Below, in pieces: positions 1 to 64,000 of a stretch of 64,000 bases of DNA; position 1 is the stretch's first letter; every line of letters begins with the position of its first letter. A model generated the notes under the pieces. The model did not search any database, had not been told where the DNA came from, and worked only from the letters and a program-made list of their open reading frames with translations. The DNA lies in assembly GCA_913776615.1 (NCBI GenBank), contig CAJYPK010000005.1:62001-126000 (forward strand). The letters are read 5' to 3'. The translations under genes and the position numbers were made by a program. The stretch is from an uncultured Hymenobacter sp. GTDB lineage: Bacteria; Bacteroidota; Bacteroidia; Cytophagales; Hymenobacteraceae.

Positions 1-345
1 TTCTTCGGGGAGGGCATTTTCCGGCCGTTCATCGGGCTGAATGCCTCCGTGTTGCCCGGCAACAGCACCACCGAATATGTAGGCTCCAGCACCACCAAAG
101 CCAATACCCTCGATATCGGGGCCAACCTCAACGCCGGCTTTGGCTACGGCCTTACCAAGCGCGTAACGCTGGTGGGCTCGTTTGGTACGTTCGGCTTCCA
201 GCGTACCACTTCCAAGCAGGAAGGTAATAACATTCAAACAACTACCAATAACTTTGGCTTGAACGCCAATACGTTGGGTAATCTATTTAACGTGGGGCTA
301 TACTTCACCTTTATCAGCGGCGAAAACCAGGAAGGCGGGAAGTAA
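1..345 (+). CDS. Outer-membrane beta-barrel protein, C-terminal fragment
   Basis: The reading frame is open from the first base of the window, so this is the 3' end of a gene that begins upstream. The visible 114 residues alternate hydrophobic and polar residues (for example LDIGANLNAGFGYGLTKRV and LFNVGLYFTFISG), with aromatic residues near strand ends, as expected for the last strands of a small outer-membrane beta-barrel. Barrel type and function cannot be named from the fragment. The stop codon is followed by a GC-rich hairpin around 370-395 that probably ends the transcript. Confidence 0.6.
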   Translation, partial: FFGEGIFRPFIGLNASVLPGNSTTEYVGSSTTKANTLDIGANLNAGFGYGLTKRVTLVGSFGTFGFQRTTSKQEGNNIQTTTNNFGLNANTLGNLFNVGLYFTFISGENQEGGK

Positions 346-416
346 TGGCAGCCGGCCAGCCCGCACCGGGGTTTCGCCCCGGCGGGCCGACCTTTGCGGG
401 CGCAAGTTGCCCCGCT

Positions 417-1430
417 ATGATTACCCTCTACGACCCCTTCGACGGGATGCAGTTTGGTCCCGGCCGCTGCTTTCTCACCGGCCAGCCCGTCGGCCCGGCT
501 GATACCGTGCCGGTTTTTCCCGACTGGCTGCAAGCCGCCTACGGGCTGGCCGAACGCCCTCTGCATTTGCTCGACCAAAGCCAGACGACCTACGGCGCGC
601 TGCGCCTGCCGCTGGCCCCCGCGCTGCAACCGCGCTTAGCGGAGCTGGAGGCGGAGGTGCAGGCCGCCGCCCAGGCTGGCCCGGCGGCGCTGCGCGCCCT
701 GCCGCCCGCCCGCCTGTGGCAGTGGCTGGGGCGCATTTTCTACGGCATCTTCGTCACCGAGCTGCTGCAACAGCAGGAGCCGCTTATCAAGCCCCAGTAT
801 CCGCTGGCTGAGAATGCCCAGCTGGTGCAGCGCTTCCGGGCTTTTTTTCAGCTCTTGCAGGGATTGCGCGTACCCACCGACTACGCCGACTTCGTGCCCG
901 GCTCGGTGTTCGTGCTCGAAGCCGACGCGGCCTACGAAGCCCCGGTCTTTGAACTGGATGATGATTTGAATACGCTGGTTATCAGCCTGAAGATGGGGTC
1001 GGTCGTTATCGTGGCCACGCTGGTCGATATTGGCTTTATCGGGCAAGCCATGCGCCAGGTGTACGCCGACGCCCAGCGGCCGCTGCACCCGGCCCAGGTG
1101 GCCGAGTTCAAGGCCCGCGTGTACTACGCGGCATACCTGCTGGCCGTGGTGCCCGACGTGTACCCCCGCCGCCCCACGCCCGCCGACGCGCCCGGCTCCG
1201 AGCTGGTGCTCGATGCCTTGGTCGATGACGTGACCTCGTCCATTTTCAACCCCTGGGAAAACCTGGCTTACGGCCATACGCTCACCGGCCTCTGGCACCG
1301 TTGGGGCCTCACGGAGGAAGTGATTTTACGCAATCCCTTCCAGCCCCTCAGCCTGCTCTACGATGCCACCGGCCAGCCCCAGTCGGCCGCCGAAGCCGCT
1401 GAGCAGCTGGCGGTGCTGACGTATAAATAA
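417..1430 (+). CDS. Hypothetical protein, about 337 aa
   Basis: I do not recognise this family. The frame is open from 345, but the first 24 codons cover a GC-rich hairpin that looks like the terminator of the preceding gene, so the ATG at 417 (protein beginning MITLYDPFDGMQF) is the better start. There is no signal peptide. A short CFLTG segment lies near the N-terminus, followed by a helical, Leu/Ala-rich middle and one hydrophobic stretch (MGSVVIVATLVDIGFIG), so it is probably soluble or weakly membrane-associated. A terminator-like hairpin at 1530-1560 follows. Confidence 0.6.
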   Translation: MITLYDPFDGMQFGPGRCFLTGQPVGPADTVPVFPDWLQAAYGLAERPLHLLDQSQTTYGALRLPLAPALQPRLAELEAEVQAAAQAGPAALRALPPARLWQWLGRIFYGIFVTELLQQQEPLIKPQYPLAENAQLVQRFRAFFQLLQGLRVPTDYADFVPGSVFVLEADAAYEAPVFELDDDLNTLVISLKMGSVVIVATLVDIGFIGQAMRQVYADAQRPLHPAQVAEFKARVYYAAYLLAVVPDVYPRRPTPADAPGSELVLDALVDDVTSSIFNPWENLAYGHTLTGLWHRWGLTEEVILRNPFQPLSLLYDATGQPQSAAEAAEQLAVLTYK

Positions 1431-1529
1431 GCTGGCTATCAATAAGCTCCGCTAGCTTCGGCGAAGGCATAAATAACCTCAGCCGTAGCAGCCCCGCGCA
1501 ACCTGCCCGGTCGCCCGCCCCGTATGCCT

Positions 1530-1560
1530 AACCCCGGCCCGCCCGCGCGCCGGGGTTTTT
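1530..1560 (+). terminator. Rho-independent terminator after the 417-1430 gene
   Basis: The arms AACCCCGGC and GCCGGGGTT are separated by about 10 GC-rich bases and followed by a T run. The hairpin lies inside the longest open frame of the next gene, which supports starting that gene at 1581 rather than 1524. Confidence 0.65.
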
Positions 1561-1580
1561 CATTTCCTTTTCCCTTCCCC

Positions 1581-2756
1581 ATGCGCTTTATTTTCTTTCC
1601 TTCAGGGCTGCTGGCGGCCGCTGGCCTGTTGCTGGTCGGCTGCAACTCCGGCTCTACCGACAAGCCCCGCGGCACCATCCCCGCCGACTCGACCGCCGCC
1701 CACGTGCCCGCGCCCGTGCCAGCGGGCTCGCCGCTCACCATCGTGGGCGAGTTCGAAGCCCCGCAGGTGACCGGCGTGGCCGTGGCCCCCGGCGGCAAGG
1801 TCTTCGCCTTCTCGCCGCGCTGGGATTACAACCCCACCTACCCGGTGGCCGTGGTCGGCCCCGGCAATACCCTCGCGCCCTACCCCGATGCCGGCTGGTG
1901 CATGTGGAACGACTCGGTGAAAACCGAGCCGCTCAAGCACTGGATTTGCCCGCAGGCCGGCTACGTCGATAAGGAAGGGATGCTGTGGATTATCGACCCC
2001 GCCGCACCCGGCCTCAAATTCACGGTGCCCGGCGGCGTGAAGCTGGTCAAAACCGACCCCAAAACCAATAAGGTGGTGCAGGTCATTCCCTTCCCCGAGA
2101 GCGTGGCCCCGCGCAAGTCGTACCTCAACGACGTGCGCATCGACCTGCAAAACAACTACGCCTACCTCACCGATTCGGGTACCGGGGCGCTGGTAGTGGT
2201 CGATTTAAAAACCACCAAGTCGCGCCAGCTGCTGCCCAAGCAGCCGTCCACGCTGCCCGATAAAGGCTTCATTACCAAAGCCCAGGGCAAGGCCCTGTAC
2301 GACCCGACGGGCAAGCCCGGCCAGTTTAAGGCCGATGGCATCGCCCTGAGTACCGACAACCAGTATCTCTACTACCGGGCGTTGTCGGGCCATTCGCTCT
2401 ACCGCATCAAAACGGCCGTGCTGCGCGACGCTGCCCTCAGCCCCGCCCATGTGCAGGCTGCCGTGGAAAAGCTGCCCGACGCCCCCGCTTGCGACGGCAT
2501 GGAAATCGACAGCAAAAACAATCTCTACCTCACGGCCTTCGAAACCGGCGCCATCCTGCGCCGCACGCCCGACGGCAAAACCGAAACCGTGGTGCAGGAG
2601 CAGCGCCTCGAATGGCCCGACACCTTCGCCTGGGACCCCGACGGCAACAACATTTATTTCACGACCTCGGCCATCCACAAGACGCCTAACTGGAACAAGG
2701 GCGTCGGTCAGCCCCGCGAGCCGTTCCGCATCTACAAGATGGCGCTGGCCAAATAG
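1581..2756 (+). CDS. Major royal jelly/yellow-family beta-propeller lipoprotein
   Basis: The protein starts MRFIFFPSGLLAAAG and has the lipobox LLVGC, so it is probably lipid-anchored in the envelope. The body has repeated propeller-like blades. Signature segments of the MRJP/yellow family are visible: a DGIALS block followed by YLYYRALSGHSLYRI, the helix TAVLRDAALS, the blade DGMEIDSKNNLYLT, and a late WPDTFAWDPDGNNIYFTTS block. Bacterial members resemble SMP-30/gluconolactonase propellers, but the substrate is unknown. The start at 1581 is chosen because it gives a proper lipoprotein signal and lies after the terminator hairpin. The 3' end overlaps the convergent 3D-domain gene by 25 bp. 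Confidence 0.8.
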   Translation: MRFIFFPSGLLAAAGLLLVGCNSGSTDKPRGTIPADSTAAHVPAPVPAGSPLTIVGEFEAPQVTGVAVAPGGKVFAFSPRWDYNPTYPVAVVGPGNTLAPYPDAGWCMWNDSVKTEPLKHWICPQAGYVDKEGMLWIIDPAAPGLKFTVPGGVKLVKTDPKTNKVVQVIPFPESVAPRKSYLNDVRIDLQNNYAYLTDSGTGALVVVDLKTTKSRQLLPKQPSTLPDKGFITKAQGKALYDPTGKPGQFKADGIALSTDNQYLYYRALSGHSLYRIKTAVLRDAALSPAHVQAAVEKLPDAPACDGMEIDSKNNLYLTAFETGAILRRTPDGKTETVVQEQRLEWPDTFAWDPDGNNIYFTTSAIHKTPNWNKGVGQPREPFRIYKMALAK

Positions 2757-3559
2757 TTGGCTCGCTTGCCGCCGGCCCGGCCGCCAAAGCCCACGGTCCG
2801 CGCGTGAGTTCCCCGACCCGGCCGGGCGTGGGCTGCTACGGTGGCTCGCGCCCGGCTTTTGCGTGCGGGCCTGGGCGCGTCGGCCAGGCGCAGCCGGGCC
2901 TCGCGGGCGCAAACGGAGATTTTTTCGCGGCGGTGAGTGAGGATGTCGATGCGCCGACGGTGGCGGCGGTTCATGGTATCGTGGACCGTGTACACGCCGT
3001 CGAGCTGCGGCGATACGTGGCTTACCTGCACCTTGTCGCCGTAGTTGAATTTGCCGCCATTGCGCTTCAGCAGGTCGGGTGAGAGGGCCAGCCAGCGCGT
3101 GCGGCTGCCGTAGCGCGGCCGGATGCGCGAGTTGTCGGCCGTGATGAACGGGCTGCTGTCCGTCTGGCCGGGCACGGCCTGGTACACGGTGGCCGTGACT
3201 TTGTACGTGCGGTCGGCGGGCTGCCGCTCGGCACGACGCTTAGCGGGGTGGGATGGGGCGCTGGCAACGCGCCGGGCCGGGTGGTGCTTGGCTGGGTGGG
3301 CCGCTTGCCGGTGAGCTACCGGCCGCTGGGCATTATGCTTGGCGGCTGGGTGCTTGCTGCGTTTAACTCGGCTGTGCTCCTCCCGCTGATGCGGAGGCCT
3401 CGCCGGCTTCTTAGTGCGCTTTGCTTGCGACTTGTGCCGCGTAGCCGGCTGGTGCTTGCTTGCTTTCGACTGGTGCCTGGTGGCGGTCGGCCGGTGCGCA
3501 GCGGCATTCAGGGAAAGTGCTGCCAGCAGCAAGGAGGTTACGAGTTTGGTGCTGTGCAT
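2732..3559 (-). CDS. Secreted protein with C-terminal 3D (RlpA-like barrel) domain
   Basis: An N-terminal signal peptide (MHSTKLVTSLLLAALSLNAAA) is followed by about 90 residues very rich in Lys, Arg, His, Pro and Ala, a basic linker that may bind the cell wall or nucleic acid. A domain starting near YKVTATVYQAVPGQTD and ending with GVYTVHDTMNRRHRRRIDIL matches the 3D domain of periplasmic or secreted wall-associated proteins (double-psi beta-barrel, as in RlpA and MltA relatives). A further Arg/Ala/Gly-rich tail of about 65 residues follows the domain and is of unsure relevance. The gene is convergent with the MRJP-like lipoprotein. Confidence 0.65.
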   Translation of the reverse strand: MHSTKLVTSLLLAALSLNAAAHRPTATRHQSKASKHQPATRHKSQAKRTKKPARPPHQREEHSRVKRSKHPAAKHNAQRPVAHRQAAHPAKHHPARRVASAPSHPAKRRAERQPADRTYKVTATVYQAVPGQTDSSPFITADNSRIRPRYGSRTRWLALSPDLLKRNGGKFNYGDKVQVSHVSPQLDGVYTVHDTMNRRHRRRIDILTHRREKISVCAREARLRLADAPRPARKSRARATVAAHARPGRGTHARTVGFGGRAGGKRANYLASAIL

Positions 3560-3926
3560 TGAAGAATACTAAGTTTCATCTCCGGGCAGAGCAGCTTTGC
3601 TCGCGCAGGAAGCCTTTAACAGCGACGAAAAGGCAATAGTTGCCCGCCGCCTTTGAGCAGCTGGGAGCCAACAGCCTGGCAGTTGCGAAGCGAAAGGTAG
3701 CACAGGCACCTGCCGCACCCTGCAACGCAAGTTTCGTAGCCCGAAACGTTATGGGCTAACCCACATTGCCTGAAATCAGTAACGAAATAGAAAACCCACA
3801 CCACCCAATTTTTGCATAAATTAGCCGACTGACTTCGCGTCAAGCGCTTTGTATGTTTCTAATTGTTTGAATAACAAATCAATTTGTAAAACCGAATGTA
3901 GGTTTTTAGGTTGTTGTCAGCGACTT
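3560..3926. other. Intergenic region between the 3D-domain gene and sucA
   Basis: About 400 bp without a convincing gene. A 75-codon minus-strand frame exists but is Cys-rich and unlike any family. The part next to sucA is AT-rich and carries its likely promoter. Confidence 0.5.
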
Positions 3927-3934
3927 TACTTTTG
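3927..3934 (+). promoter_or_regulatory. Bacteroidetes-type -7 box of sucA (TAnnTTTG)
   Basis: TACTTTTG is an exact match to the TAnnTTTG element of Bacteroidetes primary-sigma promoters, 32 bp before the sucA ATG, in an AT-rich stretch. The expected -33 TTTG is not clearly present at the usual distance, so the assignment rests on the -7 box and position. Confidence 0.5.
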
Positions 3935-3966
3935 CTCTGCCGAATAGTCTTTCAAATTCCCTCCCC

Positions 3967-6891
<2,925 letters not shown>

Positions 6892-6898
6892 CTAATGT

Positions 6899-6995
6899 GG
6901 GGTAAGCTTCAGCTTGCCCAGTGCCAGGTAACGTTAGCCATGCTACCACTTGTTTTAGCTTGCCCGACGCCGGGCAAGCTAAAGCTTACCCTACA
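6899..6995. repeat. Intergenic palindromic repeat, family A copy 1
   Basis: Outer arms GGTAAGCTTCAGCTTGCCC (6901-6919) and GGGCAAGCTAAAGCTTACC (6972-6990) are near-perfect reverse complements, and the right part forms its own tight hairpin (TAGCTTGCCC/GGGCAAGCTA around GACGCC). A second copy with the same arms lies at 18849-18927. It separates sucA from the MNT gene. Confidence 0.75.
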
Positions 6996-6999
6996 GCTG

Positions 7000-7323
7000 A
7001 TGATAACCGAAGAGCAAATCCAAGCCGTAGTACGCCGCATCGTGGAGGGCTACGCGCCAGACAAGATCATCTTGTTTGGCTCGTACGCCTACGGGGTGCC
7101 GCATGAGAATAGCGACTTGGATTTGCTTATCATCAAAGAAAAAGCGGAGGCTAAGCGTGTGGAGCGGGCAATTGCCGTACGAATGCTGCTATGGGGGGCT
7201 GATGATGTACCCGCAATGGATATTCTGATTCGCACCCCAGCAGAAATGGAGCGCGCGGCGGGTATTTTTCAGTCGGTAGAAACAATTGCCGAGCAACAAG
7301 GGCGACTATTATATGCAGCCTAG
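7000..7323 (+). CDS. MntA-like minimal nucleotidyltransferase (MNT)
   Basis: A 107-aa protein of the minimal nucleotidyltransferase family, which in MNT/HEPN modules transfers AMP to, and so neutralises, the HEPN partner. The motif GSYAYGVPHENSDLDLLII is the GSx(10)DxD signature (metal-binding Asp pair), and a third Asp occurs in PAMDILI. The longer open frame from 6895 would translate the palindromic repeat, so the ATG at 7000 (MITEEQIQ) is preferred. It overlaps the HEPN gene by 11 bp, indicating translational coupling. The pair sits between the E1 and E2 genes of 2-oxoglutarate dehydrogenase, which have no functional link with it. Confidence 0.85.
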   Translation: MITEEQIQAVVRRIVEGYAPDKIILFGSYAYGVPHENSDLDLLIIKEKAEAKRVERAIAVRMLLWGADDVPAMDILIRTPAEMERAAGIFQSVETIAEQQGRLLYAA

Positions 7324-7723
7324 TACGCCAGAGCAAAAGCGGGTGGCAATGTCATTGCTTACAGCCGACCGGGATATGGGAATGGCTGATACCTTGCTGC
7401 AAAATGGCCCTCAGTATTACGAAGGTATCGGCTTTCATTGTCAGCAGGCCGTAGAAAAATATCTCAAAGCATTGCTGGTGGCTTCGTCGTTGCCAGCCCC
7501 TTTTACTCATGACTTGACGAAATTGCTTGCTCCGCTTCAGCAGAATGGCATCGTACAGTTTACACAACAGAACTTAGCTGACGCGGTCGTCCTGAACGAG
7601 TTCGCGGTAGACTTGCGCTACGAAACTGACGACGCGCCCAGCTTCACCTCAGCCGACCTCGTGGCAATGGCCGATCGCTTCCGTACCAAGCTGCGCCCGT
7701 TGGCGCAGGCTTTTTTGATTTAA
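7313..7723 (+). CDS. HEPN domain protein, partner of the MNT protein
   Basis: A 136-aa all-helical HEPN-domain protein. The block [19 protein letters not shown] followed by FTHDLTKLL is the usual core of the MNT-associated HEPN family. In HepT-type toxins the active site is Arg-x(4-6)-His followed by Tyr; I cannot find a clear version here, so whether this is an active RNase toxin is open. The start ATG at 7313 lies inside the end of the MNT gene; an earlier in-frame start at 7286 would lengthen the overlap. sucB follows after 32 bp without a visible terminator. Confidence 0.8.
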
Positions 7724-7755
7724 CCTTAAAGACGCTTTCCTACCACCCGCCTACC

Positions 7756-9402
7756 ATGCCCACCGAAATTAAAATTCCCGCCGTTGGCGAATCCATCACC
7801 GAAGTCACGATTGCCAAGTGGCTCAAGAAAGACGGCGAGGCCGTGAAGCGCGACGAGGTAATCGCCGAGCTGGAATCGGACAAGGCCACGTTTGAGCTGC
7901 CCGCCGAGGCCGACGGCACCCTGAAAATCCTGGTAGCCGAAGGCGAGACCATCGGCATCGGCACGGCCATCGCCCAGCTCGACGGGGCCGGTGCCCCGGC
8001 GGGTGATAGCCCGGCTGCCGCCCCCGCCGCTGGTAGCGATGCCCTCGCCCAGGGCGAGCAAAACCCCGCGGCCAGCGACCAGGGTGGCTACGGTGGCCAG
8101 CCCGCCGACCGCCCCGCGGCCGATGCCGCAACGCCCGGCGCTCCGGCGGCCCCGGCCGCCGGCGGTGGCACGGTTGAAATGAAAATCCCCGCCGTGGGCG
8201 AATCCATCACCGAGGTGACGGTAGCCAAGTGGCTCAAGCCCGACGGGGCGCAGGTCAGCCGCGACGAGGTGATTGCCGAGCTGGAATCGGACAAGGCCAC
8301 GTTTGAGCTGCCCGCCGAAGGTAACGGCACGCTGCGTCATGCGGTGAAAGAAGGTGAAACCATTGGTATCGGGGCGCTCATCGCCCGGATCGAAGGAGGT
8401 AGCGGCGCGGCGGCCCCGGCGGCCAGCGCACCCGCTCCGGCCGCGGCCTCGGCGACCCCGGCGCAGTCGGCACCCGCCGGTGGCGCGGCTACCTACGCCA
8501 GCGGCGTGCCCTCGCCGGCTGCCGGTAAAATTCTGGGTGAGAAAGGTATCAACCCGGCCGACGTGGCTGGCACGGGCCGCGACGGCCGCATCACCAAGGA
8601 AGACGCCCAGAATGCCCAGGCCAAGCCCGCCGCCCCGGCCCCGGCCGCTAAGCCGGCGGCTCCGGCCCCGGCCAGCGCCGCCCCGGCTGCTCCCGCCGGG
8701 GAGCGTGGCCAGCGCCGCGAGCGCATGAGCAACCTGCGCAAGACGGTAGCCCGCCGCCTGGTGACGGTGAAAAACGAGACGGCCATGCTCACCACCTTCA
8801 ACGAGGTGAACATGCAGCCCATCATGGACCTGCGCAGCAAGTTCAAAGACAAGTTCAAGGAGAAAAACGGCGTGAACCTGGGCTTTATGTCCTTCTTCAC
8901 CAAGGCCGTGTGCGTGGCCCTGCAAGAGTGGCCGGCCGTGAACGCCTACATCGACGGCGACAGCATCGTGTACTCCGACTTCTGCGATATCAGCATTGCC
9001 GTATCGGCTCCGAAAGGGCTGGTGGTACCGGTGATTCGCAACGCCGAGAAGCTGAGCTTCGATGGCATCGAAAAGGAAGTGGTGCGCCTGGCTGGCCTGG
9101 CCCGCGACAACAAGCTCACCATCGAGCAAATGACGGGTGGCACGTTCACCATCACCAACGGCGGCATCTTCGGCTCGATGCTGAGCACGCCCATCATCAA
9201 TGCGCCGCAGTCGGCCATCCTGGGCATGCACAACATCATTCAGCGCCCCGTGGCCGAGAATGGTCAGGTGGTGATTCGCCCCATGATGTACCTCGCCCTG
9301 AGCTACGACCACCGCATCATCGACGGCCGCGAATCGGTGTCGTTCCTAGTGCGCGTAAAGGAGCTGCTCGAAGACCCGACCCGCCTGCTGCTCGGTGTTT
9401 AG
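7756..9402 (+). CDS. sucB: Dihydrolipoyllysine succinyltransferase, E2 of 2-oxoglutarate dehydrogenase
   Basis: E2 core of the 2-oxoglutarate dehydrogenase complex, moving the succinyl group from the lipoyl arm to CoA. The 548-aa protein has two lipoyl domains (about residues 1-77 and 138-214), each with the lipoylated Lys in [14 protein letters not shown]. Ala/Pro-rich flexible linkers follow, then an E3/E1-binding domain ([19 protein letters not shown] to [11 protein letters not shown], about residues 255-290), then the acyltransferase domain ending in [16 protein letters not shown] with the catalytic His and the DG motif. Two lipoyl domains are more than the single one of the E. coli enzyme. 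A strong terminator follows at 9422-9458. Confidence 0.96.
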
Positions 9403-9421
9403 AAAAGTTCTAATTGGATTT

Positions 9422-9458
9422 AAAAAAGGGCCGCTCCACTCCGGAGCGGCCCTTTTTT
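9422..9458. terminator. Bidirectional Rho-independent terminator after sucB
   Basis: An A run, the arm GGGCCGCTCC, loop ACTCC, the arm GGAGCGGCCC and a T run give a perfect stem that works in both orientations. Confidence 0.9.
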
Positions 9459-9598
9459 ATGTAAACTTCATCTTGCAGAAACTTGTTAGCCAGTAAGTTG
9501 TTTTATATGGCCCTTCACCTCTGAATATTGCTAGCTGTAGCTTTCTTCCCCGGGCGTAGTACCTTTGATAGTCTGCTTGCATAGCAAATTTGCGTATT

Positions 9599-10309
9599 AT
9601 GAGCCGCTTCCTGTCCCCCAACTGCCACAATTGCCCCAGCCGCCAAAGCCCGCTGATGAGCTGTTGCGTGCAGGAAGAACTGGATTTCATCGCCACTTCC
9701 AAGACGGCCCAATTTTACCACAAGGGTCAAACTATTTTCCAGCAGGGCAGCCCTGTGCTGGGGATGCACTGCATTCACCAGGGCAAGGTGAAGATGTCGA
9801 AAGTGGGCGGCGATGGGAAGGAGCACATCATGCGGCTGGTACGCCAGGGCGACGTGATGGGCTTCCGGCCGCTGCTGAGCGGTGGGCCATATACCACCTC
9901 GGCCGTGGCGCTCGAAGACTCGGTGGTGTGCTTCGTGCCCCGGCCCGACGTGCTACGCATTATTCAGTCCAACCGCCAGTTTGCCAACGTACTGCTTCAG
10001 CAGATGGCCGCTGGCCTGGGCGAAGCCGAGGAGCGCCTGCTGCGCATGGCCTACAAGCCCGTGCGCGAGCGCCTGGCCGAAGCCCTGATGGTAGTGCGGC
10101 GCACCTTCGGGCCAGCCAGCCCCAGCAGCGTGCCGTTCAGCACGGCCATTTCGCGCGACGACCTGGCCGCGCTGGTCGGCACGGCCAAGGAAACCGTGAG
10201 CCGGCTGCTGACCGAGTATAAGGACGAGGGCATTATCAGCACCCGGGGCAGCCAGATAACTATTCTGAACGAGGAAAAACTGGTAGCTATTTCCACCCGC
10301 TACGATTGA
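9599..10309 (+). CDS. Crp/Fnr-family regulator with FNR-like cysteines
   Basis: A 236-aa transcription factor with an N-terminal cyclic-nucleotide-binding-like sensor domain and a C-terminal winged helix. Cysteines at about residues 9, 12, 22, 23 and 111 resemble the four ligands of the oxygen-sensing [4Fe-4S] cluster in E. coli FNR (Cys 20, 23, 29, 122). The recognition helix contains KETVSRLL, with the E-x-x-S-R pattern FNR uses to read TTGAT half-sites. This suggests an oxygen- or redox-responsive activator rather than a cAMP receptor. The ATG at 9599 is preferred over the TTG at 9590. CAAATTTG at 9585-9592 could be a weak -7 box, which would make the mRNA nearly leaderless. Confidence 0.85.
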   Translation: MSRFLSPNCHNCPSRQSPLMSCCVQEELDFIATSKTAQFYHKGQTIFQQGSPVLGMHCIHQGKVKMSKVGGDGKEHIMRLVRQGDVMGFRPLLSGGPYTTSAVALEDSVVCFVPRPDVLRIIQSNRQFANVLLQQMAAGLGEAEERLLRMAYKPVRERLAEALMVVRRTFGPASPSSVPFSTAISRDDLAALVGTAKETVSRLLTEYKDEGIISTRGSQITILNEEKLVAISTRYD

Positions 10310-10341
10310 AAAGCGTTACCACGCACGAGCTGATTTAATCC

Positions 10342-10381
10342 AAGCCAACGTCCAGTTTTGAAACTGACGTTGGCTTTTTTT
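10342..10381 (+). terminator. Rho-independent terminator after the FNR-like gene
   Basis: Arms AAGCCAACGT-C-CAGTTTT and AAACTG-ACGTTGGCTT with a short loop, followed by seven T residues. Confidence 0.85.
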
Positions 10382-10384
10382 GTG

Positions 10385-10747
10385 CAATTTTGGTAAGAGC
10401 GCAAAGCGAGATCCAGATATGAGAAAAAGGCTTGCAGGTGCAAGATAAAAATTGTTGTAATAGTGCAAAATTACCGCAGCAGATACGAAGCAGAATCTGA
10501 TAAAGATCAGAAAAAAAAGTGACGCATGTCATTTTTTTAGGGAGCTCTTATTTTGAGCTTTGTAACAAGATGTCAGCGTAGTTAGCTGATTCAGCAGTGG
10601 AGTAAATTTTGTGCAGACCCGAATGTGCTGAATTTTGTCGAAAATTATTTTTATCCTATTAGTGCGGTCTCTTTCTTAAGCTCGGTTGAGCTTAAAAAAT
10701 CTGATTAGCTGCGTCCAGTTGGGCAATGATAATCCCGTCTGAGTGCT
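10385..10747. other. AT-rich intergenic region before the first Roadblock-like gene
   Basis: About 360 bp, clearly richer in A and T than its surroundings, with a small hairpin (AAGCTC/GAGCTT near 10678-10695). It contains no open frame that looks coding and no recognisable riboswitch; it probably holds the promoter of the gene at 10748. Confidence 0.4.
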
Positions 10748-11188
10748 ATGAATTTGACCTTCTTACGCTATCTGCCCGGCCTGGGTGGCCCGCCCGTTCG
10801 GCAGGTAGTACCGGGCCCCGGCTCGGGTGGCGGCCCGGCTCCGGCTGCGTTGCACTACCTATTAGCCGAGTTACCCGAACTACTGCTTGCCGCCGTGCTT
10901 GACCTGCCAGCTGGCCAGTTGCTAGCCACCTACGCCGCCGACCGCGACCACCAGCCCAGCCTGGTCGCGCCGGCCGTGACGGCGGCCATTCAGCAGGCCT
11001 CCTTGCTCAGCCAGGATCCCGAAGAGGAACTGACCGAGTTGCTACTCACGCTGCCGAGCCAACTGCATTTGGTGCGGCTGCGACCCGGCGGCCAGCAGGC
11101 GCTGTACCTGGCCATCGGCAGCCACGATACCAACCTGGCGCTGGCCCGCCAAGTAGCCGAAGATGCCGTACGGCTGCTTGCGGTTTGA
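10748..11188 (+). CDS. Roadblock/LC7-like protein, paralogue 1
   Basis: A 146-aa protein. After a Pro/Gly-rich N-terminus of about 30 residues comes a compact domain beginning LAELPELLLAAVLDLPAGQL and ending LLTLPSQLHLVRL, ALYLAIGSHDTNLALARQV. The same ordered blocks (LPSLMAVAVVDVSSG, ITLTNQLHLIKL, FIYLVVNSRDTNLAIAREV) occur in the gene at 12096, so the two are paralogues. The fold pattern matches Roadblock/LC7 (MglB-like) proteins, which usually dimerise and act on small Ras-like GTPases; no GTPase gene is present here. Assignment by pattern only. Confidence 0.6.
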   Translation: MNLTFLRYLPGLGGPPVRQVVPGPGSGGGPAPAALHYLLAELPELLLAAVLDLPAGQLLATYAADRDHQPSLVAPAVTAAIQQASLLSQDPEEELTELLLTLPSQLHLVRLRPGGQQALYLAIGSHDTNLALARQVAEDAVRLLAV

Positions 11189-11249
11189 TTACCTAGTAGT
11201 TGATTGATTTCCAGATATTTTCTTCCTCACCCACTTTTTCCTCTTTTTT

Positions 11250-11930
11250 ATGAAGCTCACGGCTACCCCGTTCGATCCCCAAACCGGCGAATTATTGCCC
11301 GTATACCGCGACGCCTACCTGCGCGGCGACCTCGCCCGCGCCTCGGCCCAGGCCGTGGAAGCTTACCTGCACCGCGACGCCGACCAGGCGCATACTACCG
11401 TGACGCGCTGGCACCAGCTGCAAGCCACCGATGCCCCCGCCGCCGCGCCTACCTGGGTGCGGAAGCAGCTACAGTTCATCCGGGAGCAGCCGCAGCGCTT
11501 CCGGCGCCGCGCCCTCAGCTTCGTAACGCTGGGCGCGCTGCTGGCCGGCGTGAGCATGGCCGCCACCAACCGCCCTTCCGCAGTGCTGCCCCTCTCCAAG
11601 CTGCCGGTAGCCAGCGCGCTGCCCGCTGCCGCCAGCCTCGAAATAGCCGCTGCTCCGTCCGCCGCCCGTACCGTATTGGTGCACGGCCGCATCCTCAACG
11701 AAAAAGGCCAGCCGCTAGCCGGGGCCACCGTACTGCACAAGGGTACTACCGTGGGTACCAGCACCGATGCCCAGGGTAATTACTCGCTGCGCGTGCCCGC
11801 CACCGCCCAGACTACGCTCCAGTACGGCTACGGGGGCTACACCGAGCAGGAAGTAGCCGCCAGCCACGCCGGGACTACCGTCACCCTCCAGCCCAAGCCG
11901 GCTAAGCGTCACCGCTGGCTGTTTTTCTAG
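11250..11930 (+). CDS. Membrane protein with carboxypeptidase-like regulatory domain
   Basis: A 226-aa protein. The N-terminal about 85 residues are helical and charged with no signal peptide, followed by one membrane segment (ALSFVTLGALLAGVSMAAT, about residues 89-107). After a linker comes a typical carboxypeptidase-D regulatory-like beta-sandwich (VLVHGRILNEKGQPLAGATV, TDAQGNYSLRVPA), which ends about 15 residues before the C-terminus. The layout (cytosolic N-terminus, one TM, periplasmic sandwich) recalls anti-sigma or scaffold proteins of Bacteroidetes, but there is no clear anti-sigma motif. It lies between the two Roadblock-like paralogues on the same strand, so a joint function is possible. 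Confidence 0.65.
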   Translation: MKLTATPFDPQTGELLPVYRDAYLRGDLARASAQAVEAYLHRDADQAHTTVTRWHQLQATDAPAAAPTWVRKQLQFIREQPQRFRRRALSFVTLGALLAGVSMAATNRPSAVLPLSKLPVASALPAAASLEIAAAPSAARTVLVHGRILNEKGQPLAGATVLHKGTTVGTSTDAQGNYSLRVPATAQTTLQYGYGGYTEQEVAASHAGTTVTLQPKPAKRHRWLFF

Positions 11931-12095
11931 GTGTGCCTCGGGGGCAGGCTACGCTGCCCCCGCTGACGCAAACGCACAGTGAAATCAAACACCTCGCGGC
12001 GGCGTGCCAGCCGCCTGTTTCGGGTGGCCGCGCGGCAGCGGCAAGCTGCCCTGGCGTCGCCCATTTTTCCCACTTCCCCCTCTTCTCCAGCCACT

Positions 12096-12476
12096 ATGGC
12101 TTACTCTAAGAATACGCCCGCCGGACAAGCCGTCGAAGGCATCATCACCGACCTGCCGAGCCTGATGGCCGTGGCCGTGGTCGACGTAAGCTCGGGCATG
12201 GCCCTGGCCTCGCACTCCAACTCGCCGAGCATCAACCCCGAAACGGCCGCCGCCTACAATACCGAGGTAGTGAAGCAAAAGCAGAAGGCCATGCAGGCCC
12301 TCAAGCTTCAGGGCGAAACGATTGAGGACATCCTCATCACCCTGACCAATCAGCTGCACCTTATCAAGCTCAACCCCGCCGGCTCCAAGTTTATCTACCT
12401 CGTGGTGAACTCCCGCGATACCAACCTGGCCATTGCCCGTGAGGTACTGCGCGGGCACGCGACGAGCATCAACTAA
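12096..12476 (+). CDS. Roadblock/LC7-like protein, paralogue 2
   Basis: A 126-aa protein starting MAYSKNTPAGQAVEGIITDLPSL; a longer open frame from 11979 would add 39 Arg-rich residues and is not preferred. The domain covers nearly the whole protein: a first strand pair LMAVAVVDVSSGMALAS, a helix rich in Lys/Gln, then ITLTNQLHLIKL and FIYLVVNSRDTNLAIAREVL. It is a paralogue of the 10748 gene and resembles MglB-like Roadblock proteins that regulate small GTPases in polarity or gliding. A terminator follows at 12504-12537. Confidence 0.65.
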   Translation: MAYSKNTPAGQAVEGIITDLPSLMAVAVVDVSSGMALASHSNSPSINPETAAAYNTEVVKQKQKAMQALKLQGETIEDILITLTNQLHLIKLNPAGSKFIYLVVNSRDTNLAIAREVLRGHATSIN

Positions 12477-12503
12477 CGCCCGGCTCCGGCTGGTAGCCAG
12501 GGC

Positions 12504-12537
12504 AAGCCCTTCCGGTCTGCGGGCCGGGAGGGCTTTT
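12504..12537 (+). terminator. Rho-independent terminator after the Roadblock-like gene
   Basis: AAGCCCTTCCGG pairs with CCGGGAGGGCTT (one G-T pair) and is followed by a short T run. Confidence 0.7.
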
Positions 12538-12584
12538 GCACGTTGGGCCGGGGTAGGAGCGGGGCGGTTTTATCTTCGCCCGCG

Positions 12585-13169
12585 ATGAAACGTGCTGTTT
12601 TGATAAGCTGCCTGGGCAGCCTGCTGGCCGGGTGCGAGCCTCCCACCCCGCCGCGAGCGGCGACTTCGCCGGCTGCCCGTGTCGCCCCGTCGTCCGCGCC
12701 CCGGGTGGCCGTGCCGAAGGATGCCATCCAGGGCGATTTCGACGGCGATGGTACTCCCGAATACGTGTGGCTGGTGCCACCCGCCATCGACTCGACCGGC
12801 GAGGACTGCGTGGGCAGCTGCGTGAGCTACCTCACTTCGTCAAATCCTAAGCTGCGCTCCTACGCGCTTAAGCAGTCCATCGGCGGCGAACTGACGAAGT
12901 TCTCCGGCCTTGGGCCTACCCGGCGCGATTACCTTGGTATTCTGCCCCAATGGTTTACGAGCTGCTGGGCCAGCTACTACGTGCTCACGTACCGGCCCGG
13001 GGGCTGGGGGGAAGCGGTGCCGGCGTTCTCCACTCACTGCAATCAGTGGGAAGACGGGGTGGTGCCCATCGCGCCCGATAGCGCGCACCCGGGCCGCGTC
13101 ATCATTCGCTACAGTGAGTTTACCAACGACTCCATTCTGGTTAAGGCGAAGTCGGTGCCGTTGCAATAG
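12585..13169 (+). CDS. Hypothetical lipoprotein with an Asp-rich FG-GAP-like loop
   Basis: A 194-aa protein with a lipoprotein signal (MKRAVLISCLGSLLAGC). After a Pro/Ala linker it has IQGDFDGDGTPEYVWLV, a calcium-loop-like DxDGDG segment as found in FG-GAP/integrin-type repeats, here only once. The C-terminal part contains a few Cys and Trp residues (CVGSCVSYL, QWFTSCWASYYVL). Family not recognised. The box TATCTTCG at 12571-12578, one mismatch from TAnnTTTG, supports the start at 12585. A palindromic repeat follows. Confidence 0.6.
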   Translation: MKRAVLISCLGSLLAGCEPPTPPRAATSPAARVAPSSAPRVAVPKDAIQGDFDGDGTPEYVWLVPPAIDSTGEDCVGSCVSYLTSSNPKLRSYALKQSIGGELTKFSGLGPTRRDYLGILPQWFTSCWASYYVLTYRPGGWGEAVPAFSTHCNQWEDGVVPIAPDSAHPGRVIIRYSEFTNDSILVKAKSVPLQ

Positions 13170-13174
13170 CGGGC

Positions 13175-13244
13175 TGTAGCGCGGACTTGGTAGTCTGCGG
13201 TCGTTGGGCAGCGCAAAGCCGCGGACTACCAAGTCCGCGCTACG
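13175..13244. repeat. Intergenic palindromic repeat, family C
   Basis: The arm TGTAGCGCGGACTTGGTAGT (13175-13194, continuing to 13200) pairs with the reverse complement at 13219-13244 with only about one mismatch over 25 bp; the loop is 18 bp. It lies between two genes on the same strand. Confidence 0.75.
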
Positions 13245-13311
13245 GTTCGCAGCCGTTTGGGCCAGCTTTTCGTTTAAGCGCCAAATCGTTTTCCCGAACC
13301 CTGCCTTTTCC

Positions 13312-13830
13312 ATGACGACCCACAAAGCATCTGTCCCGGCCGCACCCCGCGCCGCCAAATTCTGGCCCGCGCTGGGCTTCGCGGCCCTCACCGGCTCGCG
13401 CGCCACGAGCGGCCCCACTTTCCTTAGCAGCTACCTCTCGCAGCGGGCGCTGGCCCCCGGCCTGGCGGGCTCGCCCCTGCGCCTGCTGGCCAAGCCCGGC
13501 GTGGCCAATCTACTCAAAGTACTGACGGCCGGCGAGCTGGTGGGGGATAAGCTGCCCAACACGCCCGACCGCATCGTGCCCCAGCAGCTCACGACGCGGG
13601 CCGCCTCGGGGGCGCTGGTGGGCGCCACCTGGTACAAGGCCCAGGGCGGCAGTGCCCTCACCGGCGCGCTGGTGGGTGGCCTGGGAGCCGTGGCCGCCAC
13701 GTTCCTGACCTTCTACCTGCGTAAGGGCATTAGCCAGCAAACTGGCCTTGACATCGCCACCGTGGGGGCGGGCGAGGATGCGCTGGTGATGGCCGGTGGC
13801 GTGGCCCTCTCGCCCCGCCCTAAGCAGTAG
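13312..13830 (+). CDS. DUF4126-like membrane protein
   Basis: A 172-aa protein starting MTTHKASV. The middle segment ELVGDKLPNTPDRIVPQQL is the hallmark of DUF4126 proteins, followed by Gly/Ala-rich membrane helices (SGALVGATWY, GALVGGLGAVAATFLTFYLR) and a terminal GEDALVMAGGVAL segment, all in the expected order. The function of the family is unknown. The longer frame from 13204 covers a palindromic repeat and is rejected. The gene lies just before lpdA, but lpdA has its own likely -7 box. Confidence 0.65.
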   Translation: MTTHKASVPAAPRAAKFWPALGFAALTGSRATSGPTFLSSYLSQRALAPGLAGSPLRLLAKPGVANLLKVLTAGELVGDKLPNTPDRIVPQQLTTRAASGALVGATWYKAQGGSALTGALVGGLGAVAATFLTFYLRKGISQQTGLDIATVGAGEDALVMAGGVALSPRPKQ

Positions 13831-13887
13831 CCGCTTACTCGGCGAAAAAGCGCGGGTGTCGGGGGCGAGCCGCCCGCGGCACCCGCG

Positions 13888-13895
13888 TATCTTTG
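13888..13895 (+). promoter_or_regulatory. Bacteroidetes-type -7 box of lpdA
   Basis: TATCTTTG is an exact TAnnTTTG match, 39 bp before the lpdA ATG. No clear -33 TTTG is seen. Confidence 0.5.
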
Positions 13896-13933
13896 CCGGA
13901 ACCAACCGGCGGTGTGCGCCTGTTTTCGTTCCT

Positions 13934-15340
13934 ATGAATCAATACGACGTTACCGTCATCGGCTCGGGGCCGGGCGGCTATGTGGCTGCCATCCGCTGCG
14001 CCCAGCTGGGCTTCAAAACGGCCCTCATCGAGAAGTATCCCACCCTCGGCGGCACCTGCCTCAACGTGGGCTGCATTCCGAGCAAGGCTTTGCTCGACAG
14101 CACCGAGCACTACCACAATGCCCACACCACCTTCAAGGAGCACGGCATCGAGCTGGAAAACCTGGCGGTGAACATGAACCAGATGATCGACCGTAAAAAC
14201 GGCGTCGTGAAGGCCAATGTGGACGGCATCGCCTACCTGATGAAGAAAAACAAAATCGACGTGCTCAAGGGCGTCGGTTCGTTTGTCGATAAAAACCACA
14301 TCAGCATCGCGCCCACCGAGGGCGGCGAGGCCCAGCAGATTGAGACGAAGAACGTCATCATCGCCACCGGCTCCAAGCCCACGGTGCTGCCGTTTATTCA
14401 GCAGGACAAGCAGCGCATCATCACCAGCACCGAGGCGCTGAACATCCGCGAAGTACCCAAGCACCTCATCGTGATTGGCGGCGGCGTGATTGGCCTCGAA
14501 ATGGCGTCGGTGTACGCCCGCGTGGGTGCCAAGGTGAGCGTGGTCGAGTTTACCGACAGCCTCATTCCCACGATGGACCTCGCGCTGGGCAAGGAGCTGA
14601 AGCGCATCCTGGGTAAAATCGGTATTCAGTTCTACCTCGGCCACAAGGTGACGAGCGCCACCCGCGAGGGCGACGCCGTGACCGTGACCGCCACCACGCC
14701 CAAGGGCGAGGAGCTAAAGCTTGAAGGCGACTACTGCCTCGTGGCCGTGGGCCGCGCCCCCTACACGGCGGGCCTCAACCTCGAAGCCGCCGGCGTCGAA
14801 ATGGAAGAGCGCGGCCGCATTAAGGTCGATGCGCACCTGCAAACCAACGTGCCCGGCATCTACGCCATCGGCGACGTGGTGCGCGGGGCCATGCTGGCCC
14901 ACAAGGCCGAGGAAGAAGGCGTATTCGTGGCCGAAACCATCGCGGGCCAGAAGCCGCACGTCAACTACCTGCTCATCCCCGGCGTGGTGTACACCTGGCC
15001 CGAAGTGGCCGGTGTGGGCTTCACCGAGGAGCAGCTCAAGCAGGAAGGCCGCGCCTACAAGACCGGCTCGTTCCCCTTCAAGGCCAGCGGCCGCGCCCGC
15101 GCCAGCATGGATACCGACGGCTTCGTGAAAGTGCTGGCTGACAAAACCACCGACGAAATCCTGGGCGTGCACATGATTGGCCCGCGCATCGCCGACCTCA
15201 TCGCCGAGGCCGTGACCGCGATGGAGTTCCGCGCCTCGGCCGAGGACGTGGCCCGCATGAGCCACGCCCATCCCACCTACGCCGAGGCCATGAAAGAAGC
15301 CTGCCTGGCGGCTACCGAGAACCGGGCGATTCACATGTAA
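13934..15340 (+). CDS. lpdA: Dihydrolipoyl dehydrogenase (E3)
   Basis: A flavoprotein that reoxidises the dihydrolipoyl arms of 2-oxo acid dehydrogenase complexes with NAD. The 468-aa protein starts MNQYDVTVIGSGPGGYVAA (FAD-binding GxGxxG). The redox disulfide is in GGTCLNVGCIPSK (Cys 42 and 47). A second dinucleotide motif, VIGGGVIGLEMASVYARVG, binds NAD, and the C-terminal HAHPTYAEAMKEA holds the catalytic His-Glu pair. With sucA and sucB in the same 11.4 kb, all three 2-oxoglutarate dehydrogenase subunits are encoded here, though not in a simple operon. A longer frame upstream to 13796 runs through promoter sequence and is rejected. Confidence 0.97.
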   Translation: MNQYDVTVIGSGPGGYVAAIRCAQLGFKTALIEKYPTLGGTCLNVGCIPSKALLDSTEHYHNAHTTFKEHGIELENLAVNMNQMIDRKNGVVKANVDGIAYLMKKNKIDVLKGVGSFVDKNHISIAPTEGGEAQQIETKNVIIATGSKPTVLPFIQQDKQRIITSTEALNIREVPKHLIVIGGGVIGLEMASVYARVGAKVSVVEFTDSLIPTMDLALGKELKRILGKIGIQFYLGHKVTSATREGDAVTVTATTPKGEELKLEGDYCLVAVGRAPYTAGLNLEAAGVEMEERGRIKVDAHLQTNVPGIYAIGDVVRGAMLAHKAEEEGVFVAETIAGQKPHVNYLLIPGVVYTWPEVAGVGFTEEQLKQEGRAYKTGSFPFKASGRARASMDTDGFVKVLADKTTDEILGVHMIGPRIADLIAEAVTAMEFRASAEDVARMSHAHPTYAEAMKEACLAATENRAIHM

Positions 15341-15362
15341 TAGCGACGAGCTTTCGTCCGCT

Positions 15363-15402
15363 AAAAGGGGGCCTGAAGCAGTGTTAGCTTTAGGCCCCTT
15401 TT
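15363..15402 (+). terminator. Rho-independent terminator after lpdA
   Basis: AAAAGGGGGCCT and AGGCCCCTTTT arms enclose a loop of about 17 bases, followed by a T-rich stretch. Confidence 0.75.
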
Positions 15403-15415
15403 CTTGTGTAATCCC

Positions 15416-16204
15416 ATGCGTATCTGCTGCCTGTTGCTTTTGCTGCCGCCACTACTAGCGGCTTGCGGAGCTAAGTCGGAGGAAAAAAAGATGGCCGCTG
15501 CTAGCCCGGCTCCAACCATTCGTACTGCGCAGCCCCGAAAGGCAGCCCAGCCACCGGCCAGCCCGGCCGCCCCGGCTACCGCCGAGTATCACGGCAGCGT
15601 GACGCCTCACTTAATGAAGTTTGCCCGCATCAGTGAGGAGGATTTGCAGCGTAAAATAGAAAGCGGCGTCGTAGAGCCGACGCTCCTGCTGGGGCGGTTT
15701 TTAATAGGGCACGACGAGGAAGGCCGAAACTCGCTTCTGTATTATCGCTCGCCTACTTACTCCGATGGCTGGCTGGAAACTCATTTTGAGCCAGTGGGAG
15801 AATGGCTAAGCAGCCAGAATGTGACGCTGGATACCGTGCGGCTGGAGCCAGCGGGGCCACCAGCAGTTATTGTCAAGTTTCAGTCAGGCACTAGTCTACG
15901 GCACTGGTCCATCAACAGCGAAGGTGTCAACATTATCGATGCGAGCAAGGAGCCGGTACTAGTGCTCACGGCTGGCACCAGCAGCCATGAGTATGCTTAT
16001 GGCGGTGACGACGACGATATGGATACTACGGATGCAGCCACCACGGACAACAGTTCCGAAGATCTTTTAACCCAGGCGATCACCGTGCATAAGCAGCTTA
16101 TTGTAGTAGGCCCCGCGGAGGAGGATGGGAACTACCTGTTAGCTCCCGCCCCGCCGGGCACCTACCGCTACCGACAAGGTAAAATGACTAAACTCAGGAA
16201 GTAG
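15416..16204 (+). CDS. Hypothetical lipoprotein, 262 aa
   Basis: Lipoprotein signal MRICCLLLLLPPLLAAC, then a Pro/Ala-rich linker of about 50 residues. The rest has no recognised domain; it includes an acidic run GGDDDDMDTTDAATTD near residues 198-213. The ATG at 15416 gives the correct signal, whereas the upstream in-frame start at 15404 lies in the T tract of the lpdA terminator. It is convergent with the SUFU-like gene. Confidence 0.6.
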   Translation: MRICCLLLLLPPLLAACGAKSEEKKMAAASPAPTIRTAQPRKAAQPPASPAAPATAEYHGSVTPHLMKFARISEEDLQRKIESGVVEPTLLLGRFLIGHDEEGRNSLLYYRSPTYSDGWLETHFEPVGEWLSSQNVTLDTVRLEPAGPPAVIVKFQSGTSLRHWSINSEGVNIIDASKEPVLVLTAGTSSHEYAYGGDDDDMDTTDAATTDNSSEDLLTQAITVHKQLIVVGPAEEDGNYLLAPAPPGTYRYRQGKMTKLRK

Positions 16205-16279
16205 TAGTATTTCTAAGTCCGAAGCGACTGGATTGCTCAGTGCCTTGGCTGCTCTTAGGCGGTTAGGAGGCCAGCAGGT

Positions 16280-17050
16280 TTAAACCAACGCCGTATTGGG
16301 GCGGCTCAAGTCCAGCACATCGCCGGTGTCGTAGATTTCGAAACGGTCGATGAGCGCATTCACGCCCCGCTCCATCTTCAGACCCATCTCCTCGCGGTAG
16401 ATGGGGTAGAGCGTGTAGAAATGCACCGTTTTCTCGGGGCTGATAACCAGGGTTTGAAACTCCTCGGGCAGGCTCAGGGCCGTGAGTAGCAGCATGCAGC
16501 CCAGTTCCGTGTCGTCGGCGAAGGGGGCGGCGTCCTCACCATTGGGGATGGTGTGGCCGAAGCCCAGCCAGGTACCATACTCGTGCGGCAGGCGAGCCAG
16601 CATCTTGAGCCAGCGGATGGGCCAGTACACGTTCTCATCCTCAAACGCGGCGTTGATATCGGCCGCGTTGTCGGGGATGTTCCAGGTGCTGGGTAGTAGG
16701 ATGCACAGCTCGGCGTAGGGCGGCGCTTCGTCGGGGCCGGCCTCGGGCGGCACGGTCATCGGGCGGTCGCTCATGCCCGAGGTGACGAGCGTGTAGAAGG
16801 GAAAATCGGCGCTGGGCGGTACGATGTGCACATCGACGTGTACCTGGTTAGAGATGATCTCGTGGTACACGCTGCTCGCCGGCCCAAGGTGGCGCTCGAT
16901 GTGTTCGGCAATGGTCGTGATGGTAGCCTCGTTGCCGCTGGCTAGCTCAAACGGCGCCGGTTCCCCGTAGCGGTAGATGGGCGCACCCGAAGGCGAGAAT
17001 TCTGGTTCTTCCTGGTCGGAGCCAGCGGGAGAAAAGGGCGTGTCAGACAT
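16280..17050 (-). CDS. Suppressor-of-fused (SUFU) domain protein
   Basis: A 256-aa cytosolic protein. From about residue 35 (ELASGNEATITTIAEHIERHLG) to the end it follows the pattern of bacterial SUFU-domain proteins: VHVDVHIVPPSADFPFYTLVTSGMS, ELCILLPSTWNI, WPIRWLKMLARLPHEYGTWLGFGHTIPN and HFYTLYPIYREEMGLKM. In bacteria these are often immunity or housekeeping proteins of unknown role. The N-terminal 30 residues are acidic and disordered. There is no visible toxin partner next to it. Confidence 0.85.
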   Translation of the reverse strand: MSDTPFSPAGSDQEEPEFSPSGAPIYRYGEPAPFELASGNEATITTIAEHIERHLGPASSVYHEIISNQVHVDVHIVPPSADFPFYTLVTSGMSDRPMTVPPEAGPDEAPPYAELCILLPSTWNIPDNAADINAAFEDENVYWPIRWLKMLARLPHEYGTWLGFGHTIPNGEDAAPFADDTELGCMLLLTALSLPEEFQTLVISPEKTVHFYTLYPIYREEMGLKMERGVNALIDRFEIYDTGDVLDLSRPNTALV

Positions 17051-17107
17051 AAACGGCGATACGACGCTGGTGCGCGTGAAAGTTGCGGGGGCACCCAGTG
17101 GGCCGGG

Positions 17108-17758
17108 TTAGCCGGGCGTGTAGCTGAAATCAGTAGCCGTAGTGCCCGCGGCCTGGCTGCGGGCCTCTTTATACAGCGTGTCGATAGCCAGCCCGGCGGC
17201 CAGCAGCAAGGCGGCCGTGGTGGGCTGGGCGGTGCCTTGGTCGGTAAGCGAAATCAGGTAGTTGTCGGCCGTGGTGAAAAGCTCGCGGCCGATGCCGGCC
17301 CACTTCTTGGTGACCAGGCCCAGCGCGCGGCCACCCGCGTCCAGCAGGCGGAAATTCCAGCCTATCCAGTTGCCCTTGATGTCGGCCACCCGCACGCCGT
17401 GGGCGTTGTAGACGTGGAAGCCGCCGCCCAGGGTCAGCATCTTGCTTTCAAAATATCCCAGCAGTTGGTGCTGGCCGTCGTAGACGCGGATTTTGGAGCG
17501 CAGCCAGCGCCAGCCCCGCTCCAAGCGCAGTACGGGCGCGTTGTCGGCAACGGTCCGCACGACGACGGTCGTGGGCATGCGGTGCTTTTGCAGCAGCAGG
17601 CGCGTCCAGTTTATCCAGGCGGGGTTTTCCTCGGTGGCGTAGCCCAGGTGCTCCCTGGTTTCGGCATCCAAGATGTCGAAGGTGTCTTTGAGGCGCAAAA
17701 AGCCCAGGTGTTCCCGCACGAAGTAGGCGGAGCGGCCGAAAAAATCGTTTGCGTTCAT
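17108..17758 (-). CDS. LURP-one/phospholipid-scramblase-like protein
   Basis: A 216-aa protein. The order of segments matches the LURP-one/scramblase-like beta-barrel fold: FDILDAETREHLGYATEE, WRWLRSKIRVYDGQHQLLGYFE, GGFHVYNAHGVRVADIKGNWIGWNFRLLDAGG, LGLVTKKWAG and NYLISL. The C-terminal helix (AALLLAAGLAIDTLYKEAR) is amphipathic and may contact the membrane, as in scramblases. The role in bacteria is unknown. It is on the same strand as the CDF transporter gene, 57 bp downstream of it, so the two may be co-transcribed. Confidence 0.7.
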   Translation of the reverse strand: MNANDFFGRSAYFVREHLGFLRLKDTFDILDAETREHLGYATEENPAWINWTRLLLQKHRMPTTVVVRTVADNAPVLRLERGWRWLRSKIRVYDGQHQLLGYFESKMLTLGGGFHVYNAHGVRVADIKGNWIGWNFRLLDAGGRALGLVTKKWAGIGRELFTTADNYLISLTDQGTAQPTTAALLLAAGLAIDTLYKEARSQAAGTTATDFSYTPG

Positions 17759-17815
17759 AATCAGACGATAAGTTGGGGCAAGCCCAGATACGCAAACGCC
17801 GCGGCCGGGGGCGAG

Positions 17816-18814
17816 TTAGGGGGTACCCAAATGGTGGCGCTCGTCTTTGACGGCGTTGTGAATGTTCCACTCGACTTCCTGCTGGAAGGCGTGGTGGCGC
17901 ACCGGGCAGTCGGGCATGTGGCAGAGCGAGCAGGCGGCGTAGGAGCAGGGGTCGGCGTGCACGAACATCTCGACCTCCACGGCCGCGAAGCGAGCGCGGA
18001 TGAGTTCTTCCACCTCGTGGATTTCGGTGTGGATGCGTTCCAGCGAAAAATAATAAGGCATCTGCATGTGGCAGTCGATGTGCAGATTGGCCCCGTAGCG
18101 CTGCACGCGCAGGTTGTGCACGTCGATCCAGCTGGGGCGGCGCAGGCGTTGGAGCTCGGCGATTACCTCGGCCACGGTGGCCAGGTCGCTCTCGTCCATG
18201 AGGCCGCTCACGGCGCTGCGCACCAGTTGGTAGCCATTGTACAGGATGAATGCCCCCAGCACCAGCGCCGCCCCGCCGTCGAGGCGCGTGATGCCCGTAA
18301 AGTGCACCAGCACCAGCACCGACGAGGCCACGATGCTCGTGAGCGCGTCGAGGTAGAGGTGCTTGCCGTCGCCCACCAGGGCCACCGACTGCACCCGGCG
18401 GCCGGCGCGCACCAGCCACAGCCCCAGCCCGAAATTGACCAGGGCCGTGCCCGCCAGCAGCAGCACCCCGAAGTCGGGCTTGTGTACCGGCTGCGGGTGC
18501 AGCAGCGAGCGCGTAGCATCGAACAAGATAAATGCTCCCGCGCTGATAATGAGTGCCCCCTCGAAGCCAATGCTCAGGTATTCGATTTTGCCGTGGCCGT
18601 AGGGATGGTTCTCGTCCTTGGGCTGGTCGGCCAGGTAGAGGCTGTACAGGGCAAAGCCACTCGTGAACACGTTGATGATGCTTTCGAGGGCATCGGTGAG
18701 CACTACTTGCGAGCGCGTGAGGCGGTAGGCGTAAAACTTGGTGAGTACCAAGCCAATGCTCACCACGAGGGAAAGCAGGCCCAGGCGGCGCTTGAGGCCG
18801 GGAGATGCTGGCAT
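17816..18814 (-). CDS. Cation diffusion facilitator (CDF) metal exporter
   Basis: A 332-aa protein with about five or six membrane helices. Transport-site motifs of the CDF family are visible: LTDALES in the second helix, HPYGHGKIE in the loop and VGDGKHLYLDALTS in the fifth helix. The cytosolic C-terminal domain (PSWIDVHNLRVQRYGANLHIDCHMQMP) ends in a Cys/His-rich stretch, CSYAACSLCHMPDCPVRHH, that could bind metal. The metal is likely a divalent ion such as Zn or Mn. The ATG at 18814 is chosen over a GTG at 18835. The gene is divergent from the Nramp importer across a region with metal-regulator-like operators, suggesting joint control. Confidence 0.88.
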   Translation of the reverse strand: MPASPGLKRRLGLLSLVVSIGLVLTKFYAYRLTRSQVVLTDALESIINVFTSGFALYSLYLADQPKDENHPYGHGKIEYLSIGFEGALIISAGAFILFDATRSLLHPQPVHKPDFGVLLLAGTALVNFGLGLWLVRAGRRVQSVALVGDGKHLYLDALTSIVASSVLVLVHFTGITRLDGGAALVLGAFILYNGYQLVRSAVSGLMDESDLATVAEVIAELQRLRRPSWIDVHNLRVQRYGANLHIDCHMQMPYYFSLERIHTEIHEVEELIRARFAAVEVEMFVHADPCSYAACSLCHMPDCPVRHHAFQQEVEWNIHNAVKDERHHLGTP

Positions 18815-18848
18815 ACAAAAGAGACTAAGGCCCACAAAGGTCGCACCC

Positions 18849-18927
18849 TGTGGGTAAGCTTTAGCTTGCCCGGCGTGAGGTGGGTCGCGGCTCGCCGGAC
18901 GCCGGGCAAGCTGAAGCTTACCCTACA
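18849..18927. repeat. Intergenic palindromic repeat, family A copy 2
   Basis: Arms GGGTAAGCTTTAGCTTGCCC (left) and GGGCAAGCTGAAGCTTACCC (right), with a GC-rich spacer. The arm sequences match those of the repeat at 6899-6995, so this is a dispersed family. Confidence 0.8.
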
Positions 18928-18957
18928 GTGGGCAACTTTTTTACGGAAAACATAGTA

Positions 18958-19000
18958 TTTAGGGTGGTTTAAAAATATTTTTAGGTTAGTCTAAAAATTA
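18958..19000 (+). promoter_or_regulatory. Two tandem DtxR/MntR-like operator sequences before the Nramp gene
   Basis: Copy 1 is TTTAGGGTGGTTTAAAAATA (18958-18977) and copy 2 is TTAGGTTAGTCTAAAAATTA (18981-19000), 22-23 bp apart, about two helical turns. Copy 2 agrees with the first 14 bases of the known DtxR/IdeR box TTAGGTTAGGCTAACCTAA except for one, and TTTTTAG/CTAAAAA make it a palindrome. It ends 3 bp before the -7 box, where a bound repressor would block polymerase. Confidence 0.6.
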
Positions 19001-19003
19001 TTT

Positions 19004-19011
19004 TACCTTTG
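19004..19011 (+). promoter_or_regulatory. Bacteroidetes-type -7 box of the Nramp gene
   Basis: TACCTTTG is an exact TAnnTTTG match immediately downstream of the DtxR-like operators. It implies transcription starting near 19017 and argues against the TTG at 19009 as start codon. Confidence 0.55.
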
Positions 19012-19020
19012 TTCCAGCTC

Positions 19021-20412
19021 TTGATTCGTAATACGTTGCTACCTACTACTACTCCTACCTCACCCATTACCGCTGCGCCGGCTGGCCCCGAACCGGGCTG
19101 GCGGCACGTTCGCCGGGGCACCTCGCTCAGCGAAGTCCACGCCAGTATTCCGATGCCGGGGGCGGGGGCCAGCTTCTGGCAGCGGTTTCGGGCCTACTGG
19201 GGGCCGGGGCTGCTGGTAGCCGTGGGCTACATGGACCCCGGTAACTGGGCCACCGACCTGGCGGGCGGGGCGCGCTTCGGCTACACGCTGCTGAGCGTGA
19301 TTTTGATTTCCAACTTGTTTGCCATGCTCTTGCAGCACCTGGCGGCCAAGCTGGGCATCGTGACGGGCCGCGACCTGGCCCAGGCCTGCCGCGACCACTA
19401 TTCCAAGCCCGTAGCCATCGGGCTGTGGCTGCTGTGCGAAATCGCCATCGCGGCCTGCGACCTGGCCGAAGTCATCGGCTCGGCCATTGCGCTCAACCTG
19501 CTCTTTGGCCTGCCGCTGCCTTGGGGCGTGGCCATCACCACCCTCGACGTGCTGCTGGTGCTACTGATGCAGAATAAAGGCTTTAAGCTGATTGAGAGCC
19601 TAGTAGCGGGCCTCATCTTTCTCATCTTCGCCTGCTTTCTCTACGAGATTATCGCCTCGCACCCCGACTGGCTGGGGCTGGCCCGGGGCCTGGTGCCGCA
19701 GCTCGAAATAGTGACCAACCCCGGCATGCTCTACGTGGCCATCGGCATCCTGGGAGCCACCGTGATGCCGCACAACCTGTACCTGCACAGCAGCATCGTG
19801 CAGGTGCGGCAGATTGAGCCCACCGAGGCCGGCAAGCGCCAGGCCATCAAGTTTGCCACCATCGACAGCACGGTGGCGTTGTTCCTGGCCTTTTTCATCA
19901 ACGCCGCCATTTTGGTGACGGCCGCCGCCGCCTTCCACGGCAAGGGCTACGAGGACGTGGCCGACATCGCCGATGCCCACAAGCTGCTCACGCCGGTGCT
20001 GGGCGCGGGCGCGGCCAGCGTGCTATTTGCCGTGGCGCTGCTGGCCTCGGGGCAGAGCTCCACGCTCACCGGCACGTTGGCGGGCCAGATTGTGATGGAA
20101 GGCTTTCTGAATCTGCACCTTAAGCCCTGGGTACGGCGGCTCATTACCCGGTTGGTGGCGGTGGTGCCGGCGCTGGTGGTGGCCATTCTCTACGGCGAGA
20201 AGGGTACGGGCCAACTGCTGGTGTTCAGCCAGGTGGTGCTCTCGCTGCAACTGTCGTTTGCGGTGGTGCCGCTGGTGCTGTTTACCAACGACAAGCTCAA
20301 GATGGGCGTGTTTGTGAACCGGCCGTGGGTGCGCGTGACGGCCTGGGCCGTGGCGGGCCTCATCATGGCGCTCAATGCCTTTTTGCTCTGGCAGACTTTG
20401 GCCGGGGAGTAG
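19021..20412 (+). CDS. mntH: Nramp-family divalent metal (Mn2+) importer
   Basis: A polytopic (about 11 TM) proton-coupled metal transporter of 463 aa. The hallmark motif DPGNWATDLAGG in the first helix and the MPHNLYLHSS motif of the sixth helix carry the metal-ligand Asp, Asn and Met residues of the Nramp family. The N-terminal segment GWRHVRRGTSLSEVHASIPMP is also typical of bacterial MntH proteins, so the start must lie upstream of it. There is no ATG there; TTG at 19021 or 19036 are candidates, and 19021 is used. Promoter and operators directly upstream suggest repression by a Mn- or Fe-sensing DtxR/MntR protein, which is not encoded in the window. Confidence 0.93.
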   Translation: MIRNTLLPTTTPTSPITAAPAGPEPGWRHVRRGTSLSEVHASIPMPGAGASFWQRFRAYWGPGLLVAVGYMDPGNWATDLAGGARFGYTLLSVILISNLFAMLLQHLAAKLGIVTGRDLAQACRDHYSKPVAIGLWLLCEIAIAACDLAEVIGSAIALNLLFGLPLPWGVAITTLDVLLVLLMQNKGFKLIESLVAGLIFLIFACFLYEIIASHPDWLGLARGLVPQLEIVTNPGMLYVAIGILGATVMPHNLYLHSSIVQVRQIEPTEAGKRQAIKFATIDSTVALFLAFFINAAILVTAAAAFHGKGYEDVADIADAHKLLTPVLGAGAASVLFAVALLASGQSSTLTGTLAGQIVMEGFLNLHLKPWVRRLITRLVAVVPALVVAILYGEKGTGQLLVFSQVVLSLQLSFAVVPLVLFTNDKLKMGVFVNRPWVRVTAWAVAGLIMALNAFLLWQTLAGE

Positions 20413-20612
20413 CCTTCTATTGAGCTATTAGCTGCTAGCTGTTAGTTAATAAAGGGTTAATAGATAATAGTTTAAAGGCCGGTGCCGGGGGCAGGGCTAA
20501 ACCTTAGCTCGCCAAAAATTCAACGCTGATTTTCTCTTTTTCAAGCGGCTGCACAGCTGGCTCCGGGCGGAGCCTTGCCCGGGCGGCCAGGCATTCTTCC
20601 CCGAGTTTTTTT

Positions 20613-23063
20613 ATGAAGAAACTTCTGCTCTGCCTGTTGCTTTTACCCTTTTTAGTCCGCGCCCAGGTTCTGCGCGGCACCGTGCTCGATGCCGCCGGCC
20701 AGCCCGTGCCCTACGCCAGCGTGGCCGTGCCCGCCCTGCACCAGGGCACTACCGCCGACGGGGCCGGGGCCTTCACCCTGGCCGGGCTGCCGGCTGGCCC
20801 TCAGCGCCTGGAAGTAAGCGCCGTGGGCTACGCCCCGGCCAGCCCGGGCGTGACGCTACCGCTGGCCGCGCCGCTCATTATCAAGCTGCAAGCCAGCGAA
20901 AAAAACCTGGCCGAAGTGGTCGTGACGGGCGTGGGCCGGGCCACCGAGCTGCGCCGCTCGCCGGTGCCCATCGCGGCGCTGAGCCAGCGCGAAATGCGCC
21001 TCAACGCCAGCACCAATGCCATCGACGCGGCCGTGCGCGGGGTGCCGGGGCTGAGCGCCGTCACGACTGGCCCCAACATCAGCAAGCCGTTTATTCGGGG
21101 GCTGGGCTACAACCGGGTGCTCACGCTGTTCAACGGCCTGCGCCAGGAGGGCCAGCAATGGGGCGACGAGCACGGCATCGAGGTCGATAACTACGGTGTG
21201 GATAGGGTAGAGGTGGTGAAAGGTCCGGCCAGCCTGCTCTACGGCTCCGACGCCGTGGCCGGGGTAGTCAACTTGCTGCCCGCCCTACCCAGCGGCCCGC
21301 CCGGCGAACTGCACGGCGAGGCCCTGGCCGAGTACCAGTCGGTCAACGGCCTGCTGGGCCAGTCGCTGGCCCTCAATTACCAGAAAAGCGGCCTGCAAAC
21401 CAGCTTCCGGGCCAGCCACCGGCTGGCCCACGACTACCGCAACGCCGTGGACGGCCTCGTGTACAACACCGGCTTCCGCGAGCTGACGCTGACCGGCATG
21501 GTGGGCCTGCAAAAAAGCTGGGGCGGTGCCCGTCTCTGGCTCACGACCTACGACAACCACCAGGAAATTCCCGACGGCAGCCGCGACTCCCTCAGCCGCG
21601 CCTTTACCCGGCAGGTGCTGGAAAGTGATCAGGACGACGTAAAAAACCGGCCGATAGTGAGCGAAAGCGACCTGCGCAGCTACGCCACCGGCGACCTGCG
21701 CCAGCACATCCGGCACTACCGGGCCTTCGGCAGCGGCGAGGTAAAGCTGGGCGCGGGCGAGCTGCGCCTGTTGTTGGGCGTGCAGCAAAACCACCGCCAG
21801 GAGTTCAACCACCCTACCGCGCCCAGCCAGCCGGGCCTCGACTTGCGCCTGACCACCACCAGCTACGAGGCCCGCTACCTGCTGCCCGCCTGGCACGGCG
21901 TGGAGCTCACGGCCGGGGCCAACGGCATGAGCCAGGTCAATCAGCACCTCAACGCCACGGATTTCCCCATTCCGGCCTACCGGCTGTTCGACATCGGCGG
22001 CTTCGGCGTGGCCAAAAAAACTTTCGGGGCGCTGGAGCTGACGGGCGGCCTGCGCTACGATACCCGCGTGGTGCGCTGGGACGACTTTTACGTGGCTCCC
22101 AGTCCCGTTACGGGTTTCGACGAGGCCAGCGGGGCCGATGCGCCGGGGGCCAGCCGGCCCTTCGCGGCCTTCCGGCACAGCTACCGGGGGCTGTCGGCCA
22201 GCCTGGGCGGCAGCTACGCGCTGGGTTCGGGCCTGGTGCTGCGGGCCAACGTGGCGCGGGGCTACCGCGCCCCCAACATTCCCGAAATCGGCTCCAACGG
22301 CCTCGATCCCGGCGCGCACATCGTGTACCTGGGCAACCGCGACTTCCAGCCCGAATTCTCGCTGCAAGAAGACATCGGCGTGCTGTGGCAGGGCAAAAAT
22401 TGGGAAGCCAGCGCCGAGGTTTTCCACAACTACGTGGATAATTTTATTTACCAGGCGCGGTTGTTCGACGCCCAGGGCCAGCCCGTGGAGGTGGTGCCCG
22501 GCAACGCCACCTACCAGTACCAGCAGGCCGCCGCCCGCCTCTACGGCGGCGAGCTGAGCGTCAACCTGCACCCCGCCGCCCTGCCCTGGCTGAGCTGGCG
22601 CAGCGGCGCGGCCCTCGTGGTGGGCCTCAACGACAACCCCGGCCTGCGCGAGCGGGTAGGGGACGCCGCCCGCTACCTGCCGCTCATGCCGCCCGCCCAG
22701 GCCCGCACCGAGCTGCGCCTCACCGCGCCCAGCCGCGCCGGCCGCCGCCTCACCGGCACCTACCTGCGCCTCGCCCTCGACGGGGCCGCCCGCCAAAACC
22801 GCTTCTACGCCGTGGACGGGGCCGAAACCGCCACCGCCGGCTACGTGTTGCTGGGCCTGGGCGCGGGCACGACCTGGCGCACCCCCGCCGGCCGCGATGC
22901 CGTGCAGGTCTTCTTCCAGGTCGATAACGTGCTGAACACGGCTTATCAGTCGCACCTGAGCCGACTTAAGTATTTCGAGTACTACGCGGCTTCGCCCACG
23001 GGCCGGCTGGGGCTCTTTAATCCCGGGCGTAATGTGGGACTGAAGGTGGTGGTACCGTTTTGA
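20613..23063 (+). CDS. TonB-dependent outer-membrane receptor
   Basis: An 816-aa receptor with a signal peptide (MKKLLLCLLLLPFLVRAQ), an N-terminal carboxypeptidase-like regulatory domain (LRGTVLDAAGQPVPYASVAV to FTLAGLPAG), a plug with FIRGLGYNRVLTLFNGLRQ and VEVVKGPASLLYGSDAVAGVVN, and a barrel ending LFNPGRNVGLKVVVPF, with the terminal Phe. It takes up a large substrate across the outer membrane using the TonB system. The QEGQQWGDEHGIEVD segment in the plug is seen in receptors grouped with ZnuD-like metal receptors; with Nramp and CDF genes adjacent, a metal or metallophore is a reasonable guess. No SusD partner is present. Confidence 0.92.
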   Translation: MKKLLLCLLLLPFLVRAQVLRGTVLDAAGQPVPYASVAVPALHQGTTADGAGAFTLAGLPAGPQRLEVSAVGYAPASPGVTLPLAAPLIIKLQASEKNLAEVVVTGVGRATELRRSPVPIAALSQREMRLNASTNAIDAAVRGVPGLSAVTTGPNISKPFIRGLGYNRVLTLFNGLRQEGQQWGDEHGIEVDNYGVDRVEVVKGPASLLYGSDAVAGVVNLLPALPSGPPGELHGEALAEYQSVNGLLGQSLALNYQKSGLQTSFRASHRLAHDYRNAVDGLVYNTGFRELTLTGMVGLQKSWGGARLWLTTYDNHQEIPDGSRDSLSRAFTRQVLESDQDDVKNRPIVSESDLRSYATGDLRQHIRHYRAFGSGEVKLGAGELRLLLGVQQNHRQEFNHPTAPSQPGLDLRLTTTSYEARYLLPAWHGVELTAGANGMSQVNQHLNATDFPIPAYRLFDIGGFGVAKKTFGALELTGGLRYDTRVVRWDDFYVAPSPVTGFDEASGADAPGASRPFAAFRHSYRGLSASLGGSYALGSGLVLRANVARGYRAPNIPEIGSNGLDPGAHIVYLGNRDFQPEFSLQEDIGVLWQGKNWEASAEVFHNYVDNFIYQARLFDAQGQPVEVVPGNATYQYQQAAARLYGGELSVNLHPAALPWLSWRSGAALVVGLNDNPGLRERVGDAARYLPLMPPAQARTELRLTAPSRAGRRLTGTYLRLALDGAARQNRFYAVDGAETATAGYVLLGLGAGTTWRTPAGRDAVQVFFQVDNVLNTAYQSHLSRLKYFEYYAASPTGRLGLFNPGRNVGLKVVVPF

Positions 23064-23101
23064 GTGCTGGCTGAGTACAGAGTAGCTACCAGCCTGTATT
23101 T

Positions 23102-23142
23102 TACTGGCGCGAGTTACGGCTTCGCCTAAACTCGCGCCAGTA
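23102..23142. repeat. Small palindromic repeat after the TonB receptor gene
   Basis: TACTGGCGCGAGTT and AACTCGCGCCAGTA are perfect 14-bp inverted arms around a 13-bp loop, followed by further degenerate CCAGTA units up to about 23165. It may act as a transcription terminator or belong to the intergenic palindromes. Confidence 0.6.
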
Positions 23143-23209
23143 CCCGGCCAGTACCCGCCAGTACTGTGCGAGCTTCTTGCTCCGCCCGCCGAACCTCCAG
23201 CCCGCGCCG

Positions 23210-23217
23210 TAGGTTTG
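23210..23217 (+). promoter_or_regulatory. Possible -7 box of the radical SAM gene
   Basis: TAGGTTTG is an exact TAnnTTTG match only 8 bp before the GTG start at 23225, which would give a leaderless or nearly leaderless mRNA. Confidence 0.4.
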
Positions 23218-23224
23218 TACCCCC

Positions 23225-25441
23225 GTGCCTAGTTCCTCGCCCCGCCTCCTGCTTCTTACTCCGCCGCTCACGCAGCTCAATACCCCGTACCCGGCCACGG
23301 CCTACATCAAGGGCTTTCTGGTGGGGCGCGGCTACGAGGTGCGGCAGGCCGACCTCAGCCTCGGCCTGGTGCTCAAGCTGTTTTCGAAGGAGGGGCTGAC
23401 GCGGGTGTTCGATGAAATCGCGGCCGGCGGCTACGAGCTTAGCGACAACGCCCAGCGCATGCTGCGGCTGCGCCGCCGCTACGAGGCTACCATCGGGCCG
23501 GCCATCCGGTTTTTGCAGAATAAGGACCTCACGCTGGCCCCGCGCATCTGCCACGGCCGGTTTTTGCCCGAGGCCAGCCGCTTCGACAACGTGGCCGACC
23601 TCGAAACGGCCTTCGGCACGATGGGCCTCACCGACCAGGCCCGCCACCTGGCTACGCTTTACCTCGAAGACCTGGCCGACCTCGTGAAGGAAACCGTGGG
23701 GCCGCAGTTTGGCCTCTCGCGCTACGCTGAAAGCCTGGCCATGTCGGCCACCCACTTCGACCCCCTGCACGAGGCCCTGCAAGCCCCGCCCAACCTCGTG
23801 GATACGATGCTGCTGGAGCTGCTCGACGACCTCATCCGGGAGGTGCAGCCCGACATCGTGGGCTTTACCGTGCCCTTTCCCGGCAACCTCTACGCCGCCC
23901 TGCGGCTGGCCCAGCGCCTCAAGCAAGTACGCCCCCAGGCCGTAACCGTGATGGGCGGCGGCTACCCCAATACCGAGCTGCGCGGGCTGAAGGAGCCGCG
24001 CTTTTTCGACTACATCGACTACCTCACCCTCGACGATGGTGAGGGGCCGTGGCTGCGCCTGTTCGACTACTTGCGGGGCCAGCTGCCGCCGGCCGAGCTG
24101 CAACGCACCTTCCTCCGCAACGCAGCCGGGGAGGTCGAATACATCAACCACCCGCACCCCGACGTGCCGCACCCCGAGGTGGGCACGCCCGACTATTCCG
24201 ACCTGCCGCTGGGCGACTACCTCTCCGTCATCGAGGTGCTCAACCCCATGCACCGCCTCTGGAGCGACGGCCGCTGGAACAAGCTCACCGTGGCCCACGG
24301 CTGCTACTGGAAGCGCTGCTCGTTTTGCGACGTCACGCTCGACTACATCGGCCGCTACGAGGCCGCGCCTGCAACGCTGCTGGTCGATCGAATCGAGCAG
24401 ATCGTGGCCCAGACCGGGCAGACGGGCTTTCACTTCGTGGACGAGGCCGCCCCGCCGCTGGCCCTGCGCGACCTGGCCATCGAGCTGCTCAAGCGCCGCG
24501 TCAGCATCAGCTGGTGGGGCAATGTGCGCTTCGAGAAAACCTTTTCGCCCGACCTCTGCCGGCTGCTGGCGGCCAGCGGCTGCATCGCCATCTCGGGCGG
24601 GCTGGAAGTAGCCTCCGACCGGCTGCTGGCTCTTATGGAGAAGGGCGTGACCATCGCCCAGGTGGCCCGCGTAACCCAGGGCTTCACGGCGGCGGGCATC
24701 CTGGTGCACGCCTACCTCATGTACGGCTTCCCCACCCAAACCACCCAGGAAACCGTGGATGCCCTGGAAGTGGTGCGCCAGCTTTTCGATGCGGGCATCG
24801 TGCAAAGCGGCTACTGGCACCGCTTCTCGATGACGGCCCACTCGCCCGTCGGGAAAAATCCGGCCAAGTACCAGGTGGCGGCCATCGGCCCCGAGCCCGG
24901 CCCCTTCGCCTGGAACGACCTCTGGCACGACGATCCCCTGGGGGCCGACCACGAGCAATTCGGCCCCGGCCTGGCCAAGAGCCTCTACAACTACATGCAC
25001 GGGGTGGCCCTGCGCGAGCCCCTCAGCTTTTGGTTTGACTTTAAAGTGCCGCGCCCCACGGTGCCGCGCCAGCTCATTCAGCAGGCCTTGCAGGAGCCCG
25101 ATAAGCCCGACTTTGCCCAGCCCAACCGCCGGCTGTTCTGGCTCGGCAACGCGCCCGAGCTCAGCTTCCGCACCACCGGCGGCACCGGCCCCAAGGATAA
25201 AAAGACGACCCGCGCCGTGCTCACCTTCTACGAGCAGGCCGAGGACTTTGAAATCAAAACTACCGAGGCCATCGGCCCCTGGCTGCACGCCCTGCTGGTA
25301 AAGCTCAGCACCGACTACGACACCAAGCTCCTGCTCAAAGAAGCCGGGGCCACCTTCCCGCCCAACGCCGGCCGCTGGGAAGACTTTTTGCGCAGCCCCG
25401 CCTGGCAGCTCGTACGCGAAAAGGGCCTGCTGCTGGTGTAG
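23225..25441 (+). CDS. B12-binding-domain radical SAM protein
   Basis: A 738-aa protein. The N-terminal part (LLLLTPPLTQLNTPYPATAYIKGFLVGRGYEV, later PDIVGFTVPFPGN and AVTVMGGGYPNTE) has the cobalamin-binding layout of class B radical SAM enzymes. The cluster motif is GCYWKRCSFCD with Cys at residues 360, 365 and 368, i.e. C-x4-C-x2-C rather than the standard C-x3-C-x2-C. The SAM-domain core follows (HFVDEAAPP, ISWWGNVRFEKTF, GGLEVASDRLLALMEKG). Such proteins perform methylations or rearrangements; the substrate is unknown. The start is GTG. No biosynthetic genes are adjacent. Confidence 0.85.
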   Translation: MPSSSPRLLLLTPPLTQLNTPYPATAYIKGFLVGRGYEVRQADLSLGLVLKLFSKEGLTRVFDEIAAGGYELSDNAQRMLRLRRRYEATIGPAIRFLQNKDLTLAPRICHGRFLPEASRFDNVADLETAFGTMGLTDQARHLATLYLEDLADLVKETVGPQFGLSRYAESLAMSATHFDPLHEALQAPPNLVDTMLLELLDDLIREVQPDIVGFTVPFPGNLYAALRLAQRLKQVRPQAVTVMGGGYPNTELRGLKEPRFFDYIDYLTLDDGEGPWLRLFDYLRGQLPPAELQRTFLRNAAGEVEYINHPHPDVPHPEVGTPDYSDLPLGDYLSVIEVLNPMHRLWSDGRWNKLTVAHGCYWKRCSFCDVTLDYIGRYEAAPATLLVDRIEQIVAQTGQTGFHFVDEAAPPLALRDLAIELLKRRVSISWWGNVRFEKTFSPDLCRLLAASGCIAISGGLEVASDRLLALMEKGVTIAQVARVTQGFTAAGILVHAYLMYGFPTQTTQETVDALEVVRQLFDAGIVQSGYWHRFSMTAHSPVGKNPAKYQVAAIGPEPGPFAWNDLWHDDPLGADHEQFGPGLAKSLYNYMHGVALREPLSFWFDFKVPRPTVPRQLIQQALQEPDKPDFAQPNRRLFWLGNAPELSFRTTGGTGPKDKKTTRAVLTFYEQAEDFEIKTTEAIGPWLHALLVKLSTDYDTKLLLKEAGATFPPNAGRWEDFLRSPAWQLVREKGLLLV

Positions 25442-25470
25442 CGCGGGCTAACTGTGGTTCTCGGCGTGGT

Positions 25471-25547
25471 GTAACCCCAAGCTCCAGCTTGGGGAGGCGT
25501 TAGAGCGCGCTCGCCGGGCAAATCCCCAAGCTGGAGCTTGGGGTTAC
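25471..25547. repeat. Intergenic palindromic repeat, family B copy 1
   Basis: Perfect 25-bp inverted arms: 25471-25495 begins GTAACCCCAAGCTCCAGCTT, and 25523-25547 is its exact reverse complement. The spacer holds GGCGTTAGAGCGCGCTCGCC. Copy 2 at 56977-57053 shares the GAGGCGTT and CGCCGGGCAAAT core. Confidence 0.85.
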
Positions 25548-25592
25548 AGCTAAGCTGGTAAGGAATTATACTCGCTGGAATATTACGCGGGG

Positions 25593-26579
25593 CTATTGCT
25601 CGCGTAACCAAGTGATAAGCTGGCTGCGCAATGCCCCGGCCGGGGCCTGGCGCACACGCCGGGCGCCCAGCAGCGCCCGGGCCTGTGCCACGGCCGCCCG
25701 GGGCTGGCTGGCATCGTACACGGCCAGCAGGTGGCCCCGCTGGGCCAGCGCCTGCCAGTCGCGCCGCACGGCGATCAGCGGCGCGGGCATATTCTGCACC
25801 ACCACGAACGACGGGCGCGAGGCCGTATTCTCCGCCAGCACCAGCGGGAGCAGGCCCGCCGCCGGGCCATTCACCCAAGCCCCCACCCGCGCCGTATCGA
25901 CGCCCGCCGTGCGGCGCAGCAGCGCCAGCGCATTGGCCAGGGCGGGCGCGCTGAGGCTGTCGGCCGGGGGCAGCAGCAGTACGGTGTGGCCCTGCCGGGC
26001 CAGCGCATCGGCCCAAACCGGGCCGGCCGGGCCATCGGCCGTGCTCGGAAAATAAGCTAATGCCAGCCCCGGTAGGCTTTCATCGGCGGGACTGAAGAGC
26101 AGGGCGGGGGCGTCGGTGCTGGCGATGGCATCGCGCCGCACGCGGTACACGGCGGGCTCAGGCTCGCCGCGCCGCACCAGCAGCAGCGGGTAGCGGGCCG
26201 AGTCGAGGCCCAGGGTGCCGCCCCAGAAATTGCCCTGGCGCGCCAGCGTCAGTTGCTGGCCCGGCTGGCCGGGGCGGGCCAGCCGCAGAGTATCGCGGGT
26301 GAAAGTCAGCGAATCGGCCACGAAGCTCAGGGCCGGCTGCTCGGGTAGTACCAGCTCGGCCTCGTAATGGCCGGGGCGGGGGTGGCGCACCTCCAGCACG
26401 GCCCGTAGCGCGGGCTGCCCGGGCGCTTGCACCGTGCCCGCAAAGTGCCCGGTGGGCGGCGTGGCGGGGGCGGCCCCCGCCGCATCGGGCCGCGCCTGGC
26501 AGGCAGCCAGGCTCGCCAGTAGCCCCAGCAACAGCCAGGGTCGCCCCAGGGTCCGGCAAATGGATAGGCTAAGCGGCAT
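25593..26579 (-). CDS. Lipoprotein with a degenerate alpha/beta-hydrolase-like domain
   Basis: A 328-aa protein with a lipoprotein signal ending LASLAAC. The first half is a beta-rich domain (HFAGTVQAPGQPALRAVLEVRH, HYEAELVLP). The second half looks like an alpha/beta hydrolase: GLALAYFPSTADGPAGPVWADALARQGHTVLLLPP, then VGAWVNGPAAGLLPLVLAE where the nucleophile elbow GxSxG would be, but an Asn stands in the Ser place. It is therefore probably inactive or only distantly related. It is 12 bp from the GNAT gene on the same strand and likely co-transcribed. Confidence 0.6.
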   Translation of the reverse strand: MPLSLSICRTLGRPWLLLGLLASLAACQARPDAAGAAPATPPTGHFAGTVQAPGQPALRAVLEVRHPRPGHYEAELVLPEQPALSFVADSLTFTRDTLRLARPGQPGQQLTLARQGNFWGGTLGLDSARYPLLLVRRGEPEPAVYRVRRDAIASTDAPALLFSPADESLPGLALAYFPSTADGPAGPVWADALARQGHTVLLLPPADSLSAPALANALALLRRTAGVDTARVGAWVNGPAAGLLPLVLAENTASRPSFVVVQNMPAPLIAVRRDWQALAQRGHLLAVYDASQPRAAVAQARALLGARRVRQAPAGALRSQLITWLREQ

Positions 26580-26591
26580 AACTCAAAAGTA

Positions 26592-27143
26592 CTAGCTCGC
26601 CCGCCCCGCCAGTCCTTTGCGCAGCACCAGGTCGCGCTGCACGTCGGAGCCCAGCGTAAACGCCACCTCCCCAATTTCGCGGAAGCCGAAGCGCTGGTAA
26701 AAGGCTTTGGCCCGCTCATTTCGCTCCCACACGCCGAGCACGATGGCCGTGCAGTGCTCTGCCTGCGCCAAGTCTATCACCCGGCGCATCAGCGCCGCCC
26801 CCAGGCCGGTGCCAATCCAGTCCTCGACCACGTACAGCTGCTTGACTTCGAGGCGCCCCGCCGGGTTTTCCCCGACCGCCAGGCCCAGGTCCGAATCGCG
26901 CCACAGCTTGGCGTAGCCCACCACCTGGCCCTGCATTTCGGCCAGCAGAAAGGTGTAGCGCGCCTGCTGCAACTCGTTTAGCTGAATGTCGGGGCCGTAG
27001 GCCTGCGCCAGAAAAGCCGCCATATCTTCGGGCGAGTTGCTGCTGGCAAAGGTTTCGATAAACGTCTGGCGGCCCAGGTCGGCCAGCCGGGCGGCAGTGG
27101 CCGAATTGGCCTTGGCAATGGAAATGCGGAGGGGAGAGGACAT
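26592..27143 (-). CDS. GNAT-family N-acetyltransferase
   Basis: A 183-aa protein. The acetyl-CoA-binding motif A is visible as LEVKQLYVVEDWIGTGLGAALMRRVIDLA, followed by the motif B segment VLGVWERNERAKAFYQRFGFREIGEVAFTLG, closing with RDLVLRK. The N-terminal TARLADLGRQTFIETFASS-like block (here AARLADLGRQTFIETF) places it near diamine/amino-acid acetyltransferases of the RimI/PaiA group. Substrate unknown. The ATG at 27143 is preferred over an upstream in-frame start at 27155. Confidence 0.88.
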   Translation of the reverse strand: MSSPLRISIAKANSATAARLADLGRQTFIETFASSNSPEDMAAFLAQAYGPDIQLNELQQARYTFLLAEMQGQVVGYAKLWRDSDLGLAVGENPAGRLEVKQLYVVEDWIGTGLGAALMRRVIDLAQAEHCTAIVLGVWERNERAKAFYQRFGFREIGEVAFTLGSDVQRDLVLRKGLAGRAS

Positions 27144-27182
27144 AAGTAAGCGCAAAGGTGCAGCCGCCGCCCCAGTCCCGGG

Positions 27183-27425
27183 CTAGCCCGCCAGCCCCAC
27201 GCGCCAGCCGATGTAGGTGGTCGCGACGCCCACCACCAAGCCCAGGCTCACCATCACGGCTGCCCCGATATCCACCACGCCCCGCTGCTGCCAGTGGGCA
27301 TACAGCACGTATACCCGCAACAACTCGCCGATAATCAGCAAAATACCAGCGGCAATCAGGAGGCCAGCCACGAGCCGGCGAGATGTAGGAGACAGAATGG
27401 TGCGGGGCGGACGGCGGCGATTCAT
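27183..27425 (-). CDS. Small two-TM membrane protein
   Basis: An 80-aa protein starting MNRRRPPRT with a basic N-terminus, then two hydrophobic helices (RLVAGLLIAAGILLIIGELL and VVDIGAAVMVSLGLVVGVATTYIG) separated by a short loop. No family recognised. It lies upstream of and on the same strand as the GNAT gene, and is convergent with nothing; the tRNA-Gly gene starts 90 bp away on the other strand. Confidence 0.6.
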   Translation of the reverse strand: MNRRRPPRTILSPTSRRLVAGLLIAAGILLIIGELLRVYVLYAHWQQRGVVDIGAAVMVSLGLVVGVATTYIGWRVGLAG

Positions 27426-27514
27426 AGACAATAAACAAACCCGCAGCAAGGTCCTCCTGTTCCACCGCTTGGCATTTGGCCCGCCAGCGTTACATTTGCG
27501 CTACCAAATACCCC

Positions 27515-27587
27515 GCGAGAGTAGCTCAGTTGGTAGAGCATCAGCTTCCCAAGCTGAGGGTCGCGAGTTCGAACCTCGTTTCTCGCT
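27515..27587 (+). tRNA. tRNA-Gly (CCC)
   Basis: A complete cloverleaf: acceptor GCGAGAG pairs with TTCTCGC (one G-T pair), D-arm GCTCAGTTGGTAGAGC, anticodon stem TCAGC/GCTGA with loop TTCCCAA giving the anticodon CCC at 27548-27550, and T-arm GCGAG-TTCGAAC-CTCGT. No CCA is encoded. The gene's 3' half is the left attachment site of the island; the island side restores the complete gene. Confidence 0.95.
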
Positions 27588-27589
27588 CA
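27543..27589 (+). repeat. attL, 47-bp direct repeat in the tRNA-Gly 3' half
   Basis: Bases 27543-27589 are identical to 50409-50455. The repeat begins in the anticodon stem and ends two bases after the tRNA, the standard target for tyrosine integrases of genomic islands. Confidence 0.93.
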
Positions 27590-27600
27590 TTGATTAACAG

Positions 27601-27631
27601 CCACTTAGATGTACATCTAAGTGGTTTTTTT
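27601..27631 (+). terminator. Terminator of the tRNA-Gly gene, supplied by the island
   Basis: A perfect 24-bp palindrome, CCACTTAGATGT and its reverse complement, followed by seven T residues. Confidence 0.85.
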
Positions 27632-27637
27632 GTTTCT

Positions 27638-27658
27638 GGTTTAAACGTTAGTTTAAAC
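27638..27658 (+). repeat. Left arm-type repeat with two GTTTAAAC octamers
   Basis: GGTTTAAACGTT, then A, then GTTTAAAC. The same 21 bp with one substitution lies in the same orientation at 50272-50292, next to the integrase start. It is a candidate integrase or excisionase binding site. Confidence 0.6.
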
Positions 27659-27859
27659 AAGTTTGCTGGTGGTACTCACTATCGGAACACTTCGGGAATT
27701 TGTCGGAGGTTTTAATAAAAGCCTGAATGGTACCTTGAAACTACTAATATGACCCTAGCGGCAAAATCTTCCGACTGGTTATGCTAACAAGTTCAAAATT
27801 CCTTGCCGACCTTTCAGCTTAGTTTGCGGTTTCTTGCCCATTTTAATAGAATATTTACT

Positions 27860-28849
27860 ATGATGCCGCCTACCCGCTCTCGTGCTATTGCTGGCTCCGA
27901 CATGTTTGCGGACCAATTATCTATCCAGCCGCTCCTGCCCAGCCCGCCTAGCTTTGCTGGGCACCAGACTTTTGCTCTGCGCTCTGCTTGGCTTAAGAAA
28001 GGCCTTGATGCCCTGCGCAGTGATGCTCGGGTTTTTACCGCTGACGATGCGCTCGTGACCTTAGGAGTAGGTAAAAATATGGTGAGCGCCATTCGGCACT
28101 GGTTACTAGCAACTCAGTTAGTTGAAGCTACAGCCGAACGTAGCAGTGAACTGCAAGCCAGTAGCCTCGGTCATTTTCTGCTTTCTGATAACGGCTACGA
28201 CCCCTATTTAGAGGACCCCGCTACCTTATGGTTGTTGCATTGGAACCTGTGTGGGCCCGGCAGCCAAGCATTTACCTGGACTTACGCTTTCAACGTATGG
28301 CGCGAATGGGAGTGGAGCCTGGGCGCCCTCACTGATGCCATTCAGAACGCTGCTCGCGCTGCCAGCAGTAAACCGGCTTCGACTGAAACCGTGGAGCGTG
28401 ATGTGAGCGTGTTCATTCAAACATACGTGGCTCCCAGCGAGCGTGGCCAAAACGCTGAAGACGGCCTCGACTGTCCCCTGCGCGAGCTAGGGTTGCTGCG
28501 TCCCGCCCTCGGCAACCAGCAGCAATACACCTTCGCTGTTGGTCCCAAACCCAGCTTGCCTACGGCCGTTTTCGCGTGGGCCTTGCTCAAGTTTTGGGAT
28601 TGGAAGTATGCGGGCAACACCACCATCGCCGCCCGCGACATTACTTATGCCGAAGGCTCCCCCGGTGTAGTTTTTAAGCTAGATGAGGATTCTACGCTGG
28701 CCTATCTCGACCAGCTTGAAGTCCTCACCAACGGCAACCTGCGCTTCGAGGATACCCCTTTAGTACGCCAGGTAGTACGCACTACCGCTGAACTTCTTAC
28801 CCCCGAAGTGCTTCTTATTCTTCATTATGCGGCTCCGCTAATTGGGTAG
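27860..28849 (+). CDS. DUF4007 protein, first gene of the island defence operon
   Basis: A 329-aa protein. The block FAGHQTFALRSAWLKKGLDAL, followed by DDALVTLGVGKNMVSAIRHWLLATQLVE and SLGHFLLSDNGYDPYLEDPATLWLLHWNL, is the typical DUF4007 sequence. DUF4007 proteins commonly accompany PAPS-reductase-like (DndC-type) proteins in phage-defence loci; their biochemical role is unknown, and the N-terminus looks like a winged-helix DNA-binding unit. ATG 27860 is chosen; an earlier TTG (27803) and a later ATG (27902) are possible. The large ATPase gene starts 17 bp downstream. Confidence 0.85.
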   Translation: MMPPTRSRAIAGSDMFADQLSIQPLLPSPPSFAGHQTFALRSAWLKKGLDALRSDARVFTADDALVTLGVGKNMVSAIRHWLLATQLVEATAERSSELQASSLGHFLLSDNGYDPYLEDPATLWLLHWNLCGPGSQAFTWTYAFNVWREWEWSLGALTDAIQNAARAASSKPASTETVERDVSVFIQTYVAPSERGQNAEDGLDCPLRELGLLRPALGNQQQYTFAVGPKPSLPTAVFAWALLKFWDWKYAGNTTIAARDITYAEGSPGVVFKLDEDSTLAYLDQLEVLTNGNLRFEDTPLVRQVVRTTAELLTPEVLLILHYAAPLIG

Positions 28850-28866
28850 TCGTTTGGTTCATATTC

Positions 28867-31800
28867 ATGTCTGTTTCTCCCACCCGCACGCTTTCTACTA
28901 TTGTATCCGTTCGGCCTCGTTTCGGCCGGTCGGTGCATCTAGAGCGCGACTTGGCGGCCGGCTCCGCCACCAACGGGTACTTCCTCACGACTTCGGCCCT
29001 CGAAGCGCTGCATGGCGTGCTCCGCGCCCATTCTACGCCCACAGACCGCGCCCTCTCCCTCATCGGACCTTATGGGGCTGGCAAAAGTGCTTTCGCTGCT
29101 TTTTTGGCTCGGCTGGTTTCTGAACCTACGTTTCGAAAACGGACTAAGGTACCCGATGACGTACCCCCCGCACCCCAATTGCTACCCGTGCCCATTGTGG
29201 GCTCACGCACTTCTATTGGTCCGGCCCTGCTTACTGCCCTGCGTCATGCTCTTGAAAATGCTCAGGGTGTGCCAGCTATCCCTCAGGCCCTACTAACAGC
29301 TGAGGCCAAGCCCAGTCCGCGTGCCGTAGCTAACGCATACCTGGCTGTTGCCAAAGCGGTATCGGCTGCGGGCCAGCACGCGGGCCTGTTGTTACTGGTC
29401 GATGAAGCTGGCAAGTTTTTGGAATACGCCGCCACCCATCCTCAGTCTGCCGATATTTTTGTGCTTCAAGAGCTGGCCGAAGCCGCCGCCCGTGCCCCGC
29501 AAGGTGCTGCACTGTGGGTGCTCACCATCCTGCACCAAAACGCGGAAGCCTATGCCCATCGTCTCGGCCGCACCCAGCAGGGTGAGTGGGCAAAGGTAGC
29601 CCAGCGCTTCCGCCAGCTGCCGCTCTTCCCCTCCGATGTCGAGCGCATGGACCTCATCGGCCGTGCATTACTGCATGGCCCCGACCTGCACCTCAACGGT
29701 ACCTTATCCCGGCAGCTGGCCCCCGTGCTCGATGCGCCAGTGCGTATGCTGCCCAACGGCCTCGAAGCCCGCTTCCCCGACTTGGCCCGCGCCGCTTACC
29801 CGCTGCACCCTCTTACGCTGCTGGTCGCGCCTGCTCTGTTTCGCCGCGCTGGCCAAAGCCATCGCAGCATCTTCAACTTCCTCGAAGGCCAAGAGAACGG
29901 TGCTCTCGGGCGCTTCCTACACGAGCAGGCCTACGACCCCGAAAATCCCGCTTTCTTTACCCTCGACGGTCTCTTCGATTACAGCCGCGATGTGCTGCTG
30001 GCCCACTACACCGGCCCTAACGCCCGCCCCTGGCTCGAAGCTGTGGAGTTGGTCGAAAGCGACCTAGCCATCAACCCGCCTTTGAGCCCAATGGCCGCCC
30101 GCGTGCTCAAGTGTATCACGCTGCTCAATTGGCTGCGTGAGCCACGCCTGCCTGCTTCCGACGCAGTGCTCGTTGCTGCGCTGGGCTCCGATGCCAAGCG
30201 GGCTATTGAGGAAGAGTTAGTCACCCGTTCTCTCATTGTTTGGAGCCGCGCCCGTCACAGCTATCGCTTGTGGGAAGGGGGTGATGTGGATGTGGAGGCC
30301 GAGTTAACTACAGCCCGCGGTGCCCTGGCTGGCGACGTGCTGCTGGCCGCCGCCACCGACCCCAACCTGTTTCCGCTGCCACGCTTAGTAGCTCGCCGCC
30401 ATGCTTTCCGCACCGGCACTCTGCGCCCGGTATCGGTCGAGGTGCTGCGCCCCGAGGCCTTGGCCGCCCGCGCCGCCCAGCGCCCCACTGAGTTGGCCGT
30501 GTTGCTGTGCCTGGCTCCTAACTCCGCCGCCGAAGCCGAAGCGTTGGCCAATGCCCAGCGTCTAGCCCAGCCCAACCTGCTTGTCGCTGTCGCCCTCGAA
30601 ACTGAGGCCCTACGCGATGCCGCTTACCATCTGGCCGCCGCCCGAGTGGTACTCGACACTGTTCCCGCCATGCTTGGTGACCGCGCCGCTCGGCGCGAAC
30701 TGGCCTTGCGCCGCCACGAGGCCGACACCATTTTCCGCGCCGAGTGGTCGCGCCTGTTCGGCCCCGCCCTTGGGGCCGAAGGATTGGCCGCCGCCGATGC
30801 TGCTACCACATCGGCCACCTGGCTCACCCAGGCCCACGAAATTGAGTTGCCCGATGCCCGGTCTTTCAGCCGCCAACTGTCGGGGTTGGCCGAGGCTACC
30901 TTCCCTAGCACACCTGTGCTGCGCAACGAGTTACTCAACCGCCGCCAACTCTCCTCGGCCGGGGCCGCCGCCCGTGGGGCGCTGGTCAAGGCAATGCTCA
31001 ACCAAGGCGAGCAGGAGCGCTTGGGCTTCACTGGCTTCCCGCCCGAGTACGCTATGTATGCTTCGGTGCTGCACGCCACCGGCTTGCATTACCAAACCGC
31101 CGACGGCTCGTGGGGCTGGCGCAGTCCCGCCGATACCCCCACTGACCGCGCCCATCTCATCCCAGTTTGGCGGGCCATCGAGCGCCTAGTATTTGGGGCC
31201 GTCCGCCCCATTGCACTGCCCGACCTCTACGACCACTTGCGGGCCGCGCCCTACGGTGTGTCTGAGGGTGTGCTGCCAGTGCTGCTAGCTATTTTCCGAC
31301 GTGTGCATCAGGGCGATACTTCGCTCTACCGCGAAGGCAACTTTCTGGCTGAAGAAAAGGATGCCGATTGGGAGTTGCTGCTACGTCGCCCCGATATGTT
31401 TGCGCTCGGCGATAGCAGGGTGCAGGGTGCCCGCCTAGCCGTAGTAGAGCGTATCGCTGGGGCCACTAGTGTCGTGGCCCAATTAGTGCCCGTTGTGCGT
31501 CGCCTTCTCCGAATGCAGGCCAATCTGCCTGAGTATTCGCGCCAAACCCGCCGTCTCGAACCCGCTGCGCTGGCCCTGCGCGAGGCTTTCCAGGAAGCCC
31601 GCTCTCCCGAAAACTTGCTTTTTTACGCCGCGCCCATCGCCCTCGGCCTGCCGCCCTGGCCTGCCGATGCCCCTGCCGACGAGCCGCGTCTCGACCTGTT
31701 TTTCAGTCGCCTTAACGTGGCGCTGCAAGCTTGGAATGAAGCCTTTCCCCAAGTCCGCACCGAAGGCCGCGACCTGCTGCTGCGGGCCTGTGCCTACCCC

Positions 31801-32220
31801 CCCGGTCCCGATGGGTGGGCCGCCCTGCACCAGCAACTGCACAGCCTTGCCGGTTCGCCTCAGCTTCCCGCCATCCTAGTGCCGTTGGCTAGCCGCTGCA
31901 CCAGCCCCGAGCCAGACCAAGACCTTGACCGTGTGCTAGCTCTAGTGGCTAACCGCCCGCCCCAACTCTGGCGTGATGTCGATGTAGCTGCCTTCCCTAG
32001 CCACGCCGTACCCTACGGCCAGGCCCTCCAGGCCCTCACCGTCGGTCCGGCTCCCATCGCGTCGCGTCCAGCTACCAAAGCCCAGCGCAAACAGGTCGAC
32101 CAGTTCGTTGCCCAGCTCGGTGACTTGCTTCCCCCTCCAGCTAGCCGGCCTCCCGTGCATTTATTGCGCACTGCTGTGTTGCAGTGGCTTAAAAAGCTGG
32201 AGCAGGAAGCCGATGAATGA
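28867..32220 (+). CDS. Large P-loop ATPase of the island defence operon, 1117 aa
   Basis: Walker A is GPYGAGKS (residues 67-74) and Walker B is LLLLVDE (174-180), followed by FVLQELAEAAARAPQGAALWVLTILHQ, an AAA+/STAND-like core. The long remainder is helical with Ala/Arg/Leu-rich repeats and no recognised domain. The position directly after a DUF4007 gene and upstream of a PAPS-reductase gene suggests a defence ATPase, perhaps the equivalent of the DNA-acting ATPases in Dnd or BREX systems. It differs from the second big ATPase at 35634. Its stop codon overlaps the next start by 8 bp, showing tight coupling. Confidence 0.75.
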   Translation: MSVSPTRTLSTIVSVRPRFGRSVHLERDLAAGSATNGYFLTTSALEALHGVLRAHSTPTDRALSLIGPYGAGKSAFAAFLARLVSEPTFRKRTKVPDDVPPAPQLLPVPIVGSRTSIGPALLTALRHALENAQGVPAIPQALLTAEAKPSPRAVANAYLAVAKAVSAAGQHAGLLLLVDEAGKFLEYAATHPQSADIFVLQELAEAAARAPQGAALWVLTILHQNAEAYAHRLGRTQQGEWAKVAQRFRQLPLFPSDVERMDLIGRALLHGPDLHLNGTLSRQLAPVLDAPVRMLPNGLEARFPDLARAAYPLHPLTLLVAPALFRRAGQSHRSIFNFLEGQENGALGRFLHEQAYDPENPAFFTLDGLFDYSRDVLLAHYTGPNARPWLEAVELVESDLAINPPLSPMAARVLKCITLLNWLREPRLPASDAVLVAALGSDAKRAIEEELVTRSLIVWSRARHSYRLWEGGDVDVEAELTTARGALAGDVLLAAATDPNLFPLPRLVARRHAFRTGTLRPVSVEVLRPEALAARAAQRPTELAVLLCLAPNSAAEAEALANAQRLAQPNLLVAVALETEALRDAAYHLAAARVVLDTVPAMLGDRAARRELALRRHEADTIFRAEWSRLFGPALGAEGLAAADAATTSATWLTQAHEIELPDARSFSRQLSGLAEATFPSTPVLRNELLNRRQLSSAGAAARGALVKAMLNQGEQERLGFTGFPPEYAMYASVLHATGLHYQTADGSWGWRSPADTPTDRAHLIPVWRAIERLVFGAVRPIALPDLYDHLRAAPYGVSEGVLPVLLAIFRRVHQGDTSLYREGNFLAEEKDADWELLLRRPDMFALGDSRVQGARLAVVERIAGATSVVAQLVPVVRRLLRMQANLPEYSRQTRRLEPAALALREAFQEARSPENLLFYAAPIALGLPPWPADAPADEPRLDLFFSRLNVALQAWNEAFPQVRTEGRDLLLRACAYPPGPDGWAALHQQLHSLAGSPQLPAILVPLASRCTSPEPDQDLDRVLALVANRPPQLWRDVDVAAFPSHAVPYGQALQALTVGPAPIASRPATKAQRKQVDQFVAQLGDLLPPPASRPPVHLLRTAVLQWLKKLEQEADE

Positions 32221-32650
32221 TGGCCCAACCACGCCGGCATCCATGCGCGTAGTTTTTGAATTGTTAATCAAGCGGCGGCCTTTGTCCGTGCAAGCCAAGG
32301 CCTCCAACCTGCAAGCCTGGATAGAAGAGGTCCGCCGCCAAGCCAAAAAACAGTGGAACCGGCCCGCCCCCCTAGCCGATAAAGCCTTTACGCTTACCCT
32401 GGTATTTCTGTACGAATCTGACCCTATCGACGTAGACAACATCATCAAACCGATTCAAGATGCGCTGGTCGGCGTGGTATATCCCGACGACCAACTCCTC
32501 ACCGACGTGTATAGCCACCGCCGTCTTATCAGCGACACTCTCAGCTTTGCTAGCCTGCCACCTACGCTGGCTACCGCCATCAAAAACCAGAAGGAGTGTG
32601 TTTACTTACAAGTAAAGGCTGGCGCCTTACCTCAATCCTTAGTCGTATGA
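32213..32650 (+). CDS. RusA-like Holliday-junction endonuclease
   Basis: A 145-aa protein. The C-terminal segment SDPIDVDNIIKPIQDALVGVVYPDDQLLTDVYSHRR is the RusA signature, in which clustered Asp residues (DPIDVDN and DDQ) coordinate the metal for cutting branched DNA. RusA proteins are usually phage or prophage resolvases; inside a defence operon, a role on branched or phage-replication intermediates is a reasonable inference. The ATG at 32213 overlaps the end of the ATPase gene; the stop codon overlaps the next gene's ATG (ATGA). Confidence 0.85.
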   Translation: MNDGPTTPASMRVVFELLIKRRPLSVQAKASNLQAWIEEVRRQAKKQWNRPAPLADKAFTLTLVFLYESDPIDVDNIIKPIQDALVGVVYPDDQLLTDVYSHRRLISDTLSFASLPPTLATAIKNQKECVYLQVKAGALPQSLVV

Positions 32651-33339
32651 ACGCAGCAGAAAGCTCCACCGTCCTGTCGGCCTATTTGGCCGAGTTGGTT
32701 CACACGTACCAGCAACGCGGCTACCAGGTCTACCGTGAGCCTGGCGAAGTCGTTGCGCACATTCCGTTCGACCTCGGCGGCTACCGCCCCGACCTGCTTG
32801 TGGAAAAAGGCGATGAGCATCTGCTTATTGAGGTGCGCAGCGAACGGTCACCGTTTTCTATCGACCGGTTTCAAGACCTTACCCTGATGGTACGGCAGCA
32901 TCCAGGCTGGCGCTTCTTGGTAGCAACCCCTAACGGCCAGCACCCGGCGCAGCTTTTAGGTGTCACCGACGAATTGCTCTCCTGGCAGGCCGCTCAGCAG
33001 CAAGCTGCTACTGCCCAGCTCTTGCTCAGCCAAGGCCAGCCTGCCGCGGCCGTGCTGGTAGCGTGGGCGGGCCTCGAAGCCCTTTTGCGCCGCCATGCCG
33101 AGCAGGTAGCCCTACCTATCGACCGGCAGTCTAGCCGTACCTTGCTTAACTATCTATACTCGCAGGGTGAAATATCTATCCCGCAGTATGACCAAGCCCT
33201 GGAATTGTCGGCCCTGCGCAATCGGTTGGCCCACGGCTATCAGCCTACCCAGCCCGTCGAGCCGGCTGCTCGCCAGCTCCTGGCCTTGCTCAACGAACTG
33301 CTGCAAGAGTGGTCGGCCGAAGCCCAGCAGGCCGCCTAG
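32647..33339 (+). CDS. PD-(D/E)XK-like nuclease domain fused to a HEPN-like domain
   Basis: A 230-aa protein. N-terminal part: GGYRPDLLVEKGDEHLLIEVRS (PD at 48-49, E-V-R at 62-64) looks like a restriction-endonuclease fold, although the usual Lys of E-x-K is Arg here. C-terminal part (about 130-220): AAAVLVAWAGLEALLRRHAEQ and SALRNRLAHGYQP, with Arg191 and His196 in the R-x4-H spacing of HEPN RNases. It could therefore cut DNA, RNA or both; activity cannot be shown from sequence. Coupled by ATGA overlap to the RusA-like gene; the PAPS-reductase gene follows after 27 bp. Confidence 0.7.
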   Translation: MNAAESSTVLSAYLAELVHTYQQRGYQVYREPGEVVAHIPFDLGGYRPDLLVEKGDEHLLIEVRSERSPFSIDRFQDLTLMVRQHPGWRFLVATPNGQHPAQLLGVTDELLSWQAAQQQAATAQLLLSQGQPAAAVLVAWAGLEALLRRHAEQVALPIDRQSSRTLLNYLYSQGEISIPQYDQALELSALRNRLAHGYQPTQPVEPAARQLLALLNELLQEWSAEAQQAA

Positions 33340-33366
33340 CATCTCCCACATTTGCCCTCTATCTCC

Positions 33367-34197
33367 GTGAATCTCCCCAACTATACCGGCCCGCTTCATC
33401 CCGAAGGCCAAAAGGTGCGCCACATTCTCTGCCTCTCCGGCGGCAAGGATTCTACCGCCCTGGCCCTCTACATGCGCGATAAAGTGCCCGAAATGGAATA
33501 CGCTTTCGCCGATACGGGGGAAGAGTTGCCAGAAACGTATGAGTATCTAGCAATGCTGGAGGCCTATCTAGGTAAATCAATTGTTCGCCTTAACCCAGAC
33601 CGCTTATTTCAACATCACCTAGATATACGTAATGGGTTCTTACCTTCAGGCCGTCAGCGTTGGTGTACCGATTTGCTTAAAATAAAGCCTTTTGAGGCTT
33701 TTGTAGGCGATGATTTGGTATACTCCTATGTGGGTATTCGCGCTGATGAAAACCGCTCCGGTTATATCTCTAGCAAAACCAATATTATTCCCGTGTTGCC
33801 TTTCAAAGATGATGGGTTGGGGTATGAGGAGGTTATGAAAGTGTTGGATGATAGTGGACTAGGGTTGCCGAAATATTATGAGTGGCGCTCCCGTTCTGGC
33901 TGCTACTTCTGCTTCTATCAGCAGCGTAATGAGTGGGTTGGTCTGAAAGAGCGCCATCCTGACTTATTTGAAAAAGCTAAGACCTTCGAACGGTTTGATG
34001 AAGAAACAGGCACTCGTTTCACTTGGAACCAACGGGAAAGCCTCTCGGAATTAGAAGAGCCTGCCCGAATGGCTCAAATCAAAGCTGACCACCAGGCACG
34101 CTTAGAGCGGCAAAAGAACTTTATACCAGCCAATTTGCTCGATATCCTGGGCGAGGATGACGATAGTGATACGGGCTGCTTGATTTGCCATTTGTAG
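33367..34197 (+). CDS. DndC/PAPS-reductase-like sulfurtransferase (BREX type 4 BrxP-like)
   Basis: A 276-aa N-type ATP-pyrophosphatase. The PP-loop is LSGGKDST (residues 23-30), followed by FADTGEELPETYEYL. Cysteines at 100 (RQRWCTDLLKIKP), 179 and 182 (SGCYFC) could hold an Fe-S cluster as in DndC; an extra CLIC pair ends the protein. DndC uses ATP and a cysteine-desulfurase-derived sulfur to put phosphorothioate into DNA. In BREX type 4 a PAPS-reductase gene stands where other types carry a methylase. GTG 33367 is preferred over TTG 33352. The A+T content is visibly higher from about 33540 to 34790 than in the neighbouring genes. Confidence 0.88.
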   Translation: MNLPNYTGPLHPEGQKVRHILCLSGGKDSTALALYMRDKVPEMEYAFADTGEELPETYEYLAMLEAYLGKSIVRLNPDRLFQHHLDIRNGFLPSGRQRWCTDLLKIKPFEAFVGDDLVYSYVGIRADENRSGYISSKTNIIPVLPFKDDGLGYEEVMKVLDDSGLGLPKYYEWRSRSGCYFCFYQQRNEWVGLKERHPDLFEKAKTFERFDEETGTRFTWNQRESLSELEEPARMAQIKADHQARLERQKNFIPANLLDILGEDDDSDTGCLICHL

Positions 34198-34210
34198 GAA
34201 GTAGAAGAAT

Positions 34211-35032
34211 ATGGAATCTACTGAAAAAGTAGCGCTTAGTTACCATCGGGGATTTGGGTTGGTAAGATCCGCAGTTTCTGCTGTATTGCGCTCATTTGGT
34301 GATGGTAATACCCGTGCACAAGCAGAAGGAGAATTGACATTGGGGCCTGACCAATTTACCGCTGCTATGAACTATAGCGAGCGTAGTGGACTAACAGCCC
34401 TCGGCAAGCCTACCGCTTTTGGTTTAGCTGTACTCGAACATGATGCTATCTTATCTGAGCAGGCCACGCAGTGGGCAATGCACTATTTTCTGTCGAATCC
34501 CGCACTTAATGCCCCCAACTACTGGGCGATGCTGACGCTTAATAATTTGTCATTATTAGGCCAGGTTAATCAAGCTAGAATAACTGAGGCTATTACTGAT
34601 TATTCACAAGAGGTTTCTGGTTGGGAGCCATCAGACAGAACAGTGAAATCTGGAGCAACGGCTTACTTGAGTACTTATGGAAAAGAAGAGGGTTTAGGTT
34701 CGTTGGGAATATTAGAAGATGTTGGAGGCCGTAGTCAATATACTGTCCGTCAGCCTCGTGCATTATCAGCTGGCGCTTTTGCCTGCTTGCTAGCCGATTA
34801 CTGGCAGCGCCATTGGCCCGACCGCTCCGACGTGTTGCTAGAACAAGCAACCCAGGGCGAACTAGCCCGCGTGCTGCTGCTCAGCGAAAACAAGGTGAAT
34901 GACCTGCTTGGCTCCCTGGCGGCGCCCGACCTGGCCCTGGTAAAGCGCCAGCGCAAGCACACGCCTTACCAGGTTATCCGGCAACCTGGCCTCGACGCGG
35001 CCACCCTCTGGGAAACTCACCTCTACCGCTAA
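34211..35032 (+). CDS. Divergent DUF4007-like protein, second copy in the operon
   Basis: A 273-aa protein. It follows the same scheme as the first DUF4007 protein: an N-terminal block with His, Phe and Arg (LSYHRGFGLVRSAVSAVLRSF), a winged-helix-like unit, then AFGLAVLEHDAILSEQATQWAMHYFLS in the place of the SLGHFLLSD...PATLWLLHWNL block. Sequence identity is low. It begins 13 bp after the PAPS-reductase gene, so the pair probably works together. The first about 190 codons are A+T-rich and the last 80 GC-rich, as if the gene were a mosaic. Confidence 0.6.
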   Translation: MESTEKVALSYHRGFGLVRSAVSAVLRSFGDGNTRAQAEGELTLGPDQFTAAMNYSERSGLTALGKPTAFGLAVLEHDAILSEQATQWAMHYFLSNPALNAPNYWAMLTLNNLSLLGQVNQARITEAITDYSQEVSGWEPSDRTVKSGATAYLSTYGKEEGLGSLGILEDVGGRSQYTVRQPRALSAGAFACLLADYWQRHWPDRSDVLLEQATQGELARVLLLSENKVNDLLGSLAAPDLALVKRQRKHTPYQVIRQPGLDAATLWETHLYR

Positions 35033-35050
35033 GCTCGCCGCGCCGCCCCC

Positions 35051-35563
35051 ATGCCTGTTGCCGATTCTTTCCTGTCTGCCAATTGGCTCGGTGATGAGCC
35101 GGCCTTCGACTGCGCTACCGTGCCCGCAGCCGTGCGGTCGTTTGCCCATGCCTTTACCACCGACAGCATTGGCCGGCGCACTGGCGTGCTCTGGCTGTCG
35201 CCCGCGGCGTATGAGGCCAGCCCCCAGTGGGCCACGCATTGCCTCGGCCTAGTGTCTCGGCACCTAGGCCGCGAGGTAGCAAATGCTTGCGAGGCCCAGG
35301 GCACGCAGCGGGTACCCGCTACCGCTTCCGCGCTGCTCCGGCATGTGTATGCTGGCCACACCGCTGCCACCTGGCTTTGGGGCCTCGATGGGTTGCTCAC
35401 GTACTTGCCCCCCGTCGAGCGCGAAGTCTTTTGGGCTTCCCTCTTCGACCTGCGCCAGCGCCCCCCGTTGCTACTAGCCCTCCCGCAGACCTACCACGAG
35501 TTTGGTCCCACTGACCCCGACCGCTGGCTGCAAGCCGAGCCGCTGCGTGGGTTAGAAGTGTAG
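35051..35563 (+). CDS. Orphan protein of the defence operon, 170 aa
   Basis: I do not recognise this family. The protein starts MPVADSFLSANWLGDEP, has no signal peptide or membrane helix, and has a central segment rich in His and Trp (HVYAGHTAATWLWGLDGLLTYLPPVEREVFW) and the late HEFGPTDPDRW. It has no known nuclease motif. It lies between the DUF4007-like gene (18 bp) and the BrxC-like ATPase gene (70 bp) on the same strand, so it is likely part of the system. A BrxA/BrxB-like small helper is one possibility, but no similarity is visible. Confidence 0.6.
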   Translation: MPVADSFLSANWLGDEPAFDCATVPAAVRSFAHAFTTDSIGRRTGVLWLSPAAYEASPQWATHCLGLVSRHLGREVANACEAQGTQRVPATASALLRHVYAGHTAATWLWGLDGLLTYLPPVEREVFWASLFDLRQRPPLLLALPQTYHEFGPTDPDRWLQAEPLRGLEV

Positions 35564-35633
35564 CAAAGCCGTGAAAACCCAGCTTACCAAAGTCCTCCTT
35601 TCTTAGTAATAACCCGCCCGCCCGCCTGCCTGT

Positions 35634-38600
35634 ATGAAACACACTTCTACCCTCATCGGCGACGTAACTGTACCAAACCCTGACTTCCGCTTCGTATACG
35701 ACGTGCGGCTGAGCCAGTACCCCGCCGACCCCGATAACCTCGCCCTGGCCAAAGCCTACCAGTGGACCAACCAGCGCATCGGGGCCGATGAGCAGCCCTC
35801 GGTGCAGGTGCTCGAAACAGTGTGCAACGCATACGAATTCAGCAAGGAAGAGCCCCGGCGGGTGTTGCAGGCTACCTATGGCCACGGCAAGTCACACCTG
35901 GCCCTGGCGCTGGCCAATTTTTTCGGTCAGCCCAGCGGTTCGCCCGAAGTAGAGGCCGTGCTGGCCGGGGTAAAGCACGTGTCGCCGGGTGTGGAAATCC
36001 GCCTGCGCACCTTTAAAGCTGACCGCGCCCCCTATCTAGTACTGCGCCTGACGGGCGGTAGTGACGACAGTCTCTCCGCTGCCGTGGTGCGTGGTTTCGA
36101 AACCGCTCTTAATGAGAATCCCGCCACCCGTGGCACCGAGTTAGGCCTGTGGTTCGACAAGGCCCTGACCGTGCTCAATAAGTTCACCCCCACGCAAGTC
36201 AAAGACGCCGATAAATACCTAGAAATTCACGCTCCTGAAGAAAAGCTCGACCTAGGAGCCTTGCGCGCTACCCTGCACGGCGACCTGCGCGACGGCCGCC
36301 ACCGCGAGCTAACCCACCAGCTGGTCGAGCATATTCTAGGCGTGTATCCCAACTTTGGGGCCGCCCTCACGCCCCGCGAACTACTCAACAAAGTAGGCCG
36401 CGAGTTTTGTGGTCCCGGCAAAGCCTTTGCCGGTATTTTGGTGCTCTTCGACGAGTTTGCCGCCTTCGTCGAGTCCTACGCCCGCCAGTACGGCCGCCAC
36501 ACCGAAAGCCAGCCCCTGCAAAGCCTGCTCGATGGCATCAGCGACTTGCAGCAGCCCGAGCCCGGCCAGACTGGCAAGCGTAATAAAGCGGTATTGTTGG
36601 CCTTCTCCCAGCAGGACCCCGACGACGTGGCCGAGATAGCCATGCGCGAGCGTGGAGCCAGCAAAACCACTCTCGGCGATCTCAAGAAAGAGCTGACCCG
36701 CCTACCCAATGAGGCCCGCAACCCGCTCTATTCTCCTATGGAAGCCGTGCTTGATGCCTATCTCAAGCAAGACAAAAACGTGTGGGAGGCCCTCACGCCC
36801 GACGACTCTCCCGCTGACAGCGACGTGATGGATGCCGTCGATGCCGTGCGTAATTTCTTCCCCCAGCGCTACAACGATGCCGCCGGCTGGACCCTCGACC
36901 GCATCAGCCATACCCTGGCCTACGGCTGCCACCCGTTGCATCCGCTTACCACGGCCTTGCTGTGCTCGGCCACCTTGCGCGCTGGCTCCGCCGCCCGCAC
37001 GGTCTTGTCGTTCGTCACTGACACCATCAAAGATGCAAAGGGCCGCCCCGCCCTAGCCGACGACGGCCGCCTGTGCTGGATACGCCCTATCGCGCTGGTC
37101 ACCTACTACAAGCACCAGCTTGTAGCCGAAGATGCCTGGAAGCAATACCAGACCACTCTCAGCAAGGCCAACCCCGCCAACATCCCGCACACCGAGGCTA
37201 CGTTGCAGGCTATGCTGCTCTACCTCACTGCCGAATTCAAGCCCGGCGACACGGATGCGACCGACTACTTCGGCGCCTTAGCCGTGCTCACTGGCCTGGC
37301 GCGCCCTGCGGTAAAGCGTGCCCTCACTGCACTCGAAAGCGCCGGCTATATTGAGCACGATTCGGTAAGCGCTACCTACCGGTTTTGGGCCAATAACCAG
37401 GACGGCTCCCAGGTGCGCCTGGCCGTAACCGAAGGACTCGAAAAACTCAAGCGCGACGACAATAAAATGCTCGTCGCCCTCGACCGTAGCCTACGCCAGG
37501 AAGAAGCCAATTTTGCTTCGCTAGGGGCCGTTTCGTTCCTCAATACCACGAATTCTGATTGGAACGCCCGCATTCAGTTCGTACCGCGCCAGCTGTGGGC
37601 ACCCGAGTATCTGGCCATGCTGCTTCAGCCTCGCCGGCTCGAAGCTAACGGCCGTCTCTCCGACGCGACCCGTGGCTATGTGCTTGTCCCCCTGGCTACC
37701 AGCGATGCCGACGTGCAGTGGCTGCGTCAGCACGCCGAGCGCGACCTAAATAAAGCCATAAGCAGCTTCGCCGACCGCCAGCAGGTGCCGCCCGTAGTAG
37801 CCGTGCTACCCAAAAAGCCCCACGATGCCCTTGTTAATGGGATATTGGAGCTAGATGTACTGGGCAATCTTTCTGATGCTCAAAAACGCGACCTAGGGGC
37901 CGAGCCGCTTACTCAGCGCCGCACCGCCGTGCGCACCAAAGTGCAGAGCGCCCTCGATGCCCTCAAAGCTGATGTGCGAGCCGCGGCTGATTACATCGTG
38001 CCCACCATTCACCGCTCCGGTGTCGAGCGGCAACTCACTGGTAAGCGCAATGTCAACCTCTCCCACGTGCTGGCCGCCGCCTACGAAACGGTGTACTACC
38101 GCTATGCCCCCTATCTGGACGATTCTACCCGCGGTACTAAGCTGCGCGAAGCGGTAGGCATGGCTGCTGTGCGCCTTTATAAGGGCAATTTCCGCGATTG
38201 GGAAGAAGCCACCGTCCGGGGTAACCTTGGCCGCGCCCGCGACTTGTATAGTAAGGTATTGCGTATCGGCTCGCTCACCTCGTGGGGGGTAGTTGATAGA
38301 AGTGAACGGGTAACTCCTCCTAAATTACCAATCGTAAAACTCGCGTGGGACGTGTTGGAAGCCGCCGTGCCACCGGGTGCCGAGAGCCAGCCTTTGCGCC
38401 CAGCCCTATTACAGCTGCTTAACGCACCCTACGGCTATGATCCCTGGTCGCTCGGCCTACTCTTCGCCACCTGGTACGGTGCCAACCACCACCAGCTTCA
38501 GATTACTGATGCCCAGGGCCAGCCCCGCGATTACAATGCTTGGCTTGGTACCAACAATAATTTCGAGGCCATCCTCGAAACGATGCTGCACACCTACGAC

Positions 38601-39983
38601 CTGCGAGCTACCCGCATCAATGAGGTTGTGGTGGAAGGCGAAGTCCAGGAGCTAATCAGCAAGCTCCGCTTTCCCGCGCCCATGCCGCTGGCCGATGCCG
38701 ATGCCGCGCTCCAAAAGCTCACCCAGTTTGCCAGCGCCGAGGGTGGCAGCAGCACCCGTTTGCGTGAGGAAGCCCAGCAAGCAGCCGAGCAGCTAAACCA
38801 CGAAGTGAAGCAGGCGCAGGCTTACGAAACCCGTATTACAGAAGCGCTATTGTCGCTCGATGCGGTACCGGCTACTGCCAACGGCATCAGGCAGTTGGTC
38901 GAACTCTACCAGTTATTCAGCAACCCTACTAAAGCTGGCATACCGTTGGGGCGGGTGCAGCCCCCCAGCCAGGCCACCATCAGTCAGGCACAGAAAAGCG
39001 TATCCATTAAGTTGCGGCCCCTGCTTACCGATGTAAGCACTGAGCTAGCTAACATCCCTTCGCTGCGAAGCTATGAGCTATCTAAACAAAAGCTAAGTGC
39101 CTTGTTGGTAGTGATTACGCCGCTGGGTGAACCCGACCTAGAGCGTCGCGTCCGCGATGCGCAGGATGAATTAGAAAAACTCAATGAGGAGTACGGTAAA
39201 GTAGAGCTGGATAAAGAAATCCGCGAGAAGGTAACCGAGTCGCGTCGTGCCAGCACCTTAGGTCTTAGAGACTTGCGTGAGCTGCTGAATTACTTTTCCA
39301 GTGCTACTCCCCAAGCCGATTCTACTTTGTCGATGGTGGCCGAAGCTACCGTTGCCCTTAATTCCCGGCAGCAGGAAACCGAGGCTTGGCTACTTGCCAT
39401 GCAGGAGCGCGCTCAATTGCTTACCGAAGCCAGCGCCATTAATGTTTTTGAGCGCGACCTCAACCGCAAAGCCGCCCAGTTCGAGGGAACTTCTGAAAAC
39501 GAGCAGCTTAAAGAGTTAGAGCTTCATGCCAAAAGGGTAGGTTCATTGCTAGCCGACCTCAAAGAGCAGCGCAGCAAGAAGCCCAAAACTGCCGATGACA
39601 TGCGCAAGGTCGTGCGCGAATACGAACGCCTGGCGGCCCGTGAGGGCCTTACTGAGGCTCAGCTAGCCCTTATTGCCCAGGAGCGCACCGATTTCGAGCG
39701 CCGCTTCGACCAGCAGCGACAAGCTGCCAGTCAAAAGCTCGATGAGTTGATTCGTAGCAATGAAGACAAAGAGGCCCCTGCGCCGCTGCTGGACGCTGCC
39801 GAGAAAAAGCTCGAATTCTTGCCCGATGAGGACAAACCCCGCCGTGATGCTCTGGAGAAAGACCTCAAGCGCCGCATTGCCAAAGACCGTGCAAGCATCG
39901 CCGAAAAAGCTTTTCTTGACATCGGCAACCGCACGGAGCAAAAGGCCCTGCTGACCAAGCTCCAGCATCTGCTCGAACACTAA
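35634..39983 (+). CDS. BrxC/PglY-like giant P-loop ATPase, 1449 aa
   Basis: The N-terminus leads into the Walker A segment ATYGHGKSHLALALANFFG (K86, S87); Walker B is ILVLFDEFAAFVES near residues 267-280. A central helical region follows, and about the last 430 residues (from roughly 1020) are Glu/Lys/Ala-rich and predicted to form long coiled coils (DELEKLNEEYGKVELDKEI, RTDFERRFDQQRQAASQKL). This size and layout match the large ATPase of BREX/Pgl systems, where it is essential together with PglZ. The PglZ gene follows after about 20 bp. The 1117-aa ATPase upstream is a separate family, so the operon carries two. Confidence 0.75.
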   Translation: MKHTSTLIGDVTVPNPDFRFVYDVRLSQYPADPDNLALAKAYQWTNQRIGADEQPSVQVLETVCNAYEFSKEEPRRVLQATYGHGKSHLALALANFFGQPSGSPEVEAVLAGVKHVSPGVEIRLRTFKADRAPYLVLRLTGGSDDSLSAAVVRGFETALNENPATRGTELGLWFDKALTVLNKFTPTQVKDADKYLEIHAPEEKLDLGALRATLHGDLRDGRHRELTHQLVEHILGVYPNFGAALTPRELLNKVGREFCGPGKAFAGILVLFDEFAAFVESYARQYGRHTESQPLQSLLDGISDLQQPEPGQTGKRNKAVLLAFSQQDPDDVAEIAMRERGASKTTLGDLKKELTRLPNEARNPLYSPMEAVLDAYLKQDKNVWEALTPDDSPADSDVMDAVDAVRNFFPQRYNDAAGWTLDRISHTLAYGCHPLHPLTTALLCSATLRAGSAARTVLSFVTDTIKDAKGRPALADDGRLCWIRPIALVTYYKHQLVAEDAWKQYQTTLSKANPANIPHTEATLQAMLLYLTAEFKPGDTDATDYFGALAVLTGLARPAVKRALTALESAGYIEHDSVSATYRFWANNQDGSQVRLAVTEGLEKLKRDDNKMLVALDRSLRQEEANFASLGAVSFLNTTNSDWNARIQFVPRQLWAPEYLAMLLQPRRLEANGRLSDATRGYVLVPLATSDADVQWLRQHAERDLNKAISSFADRQQVPPVVAVLPKKPHDALVNGILELDVLGNLSDAQKRDLGAEPLTQRRTAVRTKVQSALDALKADVRAAADYIVPTIHRSGVERQLTGKRNVNLSHVLAAAYETVYYRYAPYLDDSTRGTKLREAVGMAAVRLYKGNFRDWEEATVRGNLGRARDLYSKVLRIGSLTSWGVVDRSERVTPPKLPIVKLAWDVLEAAVPPGAESQPLRPALLQLLNAPYGYDPWSLGLLFATWYGANHHQLQITDAQGQPRDYNAWLGTNNNFEAILETMLHTYDLRATRINEVVVEGEVQELISKLRFPAPMPLADADAALQKLTQFASAEGGSSTRLREEAQQAAEQLNHEVKQAQAYETRITEALLSLDAVPATANGIRQLVELYQLFSNPTKAGIPLGRVQPPSQATISQAQKSVSIKLRPLLTDVSTELANIPSLRSYELSKQKLSALLVVITPLGEPDLERRVRDAQDELEKLNEEYGKVELDKEIREKVTESRRASTLGLRDLRELLNYFSSATPQADSTLSMVAEATVALNSRQQETEAWLLAMQERAQLLTEASAINVFERDLNRKAAQFEGTSENEQLKELELHAKRVGSLLADLKEQRSKKPKTADDMRKVVREYERLAAREGLTEAQLALIAQERTDFERRFDQQRQAASQKLDELIRSNEDKEAPAPLLDAAEKKLEFLPDEDKPRRDALEKDLKRRIAKDRASIAEKAFLDIGNRTEQKALLTKLQHLLEH

Positions 39984-40008
39984 TCCGTCTATTTTTTCGT
40001 CGTTGCTT

Positions 40009-42324
40009 GTGTCGCCTCTAAGCTCTTTTTTACTGCTCGACCCCTACGGCGATGCCCTAGTGCCACTCGGCTACACTCTCGTCACTACCGAGTTGGAATG
40101 GCTGCGCGAAATTAACGGCGCTGGCACTTCGGTGCCCTTAGTAGTAGTGCGCGGTGCCAGCCTCACGTCATGGGCCAGGACCTGGTGGGAAGCCCAGGGC
40201 GGCGAGTGCCAGAAGTTGGATTCGCCAGGTTACATACTCCAACAGTTAGTACCTACCCTGTCCACCGTCGCTGCTCAGGCCGTCGCCCAGGAGTTAAACG
40301 CGCATTGGGGCGAAGCTACCTGGCCTGCCGCCCTCACGCTGCCAGAAGTACTCACCGCGCTTTACCCATCCGCTCCGGCACTATGGGAAGCTGTGCCCAG
40401 CGCCGAGCCTGTCGACGTAGCGAACGTTGCCGGTCAGTGGCACGCTTGGCTCTACGAATCCGGCCGCACCGAGTGGCCGCCCTATTACGAGCCTGTGCTA
40501 GCCGCATGGGCTGCTGAGTGGCAAAAAGCTACTACCCAAGCCACTGCTCTGTTGCCACTCGACCCAGCCGCCGCGCAAGGTGTGTACCGCGCCTGGGTAG
40601 GATTAGCCACCGAGCCGGTACCTCGGCCACTGCGGCAGGTCTTTAATTGGGCTGGCCCTTGCCCGGTACCTGTGCCAGCCGCTTGGCTAGCCGAAGCCCG
40701 CCACCATTGGGAAACTGACCTGCCCCGGTACGTAGCTGCTCGCCCAGCCGGTACGGAAGCTGGTATCGCAATAGTCGCTTGGTGGTCGCAGGTAACCAAC
40801 CAGCATCTACACCCCGACTTGCTACCATTGGCCCTTGGTGTGGCCGTGCAGTACGTGCATCAGCACCGTGCTGCGCTCACCGCCGACCTGTTGCGTGCTT
40901 TACGCAGTAATATGGCCCCCGAGGATTACACCGAGCTGGCCCGCCACCTGCCACCTGCCGAACCTGGCCTACTGCCCACTGACCCCGAAGCCGTATTGCA
41001 ATGGGCTACCGATGAGTACTTGCCCTACCGCCTCTGGCAAGCTGCATTAGAGCAATCAGATGAGGCTGCCGCTGCTGTAGTGCGCCATCATGCACTGGCC
41101 TTTGGTAGTTGGCTCCTGGCCAATTACCCTGGTCGGCTTACTGGTGCTACCCATAGCTATCAGCAGCTTTACTGGGCGCAGTCCGACCGCGTGCTTCCGC
41201 AGCAGAAAAACGAAGTAGTGGTATGGGTTATTGCCGATGGCTTAGGTTGGGCCGATGCTCGTTACGTAGCTCAGAAAGTAGGGGAACAGTCTGCCAATCG
41301 TCTCACTACTATTGGTGCTGCCCGCTGCTTCGGATTGTTGCCCACCATCACACGCTTCACCAAAGTGCCTGTGCGAGCCGGTAGGCCTTACATCAACACC
41401 CTCAGCCGTTCAGCTGAGTTTGCTGCCGAATTTGCCACCGATGTGCGCGATAGCCAAGACCCTGTGCCCCGTGCCCGCCAGCTCGTCGGTGGCCAGCTAT
41501 TGGTGTGGAAGCCCTTGCAGCCCGACTTCACGTACCACGAGTCCGCTGAGGCCTCAATGGTGCGTCGCAATGTGGTTGGCGTACTCAATTTGATGGCTCA
41601 AACTATCGTTGCGATAGCCCAAAATATATCTCGCACCCTGAGTTTGCGGATAATCATCACCACTGACCACGGCCGCATGTTGGGCACCGGTACTCGGGCA
41701 GTAACCGTGCCCGCTGGCTTTGAGGCTCACGGGCGCGTTGCTTACCGCCAGGCCCCCGGCCTACCCCCCGAGCCCTCGCCCGACATCGAATGGCTCGACC
41801 CCGATTTCTTCAACCTACCCGATTGGGTAGGGGTCGTGCGCGACGAGCGCAGCTTCCGCAAGCTGCACAAAGATGGCGTCCAGTCCGGTGGCCCCGATAA
41901 CTTCTCCCACGGCGGTATATGGCCCGAAGAAGTCGTTGTGCCCTGGCTAACGCTCCAGCGCGATGCCTTACCCGTCAACGTAACGGGTACTGCCACTGGC
42001 CGGGCGCGTGCAGGTAGCATGGGCACTGCTAAGCTGCAACTTTTCAACGAGGCCGACCGCTCCGTTCGCTTGCGCCGCATCCACATTACCTGGTCCGTTG
42101 GTCCACCGCTCGAAGTCGGAATTACTGCTACCCTTCCTGGGCAGCAAAGTATATCCATACCCGTTCCACTCACCGATTGGCCCGATGGATTGAGAATTGG
42201 CGGCGCTACTATTTTTATAACTGCCGAGCTGCCCGACGGCCGCGAGCAGCAATTCCGCCTGAGCAATCAACTTAGTGCCGATGAGTTCCAAACCCGCCAG
42301 GTTGACTTACTCGGCGACCTTTAA
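40009..42324 (+). CDS. pglZ: PglZ-domain protein of the BREX-like system
   Basis: A protein of about 771 aa. After a 390-residue helical N-terminal part, the PglZ (alkaline-phosphatase-superfamily) domain begins at VVVWVIADGLGWADARYV (about residue 403; the Asp is the metal site), continues with IIITTDHGRMLGTG (about 550) and FSHGGIWPEEVVVPWLTL (about 632). PglZ is the signature gene of all BREX types and is needed for protection; biochemical work points to a phosphodiesterase-type fold. The last 120 residues form a beta-rich domain (PLEVGITATLPGQ, GGATIFITAELPDG). GTG 40009 or TTG 40003 are the start candidates. BrxL follows after 14 bp. Confidence 0.9.
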   Translation: MSPLSSFLLLDPYGDALVPLGYTLVTTELEWLREINGAGTSVPLVVVRGASLTSWARTWWEAQGGECQKLDSPGYILQQLVPTLSTVAAQAVAQELNAHWGEATWPAALTLPEVLTALYPSAPALWEAVPSAEPVDVANVAGQWHAWLYESGRTEWPPYYEPVLAAWAAEWQKATTQATALLPLDPAAAQGVYRAWVGLATEPVPRPLRQVFNWAGPCPVPVPAAWLAEARHHWETDLPRYVAARPAGTEAGIAIVAWWSQVTNQHLHPDLLPLALGVAVQYVHQHRAALTADLLRALRSNMAPEDYTELARHLPPAEPGLLPTDPEAVLQWATDEYLPYRLWQAALEQSDEAAAAVVRHHALAFGSWLLANYPGRLTGATHSYQQLYWAQSDRVLPQQKNEVVVWVIADGLGWADARYVAQKVGEQSANRLTTIGAARCFGLLPTITRFTKVPVRAGRPYINTLSRSAEFAAEFATDVRDSQDPVPRARQLVGGQLLVWKPLQPDFTYHESAEASMVRRNVVGVLNLMAQTIVAIAQNISRTLSLRIIITTDHGRMLGTGTRAVTVPAGFEAHGRVAYRQAPGLPPEPSPDIEWLDPDFFNLPDWVGVVRDERSFRKLHKDGVQSGGPDNFSHGGIWPEEVVVPWLTLQRDALPVNVTGTATGRARAGSMGTAKLQLFNEADRSVRLRRIHITWSVGPPLEVGITATLPGQQSISIPVPLTDWPDGLRIGGATIFITAELPDGREQQFRLSNQLSADEFQTRQVDLLGDL

Positions 42325-42338
42325 CGCTTCTTCTCATT

Positions 42339-43823
42339 ATGGCTACTAATACTGATGAATTGTTCAGTGGGCTCTTCGATGATAGCTCTGTTGCGCTGCC
42401 CCGCCTGGTGCACGGCGTGGACATGGCTGCGCTCGAAACCAAGGTGGTAAACGTCTTCGGCAACGTATCCATCGACAAGCGCCGTCTACCCGCTTCTAAA
42501 TTGCAAAGCCGGGGCATTCCTGGCTACGTAGCCGAGTGGGTATTAGAGTCCCGTGTTCCCGGTCGTGGCCCCCTCTCAGCTGAGGATGCTACCAAAGTAT
42601 TAGAGTGGGCCGCCCGTGTAGTCCCCAAGGCTGACGAGGGCAACCTCATCCGCAACCGATTATTAAATGGCGAGGCCGTGCGGATTCTTACTCCCGTGCA
42701 AGTAGACGTAAACCTGACCGGCAAAAAGGCCGAGCGGGTTGCCAAACTTCCCATGATAGGCGAGGAGCGAGCACAAATTGCCGAGCACCTACTCGAAACC
42801 TACCCCGCTCTATTGCAGCAAGGCATGTGGGGCGTAGCGCAGCTCATCTATATCCGCGACCAGGGCATCGTTATCACCGAGTTTCAGCCTATGCAGGCTA
42901 CCGTGGATTTAGCCCGGTGGCGCGAAGCCCGCCGCGAGTTCACGCTGGCCGAATGGCGCTCCCTGCTACTGCTCACGATGGGCTATAACCCCGCCGCATA
43001 TACCCCCAATCAGCAACTACTAGTGCTGGCTCGTTTGCTGCCCTTGGTTCAGAAAAACGTGCACCTCATGGAGTTAGCTCCAAAGGGTACCGGCAAAAGC
43101 TACGTCTACGAAAATATTTCGCCGCTCGTGCGCCTTATCAGTGGCGGCAACGTGTCGCCAGCTGTTCTTTTCGTCAATAACCAAACCAACCAGCCTGGCA
43201 TCTTGGCTCGTTACGCGGTAGTCGTGCTAGACGAGGTGCAAACCCTTAAATTTGAGAATCCCGCCGAAATCGTTGGGGGCCTGAAAGGTTACCTAGCCAA
43301 TGGCAAAATATCACGGGGTGGCAAGCATGAGATAGCTTCCGACTGTGGCTTTGTATTGCTAGCTAACATCACCCTCGACGCGAGCCAGCGTCCCGCCCGC
43401 ACGCCCTATGTGAGCGAGCTACCCAAATTCTTGCAGGAAACCGCCTTCCTTGACCGTATTCGCGGCCTCATCCCCGGCTGGGAAATTCCGAAGCTTTCCC
43501 CTGCTAGCTTCGCTGAGCAAAGCGGCCTCAAAGCCGACTACTTCAGTGACATCCTGCTGCTACTACGTCAGGAGTTAGAAACCGACGCCTATTGCGCCCG
43601 CCATATCCAGCTAGGCCCTGACGCCTACCAGCGCAATCAAGAGAGCATTCGTGCCTTAGCTAGTGGCTATATGAAGCTGCTTTTCCCTCATGGCGAAGTA
43701 AAGGACGAGGACTTTAAAAAATACTGCGTTCAGCCGGCTATCAACCTGCGCCAAGGTGTTTGGGACCAGCTTTATACTCTCGACCCCGAGTATCGCAAAT
43801 ACGGTCAGTTCGTGACTCCCTAA
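42339..43823 (+). CDS. brxL: BrxL-like AAA+ ATPase lacking the Lon-protease domain
   Basis: A 494-aa protein. The sequence MELAPKGTGKSYVYENISPLVRLISGGNVSPAVLFVNN (Walker A about residue 246), YAVVVLDEVQTLKFENPAEIVGGLKGYLANGKISRGGKHEI (Walker B about 293) and GFVLLANITLD is typical of BrxL. BrxL proteins usually have about 650-700 residues with a C-terminal Lon-like protease domain; here the protein ends soon after the AAA+ lid, so that part is absent. BrxL is an ATP-dependent DNA-translocating ring required for BREX protection. The cysteine desulfurase gene starts 9 bp downstream. Confidence 0.9.
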   Translation: MATNTDELFSGLFDDSSVALPRLVHGVDMAALETKVVNVFGNVSIDKRRLPASKLQSRGIPGYVAEWVLESRVPGRGPLSAEDATKVLEWAARVVPKADEGNLIRNRLLNGEAVRILTPVQVDVNLTGKKAERVAKLPMIGEERAQIAEHLLETYPALLQQGMWGVAQLIYIRDQGIVITEFQPMQATVDLARWREARREFTLAEWRSLLLLTMGYNPAAYTPNQQLLVLARLLPLVQKNVHLMELAPKGTGKSYVYENISPLVRLISGGNVSPAVLFVNNQTNQPGILARYAVVVLDEVQTLKFENPAEIVGGLKGYLANGKISRGGKHEIASDCGFVLLANITLDASQRPARTPYVSELPKFLQETAFLDRIRGLIPGWEIPKLSPASFAEQSGLKADYFSDILLLLRQELETDAYCARHIQLGPDAYQRNQESIRALASGYMKLLFPHGEVKDEDFKKYCVQPAINLRQGVWDQLYTLDPEYRKYGQFVTP

Positions 43824-43832
43824 CTTACCCCG

Positions 43833-44984
43833 ATGCAGCCCCTGATTTACCTCGACCATCACGCCACTACCCCCTGCGACCCGCTAGTAGTAGAGGCCAT
43901 GCTGCCTTACTTCACCACGCAGTTTGGCAACCCTTCCTCGGCCCACGCTGCCGGCGCTCGTACCGCTGATGTTGTGCAGACTGCCCGCGAGCAAGTGGCT
44001 GGCTTAGTAGGGGCGCAGCCAGGCGAAGTCGTCTTCACCAGCGGTGCTACCGAGGCCAACAATCTAGCCCTGCTCGGCTACGCCCGCGCTGCCCGCGTTA
44101 CCAATCCGCGCCGCCGCATTGTCATTTCTGCCATTGAACATAAAGCCATCATCAACCCTGCCAAGCAACTGGCTCGCGAAGGCTTTGAAATAATTACACT
44201 CCCCGTAGACACCCAAGGCACTGTAGACCTAGACGCCGCTGCTGAAGCTATTACCCCCGATACCCTACTAGTTTCTATCCACGCCGCCAACGGTGAAATC
44301 GGCACTATCCAGCCTATCCAGCAGCTGGCGCAGCTGGCCCACGCCGTCGGTGCGCTCATCCACACCGATGCCGCCCAAGCAGTAGGCAAAATCCCAATTG
44401 ACCTACTAGCGTGGGGTGTTGATTTCTTATCCATTAGCGCCCACAAGCTCTACGGCCCCCAAGGGGTAGGAGCCTTAATCGTACGCCACCCACGCCGCAT
44501 CCAGCTGGAGCCTCTAGGGTACGGCGGCGGTCAGGAACGTAGTTGGCGCTCTGGTACCCTTAACGTGCCAGGTATTGTTGGCTTCGGTGCCGCCTGCGCA
44601 CTCTGCGCAGACCTGCTACCCACTGAAAGTATCCGCCTCGCAACCCTCCGCGATGAGTTTGAAGCTGCTATACTAGCCGCCATACCAGAAGCTCACCGCA
44701 ATGGCAACCTGAATAACCGTCTCCCTCACAATAGCAGTCTCACCTTCCCAGGCATTGAAGCCGACGCTTTGCTTGCCCGCTTGCCTCAGCTTGCCCTTAG
44801 TACTGGTTCGGCTTGTGACTCTGGTACGGTCGAGCCTTCAGCTACCCTACTAGCTATCGCACTTTCTCGTGATGATGCTCGTGCTACGGTAAGGGTAGGA
44901 GCGGGAAGATTTATCTCGGAAAAAGATTTATCTTATAGCTGTAATATTATGGTAAGACAAATTAATTTGCTGAAAAACATGTAA
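43833..44984 (+). CDS. Cysteine desulfurase (DndA/IscS-like) at the end of the operon
   Basis: A 383-aa PLP enzyme taking sulfur from cysteine. The hallmark blocks are LDHHATTPCDPLVVEAMLPYF, FTSGATEANNLALLG, ISAIEHKAI, DAAQAVGKIPIDLLAWGVDFLSISAHKLYGPQGVG with the PLP Lys, and the active-site Cys loop STGSACDSG. In Dnd systems DndA (or IscS) delivers the sulfur that DndC inserts into the DNA backbone. A housekeeping IscS is not usually at the end of a phage-defence operon, and it is tightly linked here (9 bp after brxL), so it is read as the sulfur donor of this system. The coding sequence becomes A+T-rich at the very end. Confidence 0.88.
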   Translation: MQPLIYLDHHATTPCDPLVVEAMLPYFTTQFGNPSSAHAAGARTADVVQTAREQVAGLVGAQPGEVVFTSGATEANNLALLGYARAARVTNPRRRIVISAIEHKAIINPAKQLAREGFEIITLPVDTQGTVDLDAAAEAITPDTLLVSIHAANGEIGTIQPIQQLAQLAHAVGALIHTDAAQAVGKIPIDLLAWGVDFLSISAHKLYGPQGVGALIVRHPRRIQLEPLGYGGGQERSWRSGTLNVPGIVGFGAACALCADLLPTESIRLATLRDEFEAAILAAIPEAHRNGNLNNRLPHNSSLTFPGIEADALLARLPQLALSTGSACDSGTVEPSATLLAIALSRDDARATVRVGAGRFISEKDLSYSCNIMVRQINLLKNM

Positions 44985-45551
44985 AAGCTGTCATGATAAA
45001 ATTAAATTGTCTGAAACCCCATTTTGTAAAAGATTATTATAGGTTCATTTTGCTCAGGACCCTGGTGCGCGCATGTGAGCAAAACGCGCACAATCTTTCT
45101 CAACTGTCCTCTGAGTAGCAGCTGCTCTGGTCTGGCACTCGGTCTGGATGGCACTTGTATGTTGGCTATTGAGTAATGTGCGCACTAGCGTGCCCAAGAT
45201 AGTTGAAAAGGCTGATTCTAGGCGATAGTGGTACTTTTGGATATTCTTGCTAAGAATGGCCGCGCAACTTGAAGGCGGTTTCCATGCCTGCCTGCGCTGT
45301 CCAGGAAGTGGCTGCTGTGCCTTTTCAAAAAGAAATGCCCATGCCGCGTTTGAGGGGTACCGGGTCTGAGAATCGCGTTTCTTTCGGCTTCACCTCCCCC
45401 CGCCCCACTATTAGAAGCCCCCGGGGTACGGAAAACTCAACCCAAAACGCCACCGTCTGAAGAAGCCTCAGACATTTATCAGGGACGCTTAGCAGGTGGT
45501 CGAGCCCGCCTTGTTTTTGGCCCTTTTTAGCCTGCTGGTTGCCCTCAGTTC
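44985..45551. other. Gene-poor stretch between the defence operon and the XRE gene
   Basis: About 570 bp without a convincing coding frame. TACTTTTG at 45232-45239 matches the -7 box consensus, but the 63-codon frame after it (45269-45460) has no coding character. This may be a degraded gene or a regulatory or replication region of the island. Confidence 0.4.
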
Positions 45552-45803
45552 TTATTCCTGAGGTACGATGCCCGGTGCATCTACAAGGTCGCGCAGGGGC
45601 ACTTGCAGCACCTGCGCCAAGGACAGCAATACCTCCAGCGTAGGTGCGGCTTGCCCCTTCTCCATGCGCTGCACGGTAGGGCGAGAAATCTCCGCGTAGT
45701 CAGCCAATGCCTCCTGGGTGAGCTTTCGTGCCCTGCGCAGCCGCCGCAAATGGTGGCCAAAAGCCAAAATTCCGGCTGCGTGTTTCACGGTGGCAAGCTC
45801 CAT
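45552..45803 (-). CDS. XRE-family helix-turn-helix regulator
   Basis: An 83-aa protein with a Cro/C1-type HTH: FGHHLRRLRRARKLTQEALADYAEISRPTVQRMEKGQAAPTLEVLLSLAQVLQVPLRDLV, almost the whole protein. Such single-domain regulators often control integration genes or toxin-antitoxin pairs. It is divergent from the 45884 gene and may repress it or itself. It is not adjacent to an obvious toxin gene. Confidence 0.9.
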   Translation of the reverse strand: MELATVKHAAGILAFGHHLRRLRRARKLTQEALADYAEISRPTVQRMEKGQAAPTLEVLLSLAQVLQVPLRDLVDAPGIVPQE

Positions 45804-45856
45804 TGCGACCTGACGGCAAAAAGCATCTGTAGTGATGCATTTGACTTTTTTAGCCT

Positions 45857-45864
45857 TATTTTTG
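45857..45864 (+). promoter_or_regulatory. -7 box (TAnnTTTG) before the 45884 gene
   Basis: TATTTTTG, an exact consensus match 20 bp before the ATG at 45884, inside the divergent region shared with the XRE regulator. Confidence 0.45.
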
Positions 45865-45883
45865 GGAGCTATTCAGCCGACCC

Positions 45884-46336
45884 ATGAAGAAATACCTACT
45901 CACGCTGCTCTGCCTGCTGGTGCTCCGCTTACAGGCCGCCCCGCCGTTACCCGAACCAGTCGGGAGGCGTTTAGGGCTTTCGCTCATTGAGGTCATCGAC
46001 AGCATCCATAAGGAAGGCATCTACCATTACACGCATTTTCGTACTGAGCAGCGTGCCCTTGGCCCCGTAACGGGTGTTGCCTTTGAAGACAAGACCGGCA
46101 CTAAGGCGCTGACCTATGTTTTTGACCGGGGTGAGTGCACGCGCGCCACGTTGGTTTTGCCCATCACTGACTACGAGGTACAGTCCGTCACCTATGACCT
46201 GCTCTTCACTAAGCTCGGGGAGCACAAGTGGCGCACGCCGTATGGCCAGATAGAGATGGTTATTCTCACGGGGAAGGACTCCTTCCGCTACGACCACCAG
46301 CCGGTGGTATCCATTGATTTTTCGCGGGTACAGTAA
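45884..46336 (+). CDS. Hypothetical exported protein, 150 aa
   Basis: Signal peptide MKKYLLTLLCLLVLRLQA, cleaved near LQA-A. The mature part is a small beta-rich domain (YTHFRTEQRALGPVTGVAF, RATLVLPITDYEVQSVTYDLLF, WRTPYGQIEMVILTG). No family recognised. A good -7 box 20 bp upstream supports expression. It is island cargo outside the defence operon, on the opposite strand to the XRE gene. Confidence 0.6.
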   Translation: MKKYLLTLLCLLVLRLQAAPPLPEPVGRRLGLSLIEVIDSIHKEGIYHYTHFRTEQRALGPVTGVAFEDKTGTKALTYVFDRGECTRATLVLPITDYEVQSVTYDLLFTKLGEHKWRTPYGQIEMVILTGKDSFRYDHQPVVSIDFSRVQ

Positions 46337-46371
46337 CGCCGTCGATTGTTTCACTACTACTCTATCGCTGT

Positions 46372-46797
46372 ATGCTTCCGCCCCCCGCCTTCTACCTACT
46401 TACTCTCAATACCAATGTCCATATCCATTGGTCGGCTCGCGCAGCCGTTTTTATGCACGAGTGGCAGTGTCGCCTTCAAACCGCGACAGTATCTGGCCTA
46501 CAAGCCGGCGACCACGCACTGGAGGCCGCCTCATTAGTGATGAGTGCCGTTGAGCAACTGGACGACAACACAATGCGGATTTTGCGGCACATTTACGAAC
46601 TCAGCGGCCAGCTACCGGCAACAACGGAGAAGCTTTTCGTTGGTCCGCTAGAACTGCGGGTAGAAGAGCGGCAATTCGCGGTGAGTCATCAGGAGGGTGT
46701 CGAGCAATTAGCCATCACTTACCATTTTGATATTGTGCGGTATCGCTACGAGTCCCCCCACGCCGTACCCTCCTCAACCGCAGATTTTTTCAATTGA
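46372..46797 (+). CDS. Hypothetical protein, 141 aa
   Basis: Starts MLPPPAFYLLTLNTNVHI; no clear signal peptide. The rest contains a helical segment (AASLVMSAVEQLDDNTMRILRHIYELS) and beta-type segments (KLFVGPLELRVEERQFAV, YHFDIVRYRYES). Family not recognised. It starts 36 bp after the previous gene on the same strand. Coding status is likely but not certain. Confidence 0.45.
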   Translation: MLPPPAFYLLTLNTNVHIHWSARAAVFMHEWQCRLQTATVSGLQAGDHALEAASLVMSAVEQLDDNTMRILRHIYELSGQLPATTEKLFVGPLELRVEERQFAVSHQEGVEQLAITYHFDIVRYRYESPHAVPSSTADFFN

Positions 46798-47181
46798 GTT
46801 TGAGTACTGGGCGGGCAATCCTACCACAGGCATCAAAGAGCAGAACCTCGTTGGAGTAACCCCAATGTGTCCAGGTTTATTGACTCACTATACTACATTA
46901 CAACAGCAGGAAAATAAAATAAAACCCAATGCACAGGATTCGCGGGCCCCTGCCCGCGTGGGGGTTCGGGGGCCAAGAGCCCCTGATTGGTCGAACGGCT
47001 CGCGTATGTCCTAGCCCAATGGTAGTGGAAACTGGAAAATCCCTTATACGGCCCTTCCAGCTTCTTCCATAAACAACCAGCCCCCATCTCTCGAAGGAGA
47101 TGGGGGCGTTGCACTGAGCCGAGAACGCTGGAAGGAAGAAACTTCCTTATATGACAGCTTCCACCTTCCAGTGTGTTGCGC
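46798..47181. other. Intergenic region with a terminator-like hairpin
   Basis: About 380 bp with no convincing gene. It holds a perfect 11-bp hairpin (GCCCCCATCTC/GAGATGGGGGC, 47080-47107), probably the terminator of the minus-strand ATPase gene, and a CTGGAAGG/CCTTCCAG pair that flanks it. Confidence 0.5.
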
Positions 47182-48465
47182 CTAACTTATTGGCACCAGC
47201 CGACACAGAATAGTTTTGCCTTTCTGCTCACTTACCAAGGTACACGCAACCCCATCGGCATCGGGTATTGCGACTTTTGTATTTATGAGTTCAGTGAGCC
47301 GGAAGCCCACTGTTTTGGAACTGACACTAACCTTAGCGGCCAACTGATCTTTCAGCTTGGTTATTGGCATGGGCGCAGTTAGAACTTCGCTCAGCAGGGT
47401 AATAACCTGGTCGGGATGAGCGGTACGCTTTCGACTATCAAGCGCCGTTTTTACGGTCGCTGTATCTGACCGCACCAACTCTTCTTTTTCCGCATCGTAC
47501 TGAACGTTCACTTTGAAGTCTTGCGACCCCGAGCGCCGTTTGATATACTTCATTTGGAGTACCGGGCTGGGAATGCCGCTAGCAGACTTAATGAAACCCA
47601 CCTGGAGCACGGTACTAGCCTTATTCGCCAACTCCGTGCCCAGGTGACCACGCGCTTTGGTACCGCCCGGGTTTTCGTGGATGACACAGATGAAGGTTAC
47701 ATCCTGTTGGTTGACCATCACGTTGAGCAAGTCAGTGAGCAACATGCTCTCCTTCGGGTCGTTGAAATCGGCTACGCAGTCCGCCGTTTGATCCAGTACA
47801 ATCACCAAGTGCCCCGATAGCTCCTTACGAATGTATTCGAGGTAGTCACGTAGCGCCGCCAGCCGGTCGGTACGCGGAATATCCAGCAGGGAGTTGTAAT
47901 CAAAGTGCGCAAGGTTTTCGTCATGCTCATAACCCGCACGCTTCTTCATTTTTTGGACGGCCTGAATAAACTGCTCTTGCTGATTGCGCTCGGTGTCTAT
48001 ATAGCATACCGAATACGGGCCGGCGGCAGTGTTCCCCACGGCTAGTCCCAAAGTCTCCTCGCGAAAACCTCCGTGGGCAATGAGGACCGACGAGATGGTT
48101 TCGGCCACTCGACTTTTGTGAGTACCCGTCTGACCTTGAATGACATTGATTGTATGCGGCCAAATTATACCTTCTCCGTCCTGGACCAGGATGGGTGCTG
48201 TGCAGGTCACGGGGCTCGCCACGCGCTCCTTGAGCACTTGTCGGAGCATAAGCAGGTGAGGCACGTGAGAGCCATCCATACCTGCTTTTTTTGCCGTGCG
48301 TAGGGTTTGCGGTGAACCGCTTGGCTGCTCGCGTTGGCTGGCGGCGACTGGCAACACAGGCAGGGCAGGATTCAACAGTGAATCGTGCTCCTGGGCCGGG
48401 GCACCAGCGTAGTCGGTCGTCACCTCTGCGCCAGTGCCTCGGTTATTGACAAAAGAAGTATTCAA
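47182..48465 (-). CDS. RepA-like AAA ATPase of the island
   Basis: A 427-aa protein. The Walker A segment IQGQTGTHKSRVAETISSVL and Walker B-like LVIVLDQTADCVADFNDPKE, then VTFICVIHENPGGTKARGHLGTELANKASTVLQVGF, match RecA/KaiC-like RepA-type ATPases found next to integrases in Bacteroidetes islands and plasmids. The last about 70 residues (VITLLSEVLTAPMPITKLKDQLAAK) look like a winged-helix unit. It starts with TTG four bases after the HTH stop codon, so it is translationally coupled. It could drive DNA replication or mobilisation of the element. Confidence 0.75.
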   Translation of the reverse strand: MNTSFVNNRGTGAEVTTDYAGAPAQEHDSLLNPALPVLPVAASQREQPSGSPQTLRTAKKAGMDGSHVPHLLMLRQVLKERVASPVTCTAPILVQDGEGIIWPHTINVIQGQTGTHKSRVAETISSVLIAHGGFREETLGLAVGNTAAGPYSVCYIDTERNQQEQFIQAVQKMKKRAGYEHDENLAHFDYNSLLDIPRTDRLAALRDYLEYIRKELSGHLVIVLDQTADCVADFNDPKESMLLTDLLNVMVNQQDVTFICVIHENPGGTKARGHLGTELANKASTVLQVGFIKSASGIPSPVLQMKYIKRRSGSQDFKVNVQYDAEKEELVRSDTATVKTALDSRKRTAHPDQVITLLSEVLTAPMPITKLKDQLAAKVSVSSKTVGFRLTELINTKVAIPDADGVACTLVSEQKGKTILCRLVPIS

Positions 48466-48468
48466 AAT

Positions 48469-48759
48469 TTACTTCTCTTGCCGTTTCCCTTCTTCAACCC
48501 AGGCCAACAGGTCGGCTCGGTTGAAATATAGCTTATTGCCCCGCTTGCTGTGCGGAATGCCCCGCTGCTGCACGAGGGCATAGATGCGCGACTTGCTGAG
48601 CCGCGTAATTTTTACCGCCAGTTCAATCCCGCCGGTAGCATCCGTAGATGCGACGTGAGGGGCTTGCTGGATGGCGGCGAGTTCTTCGCGTATGATACCA
48701 CGAATCTCCTCCATAATTTGAGCGATACCCACGCTCAAGGTAAGGGTGTTGCCTATCAT
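48469..48759 (-). CDS. Excisionase-like helix-turn-helix protein
   Basis: A 96-aa protein. The C-terminal part AVKITRLSKSRIYALVQQRGIPHSKRGNKLYFNRADLLAWVEEGKR is the MerR/excisionase-type (HTH_17) DNA-binding domain. The N-terminus is a short coiled segment (IRGIIREELAAIQQ). The location between the integrase and the RepA-like ATPase, same strand, is typical of the excisionase/regulator of integrative elements. Confidence 0.85.
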   Translation of the reverse strand: MIGNTLTLSVGIAQIMEEIRGIIREELAAIQQAPHVASTDATGGIELAVKITRLSKSRIYALVQQRGIPHSKRGNKLYFNRADLLAWVEEGKRQEK

Positions 48760-48884
48760 TTATTGTGCTTGCCAGTAAAAGGGGATTGGAGTGAAGTAGA
48801 GGTACTGACAGGCAAAACAAATTTCGGAAGGGAGACACTGCATATTTCTTTGATATTTGGGCCCCGCAAAAGTTTTTTGGCACC

Positions 48885-50252
48885 CTAGAGGAGACCCTCG
48901 AAAGCAGCATCCACCATATTAGAAGCGAAGCTGTCCAAGTACACGGCCGTGACAGCCTCGGATTTATGCCCCATTGCCTGAGAGATGACCGCTGTCTGGG
49001 TGCCGGCTTGCTTCAAGGTAGTAGCAAAGGTGTGGCGGGCCACGTAGGTGGTGAGTGGCGTCGCGATGCCAGCTTGCTGCCCCAGTTCTTTTAGGTCCTT
49101 ATTTACCTGCCCCAGCACCTTGTGCAGTCGGTTTTTGATTTGATGGGGGGTAAGGTGACGGGCTACGTCAAGCACCGGGAAGACGTAGCTGGTTGGCGAA
49201 GCATAAGTGAAGGGCCGGTAGGCAGCTGCAATTGCGGCTGCCGGGGCAAGCAAGCGCAGTGAGAACTTGCTGCCCGTTTTCTGGCGCTCGTAGCTGAGCC
49301 GCTCTGGGTGTCCAGTGCCGACCGCCTCGCCGCTCAGATTACGCCAACGCAGTTGAGCAAGGTCTACAAAATTGATACCCCCGACATAATAGGAGAATAG
49401 AAAAACATTCTTTGCTAAATGCTGCCGCTCGTTAGCAGGGGGTAGGGCTTCCAGTTTACGCAACTCTTCGCGGCTAATGGCGCGTTTGGCCGTACTCACG
49501 TCAAACTTGCCAACTTGCAGCTTGTGCTTCTCAGCTACGGTGCGGGCAAAAGGATAAGCAGTAGCCTTCATCAGCCCCGCTGCGATGGCTTGGTTGAGTA
49601 CCGCCCTGAGCGTTCGAAATCGTAGCGACAGCGTTATTTCTCTTATGCCAGTAGCGCGTAGCGTCTGCTCCCACTCGTGGCAGAAGGCAACGTTTACTCG
49701 TTCAAAGGGTATGTCGTGGCTACTCAGCCAAGCAACCCAGGCTTCCGCCTTGCCTCGGCCAGTAGGGGGCGCAGGTGCGTTATTAATGGCGGCCACAAAC
49801 TTTGCCAACTGATTGCGCAGGTCGCGGTACACGGTCGCGTTACCCGCCTGCCCTGTTTTGAGATAGCCTGCGCTCAGCTCGTCGCAGTACGCTAGCAATT
49901 TTACTCGCCGGGCGGCCTTGCGGCCCTCAATGGCCTTGGCGGCTACGGCAGGCGCGTCGTGCTGCTCATCGGCCTCAGCGAGCTCCACCGCAGCTCCATT
50001 GTACTTGGCTTCCCACGCGGCCAGTTTTTGCAGCAGTTTTTCACGACCGGGCTCGGGATAACTCCTGCGCACCTCCTTCTTATCGGGGTTCCAATATTTC
50101 GGATGCAGGCTCAACCCCGTTGACAAATACTTCAGCTTCCTGTCCTTCGTGATGCGCACCATAAAGGGGTGCGAGCCATCGGCCAGCGTCTTTTGCTTAT
50201 AGTAGACGACCTTCACTGTCGCCTTGCCTTCCTTGTGCTCCGTCGTTGCCAT
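48885..50252 (-). CDS. Tyrosine-type site-specific integrase
   Basis: A 455-aa tyrosine recombinase of the Bacteroidetes SAM-5 group. N-terminal arm-binding domain (KVVYYKQKTLADGSHPFMVRITKDRKLKYLSTGL), central core-binding domain, and C-terminal catalytic domain with YVARHTFATTLKQAG (R-H pair), MGHKSEAVTAVYLDSF (GH and the nucleophile Tyr). The first catalytic Arg, usually in the RGINF region, is not evident (VGGINFVDL). It lies about 150 bp from attR and is transcribed away from it, as expected for the integrase of the 27.5-50.5 kb island. Confidence 0.93.
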   Translation of the reverse strand: MATTEHKEGKATVKVVYYKQKTLADGSHPFMVRITKDRKLKYLSTGLSLHPKYWNPDKKEVRRSYPEPGREKLLQKLAAWEAKYNGAAVELAEADEQHDAPAVAAKAIEGRKAARRVKLLAYCDELSAGYLKTGQAGNATVYRDLRNQLAKFVAAINNAPAPPTGRGKAEAWVAWLSSHDIPFERVNVAFCHEWEQTLRATGIREITLSLRFRTLRAVLNQAIAAGLMKATAYPFARTVAEKHKLQVGKFDVSTAKRAISREELRKLEALPPANERQHLAKNVFLFSYYVGGINFVDLAQLRWRNLSGEAVGTGHPERLSYERQKTGSKFSLRLLAPAAAIAAAYRPFTYASPTSYVFPVLDVARHLTPHQIKNRLHKVLGQVNKDLKELGQQAGIATPLTTYVARHTFATTLKQAGTQTAVISQAMGHKSEAVTAVYLDSFASNMVDAAFEGLL

Positions 50253-50256
50253 GCTA

Positions 50257-50292
50257 GTTTAAACCAACGGCGGTTTAAACGTTGGTTTAAAC
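50257..50292 (+). repeat. Right arm-type repeats with three GTTTAAAC octamers
   Basis: GTTTAAAC at 50257, then GGTTTAAACGTT, G and GTTTAAAC at 50272-50292. The second part matches the left copy (27638-27658) in 20 of 21 bases and in the same orientation. It lies right before the integrase start, so it may bind the integrase or its regulator. Confidence 0.6.
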
Positions 50293-50408
50293 AAATGTAG
50301 TCAAAAGCGGAGTAGTGATAGTTAATCACAGGCGCTTAAAATCGCTTAAAATGGTCTTTTTACTAACGCTAGGCCCTGTCGGCAAAAGATAGGTACGATA
50401 ATACTGTA

Positions 50409-50455
50409 GCTTCCCAAGCTGAGGGTCGCGAGTTCGAACCTCGTTTCTCGCTCAG
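50409..50455 (+). repeat. attR, 47-bp direct repeat of the tRNA-Gly 3' half
   Basis: Exact copy of 27543-27589: anticodon loop, T-arm, acceptor 3' strand and two more bases. The 5' half of the tRNA is missing, so it is not a functional gene. It marks the right border of the island. Confidence 0.93.
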
Positions 50456-50463
50456 TTAACCCT

Positions 50464-50497
50464 GAGGCAGTTACCTATCCGGTGGCTGCCTCTTTTT
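50464..50497 (+). terminator. Terminator behind attR, probably the original tRNA-Gly terminator
   Basis: GAGGCAGTTACC and GGTGGCTGCCTC pair (with G-T pairs) around TATCC and are followed by TTTTT. It is in the place a tRNA terminator would have before island insertion. Confidence 0.65.
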
Positions 50498-50589
50498 GTT
50501 GCTGGTTTACCGTTTGGTTTATCTTCGCCCAGCAGTTGGAGAAAAAGTAACCGTGCTGGGGGCCAGTAAGAAGGGACACAAGCTTGGTT

Positions 50590-50627
50590 GAAGCTGATGC
50601 TCTACCAACTGAGCTACTCTCGCGGGG
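50590..50627 (-). repeat. Inverted 38-bp fragment of the tRNA-Gly 5' half
   Basis: Read on the minus strand it is identical to 27511-27548 (four bases of flank, acceptor 5' strand, D-arm and anticodon stem 5' strand), then diverges within the anticodon loop. The 3' half is absent, so it is a tRNA remnant, not a gene. Confidence 0.85.
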
Positions 50628-50633
50628 GCTCCC

Positions 50634-51266
50634 TTACGGGGTTTCCTTTAAAGTGAGTTCAACAACCTGGTCATCTGCGAGTCCAGGCTCAAGCATACCT
50701 TGGAGGTTTGTTTGCTTTTTCATTTCGTAGCCGGAACGCTGCACGATGAGATAGTAGTCTCCCCAGGGCTTATGCAGCCGATACTTGCCATCTCGGTCAG
50801 TGACCATTTTCTCGGCTTCCGGCGGCGGCGGCTCAGGTCGGTTCAAATAGCGCCGGTGAAATGCCTCTACAATAACTGAAGCACCAACGATTGGGCGCTT
50901 AGTCGCCTCATCTAGTATGGTGCCAGTTATGTACTCTTCACTAAACATTCCAACCTTATACTTTTTACCCGGCGAAGGAGCTTCAATGGGTAAACGGTCT
51001 ACCGGACGCTGGAGGTGGACACTTGTATCGCGAATGAATTTGTTGACCTTCGCATTACGGTCCGAAATCAGGCCGACGCTAACGAGGAACTTAAGGTTAG
51101 CTCGACTTTGCTCGTAATCCTTGAAGTCGATGGATTGCTGGATGAGATTGGACTGGAACTGCTCGCGCTCCAGTTCGCGCTGTGCCAGCGCATTATAGTA
51201 AGCTACTCCCACCCCACCCAGCGTAGCAAAGACAGCTGCTATAAAGGTTGCCGTTCCTACTTTCAT
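50634..51266 (-). CDS. Membrane-anchored protein with carboxypeptidase-like domain
   Basis: A 210-aa protein. An N-terminal membrane helix (VGTATFIAAVFATLGGVGVAYY) is followed by a charged helical region of about 70 residues (AQRELEREQFQSNLIQQSIDF) and a C-terminal carboxypeptidase regulatory-like domain (EYITGTILDEATKRPIVGASVIVEAF, VTDRDGKYRLHKPWGDYYLIV). The function is unknown. The stop codon lies 6 bp from the inverted tRNA fragment, so its end may have been set by the recombination that created the fragment. The next gene (51277) starts upstream on the same strand. Confidence 0.6.
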   Translation of the reverse strand: MKVGTATFIAAVFATLGGVGVAYYNALAQRELEREQFQSNLIQQSIDFKDYEQSRANLKFLVSVGLISDRNAKVNKFIRDTSVHLQRPVDRLPIEAPSPGKKYKVGMFSEEYITGTILDEATKRPIVGASVIVEAFHRRYLNRPEPPPPEAEKMVTDRDGKYRLHKPWGDYYLIVQRSGYEMKKQTNLQGMLEPGLADDQVVELTLKETP

Positions 51267-51276
51267 TATTCAGGTA

Positions 51277-51525
51277 TTAGCCACTGTGCTGTTTGTAAGG
51301 AATAATTTTGTTGAGCCAAGCAGTCAGTGCATCCCGCATTACAGTGCCGGGGTGAGCTTCCGCGTAGGCGTCCAAGTGCCCGTGAATGGCTTCACGGTTA
51401 GCTGTGGTGATAGTATAGCCACGACTTTGGATGTATTGGTCCACGAAGTAGTCTACCTCGTAATCTTGGCCAAAGGCCACCCGGATGCGGTCAATCTTAC
51501 CCCGGTAGTGTTTGTTATCGCTCAT
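51277..51525 (-). CDS. Small hypothetical protein, 82 aa
   Basis: Starts MSDNKHYRGKIDRIRVAFG, soluble, with segments VDYFVDQYIQSRGYTITTANREAIHGHLDAYAEAHPG and VMRDALTAWLNKIIP. Family not recognised. It lies 10 bp upstream of the 50634 gene and could be co-transcribed with it. Confidence 0.5.
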   Translation of the reverse strand: MSDNKHYRGKIDRIRVAFGQDYEVDYFVDQYIQSRGYTITTANREAIHGHLDAYAEAHPGTVMRDALTAWLNKIIPYKQHSG

Positions 51526-51810
51526 GGGTAGGGTGAAATGTTGTTGAGATTCTAAAGTAATCGCTCAACTTATTTTCTCCATTACACCGTGAATCTATTC
51601 TTCCGGGCGAACCCCTGTTTTTATCGCCGTCCACCACCCGATGTAGGCGATAATGCACTCCGTAATCGCTTGCATCTGTAAACTTCCCCAAGTGGTAAGC
51701 CAAGAGTAAGCAGAGAATAAGCTACATCCCTTAACACGCTTCTCCCCGAGTAACTAGACAAGCTGCGCCTTAGCTTTAATGCCTTCTCAACCGCATCCAT
51801 AGCCCCACCC

Positions 51811-52767
51811 GTGAATCACCTCGCCTTCTACCTGAACCGACTGTCGAGCCTTGCAGTAGCTGCGCGGACGGTGGGTGGGGTGCGGGTGGAGGCACCCTAC
51901 AAGCCCGCGCTGCTGCTGGCGGTGCTGGAAGGGGCGGAGGAGGGGTTTATTCAGCATAATCGCATCGCCATTACTCCGGAGCTGATTGCGGCATTCAAAG
52001 CGCACTGCCAGCTATTGAGCCCGGGGCCCGAATACGCCGCCTGCCCGTTTCAGCTGCCGTTTTTTCATTTGCAGAGCAGCCGGTTTTGGCACCTGCACGC
52101 CCGGCCTGGGCGGGAGTTGGTGCTGACCTCATCCCGGTCGGTGCGCAGCTTTGGGCACTTGCGCGAAGTAATTGCCTACGCTTCGCTGGATGAGGCGCTC
52201 TGGCAACTGGTGCAACAGCCGCTGGCCCGGGAAGAAATACGGCAGGCGCTGCTGCTGCGCTATTTCCCACTAACGCGTCGCTTCTTTCGGCCGCAGGCGG
52301 GACAGGAAAAGCTGGCGGAGCTGGGCCGGCAAATGCTCGAAGAGCCCGCGGCCGTGTACAACCGCGCCGCGCCCGTGGCCGACGAAACCGAGGTGCTGGT
52401 GCGCAGCGCGGTATTTAGCCGGGAGGTGTTGCGCGCTTACCAGTCAACTTGCGCGGTATCGGGCTTGCAGCTGCTAAGCACGAGCGGCGCCGCGCCGCTC
52501 CTCGATGCCTGCCATATCGTGCCCTGGTCGGTAAGCCACGACGATACAATAGGCAACGGGCTGGCCCTGTGCCCAAATCTACACCGGGCGTTCGACCGGC
52601 ACCTTTTCTGGATTGACGCCGACTACCGGGTGCGCGTAGCGGAAGGCTTCGGTGAGCTGAGTGGGCACGAGTATGGCGTGCAGCGCTTTAACGGGCAAAA
52701 GCTCCGCTTGCCGCCGGTGCGGGCGTGGTGGCCGCGGCTGGAAAATCTGGCCGCGCAACGGCTGTAG
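51811..52767 (+). CDS. HNH endonuclease, 318 aa
   Basis: The C-terminal domain (about residues 200-285) is HNH type: CAVSGLQLLS, LLDACHIVPWSVSHDDTIGNGLALCPNLHRAFDRHLFWID, which contains the His-Asn-His metal site in the order of the HNH_2 family. The N-terminal about 180 residues (YKPALLLAVLEGAEEGFI, FQLPFFHLQSSRFWHL) match the accompanying domain of restriction-like HNH proteins. It probably cuts DNA in a restriction setting; no methylase is adjacent. The start is GTG. It lies outside the attR site, so it is chromosomal or from an older island. Confidence 0.85.
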   Translation: MNHLAFYLNRLSSLAVAARTVGGVRVEAPYKPALLLAVLEGAEEGFIQHNRIAITPELIAAFKAHCQLLSPGPEYAACPFQLPFFHLQSSRFWHLHARPGRELVLTSSRSVRSFGHLREVIAYASLDEALWQLVQQPLAREEIRQALLLRYFPLTRRFFRPQAGQEKLAELGRQMLEEPAAVYNRAAPVADETEVLVRSAVFSREVLRAYQSTCAVSGLQLLSTSGAAPLLDACHIVPWSVSHDDTIGNGLALCPNLHRAFDRHLFWIDADYRVRVAEGFGELSGHEYGVQRFNGQKLRLPPVRAWWPRLENLAAQRL

Positions 52768-52816
52768 CCCGGCCGCTACGAGCCGGCAGCCGGTTGGGAA
52801 AGCGAGCTTGCCAAGC

Positions 52817-52859
52817 AAAAAAGCGACGAACGCCCCGGCCGGGCATCCGTCGCTTTTTT
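52817..52859. terminator. Bidirectional terminator between the HNH and cold-shock genes
   Basis: AAAAAAGCGACG and CGTCGCTTTTTT are exact inverted arms with a 19-bp GC-rich loop. It serves the convergent genes on both sides. Confidence 0.85.
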
Positions 52860-52873
52860 GCTTGCTGGTAAGA

Positions 52874-53332
52874 CTAGGCGCTCAGCTTCACGCGCACGGC
52901 GGTCGGGCCTTTCAGGCCGGGCTCCACCTCGAAAGTTACTTTGTTGCCCTCGTGCAGCACGAGGCCACCCAGGGCGTTGGCGTGCACGAAAATGCTTTCC
53001 TGGCTGGCGGCATCCTTGATGAAGCCGTAGCCTTTGGACGTGTTGAAGAACGAGACGGTGCCCGTGCGGACCGAGCTTTCGGGCTCGCGGTCTTCCTGCT
53101 TGGGTACGCCAATCACGATGTCCTCGGCGTTAATTTCCTTCTTCTTCTTGGTCGGGTCGGGCGGAGTCGAGGTGATGTTGCCGTTCTCATCGACGTAGGC
53201 AAACATCTCTTCCAGGCTCGATTCCTTCTTGTTGGCCTGGCGCTCTTCGCGGCGCTCGGCCTTTTCCTGCTGCTTTTTCAGCCGCTTCTTTTCGTTTTCT
53301 TTCTTGCTGAAGCTTTCTTGCGCTCTGGCCAT
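52874..53332 (-). CDS. Cold-shock domain protein with basic N-terminal extension
   Basis: A 152-aa protein. The C-terminal part (about residues 88-152) is a cold-shock domain: GTVSFFNTSKGYGFIKDAAS with the RNP1-like KGYGFIK and SIFVHANALGG (RNP2-like). The N-terminal 85 residues are very rich in Lys/Glu (KKENEKKRLKKQQEKAERRE), a charged coiled coil. It binds single-stranded RNA or DNA, probably as an RNA chaperone. The arrangement is common in Bacteroidetes. No cold-shock leader is clearly visible. Confidence 0.9.
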   Translation of the reverse strand: MARAQESFSKKENEKKRLKKQQEKAERREERQANKKESSLEEMFAYVDENGNITSTPPDPTKKKKEINAEDIVIGVPKQEDREPESSVRTGTVSFFNTSKGYGFIKDAASQESIFVHANALGGLVLHEGNKVTFEVEPGLKGPTAVRVKLSA

Positions 53333-53439
53333 AGGGGATTATTAGCTATCCGGATTGCGGGGCGATGAGATGGGATCACCGGGCGGCAACCGACTAGGTT
53401 ATAACCACCTTGCACCGGAATAAGTCCCGAATTTACTGC

Positions 53440-54039
53440 CTAATTTTTAAAAAAGCCAGCGACCTCCCGGCTGGCCCCGGCCGGCAGGTCGTCGAGCCGG
53501 ATGTCGCCCACCCGCACGCGCACCAGCCGCAGGGTCGGAAAGCCCACGGCGGCTGTCATCTTGCGCACCTGCCGAAACTTGCCCTCGCGCACGGTAATGG
53601 CCACCCAGCTCGTCGGCCCGTGCCGCTCGTCGCGGATGCGGCGCCCGCGCGGCGGCAGGTCGGGCGCGGTTGCCAGCAGGCGGGCCTGGCTGGGCAGCGT
53701 GCGGTAGGGCGTGCCGTGGATGCTGATCTCGACGCCCGCTTGCAGCCGGGCCAGCGCCTCGGGCGTGAGCAGGCCATCGACCTGGGCGTAGTATTCTTTC
53801 TCGACGTGGCGGCTGCGCACCTGCTCGCTCACGCGGCCATCGGTGGTGAGCAGCAGCAGGCCCTCGCTATCTTCGTCAAGCCGGCCAATAGCCATCGTGC
53901 CCGCCGGAAAGTCGCCTAGCTCACCCAGGAAGCGCTTCTTTTTCACCTCCTTGGCAAACTCGCTGGTGAACTGGCTGAGGTAACCCCAGGGCTTGTGCAG
54001 TACGAAATGCCGATGGGCAGGGGCGAGCAGGCTATCCAC
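53440..54039 (-). CDS. RNA pseudouridine synthase (RluE/RsuA-type)
   Basis: A protein of about 199 aa. The blocks HFVLHKPWGYLSQF, GTMAIGRLDEDSEGLLLLTTDGRVSEQVR with the catalytic Asp, KEYYAQVDG and VREGKFRQVRKMTAAVGFPTLRLVRVRVGDIRLDDL are typical of the RsuA/RluB/RluE family, which modify one uridine in rRNA. No S4 domain is present, so it resembles RluE (23S rRNA, U2457). The open frame extends to 54399 but runs over the neighbouring gene; the GTG at 54039 is the best start, 39 bp after the end of the SGNH-like gene, with which it may form an operon. Confidence 0.9.
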   Translation of the reverse strand: MDSLLAPAHRHFVLHKPWGYLSQFTSEFAKEVKKKRFLGELGDFPAGTMAIGRLDEDSEGLLLLTTDGRVSEQVRSRHVEKEYYAQVDGLLTPEALARLQAGVEISIHGTPYRTLPSQARLLATAPDLPPRGRRIRDERHGPTSWVAITVREGKFRQVRKMTAAVGFPTLRLVRVRVGDIRLDDLPAGASREVAGFFKN

Positions 54040-54077
54040 GAAAACGGTAGTTGATAAGCCGCAAAGGTCGGGCGCGG

Positions 54078-54809
54078 CTAGTGCGCGTAGGCGGCATTGC
54101 CGTGCAGCACGCCCGCCAGCGAATAAGCCAGCGCCGTATGGGCCTGGTCGTTGAGGTGCCAGGGGTCGGAAAACAGCTCGCGGTCGGGGTGCAGCAGCTG
54201 GTGCGAATCGAGCCAATAGCGGTTGGGCAGGGCCGCGATGCGGTGGCGTAGCAGCCAACCGCCAAAATCGCGCATGGCATTGTCGGCCGCCGGCTGGCAC
54301 GGAAAGGGCGACAGAAAAATGAACGTGGTGCCCGGGTGTTGCAACATGCACGCATTCAGCGCCCGCATACTGCGGCGAAACTGCTTGGCAAATACCCACA
54401 GCAGCGCGCTCAGGATGCTGAGCATCACGATGCGTGGGCCGTCGAAGCGGTGGGGCGGTGGCAGGGGCTGCCCTTTGGTACTGGTGGCGGGGCCAGCCGG
54501 GGCATCACCAGATGCGGTGGGCTTGCGGGTGGCGGGCACGCGGCCCAGCGCCCGGGCGAGCTGGCGCAGCATGGTGTGCAGGCTGGCCGAAAACTCGTGG
54601 TTACCCAGCTGGAGTACCACGTGCGTCGGCTGTTTTTCCTCGACGAGCTTCAGGTGCTCGGGGAGGTCTACCACCCGCACGCGGGCTACCTGGCCCACTA
54701 TCGTCCCCGACAATAACCCGCTGAGCTTAGTGGCAAAAGAATTTTCTTGTCCCACCAGGTACCCAGCCACGTGGCAGCCGCCCAGTAAGACTATTTCCGG
54801 ATGCTTCAT
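54078..54809 (-). CDS. SGNH/GDSL-hydrolase-like protein with Cys at the nucleophile site
   Basis: A 243-aa protein. Layout: VLLGGCHVAGY (block I, where SGNH enzymes have GDS), VVLQLGNHEFS (block III, GxN), and DPWHLNDQAH (block V, D-x-x-H). The Ser nucleophile appears to be replaced by Cys, so it may be inactive or a thiol variant. A hydrophobic segment (IVMLSILSALLWVFA) in the middle may insert in the membrane. It is upstream of the pseudouridine synthase on the same strand and divergent from the SDR gene. Confidence 0.6.
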   Translation of the reverse strand: MKHPEIVLLGGCHVAGYLVGQENSFATKLSGLLSGTIVGQVARVRVVDLPEHLKLVEEKQPTHVVLQLGNHEFSASLHTMLRQLARALGRVPATRKPTASGDAPAGPATSTKGQPLPPPHRFDGPRIVMLSILSALLWVFAKQFRRSMRALNACMLQHPGTTFIFLSPFPCQPAADNAMRDFGGWLLRHRIAALPNRYWLDSHQLLHPDRELFSDPWHLNDQAHTALAYSLAGVLHGNAAYAH

Positions 54810-55042
54810 GCTGAGTGCCTCGTGAAAAATTAAGCTTTATTTAACGTAAGTTACTGATTTTCAAAGAAAATATTTGTAAATGAAGAAAATATAAAATTTA
54901 ATTTAGTTGATAATAATTTGAAGCTACCTGCCCGTGAGTGTATTGCGAGTGAAATAGGGTGCAGCTTAGACGGAATAATTAACCTCAGGCTTAAAGCGCA
55001 CGTTAGGCAAAGCCAACTCCATTCTTTGCCTTCTCCTTTTCC
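54810..55042. other. AT-rich divergent promoter region
   Basis: About 230 bp between the SGNH-like and SDR genes; A/T runs around 54830-54920. It probably holds promoters for both genes, but no exact TAnnTTTG box is found. Confidence 0.4.
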
Positions 55043-55912
55043 ATGTCTGACAAACCCACAATCTTCCCGCCCCAGCACCAGGACGCGGGCGCTGGCAAGC
55101 CCGGCCTCGAACACAAAATGATTCCCGAGCCTGAGTACATCCGCGAGGGGTACCAGGGGGCGGGCAAGCTCAAGAATAAGGTGGCCCTCATCACGGGGGG
55201 CGACTCGGGCATTGGCCGGGCCGTGGCCGTGCACTTCGCCCGCGAGGGGGCTGAGGTAGCCATCAGCTATTTCCCCACCGAGCAGGAAGACGCCGAAAAA
55301 GTGCAGCAACTGGTGCAGGCCGAAGGCCGCCGCTGCCTGCTGCTGCCCGGCGACTTGAAAGTGCCGTCCTTTTGCGAAGAAATCGTGGAGCGCACCGTGG
55401 CCGAATTCGGTCAGCTCGACGTGCTGGTAAACAACGCCGCCGAGCAAAACTGGCACGACTCGCTCGAAGAAATTACCAACGAGGAGCTTGATAGCATCTT
55501 CAATCTCAACATCATCGCCATGTTCCGCATCACGCGGACGGCCCTCAAGCACCTCAAGGAAGGGGCTGCCATCATCAACACCACTTCGGTAAATGCCTAC
55601 AAGGGCAACGAGGCGCTGCTCGACTACACCTCGACCAAGGGCGCCATCGAGGCCTTCACGCGGGCGCTGTCGTTGCAGCTCGTGAAAAAGGGTATTCGGG
55701 TAAACTCGGTAGCCCCGGGCCCCATCTGGACGCCGTTTATCACGGGCGTGGGCCTGCTCAAGCTGCCGTTGTTCGGCCACGACGTGCCGATGGGTCGCGC
55801 TGGTCAGCCCTCCGAAGTGGCCCCGGCCTACGTATTCCTGGCTTCGGAAGACGCTTCGTATTTCTCGGGCCAGACGCTGCACCCCAACGGCGGCTCGGTG
55901 GTGAACGCGTAG
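55043..55912 (+). CDS. SDR-family oxidoreductase, YghA/Gsp39-like
   Basis: A 289-aa protein. An N-terminal extension of about 45 residues (HKMIPEPEYIREGYQGAGKLKNK) is typical of the YghA/general-stress-protein 39 group. The NAD(P) motif is VALITGGDSGIGRAVAVHFA (TGxxxGIG); VLVNNAAEQ is the NNAG-like motif; the catalytic Ser, Tyr and Lys are in INTTSVNAYKGNEALLDYTSTKGAIEAF. It ends with YFSGQTLHPNGGSVVNA. The substrate is unknown; members often reduce aldehydes or sugars under stress. Confidence 0.93.
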   Translation: MSDKPTIFPPQHQDAGAGKPGLEHKMIPEPEYIREGYQGAGKLKNKVALITGGDSGIGRAVAVHFAREGAEVAISYFPTEQEDAEKVQQLVQAEGRRCLLLPGDLKVPSFCEEIVERTVAEFGQLDVLVNNAAEQNWHDSLEEITNEELDSIFNLNIIAMFRITRTALKHLKEGAAIINTTSVNAYKGNEALLDYTSTKGAIEAFTRALSLQLVKKGIRVNSVAPGPIWTPFITGVGLLKLPLFGHDVPMGRAGQPSEVAPAYVFLASEDASYFSGQTLHPNGGSVVNA

Positions 55913-55953
55913 AGCTGAGCGCTTAGAAGCTGTTTAAGGTAGCTAAACCAGCG

Positions 55954-56034
55954 GTCATTGCGAGCGCAGCGAAGCAATTACACCTGTTCAGCCTGGCCAT
56001 TTGGGTGTGATTGCTTCGCTGCGCTCGCAATGAC
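55954..56034. repeat. Palindromic repeat of the GTCATTGCGAGCG type
   Basis: Perfect 25-bp inverted arms: GTCATTGCGAGCGCAGCGAA(GCAAT) at 55954-55978 and the reverse complement at 56010-56034, with a 31-bp spacer. Sequences of this GTCATTGCGAGCG type are known as dispersed intergenic repeats in many bacteria. Confidence 0.85.
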
Positions 56035-56203
56035 AAACAGGTTGTAGATGGGTAGTGACAACTTAAATAGCAATAGCTTCTAAGATTTACGTTCTCAAAG
56101 TAGTTAGTTGCCAGCCCCAAACAAGGCGCTGGCAACATCCTTTTAAAGCGGTGCGTATGAAAGGCCAATTGCGGTCAACCCGCACCATGTTCGCTCTAAT
56201 ACC

Positions 56204-56863
56204 ATGAAAATCAACCTTCTTTTGCTGGCTACGGTTGCCACGGCAGCGTTTGCGTCCTGTTCGCAGGAAAAGAAAACGGAAGTGACCGAAGCGACGACTA
56301 CGCCCGCTGGCACTACCGAAACTACCACGACGACCACCATTGATACCGCCAGCTACCGTACCAGCGCGGCCCAGCTCGCCGACCAGGTAGCCGCCGACCT
56401 GCGCGCCACCGACGAGGCTACCAAAGCTCGCCTGCAGCAGATTTACTATACCCGTGGCCGGGCTCTGCGCGATATTGAGGCGCGCCCCGACACTACCGGC
56501 CGTTACGCCGCCGTGCGCAGCCTCAACGACAACACCACCCGCGAGGTAAAAACGGTGATCACCGACCCCGCCGCTTACCGCACCTACACCGATAATCAGG
56601 GCAATTACTACGCCGGCCCTTATACGGTGACCACCACCACGACTACTACAACTGCTGCCCGCCCCAGCCTGGGCGCTCGCGTAGGCCAGGGCTCAGGCGT
56701 GAAGAAGTACGAAAACGACGGCGACGACCGCAAAGTGAAATACGAGAACGGCGCCAAAATCAAGCGTAGCGACGACGGCTCGGTTAAGATCAAGCGTGCC
56801 GATGGCACGAAGATTAAAATCGACGAAAACGGTAACCGTACCGTGAAAAAGGGGTTGTTCTAA
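56204..56863 (+). CDS. Thr-rich lipoprotein with charged C-terminal repeats
   Basis: A 219-aa protein with the lipoprotein signal MKINLLLLATVATAAFASC. Thr-rich runs (about residues 30-45 and 142-150) surround a small helical domain (AQLADQVAADLRATDEATKARLQQIYYTRGRALRDIEA). The C-terminal about 60 residues are short charged repeats: DRKVKYENGAKIKRSDDGSVKIKRADGTKIKIDENGNRTVK. The function is unknown; the Lys-rich repeats may bind nucleic acid or wall polymers. A strong terminator follows. Confidence 0.65.
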   Translation: MKINLLLLATVATAAFASCSQEKKTEVTEATTTPAGTTETTTTTTIDTASYRTSAAQLADQVAADLRATDEATKARLQQIYYTRGRALRDIEARPDTTGRYAAVRSLNDNTTREVKTVITDPAAYRTYTDNQGNYYAGPYTVTTTTTTTTAARPSLGARVGQGSGVKKYENDGDDRKVKYENGAKIKRSDDGSVKIKRADGTKIKIDENGNRTVKKGLF

Positions 56864-56880
56864 GCTACTTGCAATGTCCT

Positions 56881-56917
56881 AAAAAGCCCCGTCTCTATTA
56901 CAGAGACGGGGCTTTTT
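56881..56917. terminator. Bidirectional terminator after the Thr-rich lipoprotein gene
   Basis: AAAAAGCCCCGTCTCT and AGAGACGGGGCTTTTT, perfect arms with a 5-bp loop. Confidence 0.9.
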
Positions 56918-56976
56918 CGTGGAGTAGCGGGTGGTAGCCAGTGCCGCGGCTCGCCGGCTGGGGTATTTGCCCCGAG

Positions 56977-57053
56977 GTAACACCAAGCGCCAGCTTGGTG
57001 AGGCGTTCGGCTACGCCCGCCGGGCAAATTACCAAGCCGGAGCTTGGTGTTAC
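56977..57053. repeat. Intergenic palindromic repeat, family B copy 2
   Basis: The left arm begins GTAACACCAAGCGCCAGCTT and the right arm ACCAAGCCGGAGCTTGGTGT; the pair is imperfect. It shares GAGGCGTT and CGCCGGGCAAAT with copy 1 at 25471-25547. Confidence 0.8.
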
Positions 57054-57143
57054 ACCCGGGTGCCTCAGCACACCAACCGGAAAATTACGCTGGGTTAGGT
57101 AGAAAAGCCGGCGGGATTAGTAGCGCTAGCCCCCTTACCCAGC

Positions 57144-58226
57144 CTACAAATGCCAGGTAACGCTGCCACCCGTGAAAGGACCGTAGCTAAAGGGCGACAG
57201 CTCGCCGCGCCGGTACCAGGGACGCCGGTGCACGGGGGCGTGCCAGTCGGTGGGGTTGGCCGGGGGCTCGGCCACGCGGGTGCGGCCGTTGCGCACGGCG
57301 ATTTTGGCAAAGCCGTAGCCCAGGGCAATGCCCAAGGGATAGTCGCTGGCCCAGTGCACGCCGTTGTTGAGCATGGCGTAGCCGAGCACGCCCATGAGCG
57401 AGTAGCCCACGGGGCGGATGAAGCGGTACTCGGGATAATTTTCGGCGATAACCGTTACCGTGGCCATGGCCGTGGCCAGGTGCCCGGAAGGAAAGGCATC
57501 GTAGTTGGACACGTTGCCCTGGTACGTGCTGTAGGCGGGAAGTAAATCCCACAGGCCGCGGTCGTGGGTAGCCTGGAAGGGACTCTGCCGGCCGGTCGTG
57601 CGCTTGAGCGCCTGCACCACCAGGCCCGTGCTCAGGATGGCCTCCCCGAGCTGGGTGGCCGTTTGGGCGGCGCGGTTGTCGTGCTTGAGCAGCCCGTAGG
57701 CCATAAACGACGAGGCAATGGTAAGGTGCGTCCAGCCATCGCCCAGAAAATAAAACGTGCTGTTAAGATTATCCGGCACGTTGAATTCGATGGGCAGCTT
57801 GCTGTTGCCCACCCGAATGGGAATGTACACGAGCTTGCGCTGCCGGTCTTCGGCATTGAGGTGCAGCGTGCGCCCCAGGTGTTGGGCACCGTTCAGGATG
57901 GCCTCATCGGCCAGCCATAGCACCACCGAGCCCGTCGCAATGCCCGCGAACGCCGGCACGTTTTCAGCCTTGAAATACCCCGGAAACTGGCCGATGTCGC
58001 GCGGAATGTGCGTGAGCCAGCGCAGCTGGCCGGGCTGCTCGTAATGCCAGGTTACGCCGGGAGCTACGGTATAATCGGTGCGGCGTGGCGGGCGGGCGGT
58101 GGTGTCGGCGGGTTGCGCCAGGCCCGCGGGGGCCTGGGTGGGGGAGGGGGCCGCCGCGGCCGAGCCGGCCAGCAGGCAGAAGGCCAGCAGCACCCCACTC
58201 CGCCCGCCAGAAGTAAAGAATTTCAC
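57144..58226 (-). CDS. PAP2-family phosphatase (secreted or periplasmic)
   Basis: A 360-aa protein with a signal peptide (MKFFTSGGRSGVLLAFCLLAGSAAAA). The PAP2 triad is visible: KRTTGRQSP (K-x6-R-P-like), YDAFPSGHLATAMA (PSGH) and GVHWASDYPLG (the C3 motif S-R-x5-H-x3-D in a short form). Hydrophobic helices around these form the membrane or lipid-facing part. It dephosphorylates lipid or undecaprenyl pyrophosphates or related phosphates. Neighbours give no further clue. Confidence 0.88.
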   Translation of the reverse strand: MKFFTSGGRSGVLLAFCLLAGSAAAAPSPTQAPAGLAQPADTTARPPRRTDYTVAPGVTWHYEQPGQLRWLTHIPRDIGQFPGYFKAENVPAFAGIATGSVVLWLADEAILNGAQHLGRTLHLNAEDRQRKLVYIPIRVGNSKLPIEFNVPDNLNSTFYFLGDGWTHLTIASSFMAYGLLKHDNRAAQTATQLGEAILSTGLVVQALKRTTGRQSPFQATHDRGLWDLLPAYSTYQGNVSNYDAFPSGHLATAMATVTVIAENYPEYRFIRPVGYSLMGVLGYAMLNNGVHWASDYPLGIALGYGFAKIAVRNGRTRVAEPPANPTDWHAPVHRRPWYRRGELSPFSYGPFTGGSVTWHL

Positions 58227-58561
58227 AGAAAAAGCAGCGCGTAAAGTTGGACTATAAGAATAAAATGACCTGAGTAGAGAATTGACAAAATTACGGAAAT
58301 GTTACGACATGACCGCGCAATCCTCCCGAACTATCTCAACCGTAAGGCGTGCGCTGGCGAGCCAGCGGCGGGGGTACTGCTGAGGTCTGCCCAGGCGACC
58401 GGGTGACAGGTAAACGTGCCAGCCGCCGCCATACCTTAGCCGGGCGTAAAAAACTTACTCCTGGCTGGCGCGTACCAGCTGAGGTAGCGCTTAGTAATTT
58501 ACGAATCAAGTAGTTTGTGCCGCTATTTTAAAAACGCTGTCCGCTAGCTACCGCTTGCCCT
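58227..58561. other. Divergent intergenic region, PAP2 / aldehyde dehydrogenase
   Basis: About 335 bp; no coding frame and no long palindrome. Promoters for both flanking genes are expected here, but no exact TAnnTTTG box is found. Confidence 0.4.
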
Positions 58562-60016
58562 ATGCCCGTTATCCCCGCTGCGGCTGCGCCCAGTGCTTCC
58601 CCGTTTACCGACAATCAGTTCGCCGCGCAGTTTGAGGCCCTGCGAGCCAAGGCACCGGCCCTGCGGGCCGAAAGCGTGGCGATTCGCCGCCAGCGGCTGG
58701 CCCGGCTGGCGGCCTGGCTCACCGCCAACCGGGCAGCCATTCAGCAGGCGCTTTACCAGGATTTTAAGAAGCCGCCGGAAGAAACTGACTTAACCGAGCT
58801 GTGGCCCTCGCTCACCGAGATCAAACACACCAGCCGGCAGCTGGCGCGCTGGGCGGCCCCGCGCCGGGTGGGTACGCCACTGGCGCTGCTGGGCACGCGC
58901 AGCTGGGTGCAGGTCGAGCCCAAGGGTGTGGTGCTCATCATTGCGCCCTGGAATTATCCCTTTTACCTGGCCCTCGACCCGCTGGCCTCGGCCATTGCGG
59001 CGGGCAACGCGGTGGTGGTGAAGCCCGCCGAGCAAACGCCCGCCACCTCGGCCCTGCTGCGCCGGCTGGCCGAGGAGCTGTTTCGGCCCGACGAGGTGCT
59101 GGTGCTGGAAGGTGGCCGGGAAGTGGCCAGCGAGCTGCTGCGCCTGCCCTGGAACCACATTTTCTTTACCGGCTCGCCGCAGATCGGCAAAATCGTAATG
59201 CGGGCCGCCGCCGAGCACCTCAGCGGCGTGACGCTGGAGCTGGGCGGGAAGAGCCCGGCTATCGTGGACGATACCGCCAACCTGCGCGACGCCGCCGAGA
59301 AAATCGTGTGGGCCAAGTTTTTAAACGCTGGCCAAACCTGCGTAGCCCCCGATTACCTGCTGGTGCACGAGCAGGTGCAGGCCCCGCTGCTGGCCGAGAT
59401 GCAGCGCGCCATTCGGCGCTACTACGGCGAGAATAACGAGGCGATCAAGGCCTCGAACTCCTTCGCCCGCATCGTCAACCGCCACCACTACGCCCGGCTG
59501 GCCGCCCTGCTCGAAGACGCCGAAGCCCGCGGGGCTACCGTGGCCCAGGGTGGGGCCCTCGACGAGTCGCAGTGCTACGTGGAGCCCACCATTCTCACCG
59601 ACGTGCCCGCCGGCGCGGCCGTGCTGGAAGAGGAGATATTCGGCCCGCTGCTACCCGTCGTTACGTTCCAGGAGCTGGCCGACACCGTGGCGTACGTCAA
59701 CGCCCGGCCCCGGCCGCTGGCCCAGTACGTCTTCACAACCAGTGCCGCCCAGCGCCGCTACCTGCTGGATGGTATCTCGGCGGGCGGCGCGGCCGTGAAC
59801 GAGGCCATCATCCAGCTGGCGCACCCCGACTTGCCGTTTGGTGGCGTGGGCAATAGCGGGCTGGGCAAGGCCCACGGCCTGGCTGGGTTCCTGGCTTTCA
59901 GCAACGAGAAAGGGGTGTTGCAGCAGCGCGTGGGTCTCACAGGCATCAAGCAATTTTACCCGCCTTACGGTAATCGGGTGCGCCAGCTGCTGGGCTGGCT
60001 GTTGCGGTATTTGTAG
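58562..60016 (+). CDS. Aldehyde dehydrogenase (class 3-like)
   Basis: A 484-aa enzyme oxidising aldehydes with NAD(P). The catalytic Cys is in NAGQTCVAPDY (Cys 260) and the general-base Glu in TLELGGKSP (Glu 226). IIAPWNYPFYLALDPLASAIAAGNAVVVKPAEQTP and FTGSPQIGKIVM form the cofactor site. The late segments PFGGVGNSGLGKAHGLAGFLAFSNEKGVLQQ and the hydrophobic end VRQLLGWLLRYL resemble class 3/fatty-aldehyde dehydrogenases, where a C-terminal helix sits at the membrane. The start ATG at 58562 follows a T/C-rich leader. Confidence 0.95.
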   Translation: MPVIPAAAAPSASPFTDNQFAAQFEALRAKAPALRAESVAIRRQRLARLAAWLTANRAAIQQALYQDFKKPPEETDLTELWPSLTEIKHTSRQLARWAAPRRVGTPLALLGTRSWVQVEPKGVVLIIAPWNYPFYLALDPLASAIAAGNAVVVKPAEQTPATSALLRRLAEELFRPDEVLVLEGGREVASELLRLPWNHIFFTGSPQIGKIVMRAAAEHLSGVTLELGGKSPAIVDDTANLRDAAEKIVWAKFLNAGQTCVAPDYLLVHEQVQAPLLAEMQRAIRRYYGENNEAIKASNSFARIVNRHHYARLAALLEDAEARGATVAQGGALDESQCYVEPTILTDVPAGAAVLEEEIFGPLLPVVTFQELADTVAYVNARPRPLAQYVFTTSAAQRRYLLDGISAGGAAVNEAIIQLAHPDLPFGGVGNSGLGKAHGLAGFLAFSNEKGVLQQRVGLTGIKQFYPPYGNRVRQLLGWLLRYL

Positions 60017-60084
60017 GTAGGCCGGGTGTATGGCGGCTATATGGAGAAGCTCTTCACAAAACCCTGTTTGACCAAATCCCAGTC

Positions 60085-60699
60085 ATGTTGCGTCGCTATT
60101 CGCCGGAAAAGTATTTTACCTTGGAAAAGAAAAGCGAGGTGCGGCATGAGTACGTTGAGGGAGAAGTGTTTGCGATGGTGAGAACCAGCGTAGCTCACAA
60201 TCTCATCAAGGGTAATCTGATAGCCGGTTTGCGACCGGGGGTACGCCAGCGGGGCTGCCGCATCTTTGATGAAAACGTGCGCCTGGAGGTACGGGAGAAA
60301 CGCTATTATACTTACCCGGACGTACTGGTCAGCTGTACCCCTGCCGACTTCCAAGACCCTTATGTAGTGCGTCAGCCGGTGCTGATTGCGGAAATTCTGT
60401 CGCCCTCCACGGCGGAATACGACCGCACAACCAAGTTTGCGTACTACCAAAAAATGCCCAGCCTGCGGCATTATCTGTTGATTTCGCAAGCGGCCTGGGT
60501 AGTGGAGTGGTTTCGGCGCGACGAGGCCGGGCAGTGGATTTACACCCTGCTGACCGGCCCAGACGGCCTCCTGCAAATCGCAGACTTGGGCCTGACGCTG
60601 CCCTTGCGCGAGCTGTACGAGGATACCGACGTGGCCCCGTTGCGGGTGCTGCCAGGACTAGCCAGCGGCGTGGCGGCGGCAGCCAGCCTGAACGACTGA
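60085..60699 (+). CDS. Uma2-family (DUF820) endonuclease-like protein
   Basis: A 204-aa PD-(D/E)XK-type protein. YFTLEKKSEVRHEYVEGEVFAM starts the typical DUF820/Uma2 fold; YTYPDVLV and VLIAEILSPSTAEYDRTTKFAYYQKMPSLRHYLLIS contain the Asp, Glu and Lys of the nuclease-like core. Members occur in many copies in cyanobacteria and Hymenobacter; the substrate is unknown. The gene lies 68 bp after the aldehyde dehydrogenase. Confidence 0.92.
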   Translation: MLRRYSPEKYFTLEKKSEVRHEYVEGEVFAMVRTSVAHNLIKGNLIAGLRPGVRQRGCRIFDENVRLEVREKRYYTYPDVLVSCTPADFQDPYVVRQPVLIAEILSPSTAEYDRTTKFAYYQKMPSLRHYLLISQAAWVVEWFRRDEAGQWIYTLLTGPDGLLQIADLGLTLPLRELYEDTDVAPLRVLPGLASGVAAAASLND

Positions 60700-60772
60700 T
60701 TGGGCTGGCTGGCTTCGTACGTCGCCAGGGCTGCCGGCGGGTTACGTTGCATCGGTGTGGGTATCAAGCACT

Positions 60773-61534
60773 ATGAAAGCGCACCACTACCTGCTTGGCT
60801 GCCTGGCCCTGGCCAGCTGCGATGCCGCTACCCAGCTCGAAACGGCCGGCCCGGTCGTGATCAGCTTCGACCAGCCCTTTCCGACCAACGCGCCCGATTT
60901 ACCCGGCTTCCTGCCGCGCGACTGGGGCCATTACACGATGCCCGGTGATACGGGTAACGTATTCATTGTGAGTGCACAGGCGTTGGTTGGTCGCAGTATC
61001 GGCACCGCGTACGTAGGCGGAGCCTTGCTCGACTCGCTGGGCCTGCCGCATCGCCGCTGGGGTGGCCTGGCTCCCGACGGCCTGCGCTACCACGTTACGC
61101 CGCTGGCCGCTGATTCTTTCCGGCTGCAAGTGCAGCAGCTGGATACCGTGCTGCGCCTGCAACCCGCGCAGCCGCTGCATCTGCGCCATTACCGGGGCTA
61201 CTACTACACCAGTACCCCGTCGCGGCGGGACTCAACTCATTGGACGGTGCGGCGGCTGTCGTTTGCCGGGGGCCAGCTCACGCAGCAGCTATTCAACCCC
61301 GATAGCCTGCGCGTGCGGGCGCTCGACCCCGCCACGGTGCGGCAGCGGTACGCCAAGGGGCAATTGCTCATTACCATCGCGCCGCAGTCGTGCCGCGACG
61401 TGGGGCAGGTGAGCAGCTACGCCGGGCTCTGGCTGGATAAGCCTGCCGAGTCGGTAGTAGCCTCGGCTCAAGCCAATCTTCACTGGCTGATAGCACGCTG
61501 GCATAAGCCCGCCGCCACGACTCAGCAAGAGTGA
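60773..61534 (+). CDS. Hypothetical lipoprotein, 253 aa
   Basis: Starts MKAHHYLLGCLALASC (lipobox LASC) at the ATG 60773; the earlier in-frame GTG at 60755 would weaken the signal. The mature part is mostly beta (PVVISFDQPFPTNAPDLPGFLP, FRLQVQQLDTVLRLQPAQPLHLRHYRGYYY), then CRDVGQVSSYAGLWLDKPAE and a C-terminal helix. Family not recognised. It is convergent with the next gene. Confidence 0.6.
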   Translation: MKAHHYLLGCLALASCDAATQLETAGPVVISFDQPFPTNAPDLPGFLPRDWGHYTMPGDTGNVFIVSAQALVGRSIGTAYVGGALLDSLGLPHRRWGGLAPDGLRYHVTPLAADSFRLQVQQLDTVLRLQPAQPLHLRHYRGYYYTSTPSRRDSTHWTVRRLSFAGGQLTQQLFNPDSLRVRALDPATVRQRYAKGQLLITIAPQSCRDVGQVSSYAGLWLDKPAESVVASAQANLHWLIARWHKPAATTQQE

Positions 61535-61541
61535 GACGTCG

Positions 61542-61961
61542 CTATTTCTTCTGCATCTCGGCCTGAATCTGGGCGCGTTTCACTTGCATCTCGCGGTAGG
61601 AGGTAGGACCGAGAATGGTGCGCATCTGTTTGTCGGACGAGGCATTGATGCGGGCGATGGCGGCGTTGAGCTGCGGCGACTGGGCCGGGTACTGCTGGCG
61701 GGCGGCGTTGACCTGCTCCACGGTGGTATTGAGCACCTGGCGCACCTTGGCGGTTTGGTCGGGGCGCAGGCGCAGCACGGTGGTCATGGCGTCGGCGAGG
61801 TCGCGGGCGGCGGAGGGCGGGGTGGGCGAATCGGGCGTGCGCACGGTTTCGACTACCACGGGCGGCGTTGCGTCTTTGGGCTTGCGGTGAAAGATAGAGC
61901 AGCTGGCAGTGGCTACCAGCGTGAGGGCCAGCAGGGGCCGCAGGGCGGAAAAGGAAGGCAT
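61542..61961 (-). CDS. Small helical lipoprotein
   Basis: A 139-aa lipoprotein (signal MPSFSALRPLLALTLVATASC). The mature part is charged and helical (DLADAMTTVLRLRPDQTAKVRQVLNTTVEQVNAARQQYP, SYREMQVKRAQIQAEMQKK), similar in layout to Spy/CpxP-like periplasmic chaperones (LTxxQ-type segments), but the identity is not certain. It lies 62 bp before the end of the next minus-strand gene. Confidence 0.6.
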   Translation of the reverse strand: MPSFSALRPLLALTLVATASCSIFHRKPKDATPPVVVETVRTPDSPTPPSAARDLADAMTTVLRLRPDQTAKVRQVLNTTVEQVNAARQQYPAQSPQLNAAIARINASSDKQMRTILGPTSYREMQVKRAQIQAEMQKK

Positions 61962-62023
61962 AGGGCGGAAAGAAGCCTCCGCGTGAGGCAGAAAATTGCC
62001 TTACGCAAAAGGTGCCCACATGG

Positions 62024-62377
62024 TCAGTATACCGTCGGTGCGGGTGGTCGGTGCAGCAGTTGCCGCTTTATCTTACCGAAGCGGTGTTGCAGCTTGCGCT
62101 GCTCGTAGGAATGGGGCAGCAGGCTGTCGAGGCGGGCGGCGCTCCGGGCTTTGCTGCGGCGCACGGCTTCGCGGCGTGCCGGGCCGCGTAGCTGCTGCCG
62201 GGCGGCGGCGATGCTCGTTTGCTCCTGCACCAAAATGCTGCGCAGTCGCTCGCGCCGCCGTTCGCCCAGCCCATTCAAAAACCCATTGACGCCCCCGCCG
62301 CAGCTCCCAAATACCAATAGCGTCACGAGCCCCGCAAGGAACAGCTGTGCGGCAGAGAGTCTGGCTACTGCTTTCAT
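62024..62377 (-). CDS. Small Arg-rich lipoprotein or membrane-anchored protein
   Basis: A 117-aa protein starting MKAVARLSAAQLFLAGLVTLLVFGSC, a lipoprotein signal (FGSC). The mature part is rich in Arg/Gln (RRRERLRSILVQEQTSIAAARQQLRG, YEQRKLQHRFGKIKRQLL), helical. No family recognised. The upstream in-frame extension to 62473 overlaps the GMC oxidoreductase gene and is rejected. Confidence 0.5.
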   Translation of the reverse strand: MKAVARLSAAQLFLAGLVTLLVFGSCGGGVNGFLNGLGERRRERLRSILVQEQTSIAAARQQLRGPARREAVRRSKARSAARLDSLLPHSYEQRKLQHRFGKIKRQLLHRPPAPTVY

Positions 62378-62403
62378 AGTCGGCAAGTTAGCGCCGATGT
62401 GGC

Positions 62404-64000
62404 TTATTTCAGCCCCTGCGCCGTGTAGTGCGCCAGCGCCATGATGGTGAGCATGGGATTGACGCCGCTGCACGCGGGAAAGGCCGAGCCATCGGCCACG
62501 TACAGGCCTGGTACCTCCACCGTTTCGCCGCTGGGGCGCAGGGGATGGGTACGGGCCTGGCCCCCGAGGCGGCAGGTGCTCATCTGGTGGGCGCTGAAGA
62601 GGCCGAAGCGGTTGGGCTGCCAGCGCAGGCGCGCGAGCTGGTCGAGCACTTCGGGATTGTGGGCCGTGCCCTGGTGGGCGTGCAGCACGGGCAGCGTGCC
62701 GTGGGGCAGGTACACCGCGTGCGCCCCGGCCGCCACGTGGATTTCGGCGGCGGCCCGCACGCCGGTGAGCAGGTGTTGGCGGTCGAAATCCGATAGCCGG
62801 TAATCGATCAGCGGGGCACCCTGGCGGTCGGTGCGCACCCGGCCGCCGTCGCGGTCGCGGGTGAGCACGATGAACGAGCCCAGGTGGTCGGCGGCTTGCA
62901 GCAAGTCGCGGTGCTGCGCGCCCCCCAGCCAGGGCAGTACCATGGCCAGCAGGCCAGGATGGGTGGGCGGCGTTTCGAGCTTCACCCCAAAGTTGGTACC
63001 GCGCAGTCGCGCAAAAGTGTCATTCACCACGCTCATGCTGGGGCCGTACCACGAGTGCATGGGCTGCGGGTAGTGCGCGCCCACCACCACGGTAGGATGC
63101 AGGTGCAAGTGCCGGCCCAGGTGCGGGTGCCGCAGCCCCGAGCGCAGCAGCAGCGCCGGCGTCTGAATGGCCCCGCCCGCCACCACCACCCGCTCGGCCC
63201 GTACCGTGATGCGCACCAGGCGGCCATCGGCCGTGCGGTGCACGGCCGCGGCCCCGGTGGCCCGGCCGGCCGCCGTGGTTACGCGCTCGGCGCGGGTGTC
63301 GGGCAGCAGGCGGGCGCCGTGCGCGGCAGCCGTGCGCAGGTAGGTGTTCAGGGTGCCTTGTTTAATGCCGTGGGCATCGCCCAGGGTAGAAAAGCCCAGG
63401 CCCTGGAAATGGGCGTCGGAATCGCTCAGGCCTTTCTCGTTGCGGGGAATGAGCCGGGTGGCCTGGCCCAGCCGGGCCGAGCCATCGCGCAGCGCCGCGT
63501 TTTGGCCGTTGTGGCGGGGGTAGTCGGTGTTCACGCTCAAGGCCTGGGCCACGGCGTCGAGGCTGCGCTGAAAATCGGGGCCGACAAAATGGGGCGCGTC
63601 GTGCTCGCGGGCCCACTCCTCTAAAATGTAGTCGGGCGTGCGAAACGCCCCGGCCCAGTTGACGGTGGTGCCGCCCCCCAGGCAGGCCCCGGCCAGCAGG
63701 CTGATGCTGCCGTCGCGAGTGCTGAGCGCCCCCCGGGCATCGTAGAGGCGGCCCATCATCTCGACTTCGCGCTGGGTGAAATCGGCCCCGTGGTAGTAGG
63801 GGCCGGCTTCGAGCACCAGGACGTCGTAGCCCGCCTGGGCCAGTTCGCCCGCCACTACCCCGCCGCCCGCCCCCGAGCCAATGACCAGCACCTGGCAGGT
63901 ATACTCGGTATCGGTGGCAGGGGCCAGTGGCCGCAAGGGCCGTCCGCTGGCGGCCGGTGCCTCGGTGGCCAGCGGCAGCGCCGGGCCGGGGTAGCCCAGC
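62404..64000 (-). CDS. GMC oxidoreductase, N-terminal end outside the window
   Basis: An FAD-dependent alcohol or sugar oxidase of the glucose-methanol-choline family, open to the window edge (at least 531 codons). The FAD motif is VLVIGSGAGGGVVAGELAQAGYDVLVLEAGPY; ACLGGGTTVNWAGAFRTP is the second GMC signature; the C-terminal active site is HQMSTCRLGG and GLYVADGSAFPACSGVNPMLTIMALAHYTAQG. A TTG at 63936 is the first start codon inside the window, but the frame stays open beyond it, so the real start lies outside. It resembles long-chain-alcohol oxidase/GMC enzymes often paired with a small gluconate-2-dehydrogenase-type subunit, which is not visible here. Confidence 0.92.
   Translation of the reverse strand, partial: LGYPGPALPLATEAPAASGRPLRPLAPATDTEYTCQVLVIGSGAGGGVVAGELAQAGYDVLVLEAGPYYHGADFTQREVEMMGRLYDARGALSTRDGSISLLAGACLGGGTTVNWAGAFRTPDYILEEWAREHDAPHFVGPDFQRSLDAVAQALSVNTDYPRHNGQNAALRDGSARLGQATRLIPRNEKGLSDSDAHFQGLGFSTLGDAHGIKQGTLNTYLRTAAAHGARLLPDTRAERVTTAAGRATGAAAVHRTADGRLVRITVRAERVVVAGGAIQTPALLLRSGLRHPHLGRHLHLHPTVVVGAHYPQPMHSWYGPSMSVVNDTFARLRGTNFGVKLETPPTHPGLLAMVLPWLGGAQHRDLLQAADHLGSFIVLTRDRDGGRVRTDRQGAPLIDYRLSDFDRQHLLTGVRAAAEIHVAAGAHAVYLPHGTLPVLHAHQGTAHNPEVLDQLARLRWQPNRFGLFSAHQMSTCRLGGQARTHPLRPSGETVEVPGLYVADGSAFPACSGVNPMLTIMALAHYTAQGLK

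Follow-up and report, generated by a model that had tools for sequence, protein, structure and literature searches.

A conserved nine-gene operon joining a predicted phosphorothioate writer to a BREX-like half with a second loader pair

Whether sulfur enzymes that share an operon with PglZ and BrxL belong to one system, and to which known class such a system should be referred, is the question raised by positions 27860-44984 of the window, the 64,000-nucleotide stretch analysed here from a 6.08-Mb genome of an uncultured Hymenobacter. The eleven same-strand, overlapping or closely spaced genes that an earlier note had described are all present on the forward strand, beginning with the ATG at 27860. 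Two pairs of genes overlap, sspC and the RusA-like gene by 8 nucleotides (with the RusA ATG at 32213) and the RusA-like and AHJR genes by 4 nucleotides, and the remaining gaps are 9-70 nucleotides (Table 1). Scans for promoters and terminators returned numbers at or below those expected by chance (4 versus 7.1, and 19 versus 17.4, respectively).

Table 1. Features of the operon and of the surrounding genomic island, in window positions
Feature	Position	Strand	Evidence
tRNA-Gly (CCC), apparent integration site	27515..27588	+	ARAGORN
attL-like 47-bp direct repeat, 3' end of tRNA-Gly	27543..27589	.	perfect repeat with 50408-50454
sspB1 (DUF4007), predicted DNA-binding subunit of PT writer	27860..28849	+	PADLOC SspB 314 bits; Pfam DUF4007 270 bits; solved SspB 6juf E 1.2e-35
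sspC, predicted ATPase of PT writer, 1117 aa	28867..32220	+	PADLOC SspC 864 bits; one BrxC cluster 503 bits
RusA-like nuclease gene, accessory	32213..32650	+	Pfam RusA 28 bits; PHROG RusA 30 bits
AHJR-like nuclease and HEPN-like domain fusion, accessory	32647..33339	+	Pfam AHJR 66 bits; CARF-HEPN 15.7 bits, weak
sspD, PAPS-reductase-like sulfur-transfer enzyme	33352..34197	+	PADLOC SspD 376 bits; Pfam PAPS reductase 36 bits
sspB2, divergent second DUF4007, BrxA-like position	34211..35032	+	Pfam DUF4007 43 bits; profile match to SspB1 E 6.3e-30
orphan, small AAA+-like, Walker A absent, possible BrxB counterpart	35051..35563	+	AAA+-like fold
ORF8, 1449-aa BrxC-fold ATPase, distant SspC relative, proposed second loader	35634..39983	+	predicted fold matches BrxC
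pglZ, predicted metal-dependent nuclease/phosphatase	40003..42324	+	PADLOC PglZ 172 bits; NCBIfam BREX_PglZ_4 20 bits, cut-off 140; DG, TDHG, HGG motifs
brxL, AAA+ Lon-like BREX factor	42339..43823	+	TIGR02688 505 bits; Pfam BrxL_ATPase 341 bits; solved BrxL 8emc E 1.8e-56
sspA, cysteine desulfurase	43833..44984	+	PADLOC SspA 471 bits, equal to DndA 471 bits; Pfam aminotransferase V 271 bits
ORF, 150 aa	45884..46336	+	no Pfam, PADLOC or PHROG match
ORF, 141 aa	46372..46797	+	no Pfam, PADLOC or PHROG match
ORF, 427 aa	47182..48465	-	no Pfam or PHROG match; PADLOC mad8 11.7 bits only
small HTH protein, excisionase-like	48469..48759	-	PHROG unknown-function families 48 and 42 bits, HTH 30, excisionase/regulator 20
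tyrosine integrase	48885..50252	-	Pfam Arm-DNA-bind_5, SAM_5, Phage_integrase; PHROG integrase 83 bits
attR-like copy of 47-bp repeat	50408..50454	.	perfect repeat with 27543-27589

By profile score, genes 1, 2, 5 and 11 are SspB, SspC, SspD and SspA, which together are predicted to form a complete phosphorothioate (PT) writer and to carry out PT synthesis. The coupling of sulfur enzymes to PglZ and BrxL, as proposed in the earlier note, is borne out in that this writer set shares the operon with both proteins, and the second gene product, previously listed as a 1117-aa ATPase, is an ATPase that can now be named SspC. The GPYGxGKS and DE motifs of SspC are conserved without exception across 11 aligned sequences, and the SGGKDS motif of SspD is present in 33 of 33; the sspD product scores 28 bits against the BrxP model. 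PT synthesis by dndABCDE, sspBCD and brxPCZL is already reported in the text of PMC11931770, and nicking by SspB in that of PMC12707154. Among the eleven operon proteins there is no match to a methyltransferase in PADLOC or Pfam, that is, no PglX, nor any match to SspE or SspFGH.

The intervening genes 6-10 encode a second and divergent SspB (DUF4007), the small AAA+-like protein here called the orphan, the 1449-aa ATPase (ORF8), PglZ and BrxL. The earlier label of 'BrxC/PglY-like' for ORF8 is right by structure, because the predicted fold matches BrxC, although the window protein has no BrxC profile match; among 26 members of its family, 11 match an SspC model and one matches each of two BrxC models. 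Judged by its modelled fold, ORF8 is a BrxC-like ATPase. In the case of the orphan, no BrxB occurs among the matches listed for its AAA+-like fold, and the sequence finds no solved relative (best E 0.26). PglZ has no Pfam match, and its three motif patterns are matched in 21, 24 and 34 of 35 rows, some of which are incomplete. The Walker A motif of BrxL is read from the window sequence itself.

Conservation of this gene order was assessed in 41 loci. A scoring of 7,996 candidates gave 257 ORF8 relatives at E <= 0.001; 25 of them were aligned with the window ORF8, and two peptide patterns drawn from that alignment retrieved the 41 loci from genome contigs. All nine genes stand in the order sspB1-sspC-sspD-sspB2-orphan-ORF8-pglZ-brxL-sspA in 24 of the 41 loci, from Bacteroidota, Chloroflexota, Thermodesulfobacteriota and Thermomicrobiota, with genes called by profiles that were built from the same loci and are hence partly circular. 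Seven further loci are cut by contig ends, five of them lacking only genes beyond the end (L011, L015, L016, L021 and L031) and two lying on tiny contigs (L019 and L025). In L020, L033, L034 and L040 no sspA match was found near brxL, the sequence after brxL extending 0.9 kb in L033 and 0.6 kb in L040; L020 also has its writer in the opposite orientation, and L033 is also cut at its start. The remaining loci are L004, interrupted between sspC and ORF8, L037 and L039, of the SspFGH type, and the divergent L041, L042 and L043. Thermomicrobium roseum DSM 5159 likewise carries the full set of nine on a plasmid, the one record examined of three plasmid records matching ORF8, where they are annotated in order as DUF4007, hypothetical, PAPS reductase, DUF4007, hypothetical, hypothetical, PglZ, BrxL and cysteine desulfurase.

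Since the core set of nine genes keeps its order in 24 of the 41 loci, the operon is not a chance assembly. The co-occurrence that the earlier note proposed to check thus holds for these nine and fails for the other two, since the RusA and AHJR-HEPN genes were found, with profiles built from just two sequences each, only in the window and in L003. For these two sporadic genes the description as additions is apt; the other genes once regarded as additions to a type 4-like BREX system, namely the SspABCD writer and the second DUF4007/ATPase pair, all fall within the conserved nine. The nuclease part of the supposed PD-(D/E)XK-like/HEPN-like fusion is upheld by the Pfam AHJR match, and its HEPN half rests on the weak CARF-HEPN score and an R-x4-H motif read by eye. 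Taken together, the nine genes are best described, from their sequences, as one conserved system, a PT-BREX hybrid with two loader pairs, whose function we infer.

In 395 Bacteroidota genomes, ORF8 matches at E <= 0.001 occur in six, three of them strong and all in the genus of the window (its own genome included), and three weak or distant. Of 100 family genomes, 18 carry SspC and five carry ORF8 at E <= 1e-20, leaving 13 SspC genomes without ORF8, and all five ORF8 genes adjoin sspC at a distance of 2.3-3.4 kb. Among the five is G410, from which L007 also derives; locus L122 of G410 and L007 do not differ in any of the nine genes. A phage origin of ORF8 was considered and rejected, as no phage record matches at E 1e-5.

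Comparison of individual loci reveals that the parts of the operon have diverged unevenly. Between the window and L006, identity is 81, 83 and 91% for SspB1, SspC and SspD, then 40, 38, 36 and 39% for SspB2, the orphan, ORF8 and PglZ, and then 68 and 80% for BrxL and SspA. The same step is seen between L006 and L008 (89-95%, then 36-44%, then 68 and 84%), and it is reversed between L007 and L121 (32, 27 and 51%, then 67, 56, 72 and 69%, with BrxL at 93% and no sspA match in L121). No step separates the window from L104 (73, 73 and 90%; 80, 61, 72 and 64%; 91 and 76%). In an ATPase tree (simple LG+G4 model) of 34 rows, drawn from nine of the loci that hold both genes and from comparison loci, and with composition warnings for 13 rows, ORF8 of L121 is sister to that of L007 (100/100), and SspC of L121 falls in another SspC lineage. 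In the same tree the window-type SspCs, L123 among them, are not strictly one clade (two changes), a second SspC group is not one clade (three changes), and the placement of L125 is unsure. Within Hymenobacteraceae, then, the writer has a history unlike that of the SspB2-orphan-ATPase-PglZ block. The simplest reading is that one module was swapped in L121 and perhaps in other loci, whose identity steps could instead stem from rapid co-evolution.

Unequal divergence of the two halves, together with the tree position of L121, also speaks for an Ssp writer and a BREX remnant being two independent systems that merely adjoin, as do the opposite orientation of the halves in L020 and the presence in L037 of an SspB2 and ORF8 pair with no PT-writer match in the 16 kb covered. 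That explanation is hardly credible, however, given the identical order across four phyla, the proximity of every ORF8 gene to sspC in the family survey, and the lack among the operon proteins of a methyltransferase match to serve the BREX half. The preferred reading, which we hold to be somewhat probable on the sequence data, is that the nine genes form one defence system in which SspABCD would mark host DNA with PT, and detection and arrest of DNA without the mark would fall to a distinct BREX-like complex.

We infer each step of this mechanism from homology. SspA would draw sulfur from cysteine and SspD would transfer it, with SspB1 and SspC choosing the site and loading the writer. The divergent second DUF4007/AAA+ pair, SspB2 and ORF8, would load the restriction complex onto DNA. 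In type I BREX, BrxB links BrxC to PglZ; the orphan, as a putatively inactive AAA+-like protein, may bridge ORF8 and PglZ in a similar manner. PglZ would then cut, and BrxL would act on replicating phage DNA.

The second pair is not confined to operons with PglZ and BrxL. In L037, L039 and L102, relatives of SspB2 (91, 73 and 49 bits) and ORF8 (1030, 990 and 525 bits) follow a three-gene set, which in L037 scores as SspF (112 bits), SspG (50 bits) and DndH/SspH (200/76 bits) and which in L039 and L102 matches the three genes of L037 at 313-1086 bits. SspB, SspC, SspA and a weak SspD match are also present in L039, and an SspA match lies at the edge of L102. It is tentatively suggested, at somewhat less than even likelihood, that marking and restriction each have their own DUF4007 and AAA+ ATPase, and that SspB2-ORF8 is a general reader-loader of PT status, which couples to either PglZ-BrxL or SspFGH-like nucleases and moves between hosts separately from the writer.

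An alternative is that the second module senses PT and is activated by marks rather than attacking unmarked DNA. Such behaviour would resemble that of SspE, which according to the text of PMC8092258 and PMC9646914 requires PT to act, and SspB2 is a DUF4007 protein related to the site-binding SspB1. Attack on unmarked DNA is favoured chiefly because the SspB2 and ORF8 pair accompanies SspFGH-like genes, and SspFGH is reported in the text of PMC8092258 to damage DNA without PT. In addition, a methyltransferase is the partner of a related DUF4007-small AAA-BrxC-like-PglZ-BrxL set, and activation by PT therefore seems quite improbable.

The operon resides on an integrative genomic island with an integrase and perfect 47-bp repeats at tRNA-Gly, each repeat corresponding to the last 46 bases of the tRNA gene and the next one. 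The 22.9 kb between the repeats hold the operon and five further ORFs. GC content in 2-kb windows falls from 0.66-0.69 between 20 and 27 kb to 0.52-0.65 within the island, with dips to 0.56 elsewhere in the window. No empty site was found in relatives; matching sequence in other genomes was limited to the repeat, short flanks and a tRNA-like stretch. At least 10 of 61 genomes of the genus (that of the window included) carry two repeat copies of at least 96% identity on one contig, 7-38 kb apart, and the site may therefore be an integration hotspot; alternatively, the repeat pairs may be tandem tRNA genes.

According to the text of PMC8092258, 2,211 of 2,678 sspBCD modules lack SspE and SspFGH, and further restriction partners are asked about there. 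The nine-gene operon represents one conserved candidate for such a partner, and the two-loader reading, if true, would supply the missing one for part of these modules. The text of PMC13326643 has a single BrxC serving both marking and restriction in type I BREX and describes the switch between them as open; the two-loader reading would split this work across two machines. With two BrxC-type ATPases, one of them predicted to serve the writer, the two jobs could be deleted separately, and Ssp, BREX and SspFGH would be linked through one shared protein pair, SspB2-ORF8. The text of PMC12839542 gives no more than 64% as the share of type-4 loci with inactive STAND domains, and if loci like this one belong to the remainder, a free-standing small AAA gene could be overlooked there.

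How the operon relates to BREX type 4 depends on how that type is drawn. As the text of PMC12839542 has it, type 4 comprises BrxC(SspC), PAPS reductase, DUF4007, PglZ, BrxL and often a cysteine desulfurase; the operon has each of these six components and would count as type 4 in this broad sense. SspC could then be the single working BrxC for marking and restriction, as its score against one PADLOC BrxC model would allow, with the second DUF4007, the orphan and ORF8 as ancillary sensors. We consider this unlikely, given that the orphan occurs in 34 of the 41 ORF8 loci and that both PglZ and the second pair set the operon apart from classical loci. The text of PMC12839542 on type 4 (figures and supplements lying outside this scope) mentions no second BrxC-like ATPase or second DUF4007, with no match there to 'two BrxC', 'second BrxC' or 'paralog', and the literature searched gave no prior description of this architecture, though one may exist.

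The classical type 4 system, brxP-brxC-pglZ-brxL, has four genes and one BrxC, whereas the operon here has two BrxC-type ATPases, SspC and ORF8. Classical examples were taken from a BrxP survey too permissive at E <= 0.001 (264 of 395 genomes), of which the three matches above 800 bits were used; L100 and L101, Bacteroidota loci with strong BrxP, show four recognised genes and one ATPase of about 1385 aa, and no second DUF4007/ATPase pair was detected in either. The operon further differs from type 4 in its separate SspB, SspC and SspD and its stand-alone small AAA-like protein. Its PglZ scores 20 bits against a cut-off of 140 on the BREX-4 model NF033445, a strict model that is exceeded in one of 296 Bacteroidota genomes and on which the classical PglZ of L101 reaches 138.6. 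With reference profiles of two to four sequences each, which weakens the comparison, window-type PglZ aligns with the PglZ of L100 and L101 over 26 columns only (E 3.7e-4), with BREX-1-like PglZ (a label taken from gene sizes and BrxL matches) at E 3.5e-9, and with methyltransferase-type PglZ over 415 columns (E 1.7e-26), the best of the three kinds compared. In a BrxL tree of 26 rows, 14 of them hand-picked from nine-gene loci and with a long-branch warning, the BrxLs of the nine-gene type group in a clade (100/100) that excludes BREX-4 BrxL; the nine-gene, BREX-4, methyltransferase-type and BREX-1 groups are separate, and the branching order of the first three is unresolved. A description as classical BREX type 4 with extras was therefore rejected, on the PglZ score, the 26-column alignment and the two loader pairs.

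The closest PglZ of the kinds compared is found in the methyltransferase-DUF4007-small AAA-BrxC-like-PglZ-BrxL loci (L043, L103 and the truncated L042), which share the same five-gene order with the operon but have an Eco57I/DrmMI-type methyltransferase as writer and one loader pair; their small AAA protein carries a GK[ST]-type P-loop in three sequences, unlike the orphan. As a separate lead, a PT writer joined to a methyltransferase-type module was considered for L125, where the ATPase scores 199 as SspC, 178 as methyltransferase-type and 100 as ORF8, PglZ matches both models about equally, and the small protein matches none. A BREX-related capture (BRC) system was also considered and rejected, no HerA-named match (HerA/FtsK translocase) being found in the operon or ten neighbouring ORFs. 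With the Ssp systems, SspABCD-SspE and SspABCD-SspFGH, the operon has in common the complete SspABCD writer, and differs in its predicted PglZ/BrxL restriction half. With BREX type 1 (BrxA-BrxB-BrxC-PglX-PglZ-BrxL) it shares the BrxC fold, PglZ, BrxL and candidate BrxA-like and BrxB-like proteins, the PT writer replacing the PglX methyltransferase.

The integrative island that holds the operon also carries a tyrosine integrase, an HTH/excisionase-like gene and three ORFs of unknown function. ARAGORN called a tRNA-Ser within the island (window 48563-48643), possibly a false call, that overlaps the HTH gene on the opposite strand. On the right-hand side of the attR-like repeat, window 50581-50628 matches, in reverse complement, the 5' portion of tRNA-Gly at 96% identity.

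In some loci of Chloroflexota and Thermomicrobiota, the gap between sspD and sspB2 is occupied by an ORF of ~160-174 aa, with no Pfam or PADLOC match for the copy searched (L015). In one compared locus, L013, a 448-aa ORF (3555-4901) separates two pieces of sspC, and is perhaps an insertion.

Coordinates of the island and of features in compared loci (L-numbers) from other genomes
Feature	Position	Remark
Integrative island	window 27543-50454	22.9 kb; bounded by perfect 47-bp repeats at tRNA-Gly(CCC)
sspD/sspB2 gap ORF	L013:8222-8701; L014:8138-8635; L015:8131-8628; L016:2598-3095; L029:7216-7740; L032:8170-8679; L038:8173-8676	
SspB2-like + ORF8-like pair adjoining three SspFGH-like genes	L037:3-14119; L039:2-21134; L102:4238-18292	
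Second-lineage SspB-SspC-SspD module with BREX-like genes	L125:1-14170	
Methylating cousin of operon	L043:1105-13718; L103:2-13069; L042:452-9189	L042 truncated

The three genes adjoining the SspB2-like/ORF8-like pair score as SspF, SspG and DndH/SspH in L037, and their counterparts in L039 and L102 match these; L039 additionally has SspB, SspC and SspA matches. Downstream of SspB-SspC-SspD in L125 lie DUF4007, a gene of 155 aa, a BrxC-like ATPase of 1567 aa, PglZ and BrxL, a module of uncertain kind. Certain SspBCD modules of Hymenobacteraceae (L123, L124, L126, L127) adjoin other large genes of unknown role, possibly further restriction partners.

The methylating cousin comprises, in one run, an Eco57I/DrmMI-type methyltransferase (typed from scans of L043 and L103), DUF4007, a small AAA, a BrxC-like ATPase, PglZ and BrxL; the L042 sequence stops <=0.3 kb past the ATPase gene. 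This run may represent another BREX arrangement without a name.
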